A DNA stretch of 49,848 bases from a virus: positions 1 to 49,848 of the IMG/VR virus record IMGVR_UViG_3300020470_000017; one strand, written 5' to 3'. Position 1 is the first letter of the stretch; the number at the start of each line of letters is the position of its first letter. The position numbers and the translations under genes were made by a program. The notes below the pieces were generated by a model that ran no database searches, was not told where the DNA came from, and was given only the letters and a program-made list of their open reading frames with translations. This document shows positions 1 through 49,848 of the stretch, piece by piece.

Positions 1-75
1 CAGGTTCTTCCACTGCAGGTTCTTCCACTGCAGGTTCTTCCACTGCAGGTTCTTCCACTGCAGGTTCTTCCTCAG
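1..75. repeat. 15-bp tandem repeat inside a coding region
   Basis: The unit CAGGTTCTTCCACTG occurs four times in perfect tandem (1-60) and a fifth, diverged unit follows (61-75). The array continues off the left edge. In the leftward reading frame each unit encodes five residues, E-P-A-V-E, so this is an acidic, proline-containing linker. The unit length keeps frame, as expected for a coding minisatellite. Confidence 0.95.
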
Positions 76-274
76 ATACCGTTCCTTGTTCGAGGCCACG
101 CTGATAAGCGACTAGCCTCTTGTTTATCTCCTTGATTTCAATGGTTAGTTTTCTGATTTTGTTCTTATCCAACTGTTCGTCGGGAACGGGAGTACCATCT
201 TCTAATCTCATCATGCTGGCTCTCTGTTGCTTTAGTGCAACGAGCCTGGCATGGTCGCTTTCTGTCCAGCTCAT
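1..274 (-). CDS. Acidic-repeat protein, C-terminus outside the window
   Basis: The gene starts at the ATG of a motif copy at 272-281 and stays open to the left edge (at least 91 codons). The N-terminus (MSWTESDHARL) is followed by a charged, probably coiled-coil stretch rich in Lys and Glu, then by the EPAVE repeats. Function is not recognised. The stop codon of the upstream gene (277-279) lies inside its start motif. Confidence 0.8.
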   Translation of the reverse strand, partial: MSWTESDHARLVALKQQRASMMRLEDGTPVPDEQLDKNKIRKLTIEIKEINKRLVAYQRGLEQGTVSEEEPAVEEPAVEEPAVEEPAVEEP

Positions 275-281
275 GTTCAGT
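272..281 (-). promoter_or_regulatory. Start-associated 10-mer ACTGAACATG (representative of 44 exact copies)
   Basis: On the minus strand the decamer ends in the start codon. Exact copies lead the genes whose ATG begins at 274, 1920, 2660, 3143, 3758, 4289, 5185, 6316, 6770, 7015, 7926, 8379, 8960, 9401, 9671, 10317, 10557, 11453, 12042, 12229, 13233, 14273, 14833, 15042, 15317, 15686, 16277, 16571, 17095, 17813, 18705, 19264, 20369, 21297, 22917, 23396, 23615, 23878, 24852, 25112, 25591, 25843, 27258 and 29191. Each copy sits between the upstream stop codon and the ATG, or contains the stop (its TGA). It is not a Shine-Dalgarno sequence. Its role (initiator, processing or translation signal) is inferred only. 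Confidence 0.9.
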
Positions 282-1920
282 TTGAGGGAGGGGTTGCCGT
301 TTGAACATTCCCTCTCTCCTTTGCCTTGTTGGCTTTAACGATATCATCAATAATTCCTGTAATCTGCCTGCTGTAATCAACCGACATAGGAATATCTCCC
401 TCAGCCGTGCGTTCGTGAACGCCGGCCTCGCAATCGTATGCGTCTTTGCAGTGATAACGGATGTCAGTCCCTGACGGAGATTGTGAAACGATCTTCCCGC
501 TATTGTCAATGATAGGCAATGTTCCTGTCCATTCGCCTACACATGCGGGATTCGGTATTATCCATTGAAGTCGCTCTAGTTGCTGCCAGTGCTGCAGATA
601 GCCTCTGGATTTGGCTTTTGTATCATCAAACCAATCATTCATCTTTTTGTTCCAGATTTCATCTTTAGGTGCTGGTTCAATAGTGCCACCATTATACTTG
701 GCATCATTAGGAGGCAACCCGACTCCATCCACGCTTGGAAAGAATTGGGTGTACCACATATCATCCATATTGGCAAAATCATCGATGTCCAAATCGTAGT
801 AGATGCTTCCAGCGATAAAGTCCCATATTGCCTGTTCGTATCGTGATTCTTCCTTCATGTGCCAGTAACTCTCGCTGCTGCGCCCGCAGTATGTTCCAAT
901 TCCTGGGTGATTTCTTTCACCAGTGTCCCAAATGTATCTACTGGGTTCTAGATCTATCCATTCCTCATACGAATCTAAGTCGTGGCTAGCGAAATGGTTT
1001 TCCCATGCAGCCTGTATGCTTGTGAAGTATTTGCATATTCCTCTTGCATTTTGATAATTTGCAGCGTTTCCGTGCCTGGAGCGTGAGTAGCCCCTAGTCA
1101 TGTAGGGATTAGGAAGTCCGTCTTCCCCAGTCAGAAGCACATCCACGCCCAAAGAGCCCAGATATACTGTCTCGTCCCCACGCTCATCGTGCCTGTAGTT
1201 GCATTCCTCGCAATTATGCCAGATTTCTCTCTGGGTTTCCTCTGCGAGGTATGCTGGGCAACCTGGATCGGTTCTGTTTCTAATATCATCGTGCCAACTC
1301 TCCCTGTGCTTATCACACACGGGATAGTCTGCTTCATCGTAGTGCTCAAACCGTCTGGGTATGACCTCGCTTCTCTTGGGGTTCATGCCACATTCTAGTT
1401 GTGACACTATAACCAGTTTATTCCAAGTGTTGAAGTCCGTGTCCTGTTCTCCTCCCGTACAAGTCATCAAGTTGTGCTGGACATATTCATGCTCGTCCAA
1501 CAGTGATAATCGAAGGATTTCATCCTTTGATTTTGGTGGAGCCCAATCGTATGGGCTTTTCTCCATTCTCTTGAATATACAGTAATCATCGACACCACAT
1601 AACACCACGAAGTCAATGTCTAATGTTTCTTCGAGGTGGTCGAGTGTCGAGTGAAAGTCTTCTCTGTAGACATCCAACCGCTCCAGTGCGGGGGGTCCCG
1701 GCCAAACATTCGGTATCATTGTGTATCTAAGGGAGTTCTTTGACCTGCATATCGGCCCCCTCCCTATCAATGTCGAATGCTCATCGGACAATTTCCTGTT
1801 GCAGTCGATGCATCTTCCATGCACGCCGCCCACATCTCCGGATTTCTCACGGACAATGTTGGAAATATATTGAGTAAATCCCGTATAGTATGTTTCACTA
1901 CTTTTGTAAATATCAACCAT
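277..1920 (-). CDS. 547-aa protein with an N-terminal treble-clef-like zinc motif
   Basis: The product is large for this array. Residues about 37-58 carry C-x2-C, then a loop ending in G-R-G-P-I-C, the pattern of DUF6011-type small zinc domains. Two other proteins in the window share it (16901-17095 and 19395-20369). The rest is acidic and aromatic-rich with several more Cys pairs (CEECN; CHxR near residue 200) and no catalytic motif I can name. Start is set by the motif; the stop TGA overlaps the next gene's motif. Possibly a nucleic-acid-binding protein; function unknown. Confidence 0.8.
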   Translation of the reverse strand: MVDIYKSSETYYTGFTQYISNIVREKSGDVGGVHGRCIDCNRKLSDEHSTLIGRGPICRSKNSLRYTMIPNVWPGPPALERLDVYREDFHSTLDHLEETLDIDFVVLCGVDDYCIFKRMEKSPYDWAPPKSKDEILRLSLLDEHEYVQHNLMTCTGGEQDTDFNTWNKLVIVSQLECGMNPKRSEVIPRRFEHYDEADYPVCDKHRESWHDDIRNRTDPGCPAYLAEETQREIWHNCEECNYRHDERGDETVYLGSLGVDVLLTGEDGLPNPYMTRGYSRSRHGNAANYQNARGICKYFTSIQAAWENHFASHDLDSYEEWIDLEPSRYIWDTGERNHPGIGTYCGRSSESYWHMKEESRYEQAIWDFIAGSIYYDLDIDDFANMDDMWYTQFFPSVDGVGLPPNDAKYNGGTIEPAPKDEIWNKKMNDWFDDTKAKSRGYLQHWQQLERLQWIIPNPACVGEWTGTLPIIDNSGKIVSQSPSGTDIRYHCKDAYDCEAGVHERTAEGDIPMSVDYSRQITGIIDDIVKANKAKERGNVQTATPPSN

Positions 1921-1927
1921 GTTCAGT

Positions 1928-2356
1928 CTATAGATTGGATTTCACTTGCTCGAGAGTCTCCTCGTCGAGCAGTCCAGATCGTATCAATTCGTCTAGAATC
2001 CTCTTATCCTTGTTTCCCATGCTGGTGTTGTCGTTCGTTGGAACGACTGCTACATGCAACTGGAAGTTCTCGGAGTCATTGTATGAGTTCTCCATGAATG
2101 CCCCGCCCAGGGAGAATGCTAAACCATTCAGAAACTCGATAGGGTACATTTCCCTGCCAATCCGAATGATGAACTCCTTGTGCATCTCATTCTTGAGCCT
2201 TTCCAACTCTTCTTCCATCTTGTCGGCGAGGCTGTCTCCCCAGAGCAGTGAGTGTTCAGGTTTGATTCCAGGCACTATTTCCTCTGCGGGTGGGTTATCA
2301 GGCCCAATCCCCCAGTTAATACCGCCGTCTCCAATCCTCAAAGGCCAATAGCCCAT
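1928..2356 (-). CDS. Phage-type conserved small protein (unknown function)
   Basis: 142 aa. The N-terminus (MGYWPLRIGDGGINWG) and the central GDSLADKMEEELERL helix followed by EFLNGLAFSLGG resemble a small conserved protein seen in many phage genomes, but I cannot name the family. The start ATG overlaps the upstream stop (TGATG), so it is probably translated by coupling and has no copy of the 10-mer. A Lys/Glu-rich helical C-terminus follows. Confidence 0.75.
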   Translation of the reverse strand: MGYWPLRIGDGGINWGIGPDNPPAEEIVPGIKPEHSLLWGDSLADKMEEELERLKNEMHKEFIIRIGREMYPIEFLNGLAFSLGGAFMENSYNDSENFQLHVAVVPTNDNTSMGNKDKRILDELIRSGLLDEETLEQVKSNL

Positions 2357-2526
2357 CAGATCTCATCCTTCACTATCATCAAATCCTCTTGGGTGACATC
2401 AAGTTCTTCGCATATCAAATTAAGAGGGACTGTGACATAAAAGCCAAATTGTTCCTCATTGATTTCCAATCCATGCCCCCAAATCTGCTTCCAGTTCTTG
2501 GTGATCCAATTTGCTAATTTGCTCAT
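2356..2526 (-). CDS. 56-aa small protein
   Basis: Begins MSKLANWITKNWKQIWG, then an acidic half. The start ATG overlaps the upstream stop (ATGA), preceded by AGAGGTGAAAGA, a good archaeal Shine-Dalgarno site. This replaces the 10-mer here, so three genes (2660 to 1928) form a coupled unit led by one motif copy. Function unknown. Confidence 0.7.
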   Translation of the reverse strand: MSKLANWITKNWKQIWGHGLEINEEQFGFYVTVPLNLICEELDVTQEDLMIVKDEI

Positions 2527-2660
2527 TCTTTCACCTCTGTTTCCTTTATCCTAACATCTGCGCTCACGCAGGTGTATAGCTTCTCCTTCGCTTCTTCGTA
2601 AGTGTCGTAGGTGCCGACTACTCGCCACCCTCCGACAATTACATCGTATTGCTTAGCCAT
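2523..2660 (-). CDS. 45-aa small protein
   Basis: Motif-led. It reads as a compact beta-hairpin-like peptide with Gly-Gly-Trp and Tyr-Asp-Thr-Tyr followed by a charged helix (EEAKEKL). It overlaps the next start by 4 bp. No family recognised. Confidence 0.7.
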   Translation of the reverse strand: MAKQYDVIVGGWRVVGTYDTYEEAKEKLYTCVSADVRIKETEVKE

Positions 2661-2669
2661 GTTCAGTAG

Positions 2670-3143
2670 TTATCGCATTTCTGTGACTACACCCTCGAAA
2701 ATCGAGCCGCTTGGTTCCCAATCCACTCTTTGTGGGTTGTCTTCTGCTTGTGCGTCCTCATCAACCCAAATATGGCAGGTCAATGCGTTCCTTCCGTCAT
2801 AGGAAGCTCGCGCAAGTGCGTCATACGCCTCATGGCTTGCTTCCTCATCTTCTATTCCATTCGCATAGGCTCTGCTGAGAGCCCTGAATAGCAATACCTC
2901 GAGTTGAGATGGCTCATAGCCGAAGCATTCGGCCATCTCTGCTGCCACGATTTCATCTGTGGTTGATTCTTCATTGATATTCTCAAATGGGTCTTTCACT
3001 GTCTTCATGCTGACAGAATCCAGTGCCCTCCTCAAATCATTCCTGATTTCCATATCGATAGCTCTAGATTCCATATCCAATTCCAGCGTTTCCGTAATTA
3101 TGTTACTTGCCCAACTAGGCATAGTCCATATTTCTTCATCCAT
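2670..3143 (-). CDS. 157-aa acidic helical protein
   Basis: Begins MDEEIWTMPSWASNIITETLELD. It is mostly predicted helix and strongly acidic, with repeated Ala-Arg-Ala segments near residues 90-115. No catalytic or metal motif is visible. Motif-led start. Function unknown. Confidence 0.75.
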   Translation of the reverse strand: MDEEIWTMPSWASNIITETLELDMESRAIDMEIRNDLRRALDSVSMKTVKDPFENINEESTTDEIVAAEMAECFGYEPSQLEVLLFRALSRAYANGIEDEEASHEAYDALARASYDGRNALTCHIWVDEDAQAEDNPQRVDWEPSGSIFEGVVTEMR

Positions 3144-3150
3144 GTTCAGT

Positions 3151-3345
3151 CTAGGGCTTTACTGGGTAGTAGAATGCCATCTTCTCCCTGCAGTGTTTGC
3201 AGTAGCCAGCCCCATCAGCCATCACTTCTGCACGCCACCTTTGCTCCTTTTCCGGTTTGTTGTCCCAACAGGAACAACGGACATCTTCCTTGCTTAACAT
3301 TGCAGACCGAGGTGGTCTACTGTCGTTTGAGGCTTGTGTTTTCAT
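3151..3345 (-). CDS. 64-aa zinc-ribbon-like protein
   Basis: Two Cys pairs (C-S-C at about residues 24-26 and C-K-H-C at about 49-52) suggest one small zinc site in a basic protein. The start uses a variant motif, ACTGAGCATG (3343-3352), in which one base differs from the consensus. One of about 16 tiny Cys-pair proteins in the window. Confidence 0.7.
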   Translation of the reverse strand: MKTQASNDSRPPRSAMLSKEDVRCSCWDNKPEKEQRWRAEVMADGAGYCKHCREKMAFYYPVKP

Positions 3346-3347
3346 GC

Positions 3348-3758
3348 TCAGTGTTGTGGTGGTGCCCCTAATTGACCCATATTGGGCATTGCACCAGGCT
3401 GAGGTGCTTGAGACCATTGGTTCGATGAACCATCCCAAACCCAGAGTATTCCATCCCATTGGACATACCATTGACCGTTCATCTGGAACGGATCTGAGTT
3501 AGCCATCATCTGATTCGAGAATGGGATTGGAGCGTTGGGCAAAAGATTCACCTGTGCCGCCCCTGGTGTTTTCACAAGTTGTGGAATCATCATCCATGTT
3601 GTGATAACCCCATAACCAATCCAGAAGATGGGCATTTCAATTTGTTCTGGTAAGCGAAGTGCCGAAATATCGACTTCTGCTAGCCTTGTGTACCAATAGG
3701 CACCGGCTACAATCAACAAAATGACTCCAAATAGCCTTCGCATGGTAAGTACCTGCAT
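3348..3758 (-). CDS. Two-TM membrane protein with Trp-rich C-terminal repeat
   Basis: 136 aa. Membrane segments lie at about residues 8-24 (LFGVILLIVAGAYWY) and 45-62 (IFWIGYGVITTWMMI). The C-terminal part contains a Q-W-Y-V-x-W-D-G / W-V-W-D-G-x3-Q-W double motif like short WW-type surface repeats, then a Pro/Gly/Gln-rich tail. The stop codon is the TGA inside the next gene's variant motif. Probably an envelope or inner-membrane protein. Confidence 0.75.
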   Translation of the reverse strand: MQVLTMRRLFGVILLIVAGAYWYTRLAEVDISALRLPEQIEMPIFWIGYGVITTWMMIPQLVKTPGAAQVNLLPNAPIPFSNQMMANSDPFQMNGQWYVQWDGILWVWDGSSNQWSQAPQPGAMPNMGQLGAPPQH

Positions 3759-3789
3759 GTTCAGTGTGAAGGGTGCTTGCCGTTTAACC

Positions 3790-3969
3790 CTAGTCAAGAA
3801 TCTCGTAGTGCTCGTCCCAGGAATAGACATTCTCCAAATGTCTGGGGGCGAGCTTTGCCGTATTTCCTTGACAGGGTGTTGGCGGCCCTTTCCGGAGCCT
3901 CCTCAAAGCGGCTCCTTTTACATCGATTGTGTGTATAGTTCCACAAAACCTACATTTCACCTTAGTCAT
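3790..3969 (-). CDS. 59-aa zinc-knuckle protein
   Basis: C-R-F-C near the N-terminus (residues 6-9) followed by a basic segment (RRLRKG). Only one further Cys is present, so metal binding is uncertain. The start at 3969 overlaps the upstream stop; an alternative ATG lies at 3978. No 10-mer, so expression is probably coupled to the upstream winged-helix gene. Confidence 0.65.
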   Translation of the reverse strand: MTKVKCRFCGTIHTIDVKGAALRRLRKGPPTPCQGNTAKLAPRHLENVYSWDEHYEILD

Positions 3970-4240
3970 GGCTATCATCTGAATTGTTGTGTTGGTATGC
4001 TTCCTTCAATTCCCATTCGCAAACAGGATATTTTGGTTGTCCGGCCATGTTTCCAATCCTAACCATGTTGTCACATTTCCTAAATCGCTTGTCCTTCGCC
4101 AGGACATTGCCTATCTGATTCATCGTCGCACCCCACCTAGAAGAGTCATTCACATGCTCGTAAATCCTTCTGGTGTGGCATTTACCTTCCTTTTCGAGGA
4201 GCTTCACAATTTGCTCCCTTATCCGCGCCGTTCTACCCAT
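3962..4240 (-). CDS. Winged-helix DNA-binding protein
   Basis: 92 aa. MGRTARIREQIVKLLEKEG, then H-T-R-R-I-Y-E-H-V and a wing-like strand pair ending in a C-terminal helix fit a small wHTH regulator. The motif-proximal ATG (4289) instead opens an 18-codon frame, so this gene starts inside that mini-gene's end at 4240 (ATGGGTAG overlap). An in-frame alternative ATG lies 27 nt further upstream, at 4267. Confidence 0.75.
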   Translation of the reverse strand: MGRTARIREQIVKLLEKEGKCHTRRIYEHVNDSSRWGATMNQIGNVLAKDKRFRKCDNMVRIGNMAGQPKYPVCEWELKEAYQHNNSDDSHD

Positions 4241-4289
4241 GGAGTGTTCCCTCGCGGGGCTCACCATTTAGGCATTTCCGATTTTCCAT
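4233..4289 (-). CDS. 18-codon motif-led mini-gene (possible leader peptide)
   Basis: A perfect ACTGAACATG at 4287-4296 starts a frame of only 18 residues (MENRKCLNGEPREGTLHG). Its stop codon overlaps the ATG of the wHTH gene. It may be a leader for coupled translation, or a frameshift may have split one longer gene. No similarity recognised. Confidence 0.5.
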   Translation of the reverse strand: MENRKCLNGEPREGTLHG

Positions 4290-4298
4290 GTTCAGTCC

Positions 4299-4940
4299 TC
4301 AGAACAACAATTTGGACTTTCGCCCTCTCTCGTCGCAATGCTGCTTGATTCTGAGCAGTTTAGAAGCCCCACGCTCTATCCAAGCGTATGCCTTCTTGCC
4401 CAGAGACTCTCCGTGAGGGATTTCAAGGTCTTCCCACTTAGGCCACAGTCCTGGCTCACAGTCTTCGACTTGTGATTTCAGGAACTCTGGAATGGCGGTT
4501 TTGCCTTCCTCATCCATCTCCTTGAGTTTGTGAGCATTCATGTGCTCCCTGATGATGTATTCGATGATCGGATTAGTTCCGCCACTCTCGAGATACATCT
4601 CTGCAGACTTCTTGTCATGCCCGAATGCTGTTCCTTGCGGAGTCCCATCCGGCCATGTCTTCTTCGGGCTGTCCTTGTATGTGGCTAGTTTCCCCAAATC
4701 AGACCAAATGATGGCCTGTTCCAGAGTATATACAGCCTCCAATGACAAATCGTTGTAATCTGGGTGTAGCTTCAGTTCGTCGAGCATGAGTATAACATGC
4801 TCCCCTACTGCACCTTCTTCGTGGTGCTCGTTGTTCTGGTCGAGCAGAAGCTCTTTCTTGTATTCTGATAGCCAGGAGTTGCTCGACACCGTTCTCTTTT
4901 CGATGTCAGCAATCATTTCCTCTGCTGTTCTCATATCCAT
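4299..4940 (-). CDS. HD-superfamily phosphohydrolase-like protein
   Basis: 213 aa. A first histidine (G-E-H-V, about residue 49), a W-S-D-L-G-K segment (about 76-80) and G-H-D-K-K-S-A (about 105-112) line up with the HD fold of metal-dependent phosphohydrolases. The second motif normally reads HDxGK; here the His is Ser, so activity may be altered. A nucleotide or dNTP substrate would fit the takeover setting but is inference. The start uses the T-variant ACTTAACATG after a 38-bp gap. Confidence 0.65.
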   Translation of the reverse strand: MDMRTAEEMIADIEKRTVSSNSWLSEYKKELLLDQNNEHHEEGAVGEHVILMLDELKLHPDYNDLSLEAVYTLEQAIIWSDLGKLATYKDSPKKTWPDGTPQGTAFGHDKKSAEMYLESGGTNPIIEYIIREHMNAHKLKEMDEEGKTAIPEFLKSQVEDCEPGLWPKWEDLEIPHGESLGKKAYAWIERGASKLLRIKQHCDERGRKSKLLF

Positions 4941-4978
4941 GTTAAGTTCTCCACCCTATATGAAGTAACAATGTTCAG
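4938..4978 (-). promoter_or_regulatory. Intergenic gap with tandem start motifs (ACTGAACATT and ACTTAACATG)
   Basis: Reading leftward from 4978 the gap holds ACTGAACATTG, a decayed copy lacking ATG, then CATATAG (TATA-like), then ACTTAACATG leading the HD gene. It is one of the few places in the array with room for a promoter, and it carries the T-variant of the motif. Confidence 0.5.
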
Positions 4979-5185
4979 TCAAGGCTCCAAGCCCCATTCA
5001 AGGGTGCTCCAGCCTCTTTCATGCAAGTAATACAGAACCATCTTGGTGATTACCTCGATGCCTGCTATACTCAGCCCTATTGCTAGATCTCCCGTAAGAA
5101 GCCATGCGATTAGAATTGTATCTGTCGTGGCGATGAATCGCCAGGATAGCGTCTTAACAAGTGATCTCGTCTTGTTTGCATGCAT
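4979..5185 (-). CDS. DUF2061 family membrane protein
   Basis: 68 aa, the usual family length. Two membrane helices flank the conserved pattern: K-T-L-S-W-R-x-I-A-T-x-D-T near the N-terminus, T-G-D-x-A-I-G-L-S-I-A-G-I-E-V-I-T-K in the middle and L-Y-Y-L-H-E-R-G-W at the end. The family occurs in bacteria and archaea with unknown function. Motif-led start. Confidence 0.85.
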   Translation of the reverse strand: MHANKTRSLVKTLSWRFIATTDTILIAWLLTGDLAIGLSIAGIEVITKMVLYYLHERGWSTLEWGLEP

Positions 5186-5194
5186 GTTCAGTCG

Positions 5195-6316
5195 TCATAG
5201 TTCTCTCTTAAGAGCCCTAATGGTGTCACTTTCCGCATTGTAGCGGTCTATGTGCTGCTTGATTGTCTTCCTGACAGTGCCCTTCGCATGAGGCTGTGAG
5301 CCGTCATTGGGATAGCGTATCTGTATCAGGGTGGCCTGTCCGTGCTTGTTGTGTTCTGCACATTCAGGTTGTGAACAATATCCAGTAGCATAAGGTTGCC
5401 TGTGATGGCCTGCTCCGCACTTTCCCCCCTTGTTCAAGGGCATACCGTCTTCGTGCCATATCGCGTGTTTGTCTTGCGCGTAGAACAGTTCTTCGATTCT
5501 TAGAGCCTCTTCAAGCCCTTTCTTGTTGCCTTTCAACCACTCCCCAATCAGTCTGTCGATTTCCCACTCTTTCGAGAAGGGGCACCACATACAGGAACTC
5601 TTGTTGACAGGTGTTCCGTCTCCTCGAAAATCCCAACCCAAGTGGTCGAGAATCTCAAGGCACTCCTTCCTGTTCAATTTGAGATCCATCAGGGGGTAGT
5701 GATACTCATGTCCGAGAATCTTCTTTCCCTTTGTGTCTGATTTTCGTCGGTTGGCTGTGAATCGGTCTGAGCGACCCTCTTCCTCAAGCTCTATGCCGAG
5801 GTACCAGTGCTTCGTGCATACTTCGTGGTTGCCGAATCTCTCATCCGACCACTTCTGCATTACTTCGCCCTTGAATCTCATGCTGCAGACATGCCCCCTT
5901 CCCGGCATTAGCGGGAAGGCGCGACCATCTGTCAGCCATTCGTATATCGTGTAGGGCGTTTTACGCTTCTCGTATTGCGTCTGTTCCTCCTTAGGTAGGA
6001 GTCGCAATTCCTTTTGTCTGCCAAGCAGTTCACCTGTTTCCTTGTGGTAGTAGCGATTGTAATGGTGCCTGACTACGACAAGCTCAACGCCTGCCTCAGC
6101 ACACCTCTTCTTCGCATACTCAATGTTCTCATAAGTCTCCTCCCATTCGCTGCCAGGGTCGGCGAACACTGCCGCATCGACTACGGGGAATGCCTCATCG
6201 AGTTGCTCTCGAGTGATTCCCAGGTAGTCTGCAGCCTTGTCCCTTTCCAAGTGCATGGCAAGTAGCGCGGACGAATCCACGCCACCTCCGAATGCAAGTA
6301 TCTTCGGTCCATTCAT
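5195..6316 (-). CDS. PAPS reductase-like / adenine-nucleotide alpha-hydrolase protein
   Basis: 373 aa. The N-terminal PP-loop A-F-G-G-G-V-D-S-S-A (residues 8-17) is the ATP-pyrophosphatase signature of PAPS reductases, tRNA thiolases and DndC. Cys-rich segments follow (CMWCPF near residue 260, later Cys-His clusters), possible metal sites. Such enzymes are frequent in phages, often near methyltransferases, where sulfur transfer to nucleic acid is suspected. DndC-type phosphorothioation is possible, but no other dnd genes are visible. Confidence 0.75.
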   Translation of the reverse strand: MNGPKILAFGGGVDSSALLAMHLERDKAADYLGITREQLDEAFPVVDAAVFADPGSEWEETYENIEYAKKRCAEAGVELVVVRHHYNRYYHKETGELLGRQKELRLLPKEEQTQYEKRKTPYTIYEWLTDGRAFPLMPGRGHVCSMRFKGEVMQKWSDERFGNHEVCTKHWYLGIELEEEGRSDRFTANRRKSDTKGKKILGHEYHYPLMDLKLNRKECLEILDHLGWDFRGDGTPVNKSSCMWCPFSKEWEIDRLIGEWLKGNKKGLEEALRIEELFYAQDKHAIWHEDGMPLNKGGKCGAGHHRQPYATGYCSQPECAEHNKHGQATLIQIRYPNDGSQPHAKGTVRKTIKQHIDRYNAESDTIRALKREL

Positions 6317-6356
6317 GTTCAGTGCCTCCCATAGGGAGTCTTTGATAATAGATCGG

Positions 6357-6770
6357 TCATTCGTCGGCAATCGCTAAATCTAGCCATTCTTCAAAACATT
6401 CCTTATCGTATTCGTGTGCTATATCGCCAGAGCCTATTTCCACCCTCACGGGGTAGTCCTCTCGACCCAAAATAGGGACTGATGCTTCCTTTTCCTCGAA
6501 AATAACCAACTCAAACCATCGAGTATAGTAGGTGTCCCAGCCATCCTCGTTATTCATTATCCTATGGAGGGCTTCATCATCCTTGATTCCCCTCTCCTCT
6601 AGCCATTGTATTCTCCCAGAGGCAGATGAGTCTCGGTCTTTCCATCGATCACCGTTCGGTGCAGTCGTTACAAAGTCTCCAGTTGCCCAAATCTCATAGG
6701 AGTATTCGTTGTTCCTCTTACTCGCCACAGGTCCAGTATCAAACCAAACCGCGTCTTTCCGATTATCCAT
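6357..6770 (-). CDS. 137-aa acidic, Trp-rich protein
   Basis: Begins MDNRKDAVWFDTGPVASKRNN. It is rich in Trp, Asp and Glu and contains no Cys pair or recognisable active site. Motif-led. A 40-bp gap separates it from the PAPS-like gene. Function unknown. Confidence 0.7.
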   Translation of the reverse strand: MDNRKDAVWFDTGPVASKRNNEYSYEIWATGDFVTTAPNGDRWKDRDSSASGRIQWLEERGIKDDEALHRIMNNEDGWDTYYTRWFELVIFEEKEASVPILGREDYPVRVEIGSGDIAHEYDKECFEEWLDLAIADE

Positions 6771-6778
6771 GTTCAGTG

Positions 6779-7015
6779 TTACTCTATTTCTTGTAGAGTG
6801 ATTTCGACCCAATGCTTACGGTCTTCGACATTCTCGACATCATCCAATATCATAATGTTCTCAATCTCTTGTCCTTCGAGGTTATGATTCTCAAGATGAT
6901 ACCAAACTATTGGTGTCTCATCGCTCAATCCTTTTTCCTTTAGTTGCTCCATGCTTTCAATTACTTCCCCTATGGTGTTTAATGTCCATGGGGGGTTTCT
7001 CTTGTCATCGTCCAT
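6779..7015 (-). CDS. 78-aa acidic protein
   Basis: Begins MDDDKRNPPWTLNTIGEVIESMEQ. The order of an N-terminal helix, then P-I-V-W-Y-H-L and acidic strands, suggests a small alpha/beta domain of a phage accessory type. No family named. Motif-led. Confidence 0.65.
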   Translation of the reverse strand: MDDDKRNPPWTLNTIGEVIESMEQLKEKGLSDETPIVWYHLENHNLEGQEIENIMILDDVENVEDRKHWVEITLQEIE

Positions 7016-7023
7016 GTTCAGTG

Positions 7024-7926
7024 TTAGCCCATAGCCTGTGTGAGCAGGTCGCGCATCACAGGCGGGCATACGGCATTTCCTAGTCCAGCGACTGAGCTAG
7101 TCCTCCCTATGTCGGGAATCTTGTAGGAGTCCAGGAATCCCATTGCCCTGCTTATCTCCCTGACTGTCAGTTTGCGTGATTGGTCGCCATCGACCAGTTT
7201 CCACTGGTCTTTGGTGGTAATCGTCCGTATTGGCTCATGCAGAGGAACTCCCCTGTGTCCAGTAGTCTGCTGAGACAGGAATGTGCGTCCGCACTTCTCC
7301 CTTCCAGCCTTGAACCGAATCTTGTCGCCCTTGCAGGCATTGGAAATCGGCTCCCAGCCTTCGTCAGTGTCCTCCATGATGTCCATAAATGCTGGTACTT
7401 CTGTTGCCTTCTCAAATTGCAGGTTTGGCTTGCTTCCGAGCCTACCTACTACGAACAACCGATTTCGAAGTTGTGGAACTCCGTGATTCGTCGCAGTCAG
7501 TATGTGCTCTTCCACCTCGTAGCCAAACGCTCTCATTGACCCCAGCCAGTTGCCGTAAGCCTCCCAATTCCTGAACTTGGGCACATTCTCAACGAAAACC
7601 CATTCTGGGCGCTTCATATCTAGGCACTGGATAGTAGCCCATGCTACTGCTCTCTGTGCTTCGTGATAGCGTCTCCTCCTGGGTTGGCTCGCTGTGCTGT
7701 GCCCCTGACAGGCAGGGGATGACATGAGGAAGTCGAAGTCTGGTACATCGTCGATGTAGTTAGTCAAGAAGACATCCTCGCATGCGTGCTGGGTCGTAGG
7801 GTTATTCAATTCGTGAACTTGGATCGCCAACTCATTGTGGTTTCCAGCCCACGCAATCTCATAACCAGCCATCTTCGCGCCCTCGGAGGAACCTCCGAAG
7901 CCGCAGAATTGGTCTATTCCTTTCAT
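7024..7926 (-). CDS. C5-cytosine DNA methyltransferase
   Basis: 300 aa. SAM-binding motif I is present (F-C-G-F-G-G-S-S-E-G at residues 7-16), the catalytic loop reads S-P-A-C-Q-G-H (Cys about 73, in place of canonical PPCQ), motif VI E-N-V follows near residue 110 and the C-terminal G-N-A-V-C-P-P matches motif X. Compact for the family. It probably methylates the element's own DNA, which would protect it from host restriction. No restriction nuclease adjoins, so it is likely an orphan. A second C5 enzyme lies at 12238-13233. Confidence 0.9.
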   Translation of the reverse strand: MKGIDQFCGFGGSSEGAKMAGYEIAWAGNHNELAIQVHELNNPTTQHACEDVFLTNYIDDVPDFDFLMSSPACQGHSTASQPRRRRYHEAQRAVAWATIQCLDMKRPEWVFVENVPKFRNWEAYGNWLGSMRAFGYEVEEHILTATNHGVPQLRNRLFVVGRLGSKPNLQFEKATEVPAFMDIMEDTDEGWEPISNACKGDKIRFKAGREKCGRTFLSQQTTGHRGVPLHEPIRTITTKDQWKLVDGDQSRKLTVREISRAMGFLDSYKIPDIGRTSSVAGLGNAVCPPVMRDLLTQAMG

Positions 7927-7935
7927 GTTCAGTGC

Positions 7936-8379
7936 TCAATACTCAAGCGGTAGGAAAAGCGTCTGCTCTCCCTGGCTCGCCCTCGATTGCATGTCAATCC
8001 ACATCTCCATTTCCTCGAGTGGGAAATCCGTGTGGTTGATTTTCTGTGTGTAGATTGGCTTTGGCGGTTCTTCTTCCTCGCCCGTAGCCATCTGTGTTGC
8101 CGTGAAGACTGCTGTGCTTTCCTCAAGATTGACCTTGAGTTTGCATATAATCAGCCTGTGCTGATTCATCTCAGCCCAAACTTCTGGATCATATTTCAGA
8201 CTCCCTACTATATCGATCAGCCAGAATGCCCTTGCAGTCTCAGCGACTCCCATTACTCCTTCCGTACACAGGATTCCTGGATTCATCCCACACGCCCTAG
8301 TAAGGGTCGTGCTTCCTGTGCTGTGTGCTATCACTTGTCGAGTAGCTTCAGCCACATCGATTTGTGTCTTTGTCTCCAT
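7936..8379 (-). CDS. DUF6876-like protein
   Basis: 147 aa. The order 'C-T-E-G-V ... A-F-W-L-I-D-I-V-G-S ... L-I-I-C-K-L-K-V-N ... A-V-F-T-A ... Y-T-Q-K-I ... T-D-F-P-L-E-E-M' follows what I recall of DUF6876, a family of bacterial and phage accessory proteins without known function. Motif-led start. Confidence 0.7.
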   Translation of the reverse strand: METKTQIDVAEATRQVIAHSTGSTTLTRACGMNPGILCTEGVMGVAETARAFWLIDIVGSLKYDPEVWAEMNQHRLIICKLKVNLEESTAVFTATQMATGEEEEPPKPIYTQKINHTDFPLEEMEMWIDMQSRASQGEQTLFLPLEY

Positions 8380-8387
8380 GTTCAGTG

Positions 8388-8960
8388 CTATTGCTCGTCC
8401 CAAGTATAACCTGCACCAGGACAGTGCAATACCTTGACCTTCTTGATTCCGTCATCTGTGGCGACATCAATTGTGCTCCACTCGGAGTAAGGAGGGAATT
8501 CCTCTGAAGGGTCGCCCGAGGCCCATTCATCACATTCAACTATCTTCATGCTCCAATCTTCCTCGTTCAAGTCCCAGCGATCACCATACCCTGCCTCCCA
8601 GAAGCCCTCGTCGAACTGTTTGGCGAGTTGTTTGATGCTTTCCAGAGGGAATGCTGGGTTAGCCCAGCCGTTCCATGTGCGGTTGCCGTTTCGAGCATTT
8701 CCCCGCAGATACCCTTTGACTGGTTCGTGCCAGCCCGAGTCTATGATTGCCTCTCTCCAACCATCTCCAACGAGTGTGTCGTATTTCTCCCTCATCTCAC
8801 TTCGCGTTCCTTTGAAGACGATGTATTTCTTGGGCAATTTGTAGCCCATTCCACCATCCAAAGGCGTTCCTGAGAACCAATCGTCTCCTTCTTTCCATAC
8901 TGACCACCCATCGTACTCCCCTGTCTCGGGGTGCTGGGTGATTACTGCGTATTTTTCCAT
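8388..8960 (-). CDS. 190-aa conserved accessory protein
   Basis: A W-N-G-W-A-N-P-A-F-P-L-E-S segment (about residues 95-107) resembles a motif common in small phage and plasmid proteins of unknown role. The protein is rich in Trp, Gly and Asp. Motif-led start; 9 bp from the next gene. Confidence 0.7.
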   Translation of the reverse strand: MEKYAVITQHPETGEYDGWSVWKEGDDWFSGTPLDGGMGYKLPKKYIVFKGTRSEMREKYDTLVGDGWREAIIDSGWHEPVKGYLRGNARNGNRTWNGWANPAFPLESIKQLAKQFDEGFWEAGYGDRWDLNEEDWSMKIVECDEWASGDPSEEFPPYSEWSTIDVATDDGIKKVKVLHCPGAGYTWDEQ

Positions 8961-8969
8961 GTTCAGTGC

Positions 8970-9401
8970 TTACTCTAAGGTAAGTTCGACGGTTGCACAT
9001 TCATTCCCCCAGTATTTGGGATAGCAAATGTATTCGACATGAAGAGGCTTTGGGGGGGTCGCTGATGATAACCCCCATGTATCGAGGAAATGTATTCTTC
9101 CGTACCTCAAGTAATGCTTTTCTTCTTCTTCTAGGTCTTCGCCCTTGTATTCCACAAGTTGCCCTGTTTCCCAGTGGTCTCCTACTAAGCCCAATGCCTT
9201 CTCGGCTGACTCCTGTGAGATTTCAGTAGGATCTGAGGCTACGGTTATAATTCCGCCTATGTCCTTTTCCTTTTCCATTATGGTGGTGAATCTTGACAGC
9301 TTTTCCTTGAGGTCAGCCACATCCAGTTCCACCACGAAATATGTATCGTTATGTTCGTCTAACCATGCGTGGCCGACGAACTTCCTGACATCTTCATCCA
9401 T
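8970..9401 (-). CDS. 143-aa protein of unknown function
   Basis: Begins MDEDVRKFVGHAWLDEHNDTY. It has alternating strand-like and acidic helical segments and two lone Cys near the C-terminus. No family recognised. Motif-led. Confidence 0.7.
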   Translation of the reverse strand: MDEDVRKFVGHAWLDEHNDTYFVVELDVADLKEKLSRFTTIMEKEKDIGGIITVASDPTEISQESAEKALGLVGDHWETGQLVEYKGEDLEEEEKHYLRYGRIHFLDTWGLSSATPPKPLHVEYICYPKYWGNECATVELTLE

Positions 9402-9410
9402 GTTCAGTGT

Positions 9411-9671
9411 TCACATCAAGGCCTCTAGTGCCTTGAGAATATCGCTTTCTTCGGTTTTGACGGGCCTCAAGGGTTCGACTACCGCTTGTTGTACAATTGA
9501 AGCAGGGAATACATCACTCATCGAAGTATTTTCAATGATCACACATTTCCAGCTTGGCCTCAATACATTAGTTGTCGAAACCAAATCTTCCGCCCAACGA
9601 TATTCGCTTTTCTTGTCCACCACAATGTATTGTGCTGGCTTCTTAGGCTTCTTGAGCATAATTATCTTCAT
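9411..9671 (-). CDS. 86-aa protein of unknown function
   Basis: Starts MKIIMLKKPKKPAQYIVVD: a basic N-terminus, then a mixed sheet/helix region and an acidic C-terminus. The motif fixes the start; the open frame extends upstream without it. Function unknown. Confidence 0.65.
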   Translation of the reverse strand: MKIIMLKKPKKPAQYIVVDKKSEYRWAEDLVSTTNVLRPSWKCVIIENTSMSDVFPASIVQQAVVEPLRPVKTEESDILKALEALM

Positions 9672-9681
9672 GTTCAGTAGT

Positions 9682-10317
9682 TCAATTCTCCTCCTGTGGG
9701 TGAATTTCAAGATACCATTCGCCTTTCCACTCATTGTCCTGGCTCGGCTTATCCCAAGCGGGCTGGACATAGTAGCACACCTCATCCTCAGACTTTATTC
9801 CAGATGGATAGGTGTAGTCCTCGGGAGGTTTCAACCATATCAGGCAGAAGTGGTCGCCTTGAATGCCCGCTAGTCCCGCCTTCACTCCGTATGCTTCCTC
9901 GACCTCGGCCTTGAAGTCATAGCACGATGACCGCTTCGGGTCATAGTCCTCGGGCAGAAAATAACTGCCAATAGGCAAATCCAGATACATAAGCAAATCT
10001 TCTTTGTCAGACCGGCTAATCTTCCTGTCCTGTAATTTGATATATTCACGAATCAACTCGGCTTTCTCGGCTTCGGTTTCAAGTTCATCGAAGCCATGAT
10101 TGAGAATCCAGTTATATCCGTCGTCGTTGAGATGGTCTGGGCTATCGTCACAGAGATAGCGGTCCAGACACTCTGAATCAGTTTCATCCATTTCCAGTAG
10201 AGCACTACCCATAGATTTGATGTTCTCTATGAATTGCCAGTCCTCTGTGTTTCCTTTACCTAAGATTTTAGCGTGGTCGATCAAGTCTTCCACTATCTGT
10301 TCTCTTGTCTTTTCCAT
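9682..10317 (-). CDS. 211-aa acidic protein
   Basis: Begins MEKTREQIVEDLIDHAKILG. The N-terminal half is helical and acidic; the C-terminal half contains G-D-H-F-C-L-I-W-L-K-P-P and Trp-rich strands. I cannot name a family. Motif-led. Confidence 0.7.
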   Translation of the reverse strand: MEKTREQIVEDLIDHAKILGKGNTEDWQFIENIKSMGSALLEMDETDSECLDRYLCDDSPDHLNDDGYNWILNHGFDELETEAEKAELIREYIKLQDRKISRSDKEDLLMYLDLPIGSYFLPEDYDPKRSSCYDFKAEVEEAYGVKAGLAGIQGDHFCLIWLKPPEDYTYPSGIKSEDEVCYYVQPAWDKPSQDNEWKGEWYLEIHPQEEN

Positions 10318-10325
10318 GTTCAGTG

Positions 10326-10484
10326 CTATTCTTCCTCTGAGAATGAATGCCCACATACCTGACAAATGTCAAGCCTGGGGTCATCGTTCTTCGGGTGGCC
10401 TTCCTTGTATTTCACTCGCCTATGTGCTGCTCCGCACACATCGCATTTGAGTGAAACTGGTTCATTCCAAATCATACTCCTCAT
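10326..10484 (-). CDS. 52-aa zinc-ribbon protein
   Basis: C-D-V-C (residues 14-17) and C-Q-V-C (about 41-44), each with following basic residues, form a classic two-knuckle zinc ribbon. The start at 10484 overlaps the upstream gene; an alternative ATG at 10475 also works. No motif copy, so translation is presumably coupled. Possibly a nucleic-acid-binding adaptor. Confidence 0.75.
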   Translation of the reverse strand: MRSMIWNEPVSLKCDVCGAAHRRVKYKEGHPKNDDPRLDICQVCGHSFSEEE

Positions 10485-10557
10485 AGATGTACTCTTCCGT
10501 TTCGATACGGGCCTTCAACTTCCCCGTATCTTCGGTAGGCGTTATTACAGCATTCAT
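10462..10557 (-). CDS. 31-aa motif-led peptide
   Basis: Begins MNAVITPTEDTGKLKARIE and ends in an acidic YIYEEYDLE. It overlaps the zinc-ribbon gene by 23 bp. It may be a real microprotein or a leader. Support comes from the perfect 10-mer and tight spacing. Confidence 0.55.
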   Translation of the reverse strand: MNAVITPTEDTGKLKARIETEEYIYEEYDLE

Positions 10558-10565
10558 GTTCAGTG

Positions 10566-11453
10566 TTAGTCGAACCTCGTAAGGCCCGTTTCAATGTTCT
10601 CCCTTTCCAACTCAATGCAAACGGCATTTCTGCCTGTTTTCAGGCAAGCCTCAGCCAAACCCAGTGCGCCAGCGAAGGGGTCTAGGATTAGATCTCCCTC
10701 CTCTGAACCGAACTGTAGCATATCTGCTAGAATCTCAGTTGGCTTCTCTGTCTGATGGAGCTTGGTTCTCGGGTTGGGTCTTGGTGCTTCCAGTATGTCA
10801 TGGACATAGTGCTGTGGATTCGGCTTCGTCTTGAATCCGCCCATGTTGTGGGGCTTTCCTTTGGAATAGAAGTAGATTGGTTCGTATCTCGCCCTACCTC
10901 TGTAGCCCATTCCAGGTATTTTCTTGTCCCATATCCATGTCCTGTTGTACCAGAACCCTACGCTCATAGCCAGTTGCTTCTGACGGTAGTTGTACTCGTC
11001 CGTGTCTCCATACTGGGTGCGTGCGGCAGCAGGCATGAACACGAACATGTGTCCTCCTGGCTTCAACACCCTGTATAGCTCCCGCAAGATTTCCTCGTCG
11101 AGGTCTTTCGTCTTGAAGTCCCAACCTCCCTTCTGGTTTCTGCTCCTGGTCGTGCCAGTCTGCATCTGCTTGTCTACTGCAGTGTAGGGAGGATCGGTGA
11201 TAATCTGGTCGAAGTGGTCGTCGGGAAATGTCGGTAGGACATCCCATGCGTCACCGTCCATGATTAGAGCCTGGTTGTCACCGCTATGAGCGATGTAGAC
11301 TCCTCTCTCTATCCTTTGGAAGCATCTTCCTATGTTTTCATTGAGTCTACCACGAATAGTGGTAGGCAGTTCGTCTTCGAAGTTGTGGTAAATCACCTGC
11401 AGCGGTTTTGGGTGCTCCAGGAACTCTACCAGCCTTTCTCGTAAGCTCTTCAT
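10566..11453 (-). CDS. N4/N6 (beta-type) DNA methyltransferase
   Basis: 295 aa. The catalytic D-P-P-Y (residues 87-90, inside I-I-T-D-P-P-Y) precedes the SAM motif D-P-F-A-G-A-L-G (about 255-262), the circular order of beta-class adenine-N6 or cytosine-N4 enzymes. L-H-Q-T-E-K-P near 235 is the typical motif before it. R-V-L-K-P-G-G-H-M-F-V-F fits motif VI. The N-terminal 55 residues are a helical extension. The true start is the motif ATG although the frame stays open upstream. Confidence 0.88.
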   Translation of the reverse strand: MKSLRERLVEFLEHPKPLQVIYHNFEDELPTTIRGRLNENIGRCFQRIERGVYIAHSGDNQALIMDGDAWDVLPTFPDDHFDQIITDPPYTAVDKQMQTGTTRSRNQKGGWDFKTKDLDEEILRELYRVLKPGGHMFVFMPAAARTQYGDTDEYNYRQKQLAMSVGFWYNRTWIWDKKIPGMGYRGRARYEPIYFYSKGKPHNMGGFKTKPNPQHYVHDILEAPRPNPRTKLHQTEKPTEILADMLQFGSEEGDLILDPFAGALGLAEACLKTGRNAVCIELERENIETGLTRFD

Positions 11454-11460
11454 GTTCAGT

Positions 11461-12042
11461 TCAAAGGCAGTCAAGGACTTCTTGGACATACTGCCCCATA
11501 GCAGTAGTCGCTCTTTCGTCCATAACCCATTGCTTGTCGGCGTTGGGTTCCACAATTGGGTTTGCCTTTCTGCACATTGCGAAGTATCGTGGGCCTTCCG
11601 ACCAGTCTCCTCTGCCATCCGGCGTTCCAGACACCTTGTAGAAGTGGTCCGTGTAGTCGTATTCCATGTATTCAATCATCCTGAATCCGGACACCACATA
11701 TTCGCATTCTGTTCCGTTGTCTCCCTTGTGGTTGAATGTCTCATTTCTCATCCAAACCTCAGGAGGCAGAACTTCTAGCATATCTGTGTATTTCTCCTCT
11801 TCTATCTCGACGATTTTGCTGTATTGTTTCTCAAGTTGCTGGCTGATTAGATCGTCTGCCTCCTTGAGACTCATTACCTCTGCGTCTTCGTATTTCTCTA
11901 GATACTCGGCCACTGGGGTTCCGTAAATTGTCTCCCCTCCGATAACCAGGTCTGCTGTCTCTGACGAGTCATCCACTTTGATTACCGCGACGATATTCGT
12001 CTGGCCTCTCCTGTAGATGACTTGTATGTCATTCTCATCCAT
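11461..12042 (-). CDS. 193-aa protein of unknown function
   Basis: Begins MDENDIQVIYRRGQTNIVAVI. The N-terminal strands are followed by a charged helical middle (E-E-K-Y-T-D-M-L) and an aromatic-rich C-terminus. The stop TGA directly abuts the next motif. No family recognised. Confidence 0.7.
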   Translation of the reverse strand: MDENDIQVIYRRGQTNIVAVIKVDDSSETADLVIGGETIYGTPVAEYLEKYEDAEVMSLKEADDLISQQLEKQYSKIVEIEEEKYTDMLEVLPPEVWMRNETFNHKGDNGTECEYVVSGFRMIEYMEYDYTDHFYKVSGTPDGRGDWSEGPRYFAMCRKANPIVEPNADKQWVMDERATTAMGQYVQEVLDCL

Positions 12043-12052
12043 GTTCAGTAGT

Positions 12053-12229
12053 TCATTCCCCCTCAATGTGGTCTATCTGTCTTAGCACATATTGTAGTGC
12101 CTCACACCAACCCATACAAATTTCCTTATCGGGGTCGTAAAACCTCGGGTCATACGCCTCAAGGTTCTTCTTCTCGACCTCCAGTGTGCCTTGAATCTCC
12201 TCACGGAGATTGTTCAGTTCTGTATTCAT
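12053..12229 (-). CDS. 58-aa small protein
   Basis: Begins MNTELNNLREEIQGTLEVEKKN: a helical N-terminus, then Y-D-P-R-F-Y-D-P and a second helix. Codons 4-6 themselves spell part of the start motif (CTGAAC). Function unknown. Confidence 0.65.
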   Translation of the reverse strand: MNTELNNLREEIQGTLEVEKKNLEAYDPRFYDPDKEICMGWCEALQYVLRQIDHIEGE

Positions 12230-12237
12230 GTTCAGTG

Positions 12238-13233
12238 CTAGTGGATCAATGGCATTACTGCCTCGGCAACCGCCTTCGCCACAGGGACGCTGACTGCATT
12301 CCCAATCCCTCTGTATGCGTGCTTCTTATCCGACAGGATGAAGTCTGCAGGGAATCCCTGCAGATTCGCATACTCCCTAATCGAGTAGGGAGTCAAGGTG
12401 CCGTCCTCTCGCTGGACCATCGTTGTGCTTTGGTCGTGAGCGTAGTGTGCCATGCAAGTGTTGCCTATCACATCCCTGCCGATTCCCTTTATCGAAGGCC
12501 TATCCCTGTAGACTCCGTTGATTCGGTTGTGAATGTATTGTGGCATTACCTTGCCATTGAGAGGAGCTACATCTGGGTTTTCCTCGAGAATACCCCCTAT
12601 GGTGTGCGTGTGTTCCAGGGGCTTTCTCCTCACTGTCGGCTTTGTCACTTGCCTGTTGATTCCAACGACAAACAATCTAGCCCTGTTCTGTGCGATTCCA
12701 AAATCCCTCGTATTCAAACACCCATAGGTGAATGTGTAGTATCTCCCCAGTCTGCCTCCTTGTATCGGGCATGGCGTGTTCCTTAGCGTCTCCATTATGA
12801 TGCGACAACCCGCGAGGTCTATCACATTCTCAACTACAAACGCTTGAGGTTGCGTGTCTGCAACAAATCGTCTGTAGTGCAAGAACAAGTCCCCGCCTTC
12901 TTCTGCATAGCGAGAGTAGTCCCTCTTTGGTTTAGCATCCGAGTGCCTCTTTCCACCAATTGCGGCGGCTTTGCTGTATGTCACGCAAGGAAAACCTCCG
13001 ATTATCACATCTGGGAGTCCGAACCTGTCCACTAAATCATCAGTGGAGAGCAGGTGTATCGATTCCTCTATCAGTGTCGTATCAGGGAAGTTAGCCTTGT
13101 GCGTCGCTGCCTGGTTGGGATCTAGTTCGTTCGCAAGCTGGATGTTGAATCCCGCTTGCTTGAATCCCAAGTCCATACCGCCTATTCCTGAGAACAAGGA
13201 CCAAGTGTTTGGTCCGTTTGCGTTCATATTCAT
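12238..13233 (-). CDS. C5-cytosine DNA methyltransferase (second copy, different type)
   Basis: 331 aa. Motif I S-L-F-S-G-I-G-G-M-D-L-G-F (residues 12-24), catalytic G-G-F-P-C (Cys83), E-N-V near residue 145 and the C-terminal G-I-G-N-A-V-S-V-P-V match a complete Dcm-like enzyme. Low similarity to the enzyme at 7024-7926 suggests different target sites and separate acquisition. Start is the first Met of the motif. Confidence 0.92.
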   Translation of the reverse strand: MNMNANGPNTWSLFSGIGGMDLGFKQAGFNIQLANELDPNQAATHKANFPDTTLIEESIHLLSTDDLVDRFGLPDVIIGGFPCVTYSKAAAIGGKRHSDAKPKRDYSRYAEEGGDLFLHYRRFVADTQPQAFVVENVIDLAGCRIIMETLRNTPCPIQGGRLGRYYTFTYGCLNTRDFGIAQNRARLFVVGINRQVTKPTVRRKPLEHTHTIGGILEENPDVAPLNGKVMPQYIHNRINGVYRDRPSIKGIGRDVIGNTCMAHYAHDQSTTMVQREDGTLTPYSIREYANLQGFPADFILSDKKHAYRGIGNAVSVPVAKAVAEAVMPLIH

Positions 13234-13244
13234 GTTCAGTGACC

Positions 13245-14273
13245 TTACAGAGCCAACTTTGCGGCTCTCATTGTTGCCTCGCTCCTCGCACCACATTGAT
13301 TCGGGCATGAGGGGCAGTCAGTTACGCACCCAATAACATGGGCTTCCGTCTCTGTAAGGGCGTGTTCATCATTGAAATAACGGGGTCCACCGTAGACTTT
13401 GCCTCGATTCACCTTAGCAGAACCATCATCGTTCTTAATGCCCATCTTGAGCGCCAAGTATGACTTTGGGTTCTTGAATTGCGACTCATCCATGTGCATC
13501 ACTCTAGGATCTGTTCTGTTGAATCTCCAGGGAGTCTCAATAATCCTAATTTTGTGCTTGATGGAGAGGTCATAGAATGCCTCTTGCCCATCGTGTAGAA
13601 TCGCACCCATGCCTTCTTCGAGTGGTTGGTCCTTCTTCCAGGGGAATGTGCAAATGCGCATGTATGTGCATTCCTGTGCATTCATGTCCCTGTAAGTGTC
13701 TAGAACATCAATGATTCCAGGAACCCTGGAGTTGCTTTCGTATTCCTCTGTCCAATCGTAGCCTGCTATGACGCTCCAGTGGAATATCGCCCCAGATAGG
13801 GCGAGTCTTGCCAACTGCTCGTCTGATGGCATCTTCCAGAACTTGGTGATTATCACCATACGGCTACCTGTCATAGCGACAGTCTCCGCTGCTCTGGTCG
13901 TTAGCTCCCAGTCGTACGAGGGATCTCCCATAACCCCATTCCTAATCCATCTCTTGTCGATTTCATGCTCAGAGACCCTCAGTAGGTGTCTCATCGAATC
14001 CGTCTGAAGCTGAGTGGGTATCAGAATCTGCGATTGTGGAGAGTCAAACTTGATTGCGTGATTCAGAGTTCCCTGTGAGCCCTCTGCGTAGCAACCAAAG
14101 CATCCTCCTTTGCATCCTTTCACGGTGTCCATGATGTTCTTATCCGTCTTTCCATTTACTCCCAACCTAATTATCTTGGTTGGGAACGGGGTTAGTTCTC
14201 TCCCCGCCAGTGTGTGTGTCTTTGACCTCTGTTTTGGTAGAACTGGTAGTTCATACTCAACTGTTAGTCTCAT
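13245..14273 (-). CDS. Radical SAM-like protein with C-terminal Cys cluster
   Basis: 342 aa. C-K-G-G-C-F-G-C (Cys54, 58, 61) is a C-x3-C-x2-C site for a radical-SAM 4Fe-4S cluster, followed by Y-A-E. A second group near the C-terminus (C-V-T-D-C-P-S-C-P-N-Q-C, about residues 316-327) could hold an auxiliary cluster. It is related in style to the phage Gp37/Gp68 (DUF5131) group. It sits among methyltransferases, so nucleic-acid modification is a reasonable guess. Confidence 0.72.
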   Translation of the reverse strand: MRLTVEYELPVLPKQRSKTHTLAGRELTPFPTKIIRLGVNGKTDKNIMDTVKGCKGGCFGCYAEGSQGTLNHAIKFDSPQSQILIPTQLQTDSMRHLLRVSEHEIDKRWIRNGVMGDPSYDWELTTRAAETVAMTGSRMVIITKFWKMPSDEQLARLALSGAIFHWSVIAGYDWTEEYESNSRVPGIIDVLDTYRDMNAQECTYMRICTFPWKKDQPLEEGMGAILHDGQEAFYDLSIKHKIRIIETPWRFNRTDPRVMHMDESQFKNPKSYLALKMGIKNDDGSAKVNRGKVYGGPRYFNDEHALTETEAHVIGCVTDCPSCPNQCGARSEATMRAAKLAL

Positions 14274-14281
14274 GTTCAGTA

Positions 14282-14833
14282 TTAGAGAAGTTGTGTTATA
14301 TCCTCTCCTAGTGCGAGTGATTCCTCTTCTTGGTCTCTCAATCGGAAGAAATACTCGTCTGCTATTTTGCAGACTCTATTATTGTCCCATTCTTCCTTGA
14401 TTTGTTCCCCGGTATCTGGGTCTTCACGGAAGAGGTAGATGTTCCAACCAACGAGTTTCCCTTTTGGTTTCACTCCCCTTTCCCTGAGTTCGTCCTTCAC
14501 CCATTTAGTTGCGGCCTTCTTCATCTGCGCTTTGCCTGGTGAATCGTCCTCATCTGGTATCAAGCGGTGATCATAATAACGCATTAGTTGGTCTATTTCG
14601 GCCTCTTGTTGGCTTGAATACAACCTTCTTGCGTATAGTGGACAACCTGACCCAGTGTCGCCAAACTGGTCGCTCGTCGCAGCAATCCATTCACCTTGGC
14701 TTATCTCTAGCGTATCTATCGTGACCTCGACCTTACCTTTCTCAAAGGCAAGAGTATGGGTTCCCTTTTCATACACACCGTTTTCGTTCGGCTTAGGCCA
14801 TGAACGCTCACGGTTTTGTAATTTATTTTCCAT
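14282..14833 (-). CDS. 183-aa protein of unknown function
   Basis: Begins MENKLQNRERSWPKPNENGVYE. A beta-rich first half is followed by a Lys/Arg-rich helix and an acidic tail. No motif recognised. Motif-led start. Confidence 0.7.
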   Translation of the reverse strand: MENKLQNRERSWPKPNENGVYEKGTHTLAFEKGKVEVTIDTLEISQGEWIAATSDQFGDTGSGCPLYARRLYSSQQEAEIDQLMRYYDHRLIPDEDDSPGKAQMKKAATKWVKDELRERGVKPKGKLVGWNIYLFREDPDTGEQIKEEWDNNRVCKIADEYFFRLRDQEEESLALGEDITQLL

Positions 14834-14835
14834 GT

Positions 14836-15042
14836 TCAGTCCCTGGTCCATCGAGTGATGTCGATGGTGTTCTCCAGGTTGCATAGCCTGTGTGCCATGC
14901 CATCTTCAAACAGTTGCTCGGGAGTGTGCCCGAAGTAGTTGTCCTCCTTCATGTCGCTTATCGCTGATTTGAGGGCATCTGCAACTTCCTTTTGGTCTTC
15001 GTCTGCCATGTGACAGATCCAGATTGTTGGGTTGTAAGCCAT
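14836..15042 (-). CDS. 68-aa small protein
   Basis: Begins MAYNPTIWICHMADEDQKEV. A single amphipathic helix is predicted around E-V-A-D-A-L-K-S-A. Its stop codon is the TGA inside the next gene's start motif. Function unknown. Confidence 0.65.
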   Translation of the reverse strand: MAYNPTIWICHMADEDQKEVADALKSAISDMKEDNYFGHTPEQLFEDGMAHRLCNLENTIDITRWTRD

Positions 15043-15050
15043 GTTCAGTG

Positions 15051-15317
15051 CTAATTGAAAACCCGTCGAATCTTAATTGGGTTTTTCCTTGTCTTACCCG
15101 CTTGGGTCTTTGGCTTTCCTTTCAGAGTGACCTCATGGACGAGTGTCATAGCACCGCCATGCATCCTTCTGATTCTAGATTGTATATCAAGAACCTCCCA
15201 CTTGCAGTTATGCTTCGCATAGGTGTCATTCTTCGACATCACATTCGCTCGCTTCAAACGAGCCGTTGTGCAAGTCTCACCTACTTTGATTGGGGGTTCT
15301 GCCTTCTTCCTAGCCAT
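15051..15317 (-). CDS. 88-aa basic protein
   Basis: Strongly basic (MARKKAEPPIKVG; later K-G-K-P-K-T-Q-A-G-K-T-R-K), with one isolated Cys near each third. The charge suggests RNA or DNA binding. No family named. Confidence 0.65.
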   Translation of the reverse strand: MARKKAEPPIKVGETCTTARLKRANVMSKNDTYAKHNCKWEVLDIQSRIRRMHGGAMTLVHEVTLKGKPKTQAGKTRKNPIKIRRVFN

Positions 15318-15326
15318 GTTCAGTGT

Positions 15327-15686
15327 TCATTCATCGATTGTTATGTCCGTCATTATCCATCCTCGGTTTTCCGAGTATATCGTGAATCCACAATCCGCTG
15401 TGCAGATAATCATTCCATTTCTGAAGTCAATAGTATCGGCTTCTAGTTCTCCATCATCACAGTTAGGGCATTCTGAACCCACTATGCCTTCTTCACTGTC
15501 TCCGACGAAGAAATCGAACATTCCTTCCCTCTCTTTGACTTGTAGGTCCTCTACTTTGTGATTTCTGAATGTGTCTTCCATCCATGAAATTATCTCATTC
15601 TTGATTACTTCTTTGTGTGTCTCAGCCATGACTGCCCCTTTAGCGGGAGAAAGTCTGAAGCTGATTTCAAATCCGTCTTTATCCAT
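15327..15686 (-). CDS. Zinc-ribbon protein, 119 aa
   Basis: C-P-N-C-D-D-G (about residues 70-76) and C-T-A-D-C-G (about 95-100) make a zinc ribbon after an N-terminal helical region. Motif-led start. Probably a nucleic-acid or protein adaptor; exact role unknown. Confidence 0.72.
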   Translation of the reverse strand: MDKDGFEISFRLSPAKGAVMAETHKEVIKNEIISWMEDTFRNHKVEDLQVKEREGMFDFFVGDSEEGIVGSECPNCDDGELEADTIDFRNGMIICTADCGFTIYSENRGWIMTDITIDE

Positions 15687-15695
15687 GTTCAGTGC

Positions 15696-16277
15696 TCAAA
15701 CGGAGTCATTGATGCCAAGATTCTTCTTGACCCAAACCTCTGCTGTTAGACTAGGCTCATCTCCTGTAATCGCGGCTCTGGCTCTAGACGAGGCAGTAGA
15801 TCTCTTGCGATTTGCCTTGATGACGATTCCGCATGTCCTGAAATCGCCATGAATGCTTCTGGCTCTGTTAGGCCATCCTTTCCTTATCGCCTCAGTCACT
15901 CTGCCTTTGGCTTGGATTTCGATGCACCTATCAATCAGTTCCTCTCCTGTCAGGCCGTTCTCTCCGGCTTCCTCATAGGCCTGCATCACAATGATGTAAT
16001 GCTCGTTGTTCTTGATTTTCTCACCTGTTCTGGCGTGAAGTTTCGCAAGAAGCTCGGCCCTTTCCTCCATTTTCCTTTCCAATAGTTCGATGTTGTCTGG
16101 CTCATTGCCCATCTCGCTAAGAGACGCTTGCCATGGTTTCCATAACTGCCTTTGTTTCTGTATATCTAAGATAGACAACAATTCGAACTCGTCTTCATTA
16201 ATCTCGATGTCCATGCTGTAGACTGGACCGTTGTCGGTCTCTTTCTTCACCACTTTCATCGTTCCTGGCGTTGGCAT
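15696..16277 (-). CDS. Putative winged-helix protein, 193 aa
   Basis: A Lys/Glu-rich helical N-terminal half is followed by V-M-Q-A-Y-E-E-A-G-E-N-G-L-T-G-E-E-L and a basic recognition-like segment (A-I-R-K-G-W-P-N-R-A-R), which together read like a wHTH domain. Motif-led. Confidence 0.6.
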   Translation of the reverse strand: MPTPGTMKVVKKETDNGPVYSMDIEINEDEFELLSILDIQKQRQLWKPWQASLSEMGNEPDNIELLERKMEERAELLAKLHARTGEKIKNNEHYIIVMQAYEEAGENGLTGEELIDRCIEIQAKGRVTEAIRKGWPNRARSIHGDFRTCGIVIKANRKRSTASSRARAAITGDEPSLTAEVWVKKNLGINDSV

Positions 16278-16286
16278 GTTCAGTCC

Positions 16287-16571
16287 TCAATTGTCTAGTT
16301 CCAGGATGAGATTCTCATATTTATCATCCCATACCTTAGTTGTCAAGACGGCTTGTGAACCGTCCTCCAGGAAGCCTTCTTGAATTGCTTTGGCTATGTC
16401 GTGAGGTATGTCCTCGTTCTCGACGGCCTGCATCGGGCTTTCTGCTTGTACCTTACTGGAGAGTGTCAAAATGATCGTCTTTGAGACCATGTAAGATTCT
16501 CCCATAGTGCTTTCCAACGCGGAGAGCAGTTTCTTCTGCCTCTCCTCGTGTATCTCTTTCGAGTTTTCCAT
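16287..16571 (-). CDS. 94-aa protein of unknown function
   Basis: Begins MENSKEIHEERQKKLLSALES: a helical N-terminus, a short strand pair and an acidic C-terminus (ENLILELDN). Motif-led. Nothing recognised. Confidence 0.65.
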   Translation of the reverse strand: MENSKEIHEERQKKLLSALESTMGESYMVSKTIILTLSSKVQAESPMQAVENEDIPHDIAKAIQEGFLEDGSQAVLTTKVWDDKYENLILELDN

Positions 16572-16573
16572 GT

Positions 16574-16684
16574 TCAGTCCCCTTGTTCTTCGGTTTTGAT
16601 TGCTATGCATTGCTTTGTCATGTGTCCTCCGAGTACGAAGTCCACCCAACCTACCAATTCACCGCAATGGGGGCAATTATCCAT
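16574..16684 (-). CDS. 36-aa zinc-knuckle peptide
   Basis: Begins MDNCPHCGELVGWVDF and has a later lone Cys. It overlaps the upstream gene by 8 bp and its stop is the TGA within the next motif. Too short for database-style prediction but well framed. Confidence 0.6.
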   Translation of the reverse strand: MDNCPHCGELVGWVDFVLGGHMTKQCIAIKTEEQGD

Positions 16685-16904
16685 TTCTAACCCTCAGTTT
16701 GAACATATTGGACTTGACAATAATGAAGTCCGAATCCCCCCTCAACCAGTTGTATGCCTGTTGAGGGCTGATTCCGACGGCTTTGTAGTCCTTGAGGAGT
16801 CTTCCGTTGTTTGTTCTTCCATAGTAGGCAATCTCCGTTGCCGTCGATGGGCCAAACTCTTGTATTCTGTTAGTTGCTGCTTGTTTCAGCAGTGCTTTCT
16901 TCAT
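16677..16904 (-). CDS. Winged-helix protein, 75 aa
   Basis: F-G-P-S-T-A-T-E-I-A-Y-Y, a basic loop and S-P-Q-Q-A-Y-N-W-L followed by a strand pair fit a wHTH. I chose the ATG at 16904 because it overlaps the upstream stop by 4 bp (ATGA). The frame is open further upstream but would overlap the zinc gene by about 100 bp. Confidence 0.65.
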   Translation of the reverse strand: MKKALLKQAATNRIQEFGPSTATEIAYYGRTNNGRLLKDYKAVGISPQQAYNWLRGDSDFIIVKSNMFKLRVRNG

Positions 16905-17095
16905 CGAGTTCCGTGCCAAGGCAATATCCTCCTTAGTCCCGACCTGCATCTCTCCATAAGGGTCTTTCTCTTTGGACGGATGATTTCGTCCAAATCGACC
17001 CAAATGTGATCTCCGTCACATACGGGCCCGTAACCTCTCGCTCTTGATTCGTCAGTCGTTAGAACCCGATTACATTTTCTGCATCTTTGTTCCAT
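16901..17095 (-). CDS. DUF6011-like zinc protein, 64 aa
   Basis: C-R-K-C (residues 5-8) plus a loop ending in R-G-Y-G-P-V-C match the zinc motif at the N-termini of the products of 277-1920 and 19395-20369. The C-terminal half is basic (R-P-K-R-K; R-C-R-S-G-L-R-R). Motif-led start. Likely a stand-alone copy of the domain. Confidence 0.75.
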   Translation of the reverse strand: MEQRCRKCNRVLTTDESRARGYGPVCDGDHIWVDLDEIIRPKRKTLMERCRSGLRRILPWHGTR

Positions 17096-17097
17096 GT

Positions 17098-17595
17098 TCA
17101 GTTGGCTTTCTCTTCGATAATCGCTATGGTGGCGTGTTGAGCGCCGCCATGAGCAAAAACACAGAGTTTCTCTAATCTGTAGCCTCGTACTTTGCCGAGG
17201 AATGTGGTGTGATACCCAAAGCTGATTACTCTACCCTTTTCTGACAAGATACGAGGTATCTCGTCTGCGAGCATTTTGAATCTGCTAGTGTACCTTCCTC
17301 CGTACATTTCAATAGCCTTCCTTAGGGCATAAGGCGGATCTAGTATGATGGTGTCAAACTTCTCGCCTTCCCATTGCTTCACGAAGTCCACGCAGTCCAT
17401 GTGATAGTCTGCGGGAGCGTGTTTGTTTAGGTCGTTCCTTACTTCATCTAATTCCAGTTTTGTCATTCCGGCAAATAGGTTCAGAACCTTGCCGTTGCTG
17501 TTGTCTTCGACCCACTTCTTGATTCTCGGACTTTCAAAAGTGTACCTTCTCAGGTTGGTCCTTATCAATTCGAGTTGTGTGTCGTCCGTCTGCAC
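17098..17595 (-). CDS. Class I SAM-dependent methyltransferase (DPPY type)
   Basis: 165 aa. V-L-N-L-F-A-G-M-T-K (residues 37-46) is SAM motif I and I-I-L-D-P-P-Y-A-L-R (83-92) the catalytic motif, in alpha-like order. It is short and has no target-recognition domain, so it may methylate a base in RNA or a partner-bound DNA. The start is a GTG at 17595 inside a strong palindrome, overlapping the upstream gene by 31 bp. Confidence 0.78.
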   Translation of the reverse strand: MQTDDTQLELIRTNLRRYTFESPRIKKWVEDNSNGKVLNLFAGMTKLELDEVRNDLNKHAPADYHMDCVDFVKQWEGEKFDTIILDPPYALRKAIEMYGGRYTSRFKMLADEIPRILSEKGRVISFGYHTTFLGKVRGYRLEKLCVFAHGGAQHATIAIIEEKAN

Positions 17596-17813
17596 GAGGG
17601 GGGCCCCCTATCGTGCAGGCATTCCGCTGTCCAAGCCTGTCTTTCCAAACTCACCGGATCATAAACTCGCGTGTGTCCGTGCTTGTCGATTGTATCGGCA
17701 CAATTTCTGGGAAGGGTTTGGTACTCCAAACGGTTCAACCGTCCTTCTCCTCCATCGCACCTTAGAGATACTCTCGGCCTGTGGGTTTGTCTAAGCATTC
17801 TAGGTTGTTGCAT
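17565..17813 (-). CDS. 82-aa Arg/His-rich motif-led ORF
   Basis: A perfect 10-mer starts this frame (MQQPRMLRQTHRPRVSLRCD), but its composition is unusual and its end overlaps the methyltransferase start. It could be a real protein, a decayed gene, or a leader disrupted by the poly-G palindrome at 17590-17618. Confidence 0.45.
   Translation of the reverse strand: MQQPRMLRQTHRPRVSLRCDGGEGRLNRLEYQTLPRNCADTIDKHGHTRVYDPVSLERQAWTAECLHDRGPPSCRRTTHNSN
17590..17618. repeat. 29-nt near-perfect palindrome with poly-G/poly-C core
   Basis: Arms CTGCACGA and TCGTGCAG (8 bp) enclose GGGGGG-CCCCC-TA. The GTG start of the methyltransferase lies inside, so the hairpin could hide the start or cause frameshifting between the two overlapping frames. 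Confidence 0.7.
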
Positions 17814-17823
17814 GTTCAGTGTA

Positions 17824-18705
17824 TTACACAAGTGCTTTCTGTTGCAGATTTAGCATTGCGCTTCTCATGGTGTCGATTGCCTCTTCGAGTGAATCTTCGC
17901 ACCCATCGGCTAGTAATGCCATGCAATTGAACACCATTTTCCAGATTTCTTGATACATCTCCATTTCCCGAGGGAGCTTGAAGAACAGAATCCAGTAGGT
18001 TCCATGCTCATTCACACTCTTCTTGGTTCTTGTGCCGTGCAGTGGGATCACTGGGAACTGAGCCATCATCTCATTAGTGCTGATGCTCAGGTCACACCAC
18101 TTGAAGACCAGTGTTCCGAATGGCTTGAGCACTCTCCAGCACTCATTGAAGCCTCTCGCCACATCATCCTTCCAGCCGTGACCCAGTTTTCCGTATTTCT
18201 GCAGCATAATACCGCCCTTCGCTTCCATGATGTGAGGTATGTCCCACATTATGTGCCAGAAGCTCTCATCCTCGAACACCATGTCTCGATAGTCGCCGAT
18301 GATGTCCGGCTCTACCGACCAACCTGGCTGCAGTTTGATTGTGCCAGGTTCTTCCTCTCTGATGTCCATGTAAAGGGCAGCCGCGTGTTCTTTGTCAAAC
18401 CATATCGAACGGGCTCCACAGCATGCATCAAGCAATGCCTTGCCGTCCAGGTTCACTTGCACTCTCCAATATCCTCTTTCCAGTCCTGTCTTGTGTATTC
18501 GCCCCTTACCCTTTAGGGTCTGCAGGGCGTTCCTTACCTTGTGTTGCCATTCAGGAGAGTCAGCCCATCCGGTGTCACAAACTACTTCGTTGTCACACTC
18601 TTGAGGGAATGCCTCCTGAACATACTCATAAATGACCTCGATGTGATGAAGTCCGTCTGGGACGCACTTCATGTTCGTCTGGGTCAAAACCTTCTGTAGG
18701 CTCAT
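17824..18705 (-). CDS. Class I methyltransferase-like protein with N-terminal wHTH-like region
   Basis: 293 aa. Residues 1-100 are helical with a probable wHTH. A-L-L-D-A-C-C-G-A-R (about 92-101) resembles SAM motif I, and W-D-I-P-H (about 155) stands where DPP(Y/F) is usual. W-R-V-L-K-P-F-G-T-L-V-F-K-W matches the motif VI strand. Substrate unknown. Motif-led start. Confidence 0.7.
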   Translation of the reverse strand: MSLQKVLTQTNMKCVPDGLHHIEVIYEYVQEAFPQECDNEVVCDTGWADSPEWQHKVRNALQTLKGKGRIHKTGLERGYWRVQVNLDGKALLDACCGARSIWFDKEHAAALYMDIREEEPGTIKLQPGWSVEPDIIGDYRDMVFEDESFWHIMWDIPHIMEAKGGIMLQKYGKLGHGWKDDVARGFNECWRVLKPFGTLVFKWCDLSISTNEMMAQFPVIPLHGTRTKKSVNEHGTYWILFFKLPREMEMYQEIWKMVFNCMALLADGCEDSLEEAIDTMRSAMLNLQQKALV

Positions 18706-18713
18706 GTTCAGTG

Positions 18714-18947
18714 TTAGTCATCCTTCTTTGCGTAGGATGCGTAAGCGATCCATCTACCATCTTCCATCAATACGGGTCTTGCCCATCTGTTCTCCATCTC
18801 TCTGATGAAATAGCATTCTCGTTGGCACTGGGCCTTGCCTTCTGGCCCAGGCTTGAAGCCATTTCGAGGTCCGTAGACTAGATACTTGTACTCGTAGTCT
18901 GGTGCATATTGAGTGCCTCCCTCTACTAGGTATTTGAGAGGCATCAT
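18714..18947 (-). CDS. 77-aa small protein
   Basis: Begins MMPLKYLVEGGTQYAPDYEYK and contains C-Q-R-E-C. The start overlaps the upstream stop (ATGATG), implying coupled translation. Another frame is open across this span but fits the array worse. Function unknown. Confidence 0.6.
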   Translation of the reverse strand: MMPLKYLVEGGTQYAPDYEYKYLVYGPRNGFKPGPEGKAQCQRECYFIREMENRWARPVLMEDGRWIAYASYAKKDD

Positions 18948-19264
18948 TCCATCTCCGGGTATAGGTTTCCGAATCCATCTTTAGCGAACTTCAATATCAG
19001 GTTCTTCGCTTTTGTATTCCTTGAACGAGGACCTTCTATCTTGCTTAGAGCAGTTTTCCATTCTGGGAAGCTCACATCTTGTAGTTCGAAATTGAACATC
19101 GATGCTCGCGTCTTCCTTGTTTCACTCCATAGTTCCTCGTATGCCAGGATTGCATCAAATGCATGGTCCTGGTCTGCATATTCAAGAAGTTGGAAAAGAC
19201 TGCATGCTCGGTCTCTCCGAGCCTGAAGCTTCGCCGCCTCCTTTTTCACCTTCTTCAGGTTCAT
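18944..19264 (-). CDS. 106-aa basic helical protein
   Basis: Begins MNLKKVKKEAAKLQARRDRAC, a long basic helix, and ends acidic. Motif-led. No family recognised. Confidence 0.65.
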   Translation of the reverse strand: MNLKKVKKEAAKLQARRDRACSLFQLLEYADQDHAFDAILAYEELWSETRKTRASMFNFELQDVSFPEWKTALSKIEGPRSRNTKAKNLILKFAKDGFGNLYPEME

Positions 19265-19266
19265 GT

Positions 19267-19398
19267 TCAGTGGGTCAAGTCTTTACGACAAGCCCTCGTA
19301 GTCGCTTCGTGAATGACAATACTAGTTATGGCATCTTCAATCGTTGGAAGGTGTCTGCAGTGAATGAGACTTTGCTCGATGACTACAACTCTACTTAT
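19267..19398 (-). CDS. Possible 43-codon gene with non-canonical start
   Basis: The 125-bp gap between two firm genes holds an open frame ending in a TGA that is part of the next start motif, as several real genes do. It lacks ATG, GTG or TTG near its head (it would start at ATA). It encodes a plausible mixed sequence including E-D-A-I-T-S-I-V-I-H. Treat as tentative. Confidence 0.3.
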   Translation of the reverse strand: MSRVVVIEQSLIHCRHLPTIEDAITSIVIHEATTRACRKDLTH

Positions 19399-20369
19399 TG
19401 AGCAGTAGCTTTGAACTCGTTACTGAGTCCTCGAACCCTTTCATGCCATCTAGGCCTCTCCCTTATCCAACCTTCCAGTATTCGTTGGAGGTTGAAGTGA
19501 TGCGGATTGAAATAATCCTCGGCATCGTTTCCATTGTCAGGGAACTCGGGAATTATCCTTAGCATGACTTCCTCCGCTTCTGCGGGTGTGAAGGCACGAT
19601 CCCCAATCTCTTCACCCAGTATCGTTACAGGCAATAGATTGTTTTGCAGTTTGCCCCAATACAAATCTCCTCTTTCGAAGGCATTTTTGCACATCTCTTG
19701 TTCGTGGTAGCGAATCGCGGCATCCTCATCGTGATTGTACCAGAAAATTTCTTCCAGTGTTTCAAACCCTTCTCTACCGCCGATTCCTTCCGCTAGGGAC
19801 ACCAATCGGTGAAGACCTAAAGGTGGTTGGTTGCGATACATCATTTCTGGGAAGAAATCAGTTTCATAGTATTCATACGCTATATCTAGCATGTTGTCTA
19901 ACCAACATTCGCTAGGAACGAGGCGATCCAGTGCCTTAGCATCGAAGATTGAGAACCAGAACGGCTCTCTATCGTGAGTGTGGAGAGCCTGCAATGCAGA
20001 GACTCCCATATAACTCGGATATGGCACATCTGTTATTTTCTTGTAGCCATACATCCTAAGCAACTCTTCTAGTGCTGTAACCGTGACATTACACTCGTCC
20101 TCTAGCACCCTCGGCGCTGACCAGTGATTGTGCGTGATACTATGGAGATATGGGGCTTCATCTGTCTGCCACCACACTTCCTTACTAGTCACCACGATGT
20201 CATATTCGAGTTCGTCGAATAAGCCTTCGATATATTCTCGCTCAACTGTGTCTGCCATGCAGTGCCTAATCTTGCGACTAAATCCATGTTTGCATTCAGG
20301 ACCTACCCCCTCGGTCTTTGCCAATTTCGACGATAGGTGCTTTCCGCAAATCATACAGTTATCTGTCAT
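19395..20369 (-). CDS. 324-aa protein with N-terminal DUF6011-like zinc motif
   Basis: C-M-I-C (residues 5-8) and E-G-V-G-P-E-C (about 22-28) form the shared zinc motif. The remainder is acidic and aromatic with no recognised active site, resembling the 547-aa protein at 277-1920 in layout and composition, so they may be distant paralogues. Motif-led. Confidence 0.75.
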   Translation of the reverse strand: MTDNCMICGKHLSSKLAKTEGVGPECKHGFSRKIRHCMADTVEREYIEGLFDELEYDIVVTSKEVWWQTDEAPYLHSITHNHWSAPRVLEDECNVTVTALEELLRMYGYKKITDVPYPSYMGVSALQALHTHDREPFWFSIFDAKALDRLVPSECWLDNMLDIAYEYYETDFFPEMMYRNQPPLGLHRLVSLAEGIGGREGFETLEEIFWYNHDEDAAIRYHEQEMCKNAFERGDLYWGKLQNNLLPVTILGEEIGDRAFTPAEAEEVMLRIIPEFPDNGNDAEDYFNPHHFNLQRILEGWIRERPRWHERVRGLSNEFKATAQ

Positions 20370-20379
20370 GTTCAGTGCC

Positions 20380-21297
20380 TCAAGAGAGCTTTCCAAATCT
20401 ATCGAAGATGAGGCTAGCGTCCTTGAGGTTGATTGTTTCCGTTGCTACAAGTAAGAAGCACATCGCATCCAGCATGTCTGCCTGGGATGTTATCAATCCC
20501 TTGCTGCTTAGAGTCTCGATTACCCCTGGTATGTCCTTCGTGTCTTCCACGGCAGCAACCGTAGTGAAGAACTTCCAAAATTTCGGATGGATCAATCGTC
20601 CATTGCTTCTATCTGATGGTGCATAGGGCGGGTTTGCCACTATGACATCTAGGGACTTGTCTGGTATTCTTCCAGATGCTTCCCGGAACGAGCCCTCTCG
20701 AAGTCTTCCGGAACCCTCGTGGTCGCAGTCCTTACCGTGTTGGCAGGGTTCATCGACATGGCAGGTTTCCATGCATTCTTCATCCTCTGGCTCGACCTCC
20801 TCGGTCTCCTCAGTCTCAGTCTCCTCAGTCTCCTCAGTCTCAGTCTCCTCAGTCTCAGTCTCCTCAGTCTCCTGGGTCTCTTCGACTCCAAGATATTCGT
20901 TGAAGATAGAGAGACAGGTTTCTGGCGAAGCCCAATCGCTTCCGGATGACTCGATTTTCTCGTCTGTAAATACCAGACTAGGTTCCATGAAGTATTCGTG
21001 GAACTCGAAGTCATCATCAGTCGGGTTGCCGCCTGTATCGAAGCCCATGTAATTCAGTTCTGGGAGAATCAACGCCGCCCAAGTCTCATCGATAATCTGT
21101 GCAGTCAGCTCTTCGCTGTGCTCATCAGAGTCAATTTCCTTCAATTGAAGGATCGCTTCCTTCATCAGTCTAGCCTTTAGATTCATCAATTCTTGTGTGT
21201 TTTCAGTGTCTTTTGCGCCTAGCGCAACAAGCATTCCGAAGTAGGGCCTAGTAATTTCAACTACGAACTCACTAGGGTCCTTGCTTTCGTTATTCAT
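20380..21297 (-). CDS. Acidic-linker protein with methyltransferase NPPY motif
   Basis: 305 aa. A helical N-terminal half, then a Glu/Thr repeat linker (about residues 139-170), a Cys/His-rich patch and V-I-V-A-N-P-P-Y-A-P (about 223-232), the catalytic motif of N6-adenine methyltransferases. No clear SAM motif I precedes it, so it looks like a truncated or rearranged methyltransferase. Motif-led. Confidence 0.6.
   Translation of the reverse strand: MNNESKDPSEFVVEITRPYFGMLVALGAKDTENTQELMNLKARLMKEAILQLKEIDSDEHSEELTAQIIDETWAALILPELNYMGFDTGGNPTDDDFEFHEYFMEPSLVFTDEKIESSGSDWASPETCLSIFNEYLGVEETQETEETETEETETEETEETETEETEEVEPEDEECMETCHVDEPCQHGKDCDHEGSGRLREGSFREASGRIPDKSLDVIVANPPYAPSDRSNGRLIHPKFWKFFTTVAAVEDTKDIPGVIETLSSKGLITSQADMLDAMCFLLVATETINLKDASLIFDRFGKLS
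20797..20882. repeat. Imperfect CTCAGTCTC repeat array (Glu/Thr linker)
   Basis: A run of CTCAGT and CTCCTCAGT units encodes, leftward, an alternating Glu-Thr-Glu-Glu linker in the 20380-21297 protein. All unit lengths are multiples of three, so the array can vary without breaking frame. Confidence 0.85.
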
Positions 21298-21305
21298 GTT
21301 CAGTA

Positions 21306-21806
21306 TTAGGCTGATACGGCTCTCTGAGCATATCCATCAAGGCCTAATTCGAAATTATTCATCACCCATGTGAAGTCCGTTTGGTCTGTGAAAGGGCCAG
21401 TGGTACCTCTACCGATGTAGAGATTCACCTTTTCACATCCTAACACTACCTCTTCCGGTTCAAACATCATCAACTGATTCTGCTGGTCTTTCCTCCAGGG
21501 AACTTTCAGATTTGGCCCATCTCGATAGGCTATCTCCCCTGACAGGATGAATCTCCTGACTGGTGTTCCATACAGTTGATCCACACCCTCATGCGCTCTG
21601 CATGCTTTTGCGATTCGATTCATCTCATCGACCGACAATCTGTGGTAGTTCTTCACAAAGACATCTATTTCCTTCACTTCTTGCGTTTGTTTCACAAAGC
21701 CAATCTTTCCCTTCCTAACGCTTACATCTGCGCTAACGGAAATGGCCTTGATGGCCTTCTTGAGTAGCTTAGAAACCTCTGCTGTCTGTAAATATCTAAC
21801 TTCCAT
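21306..21806 (-). CDS. 166-aa protein of unknown function
   Basis: Begins MEVRYLQTAEVSKLLKKAIKAI. Mixed alpha/beta, with a helix (S-V-D-E-M-N-R-I-A-K-A) and a strand-rich C-terminus. The start is unusual: the motif reads ACTGAACATTATG, so either ATT is the start or the ATG lies 3 nt later than in other genes. Confidence 0.7.
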   Translation of the reverse strand: MEVRYLQTAEVSKLLKKAIKAISVSADVSVRKGKIGFVKQTQEVKEIDVFVKNYHRLSVDEMNRIAKACRAHEGVDQLYGTPVRRFILSGEIAYRDGPNLKVPWRKDQQNQLMMFEPEEVVLGCEKVNLYIGRGTTGPFTDQTDFTWVMNNFELGLDGYAQRAVSA

Positions 21807-21819
21807 AATGTTCAGTGGC

Positions 21820-22917
21820 TCAGAATAGGAGATGCATTCGCTTTCTCCAATCGTTGTCTACTTCTGCCATCTTGAGCGCCGACACAAGTGTTCGGAGGTC
21901 AAGTTGCGTCTTGTCCAGTTTAGCCGTCCCTGCAGCCTCATTGACCTCACGCTGTACTTCGTAGTAATCTATCAGAGAGGTCAAGACTTCTTCCTTGAGT
22001 CTTAGATCCATCTCTGGTTTGACTTTCCTGAGCATTGTCTTCATTCGTTCGAGTTTTTCCTCCTCAGTCAGGAAGAGGGGCACATTCATTGCTCTGCTGA
22101 GCAACGCCCCTTCATCGTCGAACTCCTTTTCTGTGAGATTGGTTATGATAATCAGCCTTCCATCGAATCGGTATTGGCTTGGCAGTTTCTTCGCCTCGCC
22201 CTTTTCGTACCTCAAGATGGAGTCCTCACCTTCACCCGCGCTGGCTACCTGTTCGTAGCCACCTGATTTGACACTCCAATTCACGATCCTCTCAGGAGAG
22301 GAGTCGGTCATACATTTGAGTATCTCACGCATTTGCTTCTTGGAATCCCTGCTTCCGCCGCTGAAATCCACATCGTCAAGCACAAGGATTCCGCCTTTGC
22401 GAAACCTAATGCCTGTCTCGAATAGTGCTGGGGCAGTGCATTTGCTGGTTAGCCAGGCGTAGTCCTTGCCTGTAACCAAGTCATACTTCTCCAGCACCTC
22501 TTTGACTAGATGCGATTTTCCAACGCCTGCTGTCCCATAGATGACTGTGAAGGGATGTATTCCCCTAACTACATCATCAACGGTTCTGTGGAAGACTTCG
22601 AATCTCTCCTCGACGGACATCTCAAGTCCTTGCACAGTTCTAAGCCCGAAAGCCTTGTCACCGTGTATTTCTTTGGCCTTAGCCAAAGCGGCCTTTCTGA
22701 TTTCCGCCTTCGATTGAAGCTCAGTCTTGAGCATCTCTTTCTTGACTCGTGCTTCCTTCCTGGTTTCCTTCGACTTTTCCTGTCTCCTTTTGCTTGCGCC
22801 TTTCCATTCGGGATTGGTTTCTGCAACATCTTCCTCTGAATCGGCCTTTTCCCAGACCTCCTCGTAAGTGCTGCTCAATCTCTTCTTCTTCTTTCCAAAT
22901 ATGTTGAAAATTGACAT
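21820..22917 (-). CDS. AAA+ ATPase
   Basis: 365 aa. A long basic, coiled-coil N-terminal extension (about residues 1-95) precedes Walker A G-T-A-G-V-G-K-S (about 128-135) and Walker B I-L-V-L-D-D-V-D-F (about 176-184), with an arginine-finger candidate near S-R-A-M-N. The layout is that of phage DNA-handling ATPases such as helicase loaders or packaging-like motors. No partner gene is identified. Confidence 0.82.
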   Translation of the reverse strand: MSIFNIFGKKKKRLSSTYEEVWEKADSEEDVAETNPEWKGASKRRQEKSKETRKEARVKKEMLKTELQSKAEIRKAALAKAKEIHGDKAFGLRTVQGLEMSVEERFEVFHRTVDDVVRGIHPFTVIYGTAGVGKSHLVKEVLEKYDLVTGKDYAWLTSKCTAPALFETGIRFRKGGILVLDDVDFSGGSRDSKKQMREILKCMTDSSPERIVNWSVKSGGYEQVASAGEGEDSILRYEKGEAKKLPSQYRFDGRLIIITNLTEKEFDDEGALLSRAMNVPLFLTEEEKLERMKTMLRKVKPEMDLRLKEEVLTSLIDYYEVQREVNEAAGTAKLDKTQLDLRTLVSALKMAEVDNDWRKRMHLLF

Positions 22918-22919
22918 GT

Positions 22920-23396
22920 TCAGTATCTGCATCTTCTCAATGGGTGTCCATCTGGTAGAGGGCCCCAGCCTGTCCTCAAGTGGAAGTCCAAATCACCCAT
23001 CATTTCGTTGATTTCTTCATCTGTCGTATAAGATGGAAGGAGTTCTATGACTTCTTTTTCATCCAATTGAATCAGGATGCATTCCTCCTTTGAATCGTAG
23101 CATTCGTTGTCGATTCCCCATTGGATAAACTCTTCCTCCGACATACTGCCCTTCTCATCCCAATACTCCCCAAAGGTGTCCAGGACGGCAATGTGGCCGT
23201 CGAATAGAGGTCCTTCGTACTCGAAGTATTTCTTGTTGGTGACTCCGACAATCGTGCCTTGTCCCTCGAAGATTACTCGATTGATTGCTATAGCGGCTGC
23301 GCCACAATATCCTGAGTGTCCCTCAAGTTGGGCGCTTTCAATTGCCTTTTCCCAAGTTGAGTAAAGCTCCTGGCGACCCGTACTTTGCATTAACAT
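22920..23396 (-). CDS. 158-aa acidic protein
   Basis: Begins MLMQSTGRQELYSTWEKAIES. A central Gly/Cys/Ala stretch (H-S-G-Y-C-G-A-A-A-I-A) and an acidic C-terminal half are visible. The stop is the TGA of the ATPase gene's motif. Nothing recognised. Confidence 0.7.
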   Translation of the reverse strand: MLMQSTGRQELYSTWEKAIESAQLEGHSGYCGAAAIAINRVIFEGQGTIVGVTNKKYFEYEGPLFDGHIAVLDTFGEYWDEKGSMSEEEFIQWGIDNECYDSKEECILIQLDEKEVIELLPSYTTDEEINEMMGDLDFHLRTGWGPLPDGHPLRRCRY

Positions 23397-23405
23397 GTTC
23401 AGTAA

Positions 23406-23615
23406 TTATTCCAGAAACTCGACACCGATGTCGATTTTCTGACCTGCGAATCTTCCCACCAAAGGGGATATTTCTGCTTCCCTTGTGCCGCATCTTAGGA
23501 TTCGGCATCTTGTTCCTTTGCTCAACAGCCCCAGAGTTCTCGTCAGGGTGACTATTGAATCCTGTTCGTAAGGAGCGTTCTCGACGCTTCTTTTACGGAT
23601 CTTCAATCCTACCAT
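23406..23615 (-). CDS. 69-aa small protein
   Basis: Begins MVGLKIRKRSVENAPYEQDS. Strand-rich and basic, with two Cys (C-R-I-L-R-C). Possibly a small beta-barrel nucleic-acid-binding protein. Motif-led. Confidence 0.6.
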   Translation of the reverse strand: MVGLKIRKRSVENAPYEQDSIVTLTRTLGLLSKGTRCRILRCGTREAEISPLVGRFAGQKIDIGVEFLE

Positions 23616-23623
23616 GTTCAGTG

Positions 23624-23878
23624 TTATTGTTTGGTTTTGATATACATTATCATCATGTTGTCGTTTTCGAATGGCTCGAAAAGCCATTTATCCTCTATGA
23701 GATAGTCCATCAATTCAATTACATTGTAATCTCCAGGTTTTATGTTCCAATCCTTATCTTCCAACAATCCTGTTTCTTTGTATTCCTCAATAAGACTCTC
23801 CTTAGTATGGATTTGGGTTATTTCTGTCCCGTTCCAAGAGCATAAGAAGTAGTCATCATTGGCTAAATCTAAATCCAT
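23624..23878 (-). CDS. 84-aa small protein
   Basis: Begins MDLDLANDDYFLCSWNGTEI. Acidic alpha/beta. The frame also stays open to an ATG at 23956 that overlaps the upstream stop, but the 10-mer favours 23878. The gap upstream (23879-23937) holds a Cys-rich stretch in another frame. Confidence 0.6.
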   Translation of the reverse strand: MDLDLANDDYFLCSWNGTEITQIHTKESLIEEYKETGLLEDKDWNIKPGDYNVIELMDYLIEDKWLFEPFENDNMMIMYIKTKQ

Positions 23879-23937
23879 GTTCAGTGCAGATGCATTCTCC
23901 GCATCTTTTGCATACCGGACAACAAGTGTCAGGCAAG

Positions 23938-24270
23938 TCATTCCCCCTCTATACAAGGAGGGCTGGCGAAGGTTGTGCCGCAGAACTTCGATATTATTTC
24001 GTCAAGCATGGCTTGATGCGACCCTTTCCTAGGAGCACCTACCACCCACGACAGATGGTCGATGATGGCATGCATCTCTGCTATGTCCACCTCGTCATCG
24101 TAATCTTCGTTATCTGGTGTTTCTTCACCAGGATATTCCGCATCCTTAGTCACCCACTCGTAGAAGTCCTCATCGTACTCCGCTATCGCGGAGATGATTA
24201 CTCTGCCTAGGTTCAGCCTCTTGGTGCGAGTATCGCACACACCTTTCCAATCAATTCTATTACTACTCAT
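23938..24270 (-). CDS. 110-aa protein of unknown function
   Basis: Begins MSSNRIDWKGVCDTRTKRLN. A central acidic stretch is followed by I-I-D-H-L-S-W-V-V-G-A-P-R-K-G. No 10-mer at the start; the ATG overlaps the upstream gene's end, so translation is probably coupled. Confidence 0.65.
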   Translation of the reverse strand: MSSNRIDWKGVCDTRTKRLNLGRVIISAIAEYDEDFYEWVTKDAEYPGEETPDNEDYDDEVDIAEMHAIIDHLSWVVGAPRKGSHQAMLDEIISKFCGTTFASPPCIEGE

Positions 24271-24415
24271 TCTTGTCCACCATCCACTTTGGGTAAGGAG
24301 GATCTGCTCGTGGTAGTCTCGCTATGTTGTAGGCACACCAAAGTAGCATGCACTCATATCCGTGTCTAATTCTGTCTGCTAGCGTAGGCTTGCAGTGCAG
24401 TTCTATTCTGTCCAT
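24263..24415 (-). CDS. 50-aa small protein
   Basis: Begins MDRIELHCKPTLADRIRHGYE. Two Cys and a helix rich in Tyr, Leu and Ala. Its upstream gap (24416-24484) holds a GCCGCC/GGCGGC hairpin and a CACCTGGGGGG element instead of the 10-mer. Confidence 0.6.
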   Translation of the reverse strand: MDRIELHCKPTLADRIRHGYECMLLWCAYNIARLPRADPPYPKWMVDKNE

Positions 24416-24484
24416 GATGAGTTCGGGTTGGCATAAAGATTGGCCGCCCCCCAGGTGTTATCCTAGAAGGCGGCGTTTGTTTCC

Positions 24485-24754
24485 TTATCCTATGAGGTCG
24501 AGCCAATAATCTAGGCTCGCCTCTCCGTGGTATTCTTCGGACCAATCTTCTATGAAGTCCGAGTGAAAGGAACTGCTCTCATCCCACGGGCATGTTCGGT
24601 CTTGCGACCAAAGCTCCACTTGTTGGTTTGCGATTCTTCGTCCCTTTCTCCTTATCCTGTCATTTCCTTGTGAGATCATCTTTGTGACCTTCTCATAGTA
24701 TCGCGTAGTAGTATTCACGCACAAAGGTGCGATTGGAACTATTCGATTAGACAT
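24485..24754 (-). CDS. 89-aa small protein
   Basis: Begins MSNRIVPIAPLCVNTTTRYYE. A basic middle (R-I-R-R-K-G-R-R) and an acidic, aromatic C-terminus. The start uses the T-variant ACTTAACATG with a TTATAA box about 30 bp upstream, so it may be the first gene of a transcript. Confidence 0.65.
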   Translation of the reverse strand: MSNRIVPIAPLCVNTTTRYYEKVTKMISQGNDRIRRKGRRIANQQVELWSQDRTCPWDESSSFHSDFIEDWSEEYHGEASLDYWLDLIG

Positions 24755-24798
24755 GTTAAGTGGGGTTCGGAGAGGTGGTTATAAGAAAGGAGTCACCT
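24753..24798 (-). promoter_or_regulatory. Candidate promoter with TTATAA box and ACTTAACATG
   Basis: Reading leftward: GAGGTGACTCC, TTATAA, a C-rich spacer, then ACTTAACATG. It is one of the few real intergenic gaps in the array and again carries the T-variant. Confidence 0.5.
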
Positions 24799-24852
24799 CT
24801 ATGCCGGACCACCTCTCCAGGTTTCCCCAAACCTTTGTACAACAACCGGCAT
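24799..24852 (-). CDS. 17-codon motif-led mini-gene
   Basis: A perfect 10-mer opens MPVVVQRFGETWRGGPA and then a stop. Like the frame at 4233-4289 it shows the motif leading very short frames, possibly leaders or decayed gene heads. Confidence 0.45.
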   Translation of the reverse strand: MPVVVQRFGETWRGGPA

Positions 24853-24860
24853 GTTCAGTG

Positions 24861-25112
24861 CTACTGAGTAATCCCAGCGTTCCTGTAAGAATCTTGGAAC
24901 TTGTGATAGAAGTCGTGCCTTGCCAGACATCCGCCGATGAAAACTCTTGGGCCGATGAAGTGTGCTTCGCACACTGGGCAATAGGTCTCGTCTATCCAAT
25001 CCGTGATTGTTCCTTCTTCGGTGTGTATGATTACCTTCACACCGAGAAGATCAGTCGTGTATGCCTCAATGGGTTCTCCCGTTTCAGCATTCACTACATT
25101 CTTCAAACTCAT
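24861..25112 (-). CDS. 83-aa zinc-knuckle protein
   Basis: Begins MSLKNVVNAETGEPIEAYTT. C-P-V-C-E-A-H-F (about residues 45-52) and a later C-L-A-R-H could form one zinc site. Motif-led. Confidence 0.65.
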   Translation of the reverse strand: MSLKNVVNAETGEPIEAYTTDLLGVKVIIHTEEGTITDWIDETYCPVCEAHFIGPRVFIGGCLARHDFYHKFQDSYRNAGITQ

Positions 25113-25120
25113 GTTCAGTG

Positions 25121-25591
25121 TTAGTTGAATCCCGCTTGTGAAGTTTTCGTCAATCCCGAGAAAGGCCCTATTCTCCTCGCTAGGAGTTCCTGGCGAAGCG
25201 TGCCTATCTTGGTCGGGTGCTTGTAGGGAGCAGTTCCTTTTGCTTGCAGTTCGTACTCCCCTGTATCTTCGTTGTAAACGGCGCAGAAATGCTCGAGACC
25301 TTCGTTCTCAATCGCATCTCTTGCACCGTTGTTTGCTCCCTTTACTCCACATTGGTAAAGAATAACGATGCCATCTTCCAACAATTCGGGTTCCTCTCTG
25401 AATATCTTCCAGAGTCTTTTCCCCGTCTCTTGATAGTAAGAATCATCATTTTCCCAATCCAACTTTTCCTTAGAGGCCGGATTTGAGAACTTTGTCGCTT
25501 CTGGATATATCCAGTGCGTCACATGTCCTTTTCCATCCGTCCTTTTCCACTCATGGTGTCCTCTTGCGAGGATTCCTAAATGTAGTGTCAT
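25121..25591 (-). CDS. 156-aa protein of unknown function
   Basis: Begins MTLHLGILARGHHEWKRTDGK. A mixed alpha/beta protein with a Gly-rich centre (C-G-V-K-G-A-N-N-G-A-R). No family recognised. Motif-led. Confidence 0.68.
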   Translation of the reverse strand: MTLHLGILARGHHEWKRTDGKGHVTHWIYPEATKFSNPASKEKLDWENDDSYYQETGKRLWKIFREEPELLEDGIVILYQCGVKGANNGARDAIENEGLEHFCAVYNEDTGEYELQAKGTAPYKHPTKIGTLRQELLARRIGPFSGLTKTSQAGFN

Positions 25592-25600
25592 GTTCAGTGT

Positions 25601-25843
25601 TCATTCATCGAAGGGTGCAACGAACTCGTTGTATATGCACTCAAATAATTCGCGTCCTTTCGGCGTATATCCGGTAACATCGTAATCGTTTTCCCCTTCA
25701 CATTCTTCGTGGTATCTATCCGCGTCTTCCAAAAATCGACTGTCATAGATGTCAGTCCTCTCGATTAGACCTAGGTCTACCATCTTGTCCATAATAGCGT
25801 CGCCTGCATCGCAGGCATTTGCTATTGCTGTTTCGTCTGCCAT
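25601..25843 (-). CDS. 80-aa acidic protein
   Basis: Begins MADETAIANACDAGDAIMDKM; acidic, with a helix-turn-helix-like arrangement and a C-terminal G-Y-T-P-K-G-R-E-L-F segment reminiscent of small wHTH proteins. The 95-bp gap upstream carries GATATACG and CACCTGGGGGG. Confidence 0.62.
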   Translation of the reverse strand: MADETAIANACDAGDAIMDKMVDLGLIERTDIYDSRFLEDADRYHEECEGENDYDVTGYTPKGRELFECIYNEFVAPFDE

Positions 25844-25938
25844 GTTCAGTTGGGTCACTAGGGGAAGTCATTGGCGCTGTGCCTCACCCCCCAGGTGACT
25901 TGCGTATATCTGATTGTTTGATGAAGATAGTAGATCGC

Positions 25939-27258
25939 TTAGACCTTCATTGCTCGACGCTCATGCTCAGAGGGAAATCTTCTCTTCCTCTGTACCATGT
26001 GTGCTGTCTCCTCGAGTTTCTTCCCTTCTGCCTCCACTCTAGCGGCGGCATCGCGTAGGGCCTGTGAAGCGGTCAATGCGTCCTCAGCCAATTTCATCTG
26101 TCTCTCCTTGTGTTCTGGAGTTCCGACGATGTAGCTTAGTGCCAAACGAACTTCGCCGTCAGAGTCATGTGCCCTGTTCATCTCGAAGTCTTTCTTCCTC
26201 AAAAGAGGAGTAGACACAAGTGCCGTCCGTGTTCCACACTTAGAGGTCAATTGCCTATAGCCTATCATTACCTGGTGCTTTTCGCCCCAGGCCTCGGCTT
26301 CGATTGGTACGGGCAAAGGCTCGCTCATATCGGGAGCCTTTGGAATCCTCGTAGTCGTTGGCTTCTTCTTCTTCTTCTTAGTCAAGTGATTGTTGTGCGT
26401 CTTGCTCAAGGCTTTCAGTTCCTCAACTGTGAGGTCCTTGTCGCTGTTCTTGATAGCGTTGCACATGTTGCACACCCTCTTGCCTTGCTGCTGCCAATTC
26501 CTGAATCTCAGGTGGCACGCGCCCCTTGTCAGGACTGCTTGCTTGTGAGCCTCCAGTGTCTCGGTTGCTTGGCGGTTCCAGCGGATGGTCCTCTCCCTCA
26601 AGAACTTCAACCGATTCTCGGCTGCTACCCTCTCCTTCTCGGCTGCTATTCTCTCCATCTCAATCCTACCAATCAATTCGACTGAGTAGTATCTAATTGC
26701 TTCCATGGAGAAGTTGCAGTTCCATTCCTGTTCGGGTTCTGGTTCCGGTTCTGGTTCGGGTTCCACTTTCACATGTGGGTGTATGAACTTGACATTCATC
26801 GTGTGAGTTCGCTTGTGTCGCAAGTCCGGGGTTCCGTCGGCCTTTAGTGGCCTTGCGTCGGCATCCCAGATTATCCTTGCTTTTGCTAACCTGGCTGTGA
26901 CGGCGTTTGCTAAGCCGTAAATATCATTCAATTCAATCCTAGGATGAGGGGTTGCCCTCTTCCTGAATGCTCGGATTACACATCGAACCTTCGATTTGAG
27001 TTGCTCCGCTGATGGGAGTTCCTTCTCAATCTTGGCTGCTTGTGCATCTTTGTCCTTTTCTCTGAGTGATATTGCCTGATCAACTTTGTCGAGCATACCC
27101 AGTAGGTATGCATTACAAGCGTTCTTAATCTGATTACTGAGTATCAACCTTTTCTCTGCGATAGAGCCCGGTTTAATTTCCCGGGTTTTCTTCCCTACTA
27201 AGGGAAGGTCGGCGATCATCTGTATCATCATCAAAATTGCATTTCTAAAATCGTGCAT
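25939..27258 (-). CDS. 439-aa coiled-coil protein with Glu-Pro repeat
   Basis: A helical N-terminal domain, an E-P-E-P repeat (about residues 167-177), a long coiled coil (R-I-E-M-E-R-I-A-A-E-K-E-R-V), a C-N-M-C pair near 270, a poly-Lys patch and an Arg-rich C-terminus. It looks like a DNA-associated structural or replication-accessory protein. The motif ATG is at 27258; the frame is open to 27351, so a longer form starting just after the upstream stop is possible. Confidence 0.72.
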   Translation of the reverse strand: MHDFRNAILMMIQMIADLPLVGKKTREIKPGSIAEKRLILSNQIKNACNAYLLGMLDKVDQAISLREKDKDAQAAKIEKELPSAEQLKSKVRCVIRAFRKRATPHPRIELNDIYGLANAVTARLAKARIIWDADARPLKADGTPDLRHKRTHTMNVKFIHPHVKVEPEPEPEPEPEQEWNCNFSMEAIRYYSVELIGRIEMERIAAEKERVAAENRLKFLRERTIRWNRQATETLEAHKQAVLTRGACHLRFRNWQQQGKRVCNMCNAIKNSDKDLTVEELKALSKTHNNHLTKKKKKKPTTTRIPKAPDMSEPLPVPIEAEAWGEKHQVMIGYRQLTSKCGTRTALVSTPLLRKKDFEMNRAHDSDGEVRLALSYIVGTPEHKERQMKLAEDALTASQALRDAAARVEAEGKKLEETAHMVQRKRRFPSEHERRAMKV

Positions 27259-27355
27259 GTTCAGTAACAGGTTGGCGTGAGTCATTGGCCCCCATGCCTC
27301 GTCAGCGCCTTCCTGTTCAATGGGGATTACGGTCCCCTTCCTATATTGCATCCAA

Positions 27356-29191
27356 TCACTGTGAACGATGTCTCTGGTGGCCGAACTTCTCTCTGTTCGA
27401 GATAGCCTCTGCCGTTAGATCCTCAACATACATTCCAATGCATGGCTCACCTGCGAAGGTAGTCATCTCCAGTTGTAGGCAACCGTGGTTGTGTCCGTAC
27501 TTACCAGCGAAGTTGAGCTTACCATTCCCCTTCGTCTTGCGACTCTTTGAGTTGGTCTTTGCCCATGCTGGCAGGTTAGTATCGTCCGTCACACCAGATG
27601 ATGTACCGCGTACTCCGTACACCCATGCCCATGGCTTGGATAGGGAGTGTTCCCGTAGTGTCTGCAGGTTCTCGATGAAGGATGTCTCGTCCGCTGAGAG
27701 CGTTCTGCCCTGCTTTTGGAACTGTAGCATCCTGACTATGTTCGGCATAATGCCCGAACCAGCCTCGACCTGCCTCTCCTCAGAGGCAATCATGTTCATC
27801 ATTGATGCAGAATCACCCTGCATTGCGCATAGATCGACCCAGACTTTGATAATCTCCAGTTTCTTTAGGTCTCTAACATTGTCAGGAGTCAGGGTGACTA
27901 GGGCTGATGGGCCTCTCGGCCTCCTTCCCTTCTTGCCGCCCTTGAACCATTCTCGCTCAAGCTTCTTGGCTTTTCTCCTTTCAGTGCTTCGCGCAACATC
28001 TGTTGGGCTCTCCGGTATGAATGCCTTCCACTCTACTTTGTGGTCGAAGGGGCTTTGTCCAACAATGCCAGCAATCTGCTTTCTGCAATAGTTGAAGTCA
28101 AGTTCCTCGAGCAGCATTATTGCGGCGGTTCCCTTGTTGCGGGGTAGTCCGTGCTTCGAGTAAGGAACAAACTTTGTCTCCTTCCCCTTGAATCCGTTCA
28201 CCTGCCTGGCTACCGTATCGAACGGTGTTGCCAAAGGCAAGAGATTGAATCCGGAAAGGACCCATGCCCTAAACTCGCAAACATCTGCGAACCATCTGTG
28301 TGTGTTTTTCTGATAGTAACCGAAAGTTTGGTTCAAGAACGCCTGGGCTGGAGGGTTAGCGGTGAGGTATTTCCTCTCCTCTCCCCTTGGAACTCTCTTG
28401 GTGTTCCACTCCAGCTTGAACATCCCCGATGGGGGGAGTCTAGCGTCATCAACCGACTTCGGTGCCACTGTGAAGTCATACAGGATGAAACTGTCGAATG
28501 TGAGACCTTCGGTGATAGCCCCGATGGTGAATCCCTCGGGTGCTCTTTCTTGGATCTCATCCACTAGGCGGTCTACGAGTTGAGCCGTGAACAGCCCGTC
28601 GTCGTTTCGCGTCTTCCCAGTGTCTTCGTCAATCATGTTGTCTGCCATGCGGTTCAAAATACCTGGATCGCCGGAAATATCGATTCCAGCGAATGCTGCA
28701 GCCATTGACATCCCCGCTGTTGTAGTGCCTTCCTTCTTCGCATCCGTTGCGTGAACAACTGCGTGCGAGAAGCTAACACTGCGGATTATCTTTCCTGTGT
28801 CATCAGCATAGTCTGGTTCTGCTCGGGCAATAGCCTCCATAACTGGACCAATCGCCTTCGACCACACTTTACTGTGTCCGATGGTGATTTTTGCATTTAC
28901 TCCGTAGAGGTTTGCTGTCCCTGGTTCTCTATGTGCTCCGAAGTTTACGAAATGCTGTACGCAATCCGCGAACCCTTTGCTGCTTCTGTTCTTCGTTTCT
29001 TCAGTGTGCCATGACATTAGTGCTGTGTCGATGTTGGATCTAAGCTGTCCCTTAGTGCCCGTTAGGGGCAAAGGTTCCGCTAGTACACCTGAGTCGTTCA
29101 AGACTCGGATGTCTGCCTTCATCTCTTTCACTGTCATGTCTGTCTCCTTTAGGGCACCTCCTTCGAGGTACCTCTCTGCAATGTGTTGCAT
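27356..29191 (-). CDS. 611-aa protein with SAP-like N-terminus, unknown function
   Basis: The longest product of the left array. Residues about 20-58 (T-V-K-E-M-K-A-D-I-R ... T-G-T-K-G-Q-L-R) resemble a SAP DNA-binding motif. A basic patch (K-K-G-R-R-P-R-G) lies near 455. No polymerase, helicase or nuclease motif is evident. Its place next to the non-coding hub and the strand switch makes an origin-binding or initiator role attractive but unproven. Motif-led. Confidence 0.7.
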   Translation of the reverse strand: MQHIAERYLEGGALKETDMTVKEMKADIRVLNDSGVLAEPLPLTGTKGQLRSNIDTALMSWHTEETKNRSSKGFADCVQHFVNFGAHREPGTANLYGVNAKITIGHSKVWSKAIGPVMEAIARAEPDYADDTGKIIRSVSFSHAVVHATDAKKEGTTTAGMSMAAAFAGIDISGDPGILNRMADNMIDEDTGKTRNDDGLFTAQLVDRLVDEIQERAPEGFTIGAITEGLTFDSFILYDFTVAPKSVDDARLPPSGMFKLEWNTKRVPRGEERKYLTANPPAQAFLNQTFGYYQKNTHRWFADVCEFRAWVLSGFNLLPLATPFDTVARQVNGFKGKETKFVPYSKHGLPRNKGTAAIMLLEELDFNYCRKQIAGIVGQSPFDHKVEWKAFIPESPTDVARSTERRKAKKLEREWFKGGKKGRRPRGPSALVTLTPDNVRDLKKLEIIKVWVDLCAMQGDSASMMNMIASEERQVEAGSGIMPNIVRMLQFQKQGRTLSADETSFIENLQTLREHSLSKPWAWVYGVRGTSSGVTDDTNLPAWAKTNSKSRKTKGNGKLNFAGKYGHNHGCLQLEMTTFAGEPCIGMYVEDLTAEAISNREKFGHQRHRSQ

Positions 29192-29226
29192 GTTCAGTTG
29201 GACTTTAGTCGTCCGAGACTGTTGTA

Positions 29227-29388
29227 TTAATCATCCAGGTTTAGTGGATTACCAATGTTGGCTTTGTTCCAATATACTGATTCAACAAGAAGCAGCATGT
29301 CAAAGAAACCCTTCGTCTCTTCCGGGTAGAAGAGGCGAAAAAGGGTCCTTATTTCCCTTCTGGATAATTTTCGTTTTGAAAAAATCAT
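29227..29388 (-). CDS. 53-aa basic small protein
   Basis: MIFSKRKLSRREIRTLFRLF at the head, acidic tail ending L-N-L-D-D. The start ATG belongs to the T-variant ACTTAACATG (29386-29395). It is the outermost leftward gene, directly beside the duplicated RNA element. Confidence 0.6.
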   Translation of the reverse strand: MIFSKRKLSRREIRTLFRLFYPEETKGFFDMLLLVESVYWNKANIGNPLNLDD

Positions 29389-29410
29389 GTTAAGTTGTCA
29401 TTATTATGTT

Positions 29411-29489
29411 GGAAACCAGGGGAGGGTCGTAAAGCCTGAACTTGCTATACGACGGGGCCTGACCAACCCCAAGCGAGTCCCTGGTCTCC
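29411..29489. ncRNA. Structured RNA element, copy 1
   Basis: GGAAACCAGGG (29411-29421) pairs with CCCTGGTCTCC (29479-29489). Inside are a GTCGTA/TACGAC stem and a GGGG/CCCC stem. Copy 2 keeps all three stems while the last loop differs, which points to selection on RNA structure. It sits between two ACTTAACAT elements. Strand of transcription is unclear. I do not recognise the family. Confidence 0.65.
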
Positions 29490-29538
29490 GTACGGCTATG
29501 ACGGACCGAAAGCGGGGAGAAAAATTTGAAAATACATG

Positions 29539-29577
29539 AAAAAACAAAAAAAACCCGCATCTCTCGCTGATAAGTAT
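29539..29577 (-). terminator. T-rich tract after a short repeated segment (minus strand)
   Basis: Reading leftward, ACTTAACATA is followed by CTTATCAGCGAGAGATGCGG and then a run of T broken by one G. Archaeal termination uses T-runs, so a very short transcript starting at the motif and ending here is possible. The CTTATCAGCG segment repeats at 29716-29735. Confidence 0.4.
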
Positions 29578-29599
29578 GTTAAGTTGTCATTATTATGTT

Positions 29600-29680
29600 G
29601 GAAACCAGGGGAGGGTCGTAAAGCCTGAACTTGCTATACGACGAGGGGACTAATCAACCCCTAGCGAGTCCCTGGTCTCC
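29600..29680. ncRNA. Structured RNA element, copy 2
   Basis: Offset 189 bp from copy 1. The outer stem is 29600-29610 with 29670-29680; GTCGTA/TACGAC and GGGG/CCCC stems are kept, although the loop between the G and C runs changed (CCTGACCAA to ACTAATCAA). Flanks diverge quickly beyond the element. Confidence 0.65.
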
Positions 29681-29739
29681 GTGCGGGGAAGAAATAACTA
29701 TGGCGATGAAACCCCCGCATCTCTCGCTGATAAGTATGG

Positions 29740-30574
29740 TTAGTTGTCCCTTGAGTAGAGGGATGAATTACGAGCCTCTCGACTGCCGTTCCGATTCAAA
29801 CATTGAGATCCAATCGTTTTCTGCTTTGGAAATGTGTGCGCACACGCTTCCTTGCATAATTCGCAATTGGAACTCTGAGACACGCGCGTTTCATGGATTT
29901 CTCCAACTACGCCACTCCGCTTCTCTGTTTTCCTCTTCCTGTCACTCAACCGCGACCTCTCAGCCATCGGTTGTCTTGAGTTGTAGTGTTGCTACACTCG
30001 CAATCCCAGCGATAACCGAGACTTCAAACATCCGAAGGGATGGAAGTCTCTTTCTCGCTTCAAAGTGGCCTTTCGGCCTGATGATTGAAGGCATTGTTAC
30101 CATTTACTCGTAAAGAGTTGTGGCTTGGTATAATTTAACCATTTTACCATCCTGGACCTTCAATCGAAAAAATGCCCTGTCTCGGGCCTGACGAGGTTTC
30201 GCTCGCTCCGTTTACCCTCTCGGGCCTCGGTGTAGTTTAGTTGGGTCTCTCGACCCGATGCATACACACTACGAACGCTTGCTCGTAGTCTCTCTCAATT
30301 GCGAGAGTCACACAGTCCTTGCGTTGTGTGGGTGCATGGTAAGTATGGTGAGTAGTTACTTCACAACCGAGCACTTGGCTTTCCCGTAGGAGTGCGGTAA
30401 GGCAAGTAACAAATAGCCTATTTTCCACTGAGCGTCAGGACTTTGTTCTCCCGCTGCTGAACTCAAAATTGTTCGCAGTAGCCGGGGCCTGCTTGCTCGC
30501 TGGGAGCTGAGGTCGTGCGCTCCTGTCACGGCCACCTTTGACAGTGGTCTTGTGCTTTCCACTGGAGTTATGTG
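29740..30574. other. Non-coding stretch with hairpin cluster
   Basis: I see no convincing gene here. An AT-rich patch lies at about 30126-30150. Four adjacent hairpins occupy 30243-30331: GGGTC/GACCC, CTACGA/TCGTAG, CTCTC/GAGAG and CACACA/TGTGTG. CTCGGGCCT occurs twice nearby (30181 and 30219). It may be part of an origin or an untranslated RNA. Confidence 0.5.
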
Positions 30575-30634
30575 AATCAAATCAAATCGAATCAAATCAA
30601 ATCGAATCAAATCAAATCGAATCAAATCAAATCA
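30575..30634. repeat. 15-bp iteron array AATCAAATCAAATCG
   Basis: Four near-perfect tandem copies of AATCAAATCAAATCG, itself built from AATC/AAATC subunits. It sits between the tRNA gene and the hairpin cluster, close to where gene direction switches, which fits an origin-binding iteron. No spacers, so not a CRISPR array. Confidence 0.85.
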
Positions 30635-30646
30635 CTGAAATAACTC

Positions 30647-30656
30647 CATGTTAAGT
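30647..30656 (-). promoter_or_regulatory. ACTTAACATG directly after the tRNA 3' end
   Basis: The CCA of the tRNA runs into CTTAACATG, so the motif and the tRNA end share bases. No gene follows; the frame closes after four codons. A second copy without ATG (ACTTAACATA, about 30773-30782) precedes the tRNA. Confidence 0.6.
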
Positions 30657-30732
30657 GGCGGGTCATGCAGGGTTCGAACCTGCGGCCTTCCGGTTAAGAG
30701 CCGGACGCTCTACCTGACTAAGCTAATGACCC
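30656..30732 (-). tRNA. tRNA-Lys (anticodon CTT), CCA encoded
   Basis: A full cloverleaf: 7-bp acceptor GGGTCAT/ATGACCC, D arm with TAGTCAGGTAGA, anticodon stem CCGG/CCGG with loop CTCTTAA (CTT), and T arm GCAGGTTCGAACCCTGC. Discriminator G followed by encoded CCA. No intron. Serves AAG codons. It lies downstream of the RNase P RNA candidate on the same strand, so both may be transcribed together and the tRNA matured by that RNA. Confidence 0.97.
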
Positions 30733-30801
30733 GTTAAAGCCCCGTAAGAGGCTTTGTCGTTTTTATGTTGAGTTATGTTAAGTGGGGCTAAAGCCCCTCT
30801 T

Positions 30802-31097
30802 AATCACACACATTTGGTCAGCACCGTGGATGAACTTCCTCGGATGCACACAGCCCTAATGGGTTTCCAAGTGTGCATCCGCGCAACTGCCCGACCCTCG
30901 CCCGAGGCGTTAGGGTCGTTCATAGCCCACCTTCTGTTCACTCCTTAGAGTGAGTTGCATATCTACCGAGAGATCGTGGTCCACCGGATGTCCTGGTAAT
31001 CGACTCGAAGCCACCTGATGGTGGTCCTCAAGACGCAGGGCCGGTTTCCCTTCGCTGTTTCCGTTCTTTCTCTCCTTACCGCTGCTGGTGTGTGATT
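30802..31097 (-). ncRNA. rnpB-like: RNase P RNA candidate with circularly permuted order
   Basis: On the minus strand GGTAGATATGCAACTC (30952-30967, like CR-IV) is followed by GAACAGAAGGTGGGCTATG (30921-30939, like CR-V ACAGAAxxxGGCUUA). Then come a closed P2/P1-like hairpin (CGACCCT/AGGGTCG, 30892-30918), an 11-bp P3-like hairpin (30841-30881) and CCGAGGAAGTTCATCC (30828-30843), the archaeal CR-I type. CR-I normally lies 5' of CR-V; here it is 3'. A perfect 10-bp helix joins the two ends (31088-31097 with 30802-30811), where P9 would be. CR-I and CR-V can pair as P4 (GUUCAU/AUGAAC, CCAC/GUGG). Confidence 0.6.
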
Positions 31098-31400
31098 TGG
31101 CGAATAGTCCCTTCCTCTGCTCCATGAGGGGAGGGGATGTACGACTTACTGTTTCCAGGCGTTCGGACCTCGGGACAACTATCCCAAGTGCTACCCGAAC
31201 TAGGCTGGTTCGCTTCCAGCCCATTTGTCGCACTACCTTCTACGGGGGCAAGAGGACGCTAGTCCTCGAAGCTTTGCGAATCCCGTAGGTGTTCTGCCGG
31301 TGGAGCTTGCTTCCCTAGATCCACTCGACGCTTTGCCTCGCGTCGCTGTCCAGGGCGCTCCGTGAAGCCCCTCAGGGCAACCGGCTGAGGGCTATTGCCC
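31098..31400. other. Highly structured non-coding block
   Basis: Dense inverted repeats and no plausible gene. Examples on the minus strand: CTACGGG/CCCGTAG enclosing GAGGAC/GTCCTC, GGCTGG/CCAGCC, GTTCGG/CCGAAC, CGACGC/GCGTCG and an outer CCGGT/ACCGG. It may be one or two further structured RNAs, or a 5' extension of the RNase P candidate. I could not match it to SRP RNA. Confidence 0.5.
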
Positions 31401-31406
31401 TCTGGT

Positions 31407-31944
31407 ACATAGGCCATCGGCCCTCTAGATGAGGGACGAAAGCCACTGTATGTTGAGTTTTGAGGGATATTTTCCCTCTTCTACCATATAGGCCATCGGC
31501 TCTCTAGATAGAGAGCAAATGGCATTTTTTGCTTGTTCCAGGGGCGTTAGCCCCCGCTTACACTACATAGGCCATCGGCCCTCTAGATAGAGGACATAAG
31601 TTAGCCATACATAGCGTAATTACTGCTACATAAGCCATCGGACTACATAAAGTAGCCCAAAATCCACCTTTTCTAGGCTTTCTTGGCCCCTACTTCGTGG
31701 AGATCCCAGACACCTGGGCATGCCAGAGCTGATACATCCTACCATAAGTTAGTAATAAGTAGCGTTAATTCTGTCCTATATGCCATCGGACTACATAAAG
31801 TAGCCCATCAACAGCGTTTTCGATTCTTGCTGTAGGCGTTTGTCAGCGATCTGATGCCTGGGTGTGGCTCGAGCTGACTATTCTTGATGTAAGTTAATGC
31901 CATATAGGGACATTACTGCCCTATACGCCATCGGAGTTTATGAC
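31407..31944 (+). repeat. Array of six GCCATCGG elements, five with covarying hairpins
   Basis: GCCATCGG occurs at 31413, 31492, 31571, 31634, 31782 and 31927, each after an ATA-rich hexamer such as TACATA. The first five are followed by a short hairpin whose arms change together: CCCTC/GAGGG, CTCTC/GAGAG, CCTCT/AGAGG, CTAC/GTAG and CTAC/GTAG. Spacings are 79, 79, 63, 148 and 145 bp. The array ends at the TFB gene promoter. It could be repeated small RNAs or operator/leader elements. Confidence 0.75.
31937..31944 (+). promoter_or_regulatory. YWWANGAC-type box (TTTATGAC) for the TFB gene
   Basis: Lies 21 nt before the ATG at 31966, matching the spacing of the other boxes of this class in the right half. 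It overlaps the last GCCATCGG element. Confidence 0.5.
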
Positions 31945-31965
31945 CTCAACCCTTATCCGATTACC

Positions 31966-32886
31966 ATGAGTGATGCCGTCTCACTTGGAGTTCGAGCGTT
32001 CGAGGACACCTATTGTCCAATAGGAAAACCAGCCGGATGCGTATTTGAGGGCGGTATGATCGTGCATGACGACGCAACTGGCGAGGCTGTGTGCGGGTTG
32101 TGCGGAACAGTTGCTCCAATTCTCGCCACTGTGACCTCACCAGACAAGAATGAGGCAGGGGAGTTCGTTGGACCTGCTCGTCTCGCAAAGACGGGGGCTA
32201 AGCGGGGTCGTGAAGATGCTTTTCGCAGACTTTTCGGTGGAACAGAGTGGAACAAGTCGATGCAAGTCACTCAGAGAGTAGAGGGTTTGAGCGACAAGTT
32301 ATCCCTTTCTGCCAACGCCCAAGCAGAAACCCTACGAGTATTCAATGAGATGTTAGACGCTGGATTCCACAAAGGCGGAACTGGTCTGGACGCAGTTGTA
32401 TTAGCTTCAGCCTATTTCGGTGCGAGACATGACTACAACTTCATACCAATAGAGAAAATCTCTGATGCGACCTCTACTGAAACCAAAAAGGCCAGGAGAG
32501 TAATCAAAAGAGCCAGAAAGGACAGGATCGTCTTGAGTGTGACTCCCTCTGCGAGAGAAGTCCTAGATTCTCACTTAGGCCGTTATCCGCACTCGGCAGT
32601 TGTCCAGGAGATGGCAAGAAAGTATTCAGATTTACAGATTCCTGGTCTTAGACCATCGATACACGCTTCTGGCGCATTGTACATGGCTCTACGCAACTTT
32701 GGCAATAGTAAGGAAAAGCGTACAACTCAGGAGCAAGTAGCAACGGACTTCCAAATGTCACGCAAAACTGTGGGGCAGGGCTACAGGGCTTTGATAGAGG
32801 CAACGGAAGTTAGGACTAATCCTCCAAAAGATGCAGATATAGGCTTAACTAAAGCACAATTGCGTCTATTGAGACGACTGAGATAG
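31966..32886 (+). CDS. tfb: Divergent transcription initiation factor B (TFB)
   Basis: 306 aa. The N-terminal zinc ribbon has an altered first knuckle (C-P-I-G-K-P-A-G-C) and a normal second one (C-G-L-C-G-T-V, about residues 43-49), followed by a linker and two cyclin-like repeats (about 125-205 and 215-285), the second ending in an HTH (F-Q-M-S-R-K-T-V-G-Q-G-Y). Archaeal TFB bridges TBP-DNA and RNA polymerase. An element-borne copy could redirect host polymerase to the special promoters. I chose ATG 31966 because of the upstream box; the frame is open to 31897. Confidence 0.9.
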   Translation: MSDAVSLGVRAFEDTYCPIGKPAGCVFEGGMIVHDDATGEAVCGLCGTVAPILATVTSPDKNEAGEFVGPARLAKTGAKRGREDAFRRLFGGTEWNKSMQVTQRVEGLSDKLSLSANAQAETLRVFNEMLDAGFHKGGTGLDAVVLASAYFGARHDYNFIPIEKISDATSTETKKARRVIKRARKDRIVLSVTPSAREVLDSHLGRYPHSAVVQEMARKYSDLQIPGLRPSIHASGALYMALRNFGNSKEKRTTQEQVATDFQMSRKTVGQGYRALIEATEVRTNPPKDADIGLTKAQLRLLRRLR

Positions 32887-33330
32887 TGACTTGGTTTTGA
32901 GTGGCTGTCGGTTGTCCTTGTTGAAATGGTGCATCAAGTAGTGGACATCCCTTCGAGAGAACTTCCCATTGTCGAGTCTCTTGGCACTGATCCACTTGTA
33001 CCTCATGCCTCCATCAACCGAAAGTTGTGACATAGCCTCCATTCCAAAACCATAGAGTTCCATTATTTCCTCATCATCCACTTCTCCCTCGGGAATTAGT
33101 CTCCATATTGTCGATTTATTCGAGTTTCCAGTGTCGAAGTTGTAGGTTCTGACTTGTTGAGCCTTTGCGAATACTGCTGGGTAGCTCGATAGAACTCCCG
33201 CTATTGCAGAAGGAGCGTCGCCTAAGTGATCTGAAATAACTCCGAACTTAAGTTCGTCTGTGTCGAGGTGTTTGAAGAGTTTGATTATTTTTTCAACGAG
33301 AGGGGATTTGAACTTCTTGGGCAAAATCAA
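32866..33330 (-). CDS. 154-aa winged-helix-like protein
   Basis: Starts at a TTG preceded by GGAGGAGGC and overlapping the upstream stop (TTGA). Helical N-terminus L-V-E-K-I-I-K-L-F-K-H-L, wHTH-like I-S-D-H-L-G-D-A-P-S-A-I-A-G-V-L and a second similar segment near the C-terminus. It overlaps the TFB end by 21 bp in convergent orientation. Confidence 0.7.
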   Translation of the reverse strand: MILPKKFKSPLVEKIIKLFKHLDTDELKFGVISDHLGDAPSAIAGVLSSYPAVFAKAQQVRTYNFDTGNSNKSTIWRLIPEGEVDDEEIMELYGFGMEAMSQLSVDGGMRYKWISAKRLDNGKFSRRDVHYLMHHFNKDNRQPLKTKSLSQSSQ

Positions 33331-33515
33331 GCCTCCTCCTTTACCCCGTTAAGGCGTTCAATCTCTAGCTCTAGTCGCATGATTTCTCTTTGCTGGCCTT
33401 TTTCTGAGTCCATCACGCGGTTGATTACCTGGTCAAAGGTTTCGCCTTTGCGACCAATTTCAAGCAACTTCTTATGTGTATTCAACTCAACTGCAATGAC
33501 TTTCTTCTGACTCAA
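33327..33515 (-). CDS. Antitoxin-like small protein (RHH/DUF7557 style)
   Basis: 62 aa from a TTG with GGTGG upstream. V-I-A-V-E-L-N-T-H-K-K-L-L-E-I-G-R-K-G-E-T-F-D-Q-V is the pattern of archaeal VapB-like antitoxins, followed by a coiled coil. No toxin (PIN) gene adjoins, so it may serve as a regulator. A TTATACGG box lies about 35 bp upstream. Confidence 0.65.
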   Translation of the reverse strand: MSQKKVIAVELNTHKKLLEIGRKGETFDQVINRVMDSEKGQQREIMRLELEIERLNGVKEEA

Positions 33516-33590
33516 TTCGCAACCACCGAATTGAGGCTGATGCAATTGCCGTATAAGTGATGCGAATACGATGTATTCAATAGTAACGAT

Positions 33591-33598
33591 TTTAGGAC
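33591..33598 (+). promoter_or_regulatory. YWWANGAC box (TTTAGGAC), 20 nt before ATG 33619
   Basis: Exactly 20 nt separate the box from the start codon, as in at least five other right-half promoters. Confidence 0.55.
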
Positions 33599-33618
33599 AC
33601 CTATACTTCCACTGGAAC

Positions 33619-33831
33619 ATGACGGGCGAGGGCGAAGAGTGGTTGCCGCTTATCGAACGCTGCCTAGCCCGTAGTCCAGACAGGGATTTTACTGCACAAG
33701 AAGCATACTCAATACGCGAAATGATGAAGAAAAAGGGCTTGAACCCCGGGGCGATTGCTCTAATGCTTCTTCAATTTGAGGATGAGGACCCTACAGGAGT
33801 ATGCAAACATGAGCTTGATGGTTATTGTTAG
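33619..33831 (+). CDS. 70-aa small protein
   Basis: Begins MTGEGEEWLPLIERCLARSPD: two helices with a basic turn (R-E-M-M-K-K-K-G), wHTH-like, and a C-terminal C-x-H-x6-C patch. Start chosen by the upstream box; the frame is open to 33571. Confidence 0.65.
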   Translation: MTGEGEEWLPLIERCLARSPDRDFTAQEAYSIREMMKKKGLNPGAIALMLLQFEDEDPTGVCKHELDGYC

Positions 33832-33916
33832 TTGCCCTAAGTGTCAAACCACCCATGTAGATGTAGAATATCCGCTTTATCACTGTCGGATATGCTTCAA
33901 AGTTTGGACAATGTAG
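33809..33916 (+). CDS. 35-aa zinc ribbon
   Basis: C-P-K-C (residues 9-12) and C-R-I-C (about 26-29): a minimal zinc ribbon overlapping the previous gene by 23 bp. Confidence 0.65.
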   Translation: MSLMVIVSCPKCQTTHVDVEYPLYHCRICFKVWTM

Positions 33917-33927
33917 GTCGTTATGCC

Positions 33928-33935
33928 TATACGAC
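33928..33935 (+). promoter_or_regulatory. YWWANGAC box (TATACGAC) of the glycosyltransferase operon
   Basis: 20 nt before ATG 33956. With transcription starting about 27 nt after the box centre, the mRNA would be leaderless. Confidence 0.65.
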
Positions 33936-33955
33936 AATAGCGCATCCTAGAAATA

Positions 33956-36586
33956 ATGAGGATTGGATTCGCTCTCATCGGGAACCCACCATTTATGCCT
34001 ACTGGATATGGAACGCAGTGCAGACTACTTGGTGAAAGTCTCGTAGCGGATGGCTACGATGTATGTCACATTTCAGATTGGAATTACTCAGGGCCATTAA
34101 TGGATTACAGAGGCATTTCCGTCTATCCTGTGTCAGAACATCCAGGTACGCTCACCAGTGATGATTTGAAATCGAAAATCTCACATTTTTGCGCGGAGAG
34201 GGATCTTGATGATATAATTTGCATCTTCCTAGGAGACATTTGGAAATGGAACGGTTTAGGTTCGTTCATGCCTAACTCCCTCATCATCTGCCCAGTAGAT
34301 GGCGATGCACTAATGCCTCGAGAAGTAATGGAGTTGAGTTCTTTCAAGCATGTGGCGGCTATGTCATCACATGGTTCCGATGTCATTCAAGAGCACACTG
34401 GCATAGTTCCTCTTTTACTTCCTCATGGCTACGACCCAGAGCTTAGAATGGCTGTGGAAGGGCAGTCTACACGCGCTATCCGGTCTCGCTGGGTTGAATT
34501 GCACTCTAAGTCAAGAGTTCCTTTGGCAAGGGGCGATGATGCGTTTGTGGTTGGTTTCTTCGGAGACATGTCTGTTAGGAAAGAGCCTGAAATCAACCTC
34601 GCTGGATTCAGAAGGTTCGTCGAGGGTTTGCCCGTTGAGGAGAGGGAGAATGTGAAGTTGTACCTGAAAAGCAAACCGGATCACCTGCAAGGCCAAGATG
34701 CGTCAATCTACAAACAGTTAGGAATTCCTGATTCTATGGTACTCACAGTGCCGGATTCGCTATCTTTGCTAGGTTTGAGCACTACTCAGATGGCAAGATT
34801 GCTGAAAGGAGTGGATGTTCTGCTACATTGCAGTAGCCAGGAGGGTTTCGGTATTTTCCAAATCGAAGCGCAATCTCTGGGAACTCCAATTGTCAATTCC
34901 AGGTTTGGACCTATGGCTAACTTGAATGCCTGCGAGGATCTAATAATCGATGTTTCAAATTATAGGACTACTAATGGAATCAAATACGGACAAGTCGATG
35001 TTGATTCCGTTGCCCAGAGGCTCAGATTGTTGTACGATGAGTGGAAGGATGAAGAAGAAGGGCAGGTTCTTTGGAGAAGTAGGCAGCAAGTCGTCAGTGA
35101 TTGGGCGAACGATTGGTCTTACGATGTGGTTTACAAGTCTTGGATTAAACCTGCTTTGGAAAAAATAGTTGATTCATTGAAACAGCCCAGGATTAAAGTT
35201 CGAAAACCGAACGAGACTGTTGCCCACATCTGCTTTGTTTCGACCTATGACACTGATTGTGGCATAGCAACCTACACTAAGATGCTCGCGCATTCACTAA
35301 TAGATGCTGGGTACAGGGTAAGCGTCTTGGCGGAGCCTACTCCAGAGCACCCTGTAAGCGAAGAAATAGAAGTAGACAGTAAAGGCGTTGAGGTTTATCG
35401 ATGCTGGCTAAGGACTGCGCCTCGGTGGGTTCTAGCCGAGGAAATACTTGAACGGATTGATCCCGATATTATTCATGCTCAGCATGAATGGACTATGATT
35501 GGTGAGTCTTCGGGTGCGCTTCGAACCCTGTTGGCATCTGCATCTGGAGGTCGAGCAATTACCTGGCACACCCCTGATTTCCCAGCCAACCAACGGGCTC
35601 TTTCCGAGTTTATGATGTACGATTCTGTTTGCGATTTACACATTCTTCACAATAGGTCGAAAGTTCCCATCATAGCCAGTCAGTGCATGAATGGAGTGAC
35701 GCATATTGATCATGGCATTCTAACAATTCCCCCTAATCCTGAGGCAAGGTCAATAATCAAGGTCGCCAAGAATGCGCCTATGATATTCACATACGGATTC
35801 CTGAGTGGTGGAAAAGGCGTTCATACGCTTTTGAAAGCGGCTGTCCTCGCGGCGAAAGAAGCCCCATATTTCGAGCTTGTAGCCTACGGAGGGGCTCATC
35901 CCCAGTACCCAACCCATCCTGAGTTGCTCAATGAGTGCCACATGATTGCATCACAGTCAGAACAGATTCACTTCATTCCTGAGCTTCTTTCAGAGGAGGA
36001 TTTGGATTTGCACTGTCATGCTACTGATTACCTGGCATTCCCGTATGAGGGTGAATTATTGTCTGGGAGTGCTATCTCGAGTTCATCCGGTGCGGTTTTC
36101 CGTACCCTATCGGCAGGTAAGCCAGTAATAGTCAGCGACGAGGGTAGACTAAGGGACTTAGTAGGCGGTTTGCATGGTTGGAAGGTCGCCCAGGGAGATG
36201 TGGAGTCCTTGAAAGACGCAATAGTGGATGCTGTTCTGACTAAAGTCAGAGATCCCCGTAGATACGAAAGAATGAGCAATTCTGTACTTGAACTGGCTGA
36301 CAGGCTCTCATGGGACAAGGTAGCCTCGCGCCACGCCCGCGCCTACGAGAAGGTGTGCTCCATTTGGGGAGTCTACTCGAGCAACTCGACTGGGGCTTTC
36401 GCAGGCATTAGAGGGGAGCCTATTGATTTCATGTCAGAAGTTCTCCTCGCATCGTCTACTGGTTCTGAGATGAACGAGCTTTCTGGAATGGCTGATGAGT
36501 TGCCCCCTGTCCCTACCCCAGAAGAGTTCGACCGAATGAAAATGATACAGGACATAGATGAAATGGAGGTGGATGAAGATGTTTGA
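33956..36586 (+). CDS. Tandem two-domain GT4-type glycosyltransferase
   Basis: 876 aa. Two GT-B glycosyltransferase modules are fused. Module 1 (about 1-400) has the acceptor-domain head G-N-P-P-F-M-P-T-G-Y-G-T and the donor-site E-G-F-G-I-F-Q-I-E-A (about 296-305). Module 2 (about 420-765) begins V-A-H-I-C-F-V-S-T-Y-D and carries F-L-S-G-G-K-G-V-H and E-G-E-L-L-S-G-S-A. A disordered acidic tail follows. It likely adds sugars to surface proteins or lipids. First gene of an operon of six. Confidence 0.88.
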   Translation: MRIGFALIGNPPFMPTGYGTQCRLLGESLVADGYDVCHISDWNYSGPLMDYRGISVYPVSEHPGTLTSDDLKSKISHFCAERDLDDIICIFLGDIWKWNGLGSFMPNSLIICPVDGDALMPREVMELSSFKHVAAMSSHGSDVIQEHTGIVPLLLPHGYDPELRMAVEGQSTRAIRSRWVELHSKSRVPLARGDDAFVVGFFGDMSVRKEPEINLAGFRRFVEGLPVEERENVKLYLKSKPDHLQGQDASIYKQLGIPDSMVLTVPDSLSLLGLSTTQMARLLKGVDVLLHCSSQEGFGIFQIEAQSLGTPIVNSRFGPMANLNACEDLIIDVSNYRTTNGIKYGQVDVDSVAQRLRLLYDEWKDEEEGQVLWRSRQQVVSDWANDWSYDVVYKSWIKPALEKIVDSLKQPRIKVRKPNETVAHICFVSTYDTDCGIATYTKMLAHSLIDAGYRVSVLAEPTPEHPVSEEIEVDSKGVEVYRCWLRTAPRWVLAEEILERIDPDIIHAQHEWTMIGESSGALRTLLASASGGRAITWHTPDFPANQRALSEFMMYDSVCDLHILHNRSKVPIIASQCMNGVTHIDHGILTIPPNPEARSIIKVAKNAPMIFTYGFLSGGKGVHTLLKAAVLAAKEAPYFELVAYGGAHPQYPTHPELLNECHMIASQSEQIHFIPELLSEEDLDLHCHATDYLAFPYEGELLSGSAISSSSGAVFRTLSAGKPVIVSDEGRLRDLVGGLHGWKVAQGDVESLKDAIVDAVLTKVRDPRRYERMSNSVLELADRLSWDKVASRHARAYEKVCSIWGVYSSNSTGAFAGIRGEPIDFMSEVLLASSTGSEMNELSGMADELPPVPTPEEFDRMKMIQDIDEMEVDEDV

Positions 36587-36707
36587 GGCCGTTCTTGGGC
36601 TTGTGGCGCTTTCGTTTTCGCTTGTGTATGGAATGTACTATCTGGGAGTAGCCATGGATGCTATCTTCTCCTATGCATACGGAATGAGAGATTGGGAGTG
36701 GGACTGA
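36579..36707 (+). CDS. 42-aa single-span membrane protein
   Basis: One hydrophobic helix (V-L-G-L-V-A-L-S-F-S-L-V-Y-G) near the N-terminus. GGAGGTG lies 6 nt before ATG 36579; a second ATG at 36573 is too close to it. Overlaps both neighbours. Confidence 0.65.
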   Translation: MFEAVLGLVALSFSLVYGMYYLGVAMDAIFSYAYGMRDWEWD

Positions 36708-37042
36708 TGGTGGATGAATTAGATGAAGACCTGGCTGCAGAACAGCAGATGATTAACGATCTCAGGGATTTCTTGAACAGAGACAGGGATGGCAAGTCCT
36801 TGTTGGACATCAATGATGATGGGATGGTTGATTTTGATGACCTCAGAGATGCCTTACTGCGCTTCGAGTGGATTCTATTCAGTGGTTTTCTCTTGGTTGT
36901 CCTCCCGATGATGAATTACCTGGGCATAACTAACATCCACCCCGACCTTTTCTGGTCCCTTGCTGGTTTTTGCTTGATGATTGAGGGTTTGATTTCAGTA
37001 TATCAGATTAGGATTTTAAGGAGGCGAAGAGATGAAAGTTAG
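36707..37042 (+). CDS. 111-aa membrane protein with EF-hand-like loop
   Basis: D-I-N-D-D-G-M-V-D-F-D-D-L (about residues 37-49) matches a calcium-binding EF-hand loop, followed by two membrane helices (about 57-77 and 84-103) and a basic tail. The start overlaps the upstream stop (TGATG). Confidence 0.68.
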   Translation: MVDELDEDLAAEQQMINDLRDFLNRDRDGKSLLDINDDGMVDFDDLRDALLRFEWILFSGFLLVVLPMMNYLGITNIHPDLFWSLAGFCLMIEGLISVYQIRILRRRRDES

Positions 37043-37823
37043 TATTATTTGCATTACAGCAAGAAAGATGCCAGGGTTAGGGAGACTGTTGGATTCTCTA
37101 AATGAGCAGACTTTTCCTAAGTCTGATTTCGAACTGATATACGGAGACAGGCTTTGGGAAGAAAGGGAAGAAGCCGTACTTGCACTTCTAGACGAATCGG
37201 GGTTGAACTACCAGTATGTCAGAGACATACCGAATCAACCTGGTCCATGTCCAGCGGGTGCGAGAAATGCTTGTGTCAGTGTAGCAAAGGGCAAATGGAT
37301 CTTGAGTATTGATGACTTGACTTTCCTTGAGCCCGATACACTACAACGGCACTATGACCTGTATCGTGCTGGATTCGATGCTGCTGCAGGCTCTTATCTG
37401 GAGAGTGGCGATGACGGAGAATGGAAGGTCACTGATGGAAGAGTCACTAATGAAGGCGGGATTGTGAGTCCGGATGACTTTACTATCTGGATGTCTTGGT
37501 GGGGTTTGCATACCGCATTCACCAAGAAGGCCTGGGAGAAAATCAATGGCTTCGACGAGGCTTTCGATGGAGTCTATGGGATGGAGGACATAGACTTCGG
37601 TCACAGGCTAAAGATGTCTGGATCTGCGATGGCTTGGGAACCCACGCTTCTTGTGAGATGTGACAAAGGTAGCAGTCACAACGACACTCATTCACAACTC
37701 ATCCCCAATAATGCCCCTACAAGTTGGGCAAGAGGCAGTCTCAAGTGGCGTAATGATAAGTTGATAGATTACTGCAGAGCCATGAACATCGTAAGAGGAA
37801 CCAGAGGAGGTGAAAAGAGTTGA
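37032..37823 (+). CDS. GT2 family glycosyltransferase
   Basis: 263 aa. V-S-I-I-C-I-T-A-R-K at the N-terminus, G-A-R-N-A-C (about 77-82), S-I-D-D-L-T (about 91-96, in place of DxD) and G-M-E-D-I-D-F (about 182-188, catalytic ED) mark a GT-A transferase. It works with the large GT of the same operon. AGGAGGCGAAGAG precedes the ATG. Confidence 0.87.
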   Translation: MKVSIICITARKMPGLGRLLDSLNEQTFPKSDFELIYGDRLWEEREEAVLALLDESGLNYQYVRDIPNQPGPCPAGARNACVSVAKGKWILSIDDLTFLEPDTLQRHYDLYRAGFDAAAGSYLESGDDGEWKVTDGRVTNEGGIVSPDDFTIWMSWWGLHTAFTKKAWEKINGFDEAFDGVYGMEDIDFGHRLKMSGSAMAWEPTLLVRCDKGSSHNDTHSQLIPNNAPTSWARGSLKWRNDKLIDYCRAMNIVRGTRGGEKS

Positions 37824-37990
37824 AGTTTAGGACAACGAGTGGAATGACTGAGTTCACGCGGAAATATATTTCCGCATGGACTGAGCACGACGAGGGAACT
37901 GATGTTTTCATGGTGTGCGGGACTGTTTTCACCATTGCTAGAATAGAGCGTGAAATGTTCAGTAATTGGATGAGAGGCGAGACAGTATGA
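37820..37990 (+). CDS. 56-aa small protein (TTG start)
   Basis: TTG start overlapping the previous stop, with AGGAGGTG 7 nt upstream. Begins with a basic segment, then strand-rich V-F-M-V-C-G-T-V-F-T-I-A and an Arg/Glu helix. Function unknown. Confidence 0.6.
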   Translation: MKFRTTSGMTEFTRKYISAWTEHDEGTDVFMVCGTVFTIARIEREMFSNWMRGETV

Positions 37991-38604
37991 GCGATACCCG
38001 TCTGAATGTGGATGATTGGGATGCGCATTGTCCGATCTGTAAGGAGATTATCGAGAACGAGGTTTGGCCTCGGCTTCTGAAAGACTTGCGTCCAGACTCT
38101 CCGACACAGCCACCACCATGCCCATTCTGTGAAGCCGACCTGGAATACAATTTCCTGACTGTGCCCAACAAGTCTATGCGAGGTATGGTGCATAACATGA
38201 TGATTTCGTGCCCTTCTTGTGGCAGTGGGCATTTTTACGAAGGCGTAGATGTCGTCACCAACAGGCCCAAAGTCAATCTGAAGCTTCCTCCGGAGTACGA
38301 TTTCAAAGCAGCACAGGAAGCGATAAACTCTGCTAGTGATGACGAGAGCATGGCGAGAGCCAAAGAACACGCTGAGAACTGTCTGCGACTATCTGCAATC
38401 TTCCGAATACAGAACTTCCCCTGCCTCGATGATGGATGGGATGCTATGGGCTACGGTGTTCGTCCACTAGAAAGGACTGAAATCATGCAAAAGTTCTACA
38501 CCTGGACAAACAAGGAGGCAGTCGGTGAAGCCACTCAAGACGAAAATCCCTTGAAGAAACACTCACGAACAAAGAAGAAATCGAAAAAGAAGAAATGGTG
38601 GTAG
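37987..38604 (+). CDS. Multi-zinc-ribbon protein, 205 aa
   Basis: C-P-I-C (about 15-18), C-P-F-C (about 46-49) and C-P-S-C (about 75-78) indicate zinc ribbons, and the C-terminus is a run of Lys and Trp. It ends the glycosyltransferase operon. Possibly nucleic-acid binding. ATGA overlap with the upstream stop. Confidence 0.7.
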   Translation: MSDTRLNVDDWDAHCPICKEIIENEVWPRLLKDLRPDSPTQPPPCPFCEADLEYNFLTVPNKSMRGMVHNMMISCPSCGSGHFYEGVDVVTNRPKVNLKLPPEYDFKAAQEAINSASDDESMARAKEHAENCLRLSAIFRIQNFPCLDDGWDAMGYGVRPLERTEIMQKFYTWTNKEAVGEATQDENPLKKHSRTKKKSKKKKWW

Positions 38605-38616
38605 TAGGGGCGAGTT

Positions 38617-38624
38617 TATACGAC
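38617..38624 (+). promoter_or_regulatory. YWWANGAC box (TATACGAC), 20 nt before ATG 38645
   Basis: Identical octamer and identical spacing to the box at 33928-33935. Confidence 0.65.
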
Positions 38625-38644
38625 AATGATACCTGAGAGTTTCT

Positions 38645-38794
38645 ATGAGAGCCCCCCCAATAAAGCTAAGTCATACCTTCTCGGATGCTGACGGAAACCC
38701 TGGTGTCATACAGACTGAGTGTGCCCCTAATGTCGTAGATCAGACATGGGCGCAACTACTAGAGTTAGTAGCAGCCCTAAAGAACAAGGAATGA
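38645..38794 (+). CDS. 49-aa small protein
   Basis: Begins MRAPPIKLSHTFSDADGNPG and ends in a helix (W-A-Q-L-L-E-L-V-A-A-L). The box at 38617 fixes the start. Resembles short phage structural appendage peptides in size only. Confidence 0.6.
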   Translation: MRAPPIKLSHTFSDADGNPGVIQTECAPNVVDQTWAQLLELVAALKNKE

Positions 38795-38829
38795 GCAAAC
38801 CCTAAACCCGAAGCCCTGCTCGGCCTACC

Positions 38830-39126
38830 ATGAGCGCACGACTCGGACAGCATTCCATGATGCCTACCTATTACCTCGTGCCAGAAAACATGGAAGGTGA
38901 AAGAGGACTTTCCGGTATAGATTCTGTTCAACAACTTCCTCAGATTTCAATTGACGATCCAGCCATCATCAGCCTTCGTGCAGAGAATGGAATGACGAAA
39001 GAAGAAATTGATGGGAGAGTAGTCAAGTTTCTTCGACGCTCGCTCAAAGCGGGTGTCGCTCCATTTTACCGTGTCATTGTCGATACTCCGATTGGCAGAG
39101 ATGGAATCAACGGGTGGTCTTTGTAA
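38830..39126 (+). CDS. 98-aa protein of unknown function
   Basis: Begins MSARLGQHSMMPTYYLVPEN. The C-terminal half has a helix and strand pair (V-V-K-F-L-R-R-S-L-K). A weaker box (TAAACCCG) lies 19 nt upstream. Confidence 0.65.
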   Translation: MSARLGQHSMMPTYYLVPENMEGERGLSGIDSVQQLPQISIDDPAIISLRAENGMTKEEIDGRVVKFLRRSLKAGVAPFYRVIVDTPIGRDGINGWSL

Positions 39127-39641
39127 TGCAACCCGTATCAGCCGTCAATGAGACCAACTACCACTTACTAGGCAATCAGCTCAAGGGAGAATCCCATGCC
39201 TCTCGAATGAGAAGAGTCAATGCCATGCAAAGGGGGGTCACAGATCCAACACTGCAACCACTAGGTTCAGTCTCAAAGATGGGATTCACTGTAGCCTCGG
39301 GTCTGACGAGTCCGATATTGTTGGCTGGATTGGCTGGGGCAGTGGTTGGAGCCATGAACACGAAACCTACTGGTAAGCCTGGGTCAATCAAGGATGGCAA
39401 AGATGGCGCTAGGCGAGCAGCCTTGTATGGTGCCGGTGCTGTTGGACTCAGTTACCTAGTGACGGGTGGGCTGGCTACTGCGTCTGGCAAAGATTTCTTT
39501 GATTTCTTATCTACCGGCATTTCATCTGGTTCATCCGATGAGATTTTGGCTGCGTTATTGGCAGTTGGTGCGGGTGCGGCGGTCGCGTATTTCACACATG
39601 GAATAGGCAGAAGCGCACGGCATAACCTAAAATTGAGTTAG
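39126..39641 (+). CDS. Membrane protein, 171 aa, Gly/Ala-rich spans
   Basis: Start overlaps the upstream stop (TAATG). Three hydrophobic Gly/Ala-rich segments (about 62-80, 98-115 and 143-157). Candidate virion membrane or small structural protein. Confidence 0.68.
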   Translation: MQPVSAVNETNYHLLGNQLKGESHASRMRRVNAMQRGVTDPTLQPLGSVSKMGFTVASGLTSPILLAGLAGAVVGAMNTKPTGKPGSIKDGKDGARRAALYGAGAVGLSYLVTGGLATASGKDFFDFLSTGISSGSSDEILAALLAVGAGAAVAYFTHGIGRSARHNLKLS

Positions 39642-39685
39642 CCAATGCCTTCAAACGGCTAAGACCCTTCCCAGCGCATGGTAAT

Positions 39686-40138
39686 ATGTCGAAGATACTA
39701 GACGAAGGAGACCAACTTACGCTGAGGATTTTCACTCTTCTCCTGGTGAACTCATTCCTCATTGGATCAGCAGTTGCCATACACGCACAGGGAATCTGGT
39801 TCCCTGATGAGGGTTCTTGGCCTAAGCTAGGTGGATATTGGATGATGGCTGCAACATTTGTGCAAATGATTGCGTTCATGCTGTACAAGGTGTTCTTCCA
39901 GGAGAGATTGGAAGACCAGTCCTACATTCAAAATCTGATGACTCAAACTCGAAGGAACACCAAGAGGATGAATGCGGAGCTTCAGAAGTTCTCCCTCTCT
40001 CTTGAGATGGAGCAGAAGCAAAGGGAAATGGCTAGACTGATGGAGGCTCAAAAGGCAAAGATGCTTGATGTAGAAGATGAAAGCAGAGATCAGCCTGTTG
40101 TGAGTTTGTCACCTGATATTCGTAATGAATTGAGGTGA
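39686..40138 (+). CDS. Two-TM protein with coiled-coil tail, 150 aa
   Basis: Membrane helices at about 13-35 and 49-70, then a Gln/Arg/Glu-rich coiled coil (about 75-130). An in-frame-incompatible ATG lies 8 nt upstream. A CAAACGGC box lies 26 nt before the start. Confidence 0.68.
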   Translation: MSKILDEGDQLTLRIFTLLLVNSFLIGSAVAIHAQGIWFPDEGSWPKLGGYWMMAATFVQMIAFMLYKVFFQERLEDQSYIQNLMTQTRRNTKRMNAELQKFSLSLEMEQKQREMARLMEAQKAKMLDVEDESRDQPVVSLSPDIRNELR

Positions 40139-40142
40139 GGTT

Positions 40143-40361
40143 TTGGGAGTCCTTGACAGTCGTCTGTTTCCCGATGACAATGACTTGCGTATGTCTCACA
40201 TGGCTGATGCCTATGCATTCAGGTCATTGTGGGATTTGCGCATCTACACACTCAAACTATGGTTGTATGTATCAACAGGGGTAGTGGGTTCTATTTTCGG
40301 AACTTCCACTATTGAGTATTTCTTCGATGTGTCTTTGATTGAGTGGCTTCTCAATCTGTGA
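40143..40361 (+). CDS. 72-aa one-TM protein (TTG start)
   Basis: TTG start preceded by GAGGTGAGG. One membrane segment (L-W-L-Y-V-S-T-G-V-V-G-S-I-F-G) near residues 41-58 and an amphipathic C-terminus. Confidence 0.62.
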   Translation: MGVLDSRLFPDDNDLRMSHMADAYAFRSLWDLRIYTLKLWLYVSTGVVGSIFGTSTIEYFFDVSLIEWLLNL

Positions 40362-40367
40362 TACCTT

Positions 40368-40375
40368 CAAACGAC
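40368..40375 (+). promoter_or_regulatory. YWWANGAC box (CAAACGAC), 20 nt before ATG 40396
   Basis: Same spacing as the TATACGAC boxes. It picks ATG 40396 over the earlier in-frame ATG at 40339. Confidence 0.6.
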
Positions 40376-40395
40376 AGAAACCCCAGCGCCCTTCA

Positions 40396-41217
40396 ATGAC
40401 GATGACGGCTTTCCTCCCATTTGACCGCAAGCCCCAGAAGACGATAGCCTCGATGATATGCAAGTATAGCAACATGGTGACTAAGCCAACCACACAAGCA
40501 GAGTGGATGTTCCAGGGACCTGTCAAAAGTGGCAGGGGCTCAATGCTAGTCCAAATAGTCGATTTCAGAGACTTTCTGACAACCGACGAAAGAGAGTGGG
40601 CTGACGATGTTGGTTGGGATCACAACTGGGCTATTGCAGTAAGCGTCTCTCACAAAAGGAGAACAGATGAGGAATACGCATTCTGGCATGCATTTACAGT
40701 AGTTATGCAAAATGCCTACGAAGGCAATGGTTTAGCAAGCAATGAGATTTGGCTGTCTGCTGATGAAGAGGGTTTTCCGACAACATCCTTCACCGTAGAG
40801 GAACTGTTGCCAGACCTTATCTCAAGCGAGGCTGATGATGTTTCTGTGAGTTCAGTCGAACCGTCAAACGATCTAAGGCAACCCGAACCAAGTGAGCTTC
40901 CACCCCCACCACCGAGAATACGCGGTGCTATGCAATCACAGCCGGAACCCGAACCGGAACCCGAACCAGAACCGGAACCCGAACCAGAACCGGAACCCGA
41001 ACCAGAACCGGAACCGGAACCCGAACAGGAATCTGACGACGATTTTGATTGGAGTATTGAAGATGAAGACGAGGACGAACCCCCTCAACTCAGACTAGTG
41101 TCTGTGGACTTCGGCGATGAGGACGACGAAGAGGACGAAGACGACGACGAAGAGGACGAAGACGATGATGACTGGGACATCGAAGAAGAGGGTTCAGATG
41201 CTATCACCGAATGGTGA
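40396..41217 (+). CDS. Acidic repeat protein with Glu-Pro linker, 273 aa
   Basis: An ordered N-terminal domain (about 1-150), a long E-P repeat (about 183-212) and an Asp/Glu tail (about 236-265). The acidic extension recalls DNA mimics or rigid linkers of halophilic and marine viruses. It overlaps the GTPase gene by 7 bp. Confidence 0.75.
   Translation: MTMTAFLPFDRKPQKTIASMICKYSNMVTKPTTQAEWMFQGPVKSGRGSMLVQIVDFRDFLTTDEREWADDVGWDHNWAIAVSVSHKRRTDEEYAFWHAFTVVMQNAYEGNGLASNEIWLSADEEGFPTTSFTVEELLPDLISSEADDVSVSSVEPSNDLRQPEPSELPPPPPRIRGAMQSQPEPEPEPEPEPEPEPEPEPEPEPEPEPEQESDDDFDWSIEDEDEDEPPQLRLVSVDFGDEDDEEDEDDDEEDEDDDDWDIEEEGSDAITEW
40941..41033. repeat. GAACCC/GAACCG hexamer array (Glu-Pro repeat)
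   Basis: About fifteen near-identical hexamers encode alternating Glu-Pro. It parallels the shorter E-P run in the 25939-27258 protein. Confidence 0.9.
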
Positions 41218-41981
41218 ATGGCGTGGCTGATGGTCTGATACCTGGACAGGTTGCTTACGGCACCATACTTTACCTCAAGCACCTCTGGGCATCCTGGAGA
41301 AAACACAGGGTAGGCATCTATGGATTCTGGGGCACAGGTAAAACGACCCTCAACAGACAAATCTCCACGACGGGCGAGTTAGAAGTTGTTGAACACGATG
41401 AGACGGAGACAAGCACCTATCACGCCTACAATCAAAAAAGAGGCAGGTATGTCTTGCCCAAGCCATCCACAAAACGAGTGAAGCTCACGGCCAATGAGTT
41501 GGCATTCACTTCTCGAACATTATCTACCGCAGACATTGGAGGGCATGAAGAATACTTTGACCTGTGGTTAGAAGACATGGTGACACGAAAGGTGCAAATC
41601 GTAGTCTGGCTGATAGACCATAGGCATCTGCAAGATCCGAACAACAAAAAACAGCAAGAAGCATTCAAGAAGTTCGTTGATGTCCTTATCTCTGGTAAGT
41701 ACCCGTTCAAGGATAGGAAACTGAGAAAGGCTGCCAGAGGCTACAAACCTGCAGTGATAGGGATGATTGCCAATAAAGCCGATTTGTGGGTTGATGATCA
41801 GTGGAGAGGTCAATTTGAGTCGAGCAGAATTGGAGAGCACCCTATATTCGACCCATTCAGGGAGGATTTGATGCGTCTGCAGCGTTATCTGATGATTCCG
41901 ACACTCAAAAGAGCCTGTTCTGCGCTCCGGAATTGGAATGTTGAAAGAGTCATCTGGGATTTACTGCAGGCCAAGCCCTAA
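41211..41981 (+). CDS. Ras/Arf-like small GTPase
   Basis: 256 aa. P-loop G-F-W-G-T-G-K-T-T (about 39-47), G3 D-I-G-G-H-E-E-Y-F (about 108-116) and G4 N-K-A-D (about 188-191) are intact, and the G3 form D-x-G-G-x-E is that of Arf/Rag-type GTPases. An N-terminal hydrophobic stretch (T-I-L-Y-L-K-H-L-W) may bind membrane. Role unknown; it could act in membrane remodelling. Confidence 0.85.
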   Translation: MVNGVADGLIPGQVAYGTILYLKHLWASWRKHRVGIYGFWGTGKTTLNRQISTTGELEVVEHDETETSTYHAYNQKRGRYVLPKPSTKRVKLTANELAFTSRTLSTADIGGHEEYFDLWLEDMVTRKVQIVVWLIDHRHLQDPNNKKQQEAFKKFVDVLISGKYPFKDRKLRKAARGYKPAVIGMIANKADLWVDDQWRGQFESSRIGEHPIFDPFREDLMRLQRYLMIPTLKRACSALRNWNVERVIWDLLQAKP

Positions 41982-41992
41982 TCCGCCACGCT

Positions 41993-42000
41993 TAACCGAC
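41993..42000 (+). promoter_or_regulatory. YWWANGAC box (TAACCGAC), 20 nt before ATG 42021
   Basis: Exact 20-nt spacing to the start codon, in the 39-bp gap after the GTPase gene. Confidence 0.6.
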
Positions 42001-42020
42001 AAGGACGGCTGGCAGATAGC

Positions 42021-42731
42021 ATGGCGACTACATCAGTCTACTATCCCCAGGTCAATTTTGAGTTTGATAATGACCCTGACCCTGTGCTACGCCGAAAGAA
42101 GAATATCAAAAATGCAAAGTCGGTTTTGATGCCTGCAAGGAAGTGGAAGCTACCTGGTTTTCCAAAATACAATGAGTATGGGCAATGTTGCGTCACGGGT
42201 GTTCAACTGACTGGTCTCGGTGCAGACGCATTCAATAAGCCACTATTAGATCCAGATACCCTAACACCTGTTGAGGATGGGAGGACACTCTACACAGAGT
42301 TCTTCTCCGATACTGCAGGTAAGCCAAAATCCTTCGTTGCTTTGATGGGAGTTGATTACGGCTCACCACTAAGGTCATCCTACTGTCCGGAATTACTGCA
42401 GTTGTATTGGCTTTTCAGCCAATGGAAGCAACAGGAAGAAGAGGAGGACATGAATGAGAGGAGTTCCCTCCTGTGGAAGAAAAAGCGAATCAAGATGGTT
42501 CCCAAGCAAATAGACACTACAGAGAAGCCCACCCCTAGTTTAGTGCAAGAGCTTGAGCCTTTCTTCCAAAAATGCCTAGAGCATGAGGGCAAGGGAGTTC
42601 AAATAAACCAATACAAGAACAACATCACTGGAGAGGTTGATTTAACCACTATAACCCTAGATTTGAGAGTAATGCGACTTGCTGAGAATGCGGTAGCGTT
42701 ATCCGACTCTACCCCTTCGGAGACACGATAG
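42021..42731 (+). CDS. 236-aa protein of unknown function
   Basis: Begins MATTSVYYPQVNFEFDNDPD. Mixed alpha/beta, then an acidic/basic helix (Q-W-K-Q-Q-E-E-E-E-D) and a C-terminal strand set. Probably co-transcribed with the Pro/Ala-rich gene 2 bp downstream. Confidence 0.68.
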   Translation: MATTSVYYPQVNFEFDNDPDPVLRRKKNIKNAKSVLMPARKWKLPGFPKYNEYGQCCVTGVQLTGLGADAFNKPLLDPDTLTPVEDGRTLYTEFFSDTAGKPKSFVALMGVDYGSPLRSSYCPELLQLYWLFSQWKQQEEEEDMNERSSLLWKKKRIKMVPKQIDTTEKPTPSLVQELEPFFQKCLEHEGKGVQINQYKNNITGEVDLTTITLDLRVMRLAENAVALSDSTPSETR

Positions 42732-42733
42732 AC

Positions 42734-43468
42734 ATGACGGGATATTCAAGTTACCTTCAAACCGCCGCCCCTGCGCAAGCGCCAGCGCAGGCATTCACGA
42801 CTGCACCTGCACCTGCACCCGCACCCGCACACGCGCCTCCCGCACACGGAGGATTCCCTCAGCAACCAGGAGCAAACCCCTATCTGACACCGGATCAACT
42901 CTGGATGGCTCTTGGGTACTACCAACAGCCAACCGAGGTTGATATTGATGCTGATTTATTGAGCAATTCCAATCCCGTAGCCACATTCTTGTCCGAACAG
43001 CAAGGGATGTTGATTCTCGCTCAGTTAATTTCCACAGTCATAGATCACAGGCTCAAGGAGTTCTTCGAGAGCTACATGATTATGCTGATGGAGGCCGAAG
43101 ATGGCTCTGGCATGTTCCTCAAGCCAAAGATAGAGCAGGTTTCCGAAGAGGGAATCCGCCTCAAGAACATCTCCTCTGCATCGGTACAAGCAGAACTATC
43201 TGGACTTGCACAGCATTTGCATACAACTGTTGTCGCACCAGGTCAGCAAGTCATCTCAACTCACAAGCAGGCGGCTGGACTTGCTGCTTCGCAACTTGGA
43301 ATTGAAGGATTGCTAGGTGAGGCAATGGGAGGCGACAGCAATGACGGCCCTGGTGCTCTTGCTAGACTGGCAAACTTGGGCTTACATGTAGGGTCGGGAG
43401 GAATAATTCCACGACTTCCAGCCACTCCAATGCAACCTGGCTATCCACCAATGACTCCCCCCCAATAA
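42734..43468 (+). CDS. Pro/Ala-rich protein, 244 aa (virion candidate)
   Basis: A Pro/Ala repeat N-terminus (about 10-40), a helical core (about 95-190) and a Gly/Pro/Met-rich tail. The composition fits a surface or scaffold protein. No known capsid motif seen. Confidence 0.68.
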   Translation: MTGYSSYLQTAAPAQAPAQAFTTAPAPAPAPAHAPPAHGGFPQQPGANPYLTPDQLWMALGYYQQPTEVDIDADLLSNSNPVATFLSEQQGMLILAQLISTVIDHRLKEFFESYMIMLMEAEDGSGMFLKPKIEQVSEEGIRLKNISSASVQAELSGLAQHLHTTVVAPGQQVISTHKQAAGLAASQLGIEGLLGEAMGGDSNDGPGALARLANLGLHVGSGGIIPRLPATPMQPGYPPMTPPQ

Positions 43469-43477
43469 GGTGAAACA

Positions 43478-43762
43478 ATGAATCAGACATCTCAAGACAT
43501 AGAAGAAGCGATGAAGTCACTATTGACTGCCCAAGACCCACAGACTCAGATCTCCGTACAGTCGATGATGGAGGATTGGTTCAACCCTAAGCCCGAGGTT
43601 ATGAAGCATGTTATCGTGGTTCAATTGATCGCTTGTATTCTTGTGGCTACATTCCTACTCGCTACTGCAGCCCAGACATTGAATCCTAACGATTTGATGG
43701 TTGCTGTCTTTGGTTTCTTTACATTCATAGCCCTCGCAGTGGGTGTTTATGGTCGTCTGTAG
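43478..43762 (+). CDS. 94-aa two-TM protein
   Basis: Preceded by AAGGTGAAACA. A helical Gln-rich N-terminus, then two membrane segments (about 44-66 and 72-91). Confidence 0.68.
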   Translation: MNQTSQDIEEAMKSLLTAQDPQTQISVQSMMEDWFNPKPEVMKHVIVVQLIACILVATFLLATAAQTLNPNDLMVAVFGFFTFIALAVGVYGRL

Positions 43763-43813
43763 CGTAACGGTGTGACGGGTCGTATTTATTTTCGCTAACC
43801 CTCTCGGAGAGCC

Positions 43814-44167
43814 ATGCCTTCGCCAGTGCGATACGAAACCCAGGCTGCAATACGCCAGGCAAAGAGGCACTGTTCTGGAAGAGAATTGGGTCTGACAGTG
43901 CATAGAAGAGTGAAAGACATAGCGACTGATACATTAGTCGAAGAGAGATTCATAGGCAAAGAGTACGGTGAAGACAAGCATTACGATGCGTTGTTGGTCG
44001 CTGCTTTATTCTACGGCCTCTACAACCTAGGAGAAATTAGAAGCTTGAAAAAGACTGCCCGAAAGATGGGAGTTCGCCCCCCTCTGCGCTCCTTGCCGGT
44101 TGTTTTGGGTACGGGTGCAGTTTTGGTCGGTGCATTGGGATTGATGCCTGGTAAAATTGTTGTCTGA
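43814..44167 (+). CDS. 117-aa membrane-associated protein
   Basis: A basic N-terminal half (A-I-R-Q-A-K-R-H-C), then two hydrophobic segments (about 59-73 and 93-112). A degenerate box (TATTTTCG) lies 19 nt upstream. Confidence 0.66.
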   Translation: MPSPVRYETQAAIRQAKRHCSGRELGLTVHRRVKDIATDTLVEERFIGKEYGEDKHYDALLVAALFYGLYNLGEIRSLKKTARKMGVRPPLRSLPVVLGTGAVLVGALGLMPGKIVV

Positions 44168-44176
44168 GGTGAAGGT

Positions 44177-44446
44177 GTGAATCCGTTTGATGTAGGTACT
44201 GGTCCAGTAGCATTCGAAAGGAAGTACCAGGCCGTTCCTCAGCCACCCTCGCCACAACTTGCTGGTACTCGATTAGGAGGGGCAATCACACCCTCCATGG
44301 TTGGTGTTGGTGCTGCAGTTATGTTGTCAGTTGTAGCATTGACAATAGTAAAGGGAAAGAAAGGAGATCGTATGAGAAATGCAAAGATGCTTGCTGGAGC
44401 TTCTTTCCTTGCATTTACTGCAATTGGTGCTTCTAAATTGGCTTAA
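44177..44446 (+). CDS. 89-aa two-TM protein (GTG start)
   Basis: GTG start after GAGGTGAAG. Pro-rich N-terminus, membrane spans at about 37-58 and 70-88. Overlaps the convergent gene by 4 bp. Confidence 0.66.
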   Translation: MNPFDVGTGPVAFERKYQAVPQPPSPQLAGTRLGGAITPSMVGVGAAVMLSVVALTIVKGKKGDRMRNAKMLAGASFLAFTAIGASKLA

Positions 44447-45042
44447 TTCTGCTTTACCAGTTTATCAGCCATCTTTGCCGTTATTTTCCTCTTATCATCG
44501 AAATGGTCTGAGTTTCTCCAGAGAGGCCATGTCCAGGACAGTTCATCCACTACTGCTCCACTTCCCCTTCTGCGATCCACTTGTAGGTGTAGGAGTTTGG
44601 CATGGGCCCAGTCATTGTCCGAATTACGCTCGAAGTATTCTGATATGCTGTTCAAGGCCGTGTCTAAATTGGTAGTCACTGCTTCGATACCCCAGTTTAT
44701 CCCTTCTCTCCTGGTTGGGCAGGTTTTCTTTGGGCACCACACAGGTATGTTATGATTGAATACAATGAATATGTCCTTGTAGCGACCAAGCAACCTTGAC
44801 ATGAAAGAGGGTTTGATGAATGATTCACTTCCCATCAGCAGTGATTGCATCTCCTTGGCATGAGACTCTCTGAGCTTCCGTATTTGTTCCTCATATCGGT
44901 TTGCTACTGCCTGGGTTGCTTGCTGGAAGGCCATCTCATCCTCCAGATTCACTAATGGTGCAGAAGTGTCGGTTTGGGGCAATTCTCTGGAGTGTGCGTT
45001 CCTCGCTCTTGACGAGTTCTTTCCCTTTGGTTTCTCTGACAT
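44443..45042 (-). CDS. 199-aa protein of unknown function
   Basis: A basic, disordered N-terminus (MSEKPKGKNSSRARNAHSRE), a coiled coil (about 45-70) and an alpha/beta C-terminus with a C-P-K-K-T-C pair. ATGAGGAATTGA precedes the start. Last gene of the recombinase cassette. Confidence 0.68.
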   Translation of the reverse strand: MSEKPKGKNSSRARNAHSRELPQTDTSAPLVNLEDEMAFQQATQAVANRYEEQIRKLRESHAKEMQSLLMGSESFIKPSFMSRLLGRYKDIFIVFNHNIPVWCPKKTCPTRREGINWGIEAVTTNLDTALNSISEYFERNSDNDWAHAKLLHLQVDRRRGSGAVVDELSWTWPLWRNSDHFDDKRKITAKMADKLVKQN

Positions 45043-45051
45043 TTCAATTCC

Positions 45052-45549
45052 TCATATTTCTCTATTCCAATCTTTGATTTCGATTGTAGGCACAAATTGC
45101 TCTCCGTTCGATTTACAGGTACTGCAACTGCCCTTGAAAGTCTGAGTACCACCGCATTTTCTGCACCAAAAATACCGGGGAACTTGATAGTTTGGCTCGA
45201 TGAACTCGTCCCATATCATCGGTAATTGTCCGTATGTCCAGGATTGTCCTTTCCAATCCTTACCTTCTTCATCCAGTACCGAGGGGATCATGTAAGAGGC
45301 TTCTTTTTTTGTTTCAAATGGGCCAAAGGCCTGGTCTTGCTGTTCCATAATTCCAATAGGCGTGAACTCCCATGCCATTCCAGATGCGAGAAGTTGTAGA
45401 GTTTCCTCGAGTATGTGCCTAGTGTACTCATTGATTCCCATAACTGCGTCACCGGCTCCTGGAGAAGCGTTGAATACGAAGAACGCTGTTGCGACTGGTT
45501 CTTTCTTCTCGGGCTTCACATTACTTTCGTTGGGGATTTCCTTCCACAT
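45052..45549 (-). CDS. 165-aa zinc-finger protein
   Basis: C-R-K-C-G-G (about 134-139) and C-S-T-C (about 147-150) form a C-terminal zinc ribbon. The N-terminal domain is alpha/beta. Alternative GTG start at 45570 overlaps the upstream stop. No 10-mer. Confidence 0.7.
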   Translation of the reverse strand: MWKEIPNESNVKPEKKEPVATAFFVFNASPGAGDAVMGINEYTRHILEETLQLLASGMAWEFTPIGIMEQQDQAFGPFETKKEASYMIPSVLDEEGKDWKGQSWTYGQLPMIWDEFIEPNYQVPRYFWCRKCGGTQTFKGSCSTCKSNGEQFVPTIEIKDWNREI

Positions 45550-45566
45550 ATCCCCACTTCCCGAAA

Positions 45567-45944
45567 TCACTCCTCTTCTTCATTTGGGATGATTTGACCG
45601 AGTTCAGGAGACACCTGTGAAATCTGTCCTTTCAGAGGTTCACAAGCTTCAGGGAAGTTCTTTAGGAACTCGATAATCAAGTCATTGATTTGCCTCTTTG
45701 AGTTTCTAGCGATCTGCTTCACTTGGAGTTGTGTGAACTCCCAGGTCTCATTCAGAAGTTGTGTCCTTTGCTCCTGTGGAGAAAGTTTGTGAATCGATAG
45801 TGCGTTTGCCTGTAGTGCTGAACCCAGTGCATTCAATTCCCCTAGCGTTATGGAAATCGAGTTTTCCTCTAATTCCTCAACGACTTCTGTTTCGGTTTCT
45901 GGTGCGGTTTCTTTCTTGCTCTTGTTTTTCTTACTCATTTTCAT
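45567..45944 (-). CDS. 125-aa acidic/basic helical protein
   Basis: A Lys-rich head (MKMSKKNKSKK), an acidic linker and helices. Start overlaps the recombinase stop (ATGA) with GAGGAGG upstream. Perhaps a partner of the recombinase. Confidence 0.68.
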   Translation of the reverse strand: MKMSKKNKSKKETAPETETEVVEELEENSISITLGELNALGSALQANALSIHKLSPQEQRTQLLNETWEFTQLQVKQIARNSKRQINDLIIEFLKNFPEACEPLKGQISQVSPELGQIIPNEEEE

Positions 45945-46900
45945 TCCTCCTCGTCGTGTTGGATAGTCCTACGGACGAGTGAATTGTCGTTTAATTGGTT
46001 CGTATGCGTCAGTTTGACCCATTGGAAATCGGGACTGGATTCGTCATCGACAGAGACTTCCAGAAAGGCGCTTGCCACTTCTGCGAAGTCTGTGTCATCA
46101 GGACCATAGATTGGTGCTTGTTGTAGAGCCTTGCCGAATAGAAAATTGTCTTCCTCCAATTCCTCGTTGAATCCAGTCGCTCCCGCTAAGTACAATTGAG
46201 CCCTGTTTATTACTGACTTCACTGTGCTTCTGTTCCATACAAGGGTCCCGCTTCTTGTAAAGCTCTGATCCATTACAAGATTAGTAATTATTTCTGATAT
46301 TTTGTGCCCCTTTGTGTGCATTTCGAGTATGCTTTTCACTATTTTTGCTTCCTTTTCCACTGGAACTAGAGCACCTGGATTCTTTCTATGACCTGACTCG
46401 GTGTAGGTTTCATCCATCTTGTAGCCGTAGGGTGGGACTCCTATCCAACGACCGCTTCTCCTGGCTCCTTCGAGACCCATTTTCACCCTAGATGAGATCT
46501 GTTCCCTTTCCATTTCTGCGAATGCACCCATGACCTGTATGAAGAATCTGCCCTGAGCTGAAGATGTATCTACTCTTTCTTCTGTAGATATGAAATCACA
46601 TTCGATGCTTCTAAGGTCATCCAACCATAATACCATGTTCCGTAGGTTTCTGTGGATTCTGTCTAGTTTGTAAATAACCACAATACGCCATTCTTTACCT
46701 GCTTTTTCCATCATTTCCAGATAACCAGGCCTGTGTTCAAATCCACTTCCAGAACCAGTGTCGTGATAGTGCCCTACGACTTCGTGACCTTCCATTTCTG
46801 CGTACTGCTGGCATCTTCTGAGTTGCTCCTCAGGAGAGTGTCCATCCTCCTGGTATTCGGTGGAAATACGGGTGTAAATTACTGCCTTCATCCTCTTCAT
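45941..46900 (-). CDS. Serine recombinase (resolvase/integrase family)
   Basis: 319 aa. Catalytic Y-T-R-I-S-T (Ser13), Y-K-L-D-R-I-H-R-N (about 78-86), a long connecting helix (about 110-145) and a V-P-P-Y-G-Y-K-M recombinase domain. Between small resolvases (about 190 aa) and large serine integrases (450 or more). It probably integrates the element or flips a segment; sites may lie in the repeat-rich gap at 47147-47626. GAGGGAG precedes the ATG. Confidence 0.92.
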   Translation of the reverse strand: MKRMKAVIYTRISTEYQEDGHSPEEQLRRCQQYAEMEGHEVVGHYHDTGSGSGFEHRPGYLEMMEKAGKEWRIVVIYKLDRIHRNLRNMVLWLDDLRSIECDFISTEERVDTSSAQGRFFIQVMGAFAEMEREQISSRVKMGLEGARRSGRWIGVPPYGYKMDETYTESGHRKNPGALVPVEKEAKIVKSILEMHTKGHKISEIITNLVMDQSFTRSGTLVWNRSTVKSVINRAQLYLAGATGFNEELEEDNFLFGKALQQAPIYGPDDTDFAEVASAFLEVSVDDESSPDFQWVKLTHTNQLNDNSLVRRTIQHDEEE

Positions 46901-47040
46901 TTTGCTCCCTCTAGTTCTTTTTCAATCAGTTCAAGCTCTCTTACTATCCATTGAACTGATTTGGTATCGACACTTCTCCTAATGATCATGGAATGTGCTA
47001 TTTTCAGACCGTCTCGCTTTCCTCTAAGATACTCACTCAT
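46897..47040 (-). CDS. 47-aa helical protein
   Basis: Begins MSEYLRGKRDGLKIAHSMII; two basic-acidic helices. GAGGTGAAAAG precedes the ATG; stop overlaps the recombinase start. Possible small regulator. Confidence 0.65.
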   Translation of the reverse strand: MSEYLRGKRDGLKIAHSMIIRRSVDTKSVQWIVRELELIEKELEGAK

Positions 47041-47044
47041 CTTT

Positions 47045-47146
47045 TCACCTCATTACTACCCATCTACAGCATTCTTCTGTCCTAATACGCAAATCTGTTA
47101 TTTCCTTGCCACAATTAGGGCATTTTTCCTCTTTTTTGTCACTCAT
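47045..47146 (-). CDS. 33-aa zinc-knuckle peptide
   Basis: MSDKKEEKCPNCGKEI and a later C-C pair. GAGGTGA upstream. First gene of the recombinase cassette. Confidence 0.62.
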   Translation of the reverse strand: MSDKKEEKCPNCGKEITDLRIRTEECCRWVVMR

Positions 47147-47626
47147 TCATTCACCTCAAATTGCTATTTGCATATTTTGGTACTTTTGCATCGAAAAGGG
47201 GGGGGTGGAGACCAACTTTTGCTATTTTCTCGCAAGTGTGGATTTCACACCAAGGTTCTGAGTTGTTGAACCATAGTGATCGGTGAATACTTGACATGGT
47301 TGAACCATGGCAGGCGAAATTGTCGTTTAACCTATGTGGTGAATTATCCACCATAGGTTCATGCACGACTAACCCTCGGACTATTCTATTCGTAAGTTTC
47401 TGAACCATGTGGTTTATCACTTACAATAGGGGGGTTTAGCATCAAAATTGGGTAATTTCTATACTTACTTACATTTCTTTCTATTCAACAATATCAGTTA
47501 TTGTTGCATTGTGTTTCACTTAATGCAACTATGGTTCATGGTTGTATGGTAATACCTTAACCATCTAACCATATTACCTATATTCATCAATAACGCTTAT
47601 TTGACTATTCTATCAGCCAATACTCG
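47147..47626. promoter_or_regulatory. Divergent operator-like region with TGAACCAT repeats and palindromes
   Basis: No gene. TGAACCAT lies at 47267, 47301 and 47401, and inverted (ATGGTTCA) at 47531. Palindromes: CCTATG-T-GGTG with CACC-ATAGG (47331-47357) and CAACAATA-TCAGT-TATTGTTG (47486-47506). Sites of this density between a recombinase cassette and a divergent operon suggest repressor operators or recombination sites. Confidence 0.6.
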
Positions 47627-47794
47627 ATGGCGATGTTGGAATTCATCATGGAGCTTCTTTTCATACTGTTTGTACTGTTGATGGCAATTATGGGTTTGAT
47701 GGCCTTTGCTGCCCTAATGGCAGGCGTTTTGTTTGTCGTGGTAGGTATAGGGGGTTGGATTATGACATTGAGAATGGACGATAAGATAGTGTAA
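47627..47794 (+). CDS. 55-aa membrane protein
   Basis: Nearly all hydrophobic (residues 8-47), Met-rich, with a basic end. TATTTGAC lies 21 nt before the start. Confidence 0.65.
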   Translation: MAMLEFIMELLFILFVLLMAIMGLMAFAALMAGVLFVVVGIGGWIMTLRMDDKIV

Positions 47795-47799
47795 GTATT

Positions 47800-47807
47800 C
47801 AAACGAC
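47800..47807 (+). promoter_or_regulatory. YWWANGAC box (CAAACGAC), 19 nt before ATG 47827
   Basis: Same octamer as at 40368. It begins 6 nt after the stop of the preceding gene. Confidence 0.55.
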
Positions 47808-47826
47808 TGTTGCCCGTGAGCGTGTT

Positions 47827-47955
47827 ATGAGTGATGACCTGGAGAGATGGAGTGAGAAGCATTTTGCCGAGTTGGCCTTCTGGAGAACGGTAGGTGCTGG
47901 CTTGAATGTCGTTTTGTCAGTGATTGTTATTGCTAAGTTGTTTGAGTGGATCTAA
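47827..47955 (+). CDS. 42-aa one-TM protein
   Basis: Acidic/basic head (MSDDLERWSEKH) then one membrane helix (L-N-V-V-L-S-V-I-V-I). Its stop shares an A with the next ATG. Confidence 0.62.
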   Translation: MSDDLERWSEKHFAELAFWRTVGAGLNVVLSVIVIAKLFEWI

Positions 47956-48053
47956 TGCGTGATAATCGGGCTTGTAGGTGGTGTGGGAATAGACTTCCCT
48001 ACAATAGAATGGGTGTCCATGACAGGCGTTTTCGTTGTGTGAATTGTGATTGA
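47955..48053 (+). CDS. 32-aa zinc ribbon
   Basis: C-R-W-C (residues 7-10) and C-V-N-C (28-31) separated by a basic stretch. Overlaps its upstream neighbour by one base. Confidence 0.65.
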   Translation: MRDNRACRWCGNRLPYNRMGVHDRRFRCVNCD

Positions 48054-48054
48054 T

Positions 48055-48210
48055 ATGCAGTGTCAATGTTCCTGTGGTTGTAAGGCTGAAGCTAACGAGC
48101 CCCTTACTAGCCTGGATGGTGCGTTTTGTGTATTCATAGACCACTACAACAGGAAAAAGGTATTATGCCCTACTTGTAGCGGCATATTCCACCGAAGTGC
48201 ATGGCTATGA
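48055..48210 (+). CDS. 51-aa Cys-rich protein
   Basis: C-Q-C-S-C-G-C at the N-terminus and C-P-T-C near the end could bind one or two metals. ATGA overlap with the next gene. Confidence 0.62.
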   Translation: MQCQCSCGCKAEANEPLTSLDGAFCVFIDHYNRKKVLCPTCSGIFHRSAWL

Positions 48211-48386
48211 ATATCGTAAAGAAGAAACCCCCCAAGTATAGCCTACCATGCCTTGATTGCGGGGCTGCGACTACTCCCTTTGAAGTCCTTGAAAGAGATA
48301 GTAATGGCCGAAGGAAGATCCGTTATTTGTGCTTTAATAAACCCTCGAATACAGGGTGTGGAATGGTAATGGATGTTTGGGAGTAG
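48207..48386 (+). CDS. 59-aa zinc ribbon
   Basis: C-L-D-C (about 14-17) and C-x9-C (about 41-51). I chose the ATG that overlaps the upstream stop; a second one lies 6 nt earlier. Confidence 0.66.
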   Translation: MNIVKKKPPKYSLPCLDCGAATTPFEVLERDSNGRRKIRYLCFNKPSNTGCGMVMDVWE

Positions 48387-48391
48387 ATAAG

Positions 48392-48625
48392 ATGGTTAGA
48401 GAAGTGAAAGAGAGATTCCATTGGGTGATTACGAACCCCGCTAGAGTCCAACCCCTGCCGCATCGAGGACTCTCATCCTCAGAAGTGCGGGACCGAGCCA
48501 TCATTGGATTGTGTGGTATAGCAGTCCAGCACATCATGGATAAGAACTACGACAAGGCAGAAGACACCTTGCGTGGGTTAATCATGTCATTAGATGACAA
48601 TATAGACTTGGGGGGTTTGACATAG
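48392..48625 (+). CDS. 77-aa helical protein
   Basis: Begins MVREVKERFHWVITNPARVQ. A helical bundle with S-S-E-V-R-D-R-A-I-I. Stop shares a G with the next GTG start. Confidence 0.63.
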   Translation: MVREVKERFHWVITNPARVQPLPHRGLSSSEVRDRAIIGLCGIAVQHIMDKNYDKAEDTLRGLIMSLDDNIDLGGLT

Positions 48626-48777
48626 TGGATGAGCTAGATAGGATCAGAGAGGATGAACTGTTCGAATATATGCAGGCTTTCTTTAGAAAGCAGACTCCAG
48701 AGGAAGCTCGAGAGAACTTCTCAGAGTTGATACTTGGTGCGGCGTTGATTATCCATCATTCCCAATCAAACACTTGA
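48625..48777 (+). CDS. 50-aa helical acidic protein (GTG start)
   Basis: VDELDRIREDELFEYMQAFF, a helical hairpin. End overlaps the leftward gene at 48756 by 22 bp. Confidence 0.6.
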   Translation: MDELDRIREDELFEYMQAFFRKQTPEEARENFSELILGAALIIHHSQSNT

Positions 48778-48881
48778 AAATGCCCACATATAGTGCAAAA
48801 CGGCCCATTCCTTGTGTCCATTTCTATTCGGCAGAAGTCGAGACAGGACTCACAAGTTCCTATTACGGTAGTTTCTTCCAT
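48756..48881 (-). CDS. 41-aa zinc ribbon
   Basis: C-E-S-C (10-13) and C-T-I-C (31-34). Convergent overlap with the rightward run. Confidence 0.63.
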   Translation of the reverse strand: MEETTVIGTCESCLDFCRIEMDTRNGPFCTICGHFQVFDWE

Positions 48882-49037
48882 CTACCTTCCGTTCTCCTTC
48901 CTTCTCCTGGCTTTCTCTCTCAAGTAGCAAACGCCACACAACCTATCGAGCCTGGTAGGATTCCCACCGGCTGTTTTCAGACTGTTAGACCTAGGCCTAC
49001 GAGATCCACATTTTGGACATGGGTCTGCCATACCCAT
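48882..49037 (-). CDS. 51-aa basic zinc ribbon
   Basis: C-P-K-C (7-10), C-G-V-C (35-38), then an Arg/Lys tail. TGAGGA lies at its start. Alternative ATG at 49031. Confidence 0.66.
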   Translation of the reverse strand: MGMADPCPKCGSRRPRSNSLKTAGGNPTRLDRLCGVCYLREKARRRKENGR

Positions 49038-49040
49038 TCC

Positions 49041-49205
49041 TCAAAGTCTTGAGGCTCTTCTTTTGCAGGCGGCACCGCCTGGTCTGAAACATCTTTTGAG
49101 TTCGTATCGAGGGAGGCCTCCGCAACGGCAAGTACCTCCCCATTTGTCTTTGGCCGCACGAGATATCTTCTTTCTGATGTTAGTTGTAAACTTCTTCTCA
49201 CTCAT
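49041..49205 (-). CDS. 54-aa basic Cys-containing protein
   Basis: MSEKKFTTNIRKKISRAAKD, then C-R-C and later C-x9-C. Preceded by GGAGGAAG. Another frame is open here, so the choice rests on the start and spacing. Confidence 0.58.
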   Translation of the reverse strand: MSEKKFTTNIRKKISRAAKDKWGGTCRCGGLPRYELKRCFRPGGAACKRRASRL

Positions 49206-49206
49206 G

Positions 49207-49344
49207 CTATCTTCCTCCGCGATTCTTGAAATCAATCTCTTGCAGTGCGAAATCTAGAGGTATGTCCTCATTACAAATCTCACACTTAAGCGTGACTGGA
49301 TTCCAACCGCTGTCGTCTGGACAACGACAACGGGTTGAATACAT
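49207..49344 (-). CDS. 45-aa zinc ribbon
   Basis: C-R-C (6-8) and C-E-I-C (about 22-25) with an acidic end; AGGAG just before the ATG. Confidence 0.62.
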   Translation of the reverse strand: MYSTRCRCPDDSGWNPVTLKCEICNEDIPLDFALQEIDFKNRGGR

Positions 49345-49351
49345 CTCCTAT

Positions 49352-49534
49352 TCACCTAGAGTTCTTATCCGCCTGGACCTTCAAGCGCACATCTTGTGCT
49401 GCTTTCTTGATCTGCTGCATGGCCTTCCTAACACGGGTTCCAGCAGCGGAGTTGCCCTTGTCGTGCTTTGCTGCATCGACAACAGCGGCGTTTAGCGTAT
49501 CAATCATCTCATTTACCAATCCTTCTACGGACAT
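49352..49534 (-). CDS. Histone H1-like (Hc1-type) nucleoprotein
   Basis: 60 aa. N-S-A-A-G-T-R-V-R-K-A-M-Q-Q-I-K-K-A-A-Q followed by D-V-R-L-K-V-Q matches the core of the Hc1-type histone-H1-like family of bacteria and viruses. It may condense element DNA. A TATACGAC box lies exactly 20 nt upstream and a GAGGGGTGG site 8 nt upstream. Confidence 0.75.
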   Translation of the reverse strand: MSVEGLVNEMIDTLNAAVVDAAKHDKGNSAAGTRVRKAMQQIKKAAQDVRLKVQADKNSR

Positions 49535-49554
49535 GTGTAATTCCACCCCTCTTT

Positions 49555-49562
49555 GTCGTATA
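49555..49562 (-). promoter_or_regulatory. YWWANGAC box (TATACGAC, minus strand), 20 nt before ATG 49534
   Basis: Same octamer and spacing as rightward promoters, which shows the signal works on both strands. Confidence 0.62.
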
Positions 49563-49564
49563 AC

Positions 49565-49848
49565 CTATTCCCTAGCGAAAAGAGCGATAGGGCTACCATA
49601 AGGGGAGTCTTTGAACACCGAAAGACCTCTGTGTTCGATGATTCCTCCCTGCCCCATTTTCGAAAGCCAGATGCTCCTATCAGGATAGTCCTGGTTTCTC
49701 TTGGCTGCGTGAGTAATCTCGTAGCCTTGTCCCACTTTCAGAGCGAACAGGGCTACATCTGCTTCTTTTTCATTGAAAACTGGCTTGTACCCGTGCTTTG
49801 CATAGAAGTTGATGAACTCACCCAGGTTTGCAGTTCCATCTTCGTTGA
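49565..49848 (-). CDS. Protein with start outside the window (C-terminal 94 aa)
   Basis: The frame enters from the right edge. It holds F-I-N-F-Y-A-K-H-G-Y-K-P-V and ends L-F-A-R-E. An alpha/beta fold with a Gly-Gln-Gly loop; it has the look of a small toxin or peptidase-like domain but I cannot name it. Confidence 0.7.
   Translation of the reverse strand, partial: NEDGTANLGEFINFYAKHGYKPVFNEKEADVALFALKVGQGYEITHAAKRNQDYPDRSIWLSKMGQGGIIEHRGLSVFKDSPYGSPIALFARE

Follow-up and report, generated by a model that had tools for sequence, protein, structure and literature searches.

What does a heptamer do that abuts the start codons of a 29-kb leftward gene array? In the DNA analysed here (the window, the whole stretch of 49,848 nucleotides), ACTGAAC directly followed by ATG (ACTGAACATG) occurs in 44 exact copies between positions 272 and 29198. 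Judging from the divergent TFB, the Rpb5-like RNA polymerase subunit and the serine recombinase that it encodes, the window comes from a mobile element of archaea.

The heptamer and its placement

All 44 copies lie on the minus strand with zero spacing between heptamer and ATG, and dinucleotide shuffles of the sequence give a chance expectation of only 0.23. The plus strand of the window has no copy, and the original prediction of 44 zero-spaced copies with none on the rightward genes is therefore borne out. That prediction had named occurrence of the same motif at random sites as evidence against a signal, but ACTGAAC without a following ATG is found only 6 times in the window, which is about the chance level. 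A minor variant, ACTTAACATG, has four copies (Table 1). If this variant is counted, the frames that start with the motif number 47 and take up 85% of the array. Eight gaps of 204-606 nt hold motif-less frames, so the claim that the motif precedes almost every gene was slightly strong. The preceding stop codon in the window usually lies 0-4 nt before the heptamer or inside it. Own heptamers within array genes show no measurable avoidance (8 versus 5.3 expected), and 6 of these 8 are near the 3' end of the frame, mostly overlapping downstream starts.

The start codon next to the heptamer is always ATG (44 in the window, and 69, 61 and 98 in the related elements G002, G011 and G013), and no GTG or TTG starts stand out after the heptamer in these four elements. 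Genes elsewhere in the heptamer-bearing elements include GTG and TTG starts, often with a Shine-Dalgarno sequence. Most array genes lack a Shine-Dalgarno sequence, which is present in many other genes. A role for the heptamer itself as a Shine-Dalgarno sequence, or in pairing with the 16S 3' end, was rejected because its sequence is incompatible with such pairing, as had been noted at the outset.

Table 1. Coordinates of the array, the heptamer copies and associated features in the window
Feature	Position	Strand
Leftward gene array bearing heptamer	1..29198	-
ACTGAAC-ATG	272..281	-
ACTGAAC-ATG	1918..1927	-
ACTGAAC-ATG	2658..2667	-
ACTGAAC-ATG	3141..3150	-
ACTGAAC-ATG	3756..3765	-
ACTGAAC-ATG, 18-codon frame (4289)	4287..4296	-
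Variant ACTTAAC-ATG, 213-aa gene downstream	4938..4947	-
ACTGAAC-ATT, gap upstream of 4940 gene	4970..4979	-
ACTGAAC-ATG	5183..5192	-
ACTGAAC-ATG	6314..6323	-
ACTGAAC-ATG	6768..6777	-
ACTGAAC-ATG	7013..7022	-
ACTGAAC-ATG	7924..7933	-
ACTGAAC-ATG	8377..8386	-
ACTGAAC-ATG	8958..8967	-
ACTGAAC-ATG	9399..9408	-
ACTGAAC-ATG	9669..9678	-
ACTGAAC-ATG	10315..10324	-
ACTGAAC-ATG	10555..10564	-
ACTGAAC-ATG	11451..11460	-
ACTGAAC-ATG	12040..12049	-
ACTGAAC-ATG	12227..12236	-
ACTGAAC-ATG	13231..13240	-
ACTGAAC-ATG	14271..14280	-
ACTGAAC-ATG	14831..14840	-
ACTGAAC-ATG	15040..15049	-
ACTGAAC-ATG	15315..15324	-
ACTGAAC-ATG	15684..15693	-
ACTGAAC-ATG	16275..16284	-
ACTGAAC-ATG	16569..16578	-
ACTGAAC-ATG	17093..17102	-
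ACTGAAC-ATG	17811..17820	-
ACTGAAC-ATG	18703..18712	-
ACTGAAC-ATG	19262..19271	-
ACTGAAC-ATG	20367..20376	-
ACTGAAC-ATG	21295..21304	-
ACTGAAC then ATT-ATG, gene start	21807..21816	-
ACTGAAC-ATG	22915..22924	-
ACTGAAC-ATG	23394..23403	-
ACTGAAC-ATG	23613..23622	-
ACTGAAC-ATG	23876..23885	-
Variant ACTTAAC-ATG; G011 ortholog also with variant word (ACTAACC)	24752..24761	-
Stem-loop, 52 nt, 7-bp stem starting at A of ATG (+1); overlaps 17-codon frame	24801..24852	-
ACTGAAC-ATG, 17-codon frame (24852)	24850..24859	-
ACTGAAC-ATG	25110..25119	-
ACTGAAC-ATG	25589..25598	-
ACTGAAC-ATG	25841..25850	-
ACTGAAC-ATG	27256..27265	-
ACTGAAC-ATG, array's first large (611-aa) gene	29189..29198	-
Regulatory/non-coding region upstream of array; ~190-nt repeat and ACT[TC]AACAT copies	29199..31940	-
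Variant ACTTAAC-ATG, 53-aa gene; G022 ortholog with ACTTACC	29386..29395	-
Variant ACTTAAC, tRNA-Lys 3' end, then hairpin	30647..30656	-
tRNA-Lys(CTT)	30656..30732	-
Six CCGATGGC repeats, most then TATRTA-like: candidate array promoters (repeat 5' ends 31420, 31499, 31578, 31641, 31789, 31934)	31413..31934	-
Divergent TFB (archaeal TFIIB)-like protein	31897..32886	+
Rpb5/RpoH-like RNA polymerase subunit (gene given Pfam match by inspection)	38830..39126	+

Element-specific words in related elements

The motif search over related elements that had been proposed with the original prediction found five relatives, each with its own word across its own array. The word is ACTGAAC in the window and G002, ACTGACC in G011 and G022, and of the ACCGCTC type in G013 and G023. 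Orthologs that carry ACTGAAC in one element and ACTGACC in the other number 21 between the window and G011 and 18 between the window and G022, and at nearly all orthologs compared the word follows the element rather than the gene. The sister of the window in the tree is G022, yet the two have different words. Because the word changes in concert between elements, the comparison implies a trans-acting reader of each element's word, putative as this factor is.

The six elements are archaeal viruses or plasmids of one family. No named host or relative turned up among INPHARED phages or PLSDB plasmids, and double-word scans of IMG/VR (ACTGAAC counted over the whole record, ACTGACC over the fetched stretch only) otherwise returned only contigs with 2-4 copies. 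A MAG contig labelled Flavobacteriales, PAND01000026, encodes an archaeal TFB without any word and is probably misbinned.

Gene order is strongly shuffled between the window and two of its relatives, with 8 of 20 neighbour pairs in common for G022 and 5 of 20 for G011, and genes without orthologs in other elements also bear the word of their own element. Both observations would fit a DNA junction for gene-cassette exchange within the arrays, with any effect on expression being secondary. We consider a recombination boundary highly improbable, since it leaves unexplained the exact abutment to ATG, the use of ATG only, the restriction to a single strand and the simultaneous change of the word everywhere.

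Coding units, hairpin units and the choice between RNA, ribosome and promoter

In G002 the heptamer also precedes hairpin RNAs at zero spacing, in a tandem array that ends in a tRNA-Arg. The linker of these units is ACTTAACAACTGAAC; ACTGAAC directly precedes the first base of the stem, and ACTTAACA directly follows the last. Across the six elements, 9 of the 33 copies without ATG are followed by a stem of 7 bp or more whose first base is at +1, compared with 1.8% of 4,800 random positions; with the G002 tandem units left out the count is 4 of 28 (P = 0.0016). The word thus stands at coding and non-coding units alike, as would be expected of an RNA-unit boundary, and the signal seems not to need an ORF. 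The clear hairpin cases are mostly in this one relative. ACTTAAC words adjoin tRNA 3' ends in both the window and G002. Of the 17- and 18-codon frames originally listed behind the motif, both exist, but the shorter could be a small RNA and not a gene, because a 7-bp stem begins exactly at the A of its ATG.

These non-coding units bear on whether the heptamer is a dedicated translation-initiation signal that replaces the Shine-Dalgarno sequence and is bound by a modified ribosome or by an initiation factor that the element encodes, with (re)initiation 2-11 nt past the upstream stop. Every element keeps the strict zero spacing to ATG, array genes differ from other genes in Shine-Dalgarno use, and in most gene pairs the upstream stop falls within the word or directly ahead of it (TGA-AC-ATG in 46 of the 68 G002 pairs), all of which is compatible with such a role. 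However, hairpin RNAs and tRNA-linked units have no ORF to translate, many copies are far from any stop, and no initiation factor is among the families scanned. A translation signal is consequently rather unlikely.

Alternatively, each copy could be the start of a leaderless transcript, with positions -7 to -1 read by the element's TFB together with its Rpb5-like subunit. The elements do encode homologs of both proteins, a C at -1 and a purine (A or G) at +1 resemble the archaeal transcription initiator, and the hairpin RNAs begin at +1 as well. Yet no TATA-like signal occurs at -25 to -35 upstream of the copies in the window or G002; at -24 to -35 the column information is <0.2 bit in the window and base counts are flat in G002. 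A canonical archaeal leaderless promoter (BRE/TATA) at each copy was therefore rejected for these two elements. An initiator would also require 44-100 promoters per element, many within the stop codon of the upstream gene, the TATA-like repeats are located elsewhere, and the TFBs of the window and G002 are only ~24% identical even though they would read a common word. We judge transcription initiation at each copy to be quite unlikely.

The reading that we favour, to which we would give an even chance, is that the heptamer is an RNA-processing signal at unit boundaries, which generates leaderless mRNAs and excised small RNAs under the control of an element-specific reader. Of the three options originally offered, the hairpin units of G002 and the missing TATA-like signal favour RNA processing and weaken the leaderless initiator and the translation signal. 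Processing is further supported because the TATA-like repeats lie ahead of the array as a whole and not ahead of each copy. The exclusive use of ATG supports leaderless mRNAs as its products, and AUG is the preferred start codon of leaderless mRNAs in certain bacteria, E. coli among them (PMC9031893).

According to this processing model, transcription of the array would begin in the regulatory region and yield a single long RNA or a small number of them, and a trans-acting factor specific to the element (a protein, or a protein with an RNA) would recognise the element's own heptamer. A cut immediately 3' of the heptamer would then expose either an AUG at the 5' end, giving a leaderless mRNA that is read without a Shine-Dalgarno sequence, or the first base of a hairpin RNA. 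The heptamer genes may form a separate regulon, because ordinary Shine-Dalgarno initiation serves many of the genes outside the array. RNA as the substrate, its cleavage, the leaderless mRNAs and the identity of the reader are all putative. One point against the model is that where genes overlap, as they do in G002, the upstream mRNA would be cut off only 2 nt past its stop. A broader formulation, in which element-specific cutting yields dozens of leaderless mRNAs and hairpin RNAs as a private post-transcriptional code, with the word switching at 40-100 sites while its reader co-evolves, we hold tentatively and at slightly less than even chances.

No nuclease or other heptamer reader was found in the elements. 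One candidate (2670-3143) belongs to a family that occurs in all six motif-bearing elements and was not detected in motif-less relatives; its AlphaFold model is poor (mean pLDDT 52.6). A radical-SAM-like protein (13245-14273), a PP-loop protein (5195-6316), a methyltransferase (10566-11453) and an AAA+ protein (21820-22917) show the same distribution, fully or partly, and were set aside, as they look like DNA-modification/replication proteins. An antisense guide RNA was also rejected, with no full 7-nt complement outside genes in the window and none consistent among the relatives.

Should the heptamer prove to mark processing sites, the elements would use a sequence-specific cut to separate their mRNAs, each left with a 5'-terminal AUG, and leaderless mRNAs would arise by a promoter-independent route. 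The reader would then be a new factor that binds or cuts RNA in a sequence-specific manner. Words that are particular to each element and switch in concert amount to a natural experiment in the co-evolution of a reader with dozens of sites, and they may insulate the transcripts of one element from those of another. Even under the rival readings, there would be a second initiation system beside Shine-Dalgarno in the same genomes.

Comparison with known systems

Archaeal leaderless genes do without a Shine-Dalgarno sequence and start translation at an AUG that lies at the 5' end of the mRNA or close to it, as is proposed here. Their promoter normally lies ~26 nt upstream, whereas the heptamer copies have no such signal ahead of them. 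The transcription-regulating sequences of nidoviruses also place a short core before each gene of an array, where it sets the 5' end of each mRNA. This likeness is an analogy only, as nidoviruses are RNA viruses with discontinuous RNA synthesis and are unrelated to the heptamer elements. MazF would likewise create leaderless mRNAs by sequence-specific RNA cleavage beside an AUG, although this activity is disputed in E. coli (PMC9031893). It reads ACA anywhere in an RNA, whereas the heptamer is placed at unit starts, and no member of the MazF family is among the proteins scanned.

The closest parallel named in the original prediction, the start-associated sequence (SAS) of cluster K mycobacteriophages, is an apt analogy and a different signal. 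SAS is a 13-mer, GGGATAGGAGCCC, with a Shine-Dalgarno-like core (PMC3203893, PMC12699233), and it has 125 copies in eight phage genomes if two mismatches are allowed (PMC12699233). Associated inverted repeats (ESAS) have a consensus that differs between subclusters (PMC3203893, PMC12699233). Like the heptamer, SAS is short and asymmetric, closely precedes the starts of many non-structural genes and is nearly always on one strand (PMC3203893, PMC12699233), an arrangement that the window copies share (44 of 44). The words ACTGAAC, ACTGACC and ACCGCTC do not match the SAS consensus and have no Shine-Dalgarno-like core. The heptamer is instead exact, has zero spacing to the start and recurs 44-100 times per element, and it belongs to archaeal elements in which the word is set by the element and also precedes hairpin RNAs.

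The heptamer in the window and its relatives

The original prediction placed 44 copies of the word in the leftward array only, and this holds: ACTGAACATG occurs 44 times, always on the minus strand (272-29198), where shuffles give 0.23. Zero spacing was likewise claimed, and an ATG adjoins all 44 copies; the six heptamers without ATG in the window are near chance level. Four copies of the variant ACTTAACATG are also present, three before genes and one after the tRNA-Lys. That almost every gene carries the word is true in part, since motif-started frames make up 85% of the array but about eight gaps hold frames without it. The stop codon of the upstream gene mostly lies inside the word or ends 0-4 nt before it. 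One heptamer-started frame of 18 codons (4233-4289, minus strand) ends a few bases beyond the probable start of a small winged-helix-like gene (3962-4267), and this overlap suggests a leader peptide coupled to that gene.

Six independent elements bear such a motif. G002 (60.9 kb, 69 copies on a single strand) came from a pattern search for two copies of the word close together. G011 (128.8 kb), G013 (127.6 kb), G022 (36.7 kb) and G023 (23.1 kb) were found, with more distant contigs, by protein searches using the GTPase and a radical-SAM-like array protein as queries. The short terminal repeats of G011 and G013 would fit complete circular sequences. Because G022 and G023 are fragments, absences in either carry little weight. 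None of the more distant contigs with the shared GTPase (G014, G016-G021) carries a word of this kind.

Array words, immediately upstream of ATG, and other features of the motif-bearing elements
Element	Feature	Position	Strand	Count or remark
Window	Divergent TFB-like protein	31897-32886	+	
Window	Rpb5/RpoH C-terminal-domain protein, RNA polymerase subunit-like	38830-39126	+	Placed by protein inspection and homologs
Window	Tandem CCGATGGC repeats upstream of array	31413-31934	- (array strand)	Mostly followed by TATRTA-like sequence
G011	Tandem CCGATGGC repeats upstream of array	115577-116151	Array strand	
G002	Tandem CCGATGGC repeats upstream of array	24552-25094	Array strand	
G011	ACTGACC before ATG			61 copies
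G022	ACTGACC before ATG			57 motif-started frames of at least 20 codons
G013	ACCGCTC, with ACCACTC, before ATG			98
G023	NYCGCTC before ATG			44 frames

Gene content indicates that the window element is archaeal, because it encodes TFB-like and Rpb5-like proteins and G011 encodes a group II chaperonin. Among natural proteins, this chaperonin is best matched by the Thermoplasma thermosome, which points only weakly to a host lineage. Rpb5/RpoH-like homologs occur in G011, G002, G016 and G020; in the window, this subunit and a TFB-like protein are encoded by the same mobile element. Other genes of the window specify glycosyltransferases, several DNA methyltransferases, a serine recombinase and a GTPase-like protein that weakly matches Arf; there is one tRNA-Lys. 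Among the window proteins scanned (49,848-base IMG/VR record), none was recognised as a capsid, portal or terminase protein. An archaeal TFB is also encoded by PAND01000026 (L028), a MAG contig labelled Flavobacteriales that is probably a misbinned archaeal element.

Concerted change of the word

ACTGAAC in the window corresponds to ACTGACC at 21 orthologous gene starts in G011 and at 18 in G022, where two further orthologs have the variant ACTTACC. In a tree built from three concatenated array proteins, the window adjoins G022, G011 lies outside that pair, and G002 falls on the G013/G023 side (key branch support 82); protein identity to the window is 73% for G022 and 45% for G002. The words are thus not distributed in the way that most simply matches the tree, and the placement of the window, G022, G011 and G002 implies at least one switch of the word across all copies. 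Variant words also keep their position: ACTTAAC at 24754 in the window corresponds to ACTAACC in G011, and that at 29388 to ACTTACC in G022. Copies fixed singly for their own function would not give such concerted change, whereas a trans-acting reader would. A candidate reader family without assigned function (window 2670-3143) is present in all six elements and was not detected in the motif-less relatives; its structure model is poor. Array gene order is heavily shuffled among the window, G011 and G022, and each gene retains the element-specific word.

Hairpins and initiation signals

Some copies without ATG precede RNA hairpins. Tandem hairpin units of two types, with a tRNA-Arg, occupy 29892-30420 of G002 (L021/L022), joined by the linker ACTTAACAACTGAAC and followed by a hairpin and a T8 terminator-like sequence. 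When the units are folded, the linker is single-stranded and the stem runs from the base after ACTGAAC (+1) to the base before ACTTAACA. Stems also begin at +1 after the copy at 45350 in G002 (14 bp) and after the copy at 11385 in G013, at the far end of the array (8 bp). Overall, 9 of 33 copies without ATG have such a stem, against 1.8% of random positions (P ~6e-9; P = 0.0016 once the five tandem G002 units are set aside). In the window, the 17-codon frame at 24852 is itself a closed stem-loop from +1.

Two other structures lie on the minus strand of the window. A ~190-nt repeat (29386-29760), in about two copies that each end in ACTTAACAT[GA], one with a poly-T stretch, may be a structured RNA absent from Rfam. 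A long hairpin of TGATT(T)GATT repeats (30550-30650) directly follows the tRNA-Lys and ACTTAACAT.

Shine-Dalgarno sequences are absent from most array genes, and every motif-started gene begins with ATG; elsewhere in these elements many genes are preceded by a Shine-Dalgarno sequence, and GTG or TTG starts are also used. The word may be a dedicated translation signal, which would leave the hairpins downstream of it unexplained. It may instead be a transcription initiator, but this would act without an upstream promoter signal; columns -24 to -35 show nothing TATA-like. The CCGATGGC repeats upstream of the arrays in the window, G011 and G002, most of them with TATRTA-like sequence behind them, are candidate promoters or operators. 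In the simplest model, a long array transcript would be cut just 3' of the heptamer, and this putative cleavage would release both leaderless mRNAs and excised hairpin RNAs.

Bacterial leaderless initiation and its AUG preference have been reviewed, and MazF-generated leaderless mRNAs are disputed (PMC9031893). Among the papers reached by a limited literature search, none describes element-specific start words for archaeal elements. The nearest published kind is the start-associated sequences of cluster K mycobacteriophages (PMC3203893, PMC12699233), and phage Mordin has a similar 26-bp repeat (PMC4611695). The cluster K sequences differ from the words described here in sequence, Shine-Dalgarno content and host.

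Follow-up and report, generated by a model that had tools for sequence, protein, structure and literature searches.

In the window (the whole stretch of DNA analysed here, 49,848 nucleotides of an IMG/VR record), two near-identical, strongly folded putative small RNAs adjoin each other at 29411-29489 and 29600-29680. These twin copies are the last units of a noncoding hub and lie upstream of a 29-kb operon on the same strand. The relatives compared with the window were G003 (IMGVR_UViG_3300028196_000013), found by a pair-pattern scan with the start motif described below (69 copies, on one strand only), and, from protein searches, G012 (IMGVR_UViG_3300017746_000001), G014 (IMGVR_UViG_3300020446_000001) and short contigs. 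The border between hub and operon is laid out as follows:

27356-29191, minus strand: 611-aa open reading frame directly after the hub; start ACTGAACATG; weak homologue in G012 (28% over 143 aa)
29192 to about 31896, minus strand: noncoding hub containing the element, 2.7 kb; counterparts in G003, G012 and G014
29379-29384, minus strand: U-tract T6, downstream of copy 1
29388-29395, minus strand: spacer ACTTAACA, after unit 1
29411-29489, minus strand: three-stem core of copy 1; P1 of 11 bp, P2 at 29454-29470, P3 at 29426-29453 with loop AAGUUCAG
29512-29558, minus strand: potential 5' hairpin of unit 1, GCGGG/CCCGC with a T-rich loop; pairing by inspection
29539-29553, minus strand: U-tract T8GT6, downstream of copy 2
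29577-29584, minus strand: spacer ACTTAACA, then ACTTATCA, between unit 2 and unit 1
29600-29680, minus strand: three-stem core of copy 2; P1 of 11 bp, P2 at 29644-29662, P3 at 29615-29642 with loop AAGUUCAG
29682-29719, minus strand: 5' hairpin of unit 2, TGCGGGG/CCCCGCA; predicted fold, loop unlike that of unit 1
29737-29744, minus strand: heptamer-like spacer ACTAACCA, then ACTTATCA, before unit 2

In the minus-strand fold, both cores have the outer stem P1 (GGAGACCAGGG/CCCTGGTTTCC, 11 pairs) and two inner hairpins, P2 with 4-6 pairs and P3 with 6+3 pairs, and the P3 loop is identical in copy 1 and copy 2. An earlier note on this DNA had described two copies in which an outer stem of 11 bp is combined with two inner stems, and this was borne out with exact coordinates; its distance of 189 bp holds as the start-to-start period, while the gap between the cores is 110 bp. 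All 11 pairs of the outer stem form on the minus strand, one of them as G-U. On the plus strand this pair becomes an A·C mismatch, so the structure is strand-specific. The minimum free energies of the cores (-39.9 and -37.5 kcal/mol) were below that of every 80-nt tile of the window's minus strand (830 tiles), and the folding z-scores were -3.8 and -4.3 on the minus strand compared to -1.6 and -2.6 on the plus strand. The RNA strand of both cores is the minus strand, and a plus-strand reading was dropped because pairing and fold bias are specific to the minus strand. The earlier note had also considered a packaging or replication structure. A DNA structure of this kind would suit an intergenic site between divergent gene blocks where the GC skew changes sign nearby, although the skew also follows gene orientation. 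Since only the RNA of one strand completes the outer stem, and since the fold bias is likewise strand-specific, we regard this explanation as very improbable.

Comparison of the two copies showed that all five substitutions fall in unpaired columns (p ~0.018) and that none of the 24 base pairs varies. The description of stems kept while a loop has changed is literally true, but with no paired column varying there is no covariation, and conservation of structure under change is weaker than it sounds. The cores are duplicated as had been proposed, and the repeat proved larger than stated. Both units share a 5' block, ACTTATCAGCGAGAGATGCGGG, which opens a GCGGG/CCCGC hairpin whose loop is wholly changed between the units, and a 3' tail ending in ACTTAACAT; unit 2 keeps the 5' stem around the changed loop. 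A recent neutral duplication of a functionless, chance-stable sequence would be consistent with the missing covariation and with the lack of a homologue in the relatives. It would sit poorly with cores that are the most stable of all tiles tested, with spacers and U-tracts common to both copies and with differences that avoid paired columns, and we consider it improbable.

The units are flanked by U-tracts as well as by spacers. On the minus strand, T-runs of at least six are absent from the 29-kb operon and number four in the hub, three of which lie beside the twin copies. In archaea, U-tracts are established as transcription termination signals (PMC8716108).

Besides the twin copies, the hub contains a tRNA-Lys, a permuted-RNase-P-like RNA and further conserved RNAs. 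The remaining features at and beyond the hub are:

30656-30732, minus strand: tRNA-Lys (CTT), its CCA adjoining ACTTAACAT
31105-30795, minus strand: permuted-RNase-P-like RNA; counterparts at L051 12245-11945 (minus), L052 12175-11760 (minus) and possibly L017 10090-10650
31897-32886, plus strand: TFIIB-like gene diverging from the hub; weak TFIIB similarity

ARAGORN and the Rfam tRNA model find this tRNA-Lys as the only tRNA in the window, and a tRNA or tRNA-like identity for the element was rejected accordingly. The hub RNA at 31105-30795 resembles an RNase P RNA in circularly permuted form. Archaeal RNase P, on GUGAACAGAAGGUGGGCUAUG, was the one Rfam match at E<=10 in that stretch; it scored 9.7 bits (E 0.034 for the whole record), far under the gathering score of 84. 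CCGAGGAAGUU, the other P4-like strand, is invariant in three records and sits downstream instead of upstream. Folding z-scores of this RNA were -4.9 in the window, -2.7 in G012 and -1.8 in G014; an Rfam RNase P scan of the corresponding stretches in G012 and G014 gave no match, and a literature search found no natural RNase P RNA described as permuted.

Other parts of the hub also recur in relatives. A 47-nt stretch at 30192-30238 is 100% identical in G012, while the proteins common to both are mostly 50-80% identical, and is probably a conserved hub RNA ending near the T6 at 30172. A second conserved hub RNA, GGCCGTGACAG...CCTTACCGCAC...CCTACGGG, is found at 30345-30560 (minus strand) and at L051 8110-8250 (minus strand); it had no Rfam match in the window, and its folded parts were no more stable than shuffles. 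A GATTT-type array lies in a hub hairpin at 30574-30633. Between the hub and the TFIIB-like gene, at 31395-31940, are at least four repeats with a CCGATGGC core, which may be either origin iterons or RNA units; the counterpart arrays are at L017 9533-10000, L051 12556-13171 and L052 12530-13137, and the G014 repeats have a different core, CCTGTGGCACTATGC.

The TFIIB-like gene (cyclin repeat E 8e-5, just under the Pfam cut-off; zinc ribbon E 0.003) diverges from the hub and suggests an archaeal host. Apart from a serine integrase, no viral hallmark gene was found among the scanned proteins, so the designation as a virus rests on the IMG/VR classification. Four DNA methyltransferase genes lie in one operon (7024-7926, 10566-11675, 12238-13308 and 17824-18705), accompanied by a gene at 5195-6370 that resembles phosphoadenosine phosphosulfate reductase. 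Short tandem repeats occur inside several open reading frames (1-75, 20768-20893, 26724-26764 and 40922-41041), the last being an 18-bp-type coding repeat.

The operon genes share an unusually uniform start: 44 minus-strand ATGs carry exactly ACTGAACATG, compared to none on the plus strand. The stretches with heptamer starts are:

274-29191 of the window, minus strand
26809-60302 of G003, plus strand
L050/L051, minus strand
L052/L054, minus strand

The heptamer directly before the ATG is lineage-specific (ACTGAAC; ACTGACC in G012; ACCGCTC in G014), the full start motif being ACTGAACATG in G003, ACTGACCATG in G012 and ACCGCTCATG or ACCACTCATG in G014. It occurs 35 to 69 times per record stretch; counts of both strands, where made, placed it exclusively on the operon strand. 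The distance from the upstream stop codon to the motif is typically 0-6 nt, and a search for a promoter signal ahead of the heptamers revealed no strongly conserved position from -45 to -7. Heptamer variants also separate the hub RNAs, the twin copies included, and adjoin the 3' ends of the tRNA-Lys in the window and of the tRNA-Arg in G003. Sense-strand enrichment was seen in three of the four hubs, namely the window (7 with at most one mismatch vs 1.3 expected), G003 (18 vs 2.5) and G014 (4 vs 0.6), each with no antisense occurrence; the G012 hub stretch tested had no enrichment (1 vs 0.95).

The heptamer raises an antisense model, in which the P3 loop AAGUUCAG would pair with CUGAAC of the ACTGAACATG start and control translation or processing of the 44 genes. 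The uniform starts on one strand are consistent with such a target, and a 6-mer complementary to the motif is held by only 6 of 2383 predicted minus-strand loops, the P3 loop being the only one in the hub. The complementarity was noticed after the fact, however, and GUUCAG is absent from the hub RNAs of G003, which uses the same heptamer. G012 and G014, with ACTGACC and ACCGCTC, also have no matching anti-motif loop, and an anti-heptamer loop coevolving with the start heptamer was looked for in the relatives and not found. We therefore consider this pairing unlikely, as the matching loop is missing from relatives whether their heptamer is the same or another.

Searches with the element itself returned only the element. 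It had no match in Rfam 15, either at the gathering threshold or at E<=10, and none in pattern searches of phage, plasmid and IMG/VR sequences. A covariance model of the two copies, a check that had been proposed from the sequence, recovered only these two from the window and the relatives G003, G012, G013 and G014, and conservation of the structure in relatives was not borne out. The relatives carry unrelated RNA units at the corresponding hub position. In G003 a stem-loop array with 11-bp and 9-bp stems lies next to tRNA-Arg, in the same place as the twin copies; its units are separated by ACTTAACA-ACTGAAC, and their arms are constant and their centres variable. Three-way-junction look-alikes in G012 (L051 9040-9135 and 7990-8110, minus strand) were rejected, with z-scores of 0.27 and -1.43 no better than shuffles. 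An H/ACA guide RNA has a hairpin with an internal pocket and a K-turn, and ACA immediately behind the stem; in the element AACA follows P1, and inspection of P3 revealed neither a K-turn nor a K-loop signature.

The position of the twin copies between hub and operon also fits, by analogy, a cis-acting two-step attenuator or antiterminator made of tandem structures and U-tracts, like put/nut or tandem leader riboswitches. A U-tract follows each copy, T6-T8 runs lie near the hub end, next to the operon, in each of G003, G012 and G014, and the downstream 611-aa frame has its weak homologue in G012; a protein query with this frame found no relative among viral contigs. Against such a leader, the relatives have no twin structure before the operon, copy 1 is set apart from the 611-aa frame by about 190 nt and one more start heptamer, and the G003 array is unlike a leader. 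A tandem riboswitch would place a conserved aptamer before orthologous genes, and none was found in G003, G012, G013 or G014. We consider an attenuator doubtful, though the strongest of the alternatives.

Collectively, these results suggest that the element is probably a pair of twin small noncoding RNA units released from the hub transcript. Judged from their predicted folds, the two appear to be genuine RNA genes that belong to no known family, and the earlier proposal of a small RNA of unknown family agrees with the minus-strand specificity, the RNA-gene neighbours, the heptamer spacers, the U-tracts and the lack of an Rfam match. Its suggestion of a processing substrate is plausible because the heptamer spacers delimit the units. 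In the proposed mechanism, the tandem-duplicated units, each ~150-190 nt and minus-strand encoded, would be delimited in the hub transcript at the heptamer spacers (ACTNAAC-type) and at the U-tracts, and the product would be a stable RNA that combines a three-way junction with a variable 5' hairpin. Transcription, processing and any trans-acting function of the twin units are inferred. In this model the function would most likely be operon regulation, either in trans via the conserved P3 loop or via 3'-end formation at the hub border.

The element alone is an orphan structured RNA pair, and its setting matters more. The large marine DNA elements with an RNA-gene hub form a small group, and in each member the operon genes are marked by its own invariant start heptamer, which is also found around the hub RNAs. 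If the heptamers are RNA-processing or translation signals, an archaeal-type virus would have an unusual code for gene expression, of which the twin RNAs would be natural candidate parts. A more far-reaching and quite tentative possibility is a virus-encoded RNA expression system, in which the lineage-specific heptamer would mark both the starts of nearly all operon genes and hub RNA ends, a permuted RNase P RNA would reside in the hub, and the twin RNAs would be substrates or regulators, possibly via the GUUCAG loop.

Several known RNAs resemble the twin units in part. The put RNA of phage HK022 and the nut sites of lambda are antitermination sites, and like them the twin element has two copies of a structured RNA at the edge of an operon, close to terminators; unlike put/nut, with their bacterial hairpin terminators, it has U-tracts and an archaeal-type context. 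The pRNA of phi29 is a small viral RNA organised around a three-way junction, as is predicted for the twin element, which differs in its tandem heptamer-bounded units, has no Rfam match and showed no packaging context like that of phi29. We regard put/nut RNAs, phi29 pRNA and tandem riboswitches as analogies, not memberships. GOLLD and ROOL, large ornate RNAs of phages, are encoded next to tRNA genes. With the twin element they have in common that a structured noncoding RNA and a tRNA are neighbours in a viral genome, whereas the twin units are heptamer-delimited, shorter than 200 nt and without an Rfam match at the gathering threshold. The closest actual counterpart, in arrangement and not in sequence, is the G003 array. 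It differs in sequence and inner fold and is missed by the covariance model of the element, and the structural similarity is only general. The arrangement is alike: multi-copy stem-loop RNAs beside a hub tRNA, bounded by ACTTAAC/ACTGAAC, each with a 9-11 bp stem starting GG and a variable centre.

Follow-up and report, generated by a model that had tools for sequence, protein, structure and literature searches.

A candidate circularly permuted archaeal RNase P RNA, limited to the catalytic domain, on a mobile DNA element

We analyzed the whole of a 49,848-bp IMG/VR virus record (the window). A non-coding strip of the window, which contains a tRNA, also encodes a putative RNA of ~296 nt. This RNA is likely a circularly permuted archaeal RNase P RNA that consists of the catalytic (C) domain only, resides on a mobile archaeal DNA element, and would use the RNase P proteins of its host. 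Reading from its 5' end, a region resembling J5/15 and P15 comes first, followed by a CR-IV-like strand and CR-V (GAACAGAAGGUGGGCUAU); after them come P1, closed into a hairpin, then P3 and CR-I (GAGGAAGUUC). This is the block order of the archaeal RNase P core, rotated around P1, and the blocks are plausibly spaced. RNase P is near-universal and one of life's oldest catalytic RNAs, and to our knowledge its RNA has always been described with the same order of conserved blocks. The features of the window RNA, read from 31097 to 30802, are as follows.

30802-31097, minus strand: the permuted RNase P-like RNA as a whole, ~296 nt, recognized by block and helix order, whole-region folding (z = -3.6), and canonical-trained score (54.0)
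31088-31097, minus strand: terminal helix, 5' arm AAUCACACAC, paired with 30811-30802 in the minimum-energy fold, probability near 1 for most pairs
31083-31087, minus strand: P7 3' strand CAGCA, paired with 30823-30819 (UGCUG) in the minimum-energy fold; named by its position relative to J5/15 in the canonical alignment
31081-31080, minus strand: CG following the P7 3' strand, P5 remnant (assignment uncertain)
31075-31079, minus strand: J5/15-like GUAAG, placed between P5/P7 and P15; putative counterpart of the canonical CAAGG of CR-III
31069-31074, minus strand: P15 5' strand GAGAGA, 6 bp with 30973-30968 in the minimum-energy fold; P15 assigned by position
30968-30973, minus strand: P15 3' strand UCUCUC, minimum-energy fold
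30959-30967, minus strand: J15/2, CR-IV-like GGUAGAUAU (canonical UAGUCGAAU), by comparison with 30 canonical RNAs
30953-30958, minus strand: P2 3' strand GCAACU, six Watson-Crick pairs with 30888-30883; counted together with P2 of the canonical RNAs and of the second case (L056, below)
30939-30952, minus strand: hairpin CACUC-UAAG-GAGUG between P2 and CR-V, fold probability 1.0; presumably P19-like, judged by position with bacterial RNase P as guide
30922-30939, minus strand: CR-V block GAACAGAAGGUGGGCUAU, local match to Rfam RNaseP_arch (9.7 bits, below cut-off)
30937-30932, minus strand: J2/4 ACAGAA within CR-V, conserved letters kept
30931-30924, minus strand: P4 3' strand GGUGGGCU within CR-V
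30892-30918, minus strand: closed P1 hairpin, 7 + 4 bp in the minimum-energy fold, linking the ancestral 5' and 3' ends
30883-30888, minus strand: P2 5' strand AGUUGC, paired with 30958-30953
30841-30881, minus strand: P3 hairpin, 11 bp (30881-30871 with 30851-30841) in the minimum-energy fold, abutting CR-I
30841-30836, minus strand: J3/4 GAGGAA, conserved letters kept
30828-30841, minus strand: CR-I GAGGAAGUUCAUCC (GAGGAAGUUC = 30841-30832), holding the P4 5' strand (30836-30829)
30819-30826, minus strand: P5 remnant and P7 5' strand CGGUGCUG, unconstrained fold
30802-30811, minus strand: terminal helix, 3' arm GUGUGUGAUU, minimum-energy fold, exact 10 bp

As the canonical reference we aligned 30 ordinary RNase P RNAs from archaea of the phylum to which the Bathyarchaeota contig described below belongs. 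Their order is P1 5', P2 5', P3, CR-I/P4, P5, P7, S domain, J5/15, P15, J15/2 (UAGUCGAAU), P2 3', ACAGAA, P4 3', and P1 3'. Aligned to this order, the window RNA traces the canonical circle, with its opening at P7 and its closure at P1. The first-pass annotation had placed CR-IV-like and CR-V blocks 5' of a P3-like hairpin and CR-I, and this arrangement was borne out on the minus strand (30939-30922; 30881-30841; 30841-30832). The perfect helix it described between 30802-30811 and 31088-31097 is exact over 10 bp, and the pairing of CR-I with CR-V that it proposed as P4 forms 8 bp in the window's unconstrained minimum-energy fold. The same fold yields P1, P3, P15, P7, and the terminal helix; P2 is missing from it because P2 crosses P4 and the two cannot be drawn together. 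This crossing of the 6-bp P2 with P4 is the native RNase P pseudoknot. The P1 and P2 stems had been taken for one closed hairpin, which holds for P1 (30918-30892), whereas P2 is a separate helix (30958-30953/30888-30883). Similarly, circular permutation is supported but not its placement at P9: the new ends lie at P7, and because P8-P12 are absent, the terminal helix continues P7.

Some features of the fold depart from the canonical RNAs. In the canonical bulged-U register, P4 of the window has two mismatches, and a bulge-free or bulge-shifted P4 forms instead. The interior of P15 holds P16-like hairpins (P16 assignment uncertain) in an insert of ~95 nt, and on the 3' side just 17 nt lead from P4 to the terminal helix. 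Between P4 and the terminal helix, no S-domain elements P8-P12 were found on either side, and a location elsewhere in the window was rejected when an S-domain profile searched against it gave no match. With its ends at P7 and no S domain, the RNA is better read as C-domain-only than as a full RNA opened at P9. The motif GGUAG (30967-30963) was considered as the L15 CCA-binding loop and dropped, its position falling in J15/2.

We scored the locus with a scheme trained solely on canonical RNAs, in which position weights for CR-V and CR-I were combined with P4, P1, P2, and P3 pairing in the permuted arrangement. The locus scored 54.0, compared with 29.8 for the runner-up position in the window and 52.1 for the best of 14,000 dinucleotide-shuffled windows (both strands). 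With the motifs held fixed, P1, P2, and P3 of equal total length arose in 2 of 200,000 shuffles. The canonical profile's best nhmmer match in the window was the CR-V block itself (30939-30922). Standard models gave weaker results. No Rfam family reached its cut-off over the window RNA, RNaseP_arch (RF00373) giving 9.7 bits against a cut-off of 84 under relaxed limits. R1, a covariance model of the canonical RNAs that was cut and rejoined at P1, aligned in the right register at 10.1 bits, although chance matches elsewhere in the window reached 12.5; this match is by itself weak and not significant at the scale of a 50-kb window. A second model (R2), built from the canonical RNAs and L056 with trimmed helices, was too intolerant of insertions and missed the locus. 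An improved score after rejoining had also been anticipated in the first-pass annotation; a sequence-only profile showed no gain with the rejoined window RNA. These weak results are probably due in part to the lack of an S domain, to the additional hairpin, and to the length of the P15 interior, and covariance models miss permuted RNAs by design. Because standard models fail and rejoining shows no gain, the case rests on the order, the core motifs, and the helices in two elements. We did not file the RNA under RF00373 because both score and order fail there, the native order P1-P3-CR-I ... CR-V-P1 being rotated around P1.

A strict permuted-order pattern, shaped on the window RNA, was run over genomes of ~85,000 species, in which we estimate ~0.1 chance matches to be expected. 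Exactly one match was obtained, in an intergenic region of a 9,577-bp contig from a Bathyarchaeota metagenome-assembled genome (MAG) (L056, also listed as L013). The P4 letters common to both cases (GGGCUA with GAGGAAGUU) were demanded by the pattern and thus are not independent evidence of kinship. The remaining features of this second RNA are as follows.

L056, P1: CCUAGC/GCUAGG, beyond the letters the pattern asked for
L056, P2: CCCAC/GUGGG, likewise beyond those letters
L056, P3: CACAC/GUGUG, likewise beyond those letters
L056, P15: CUGCUC/GAGCAG, preceded by AGCAA (J5/15), assigned by position
L056, J15/2: UAAGAUUAAUACC, by our reading a good match
L056, 1546-1553 with 1776-1783: P7, AGAGGCUU/AAGCUUCU, by our reading directly beyond P4/P5

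P4 of L056 has eight pairs, with the bulged U in its canonical place and compensatory changes relative to the canonical RNAs; by our reading there is again no S domain inside the P7/P4 interval. Both cases retain J2/4 ACAGAA, J3/4 GAGGAA, and the P2/P4 pseudoknot. The canonical-trained score of L056 was 60.3, and R1 gave 18.9 bits (contig E = 8e-5) over the span from CR-IV to CR-I. Within the L056 genome, the permuted RNA ranked first for RNaseP_arch at 17.3 bits, below the cut-off of 84. Across 12 rows (window, L056, and ten canonical RNAs), 98.3% of cells in P1-P4 were standard pairs and 20 of 24 pairs changed on both sides, counts that lean towards structure, since MAFFT misaligned permuted with rejoined canonical cores and each row was therefore trimmed to its helices manually. 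No other DNA or protein similarity between the window and the L056 contig was detectable. Positions 1200-1500 and 1790-1930 of L056 are further structured, apparently non-coding stretches flanking the permuted RNA, as in the window.

The first-pass annotation had proposed a search for relatives with covariation; beyond this second case, no third was found in IMG/VR or the genomes under the patterns tried. A loose permuted pattern gave eight matches in IMG/VR, all judged by eye to be coding or motif-only; the exact CR-V 18-mer gave four there, with no Rfam RNA and judged to be chance; and relaxed patterns gave nothing or one match within an ORF. Among secondary weak RF00373 matches in Thermoproteota, those inspected had no CR-V/CR-I pair and looked coding or unrelated. 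Searches for relatives through the proteins neighboring the window RNA or through a ligase encoded on L056 returned none, nor did phage or plasmid records contain similar DNA.

These searches bear on whether the RNA is a cellular gene. In the search of L056 relatives, 25 of 31 genomes carried an ordinary RNase P RNA above cut-off. The L056 MAG itself had none, which an incomplete bin could produce. One protein neighboring the L056 RNA was missing from the relatives, and the permuted pattern turned up nowhere else when 397 further genomes from the phylum and 256 from the class were searched. We therefore rejected the permuted RNA as the cellular RNase P of a clade, given that close relatives have the ordinary gene and those phylum and class genomes lack the pattern. 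Because the relatives carry ordinary RNase P RNAs and lack this neighboring protein, these data suggest that both cases are accessory DNA.

Two neighboring genes inform the setting of the window RNA.

30656-30732, minus strand: tRNA-Lys(CTT), on the strand of the permuted RNA and 70 nt downstream of it; may serve as its substrate
31897-32886, plus strand: protein resembling TFIIB, with a zinc-ribbon-like N-terminus (Pfam TFIIB, 23.0 bits against a cut-off of 23.6)

The tRNA noted just downstream in the first-pass annotation was confirmed as to location. The TFIIB-like gene opens a rightward gene block after the non-coding strip, and its product supports an archaeal host for the window element. 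Of the window genes that were scanned, none was identified as encoding an RNase P protein. Directly upstream of the permuted RNA lies a second strongly folded non-coding RNA (31105-31445, minus strand; minimum free energy, -157.5; z = -5.7) with no Rfam match, whose 3' half has a multi-branched cloverleaf look and is closed by GUGCGAC/GUCGUAC. Further upstream (31395-31935, minus strand), repeats with the core CCGATGGC plus TATGTA form two sets with spacings of 79 and 145-148 nt; several precede GC-rich hairpins and are possibly promoters for a row of small RNAs. At 30778-30803 (minus strand), the start of a hairpin, UUAAG-A-GGGGC-UUUA-GCCCC-A-CUUAA, overlaps the 3' end of the permuted RNA by two bases; this hairpin is a possible 3' processing or termination signal. 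Many leftward genes (272-30654, mostly minus strand) have start codons in the context TGAACATG or TTAACATG. TNAACATG has 50 matches in the whole window versus 8 expected, and this type of signal looks like a common start-site or promoter signal of the leftward half only. Perfect short tandem repeats are found at 1-71, the very end of the record (CAGGTTCTTCCACTG, 4.7 copies), and at 30574-30633 (GAATCAAATCAAATC, 4 copies).

POP5-RPP30 normally sits on the C domain of RNase P, and the S domain is the half that recognizes the tRNA substrate. In the model that we favor, the ancestral 5' and 3' ends would be joined through the closed P1 hairpin, and the new ends would lie beyond P7, where the S domain should branch, clamped by an interrupted 15-bp terminal helix. 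A circular RNA is not needed because this helix holds the ends together. The RNA may be cotranscribed with the neighboring RNAs and bind the POP5-RPP30 pair of the host; it would then cleave pre-tRNA-like RNAs, including the tRNA-Lys of the element itself, independently of S-domain proteins. For bacterial RNase P RNA, cleavage by the C domain without the S domain, at lower efficiency, is known (PMC5839562). The arguments for and against are about evenly balanced, in our judgment, for the broader proposal that archaeal viruses or plasmids carry a catalytically active, naturally permuted, C-domain-only RNase P RNA of their own, in which the new ends replace the S domain and S-domain proteins are dispensable.

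The main functional rival, which we hold to be unlikely, is a non-catalytic mimic: the rotated C domain would titrate host POP5-RPP30 and lower host RNase P during infection, or use the proteins for stability only. The missing S domain, the altered P4 bulge register of the window, and the failure to identify RNase P proteins among the window genes scanned are consistent with such a role, but a decoy for C-domain proteins could do without J2/4 ACAGAA, J3/4 GAGGAA, and the P2/P4 pseudoknot, all of which both cases keep. A change of job like that of RNase MRP, in which a P/MRP-type C domain acts on new substrates such as host or viral mRNAs and not on tRNA, appears less probable still. It would fit the loss of the tRNA-recognition half and the long P15/P16 insert of the window (~95 nt); against it, tRNA-Lys is adjacent, and archaeal RNase P RNAs without an S domain exist in Pyrobaculum (PMC4919922). 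We consider it improbable, to a greater degree, that only the gene is permuted, its transcript being cut and ligated into a circle that works as such or after reopening. Such processing has an archaeal precedent in the permuted SRP RNA of Thermoproteus (PMC4731332), and L056 encodes an ATP-dependent DNA/RNA-type ligase, yet when leader and trailer were cofolded, neither case showed a bulge-helix-bulge. Since the ends pair in a plain helix, the simpler model is a linear RNA that this helix clamps. Finally, a structured RNA with some other role, in which RNase P-like motifs came together by chance, would agree with the failure of standard models, with selection from a large scan that favors rare coincidences, and with our estimate that the permuted-order motif pattern should occur a few times across all IMG/VR, but it is the least likely reading, given how rarely shuffles supplied the helices on top of the motifs, that none of the 14,000 reached the score, and that an archaeal intergenic second case has the same helices.

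If the preferred reading of a permuted, C-domain-only RNase P RNA is true, the catalytic domain stands on its own and can be reopened in evolution, and the window RNA offers a small ribozyme from nature with which to probe the requirements of the C domain and POP5-RPP30. RNase P would join the parts carried by viruses, and this would be the first natural circular permutation of its RNA. Engineered RNAs demonstrate that RNase P RNA can be rotated at P1, but a 2023 list of permuted RNAs found in nature includes hammerhead, twister, 5S rRNA, group II introns, tmRNA, rRNA, tRNA, and SRP RNA, but not RNase P (PMC10085705). Text searches of the literature, subscription papers being outside their scope, likewise returned no natural permuted RNase P RNA, in agreement with the first-pass annotation, which knew of none. 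A natural swap of this kind seems not to have been described before.

Compared with the archaeal RNase P RNA of RF00373, the window RNA has the same CR-I, CR-IV-like, and CR-V blocks, J2/4, J3/4, P1, P2, P3, P4, and P2/P4 pseudoknot, with a P15 assigned by position; it differs in its rotated order, closed P1, ends at P7, lack of P8-P12, and score (9.7 versus 84 bits). The minimal type P/T RNase P RNA of Pyrobaculum and relatives retains the catalytic domain and lacks nearly the whole specificity domain (PMC4919922). The window RNA is also confined to the C domain, but type P/T RNAs are cellular genes in native order, whereas it is rotated and on a mobile element. Thermoproteus tenax SRP RNA, from a permuted gene with a bulge-helix-bulge and circularized (PMC4731332), is likewise a permuted structural RNA gene in archaea, but the RNA is a different one, and neither a bulge-helix-bulge nor circularization is seen here. 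At the joint itself, a parallel comes from engineered permuted human H1 RNAs, built as tethered substrate constructs and closed at P1 (PMC13022451): the loop closing P1 joins the ancestral ends at the same place as in the window RNA, although H1 in this form is man-made and human.
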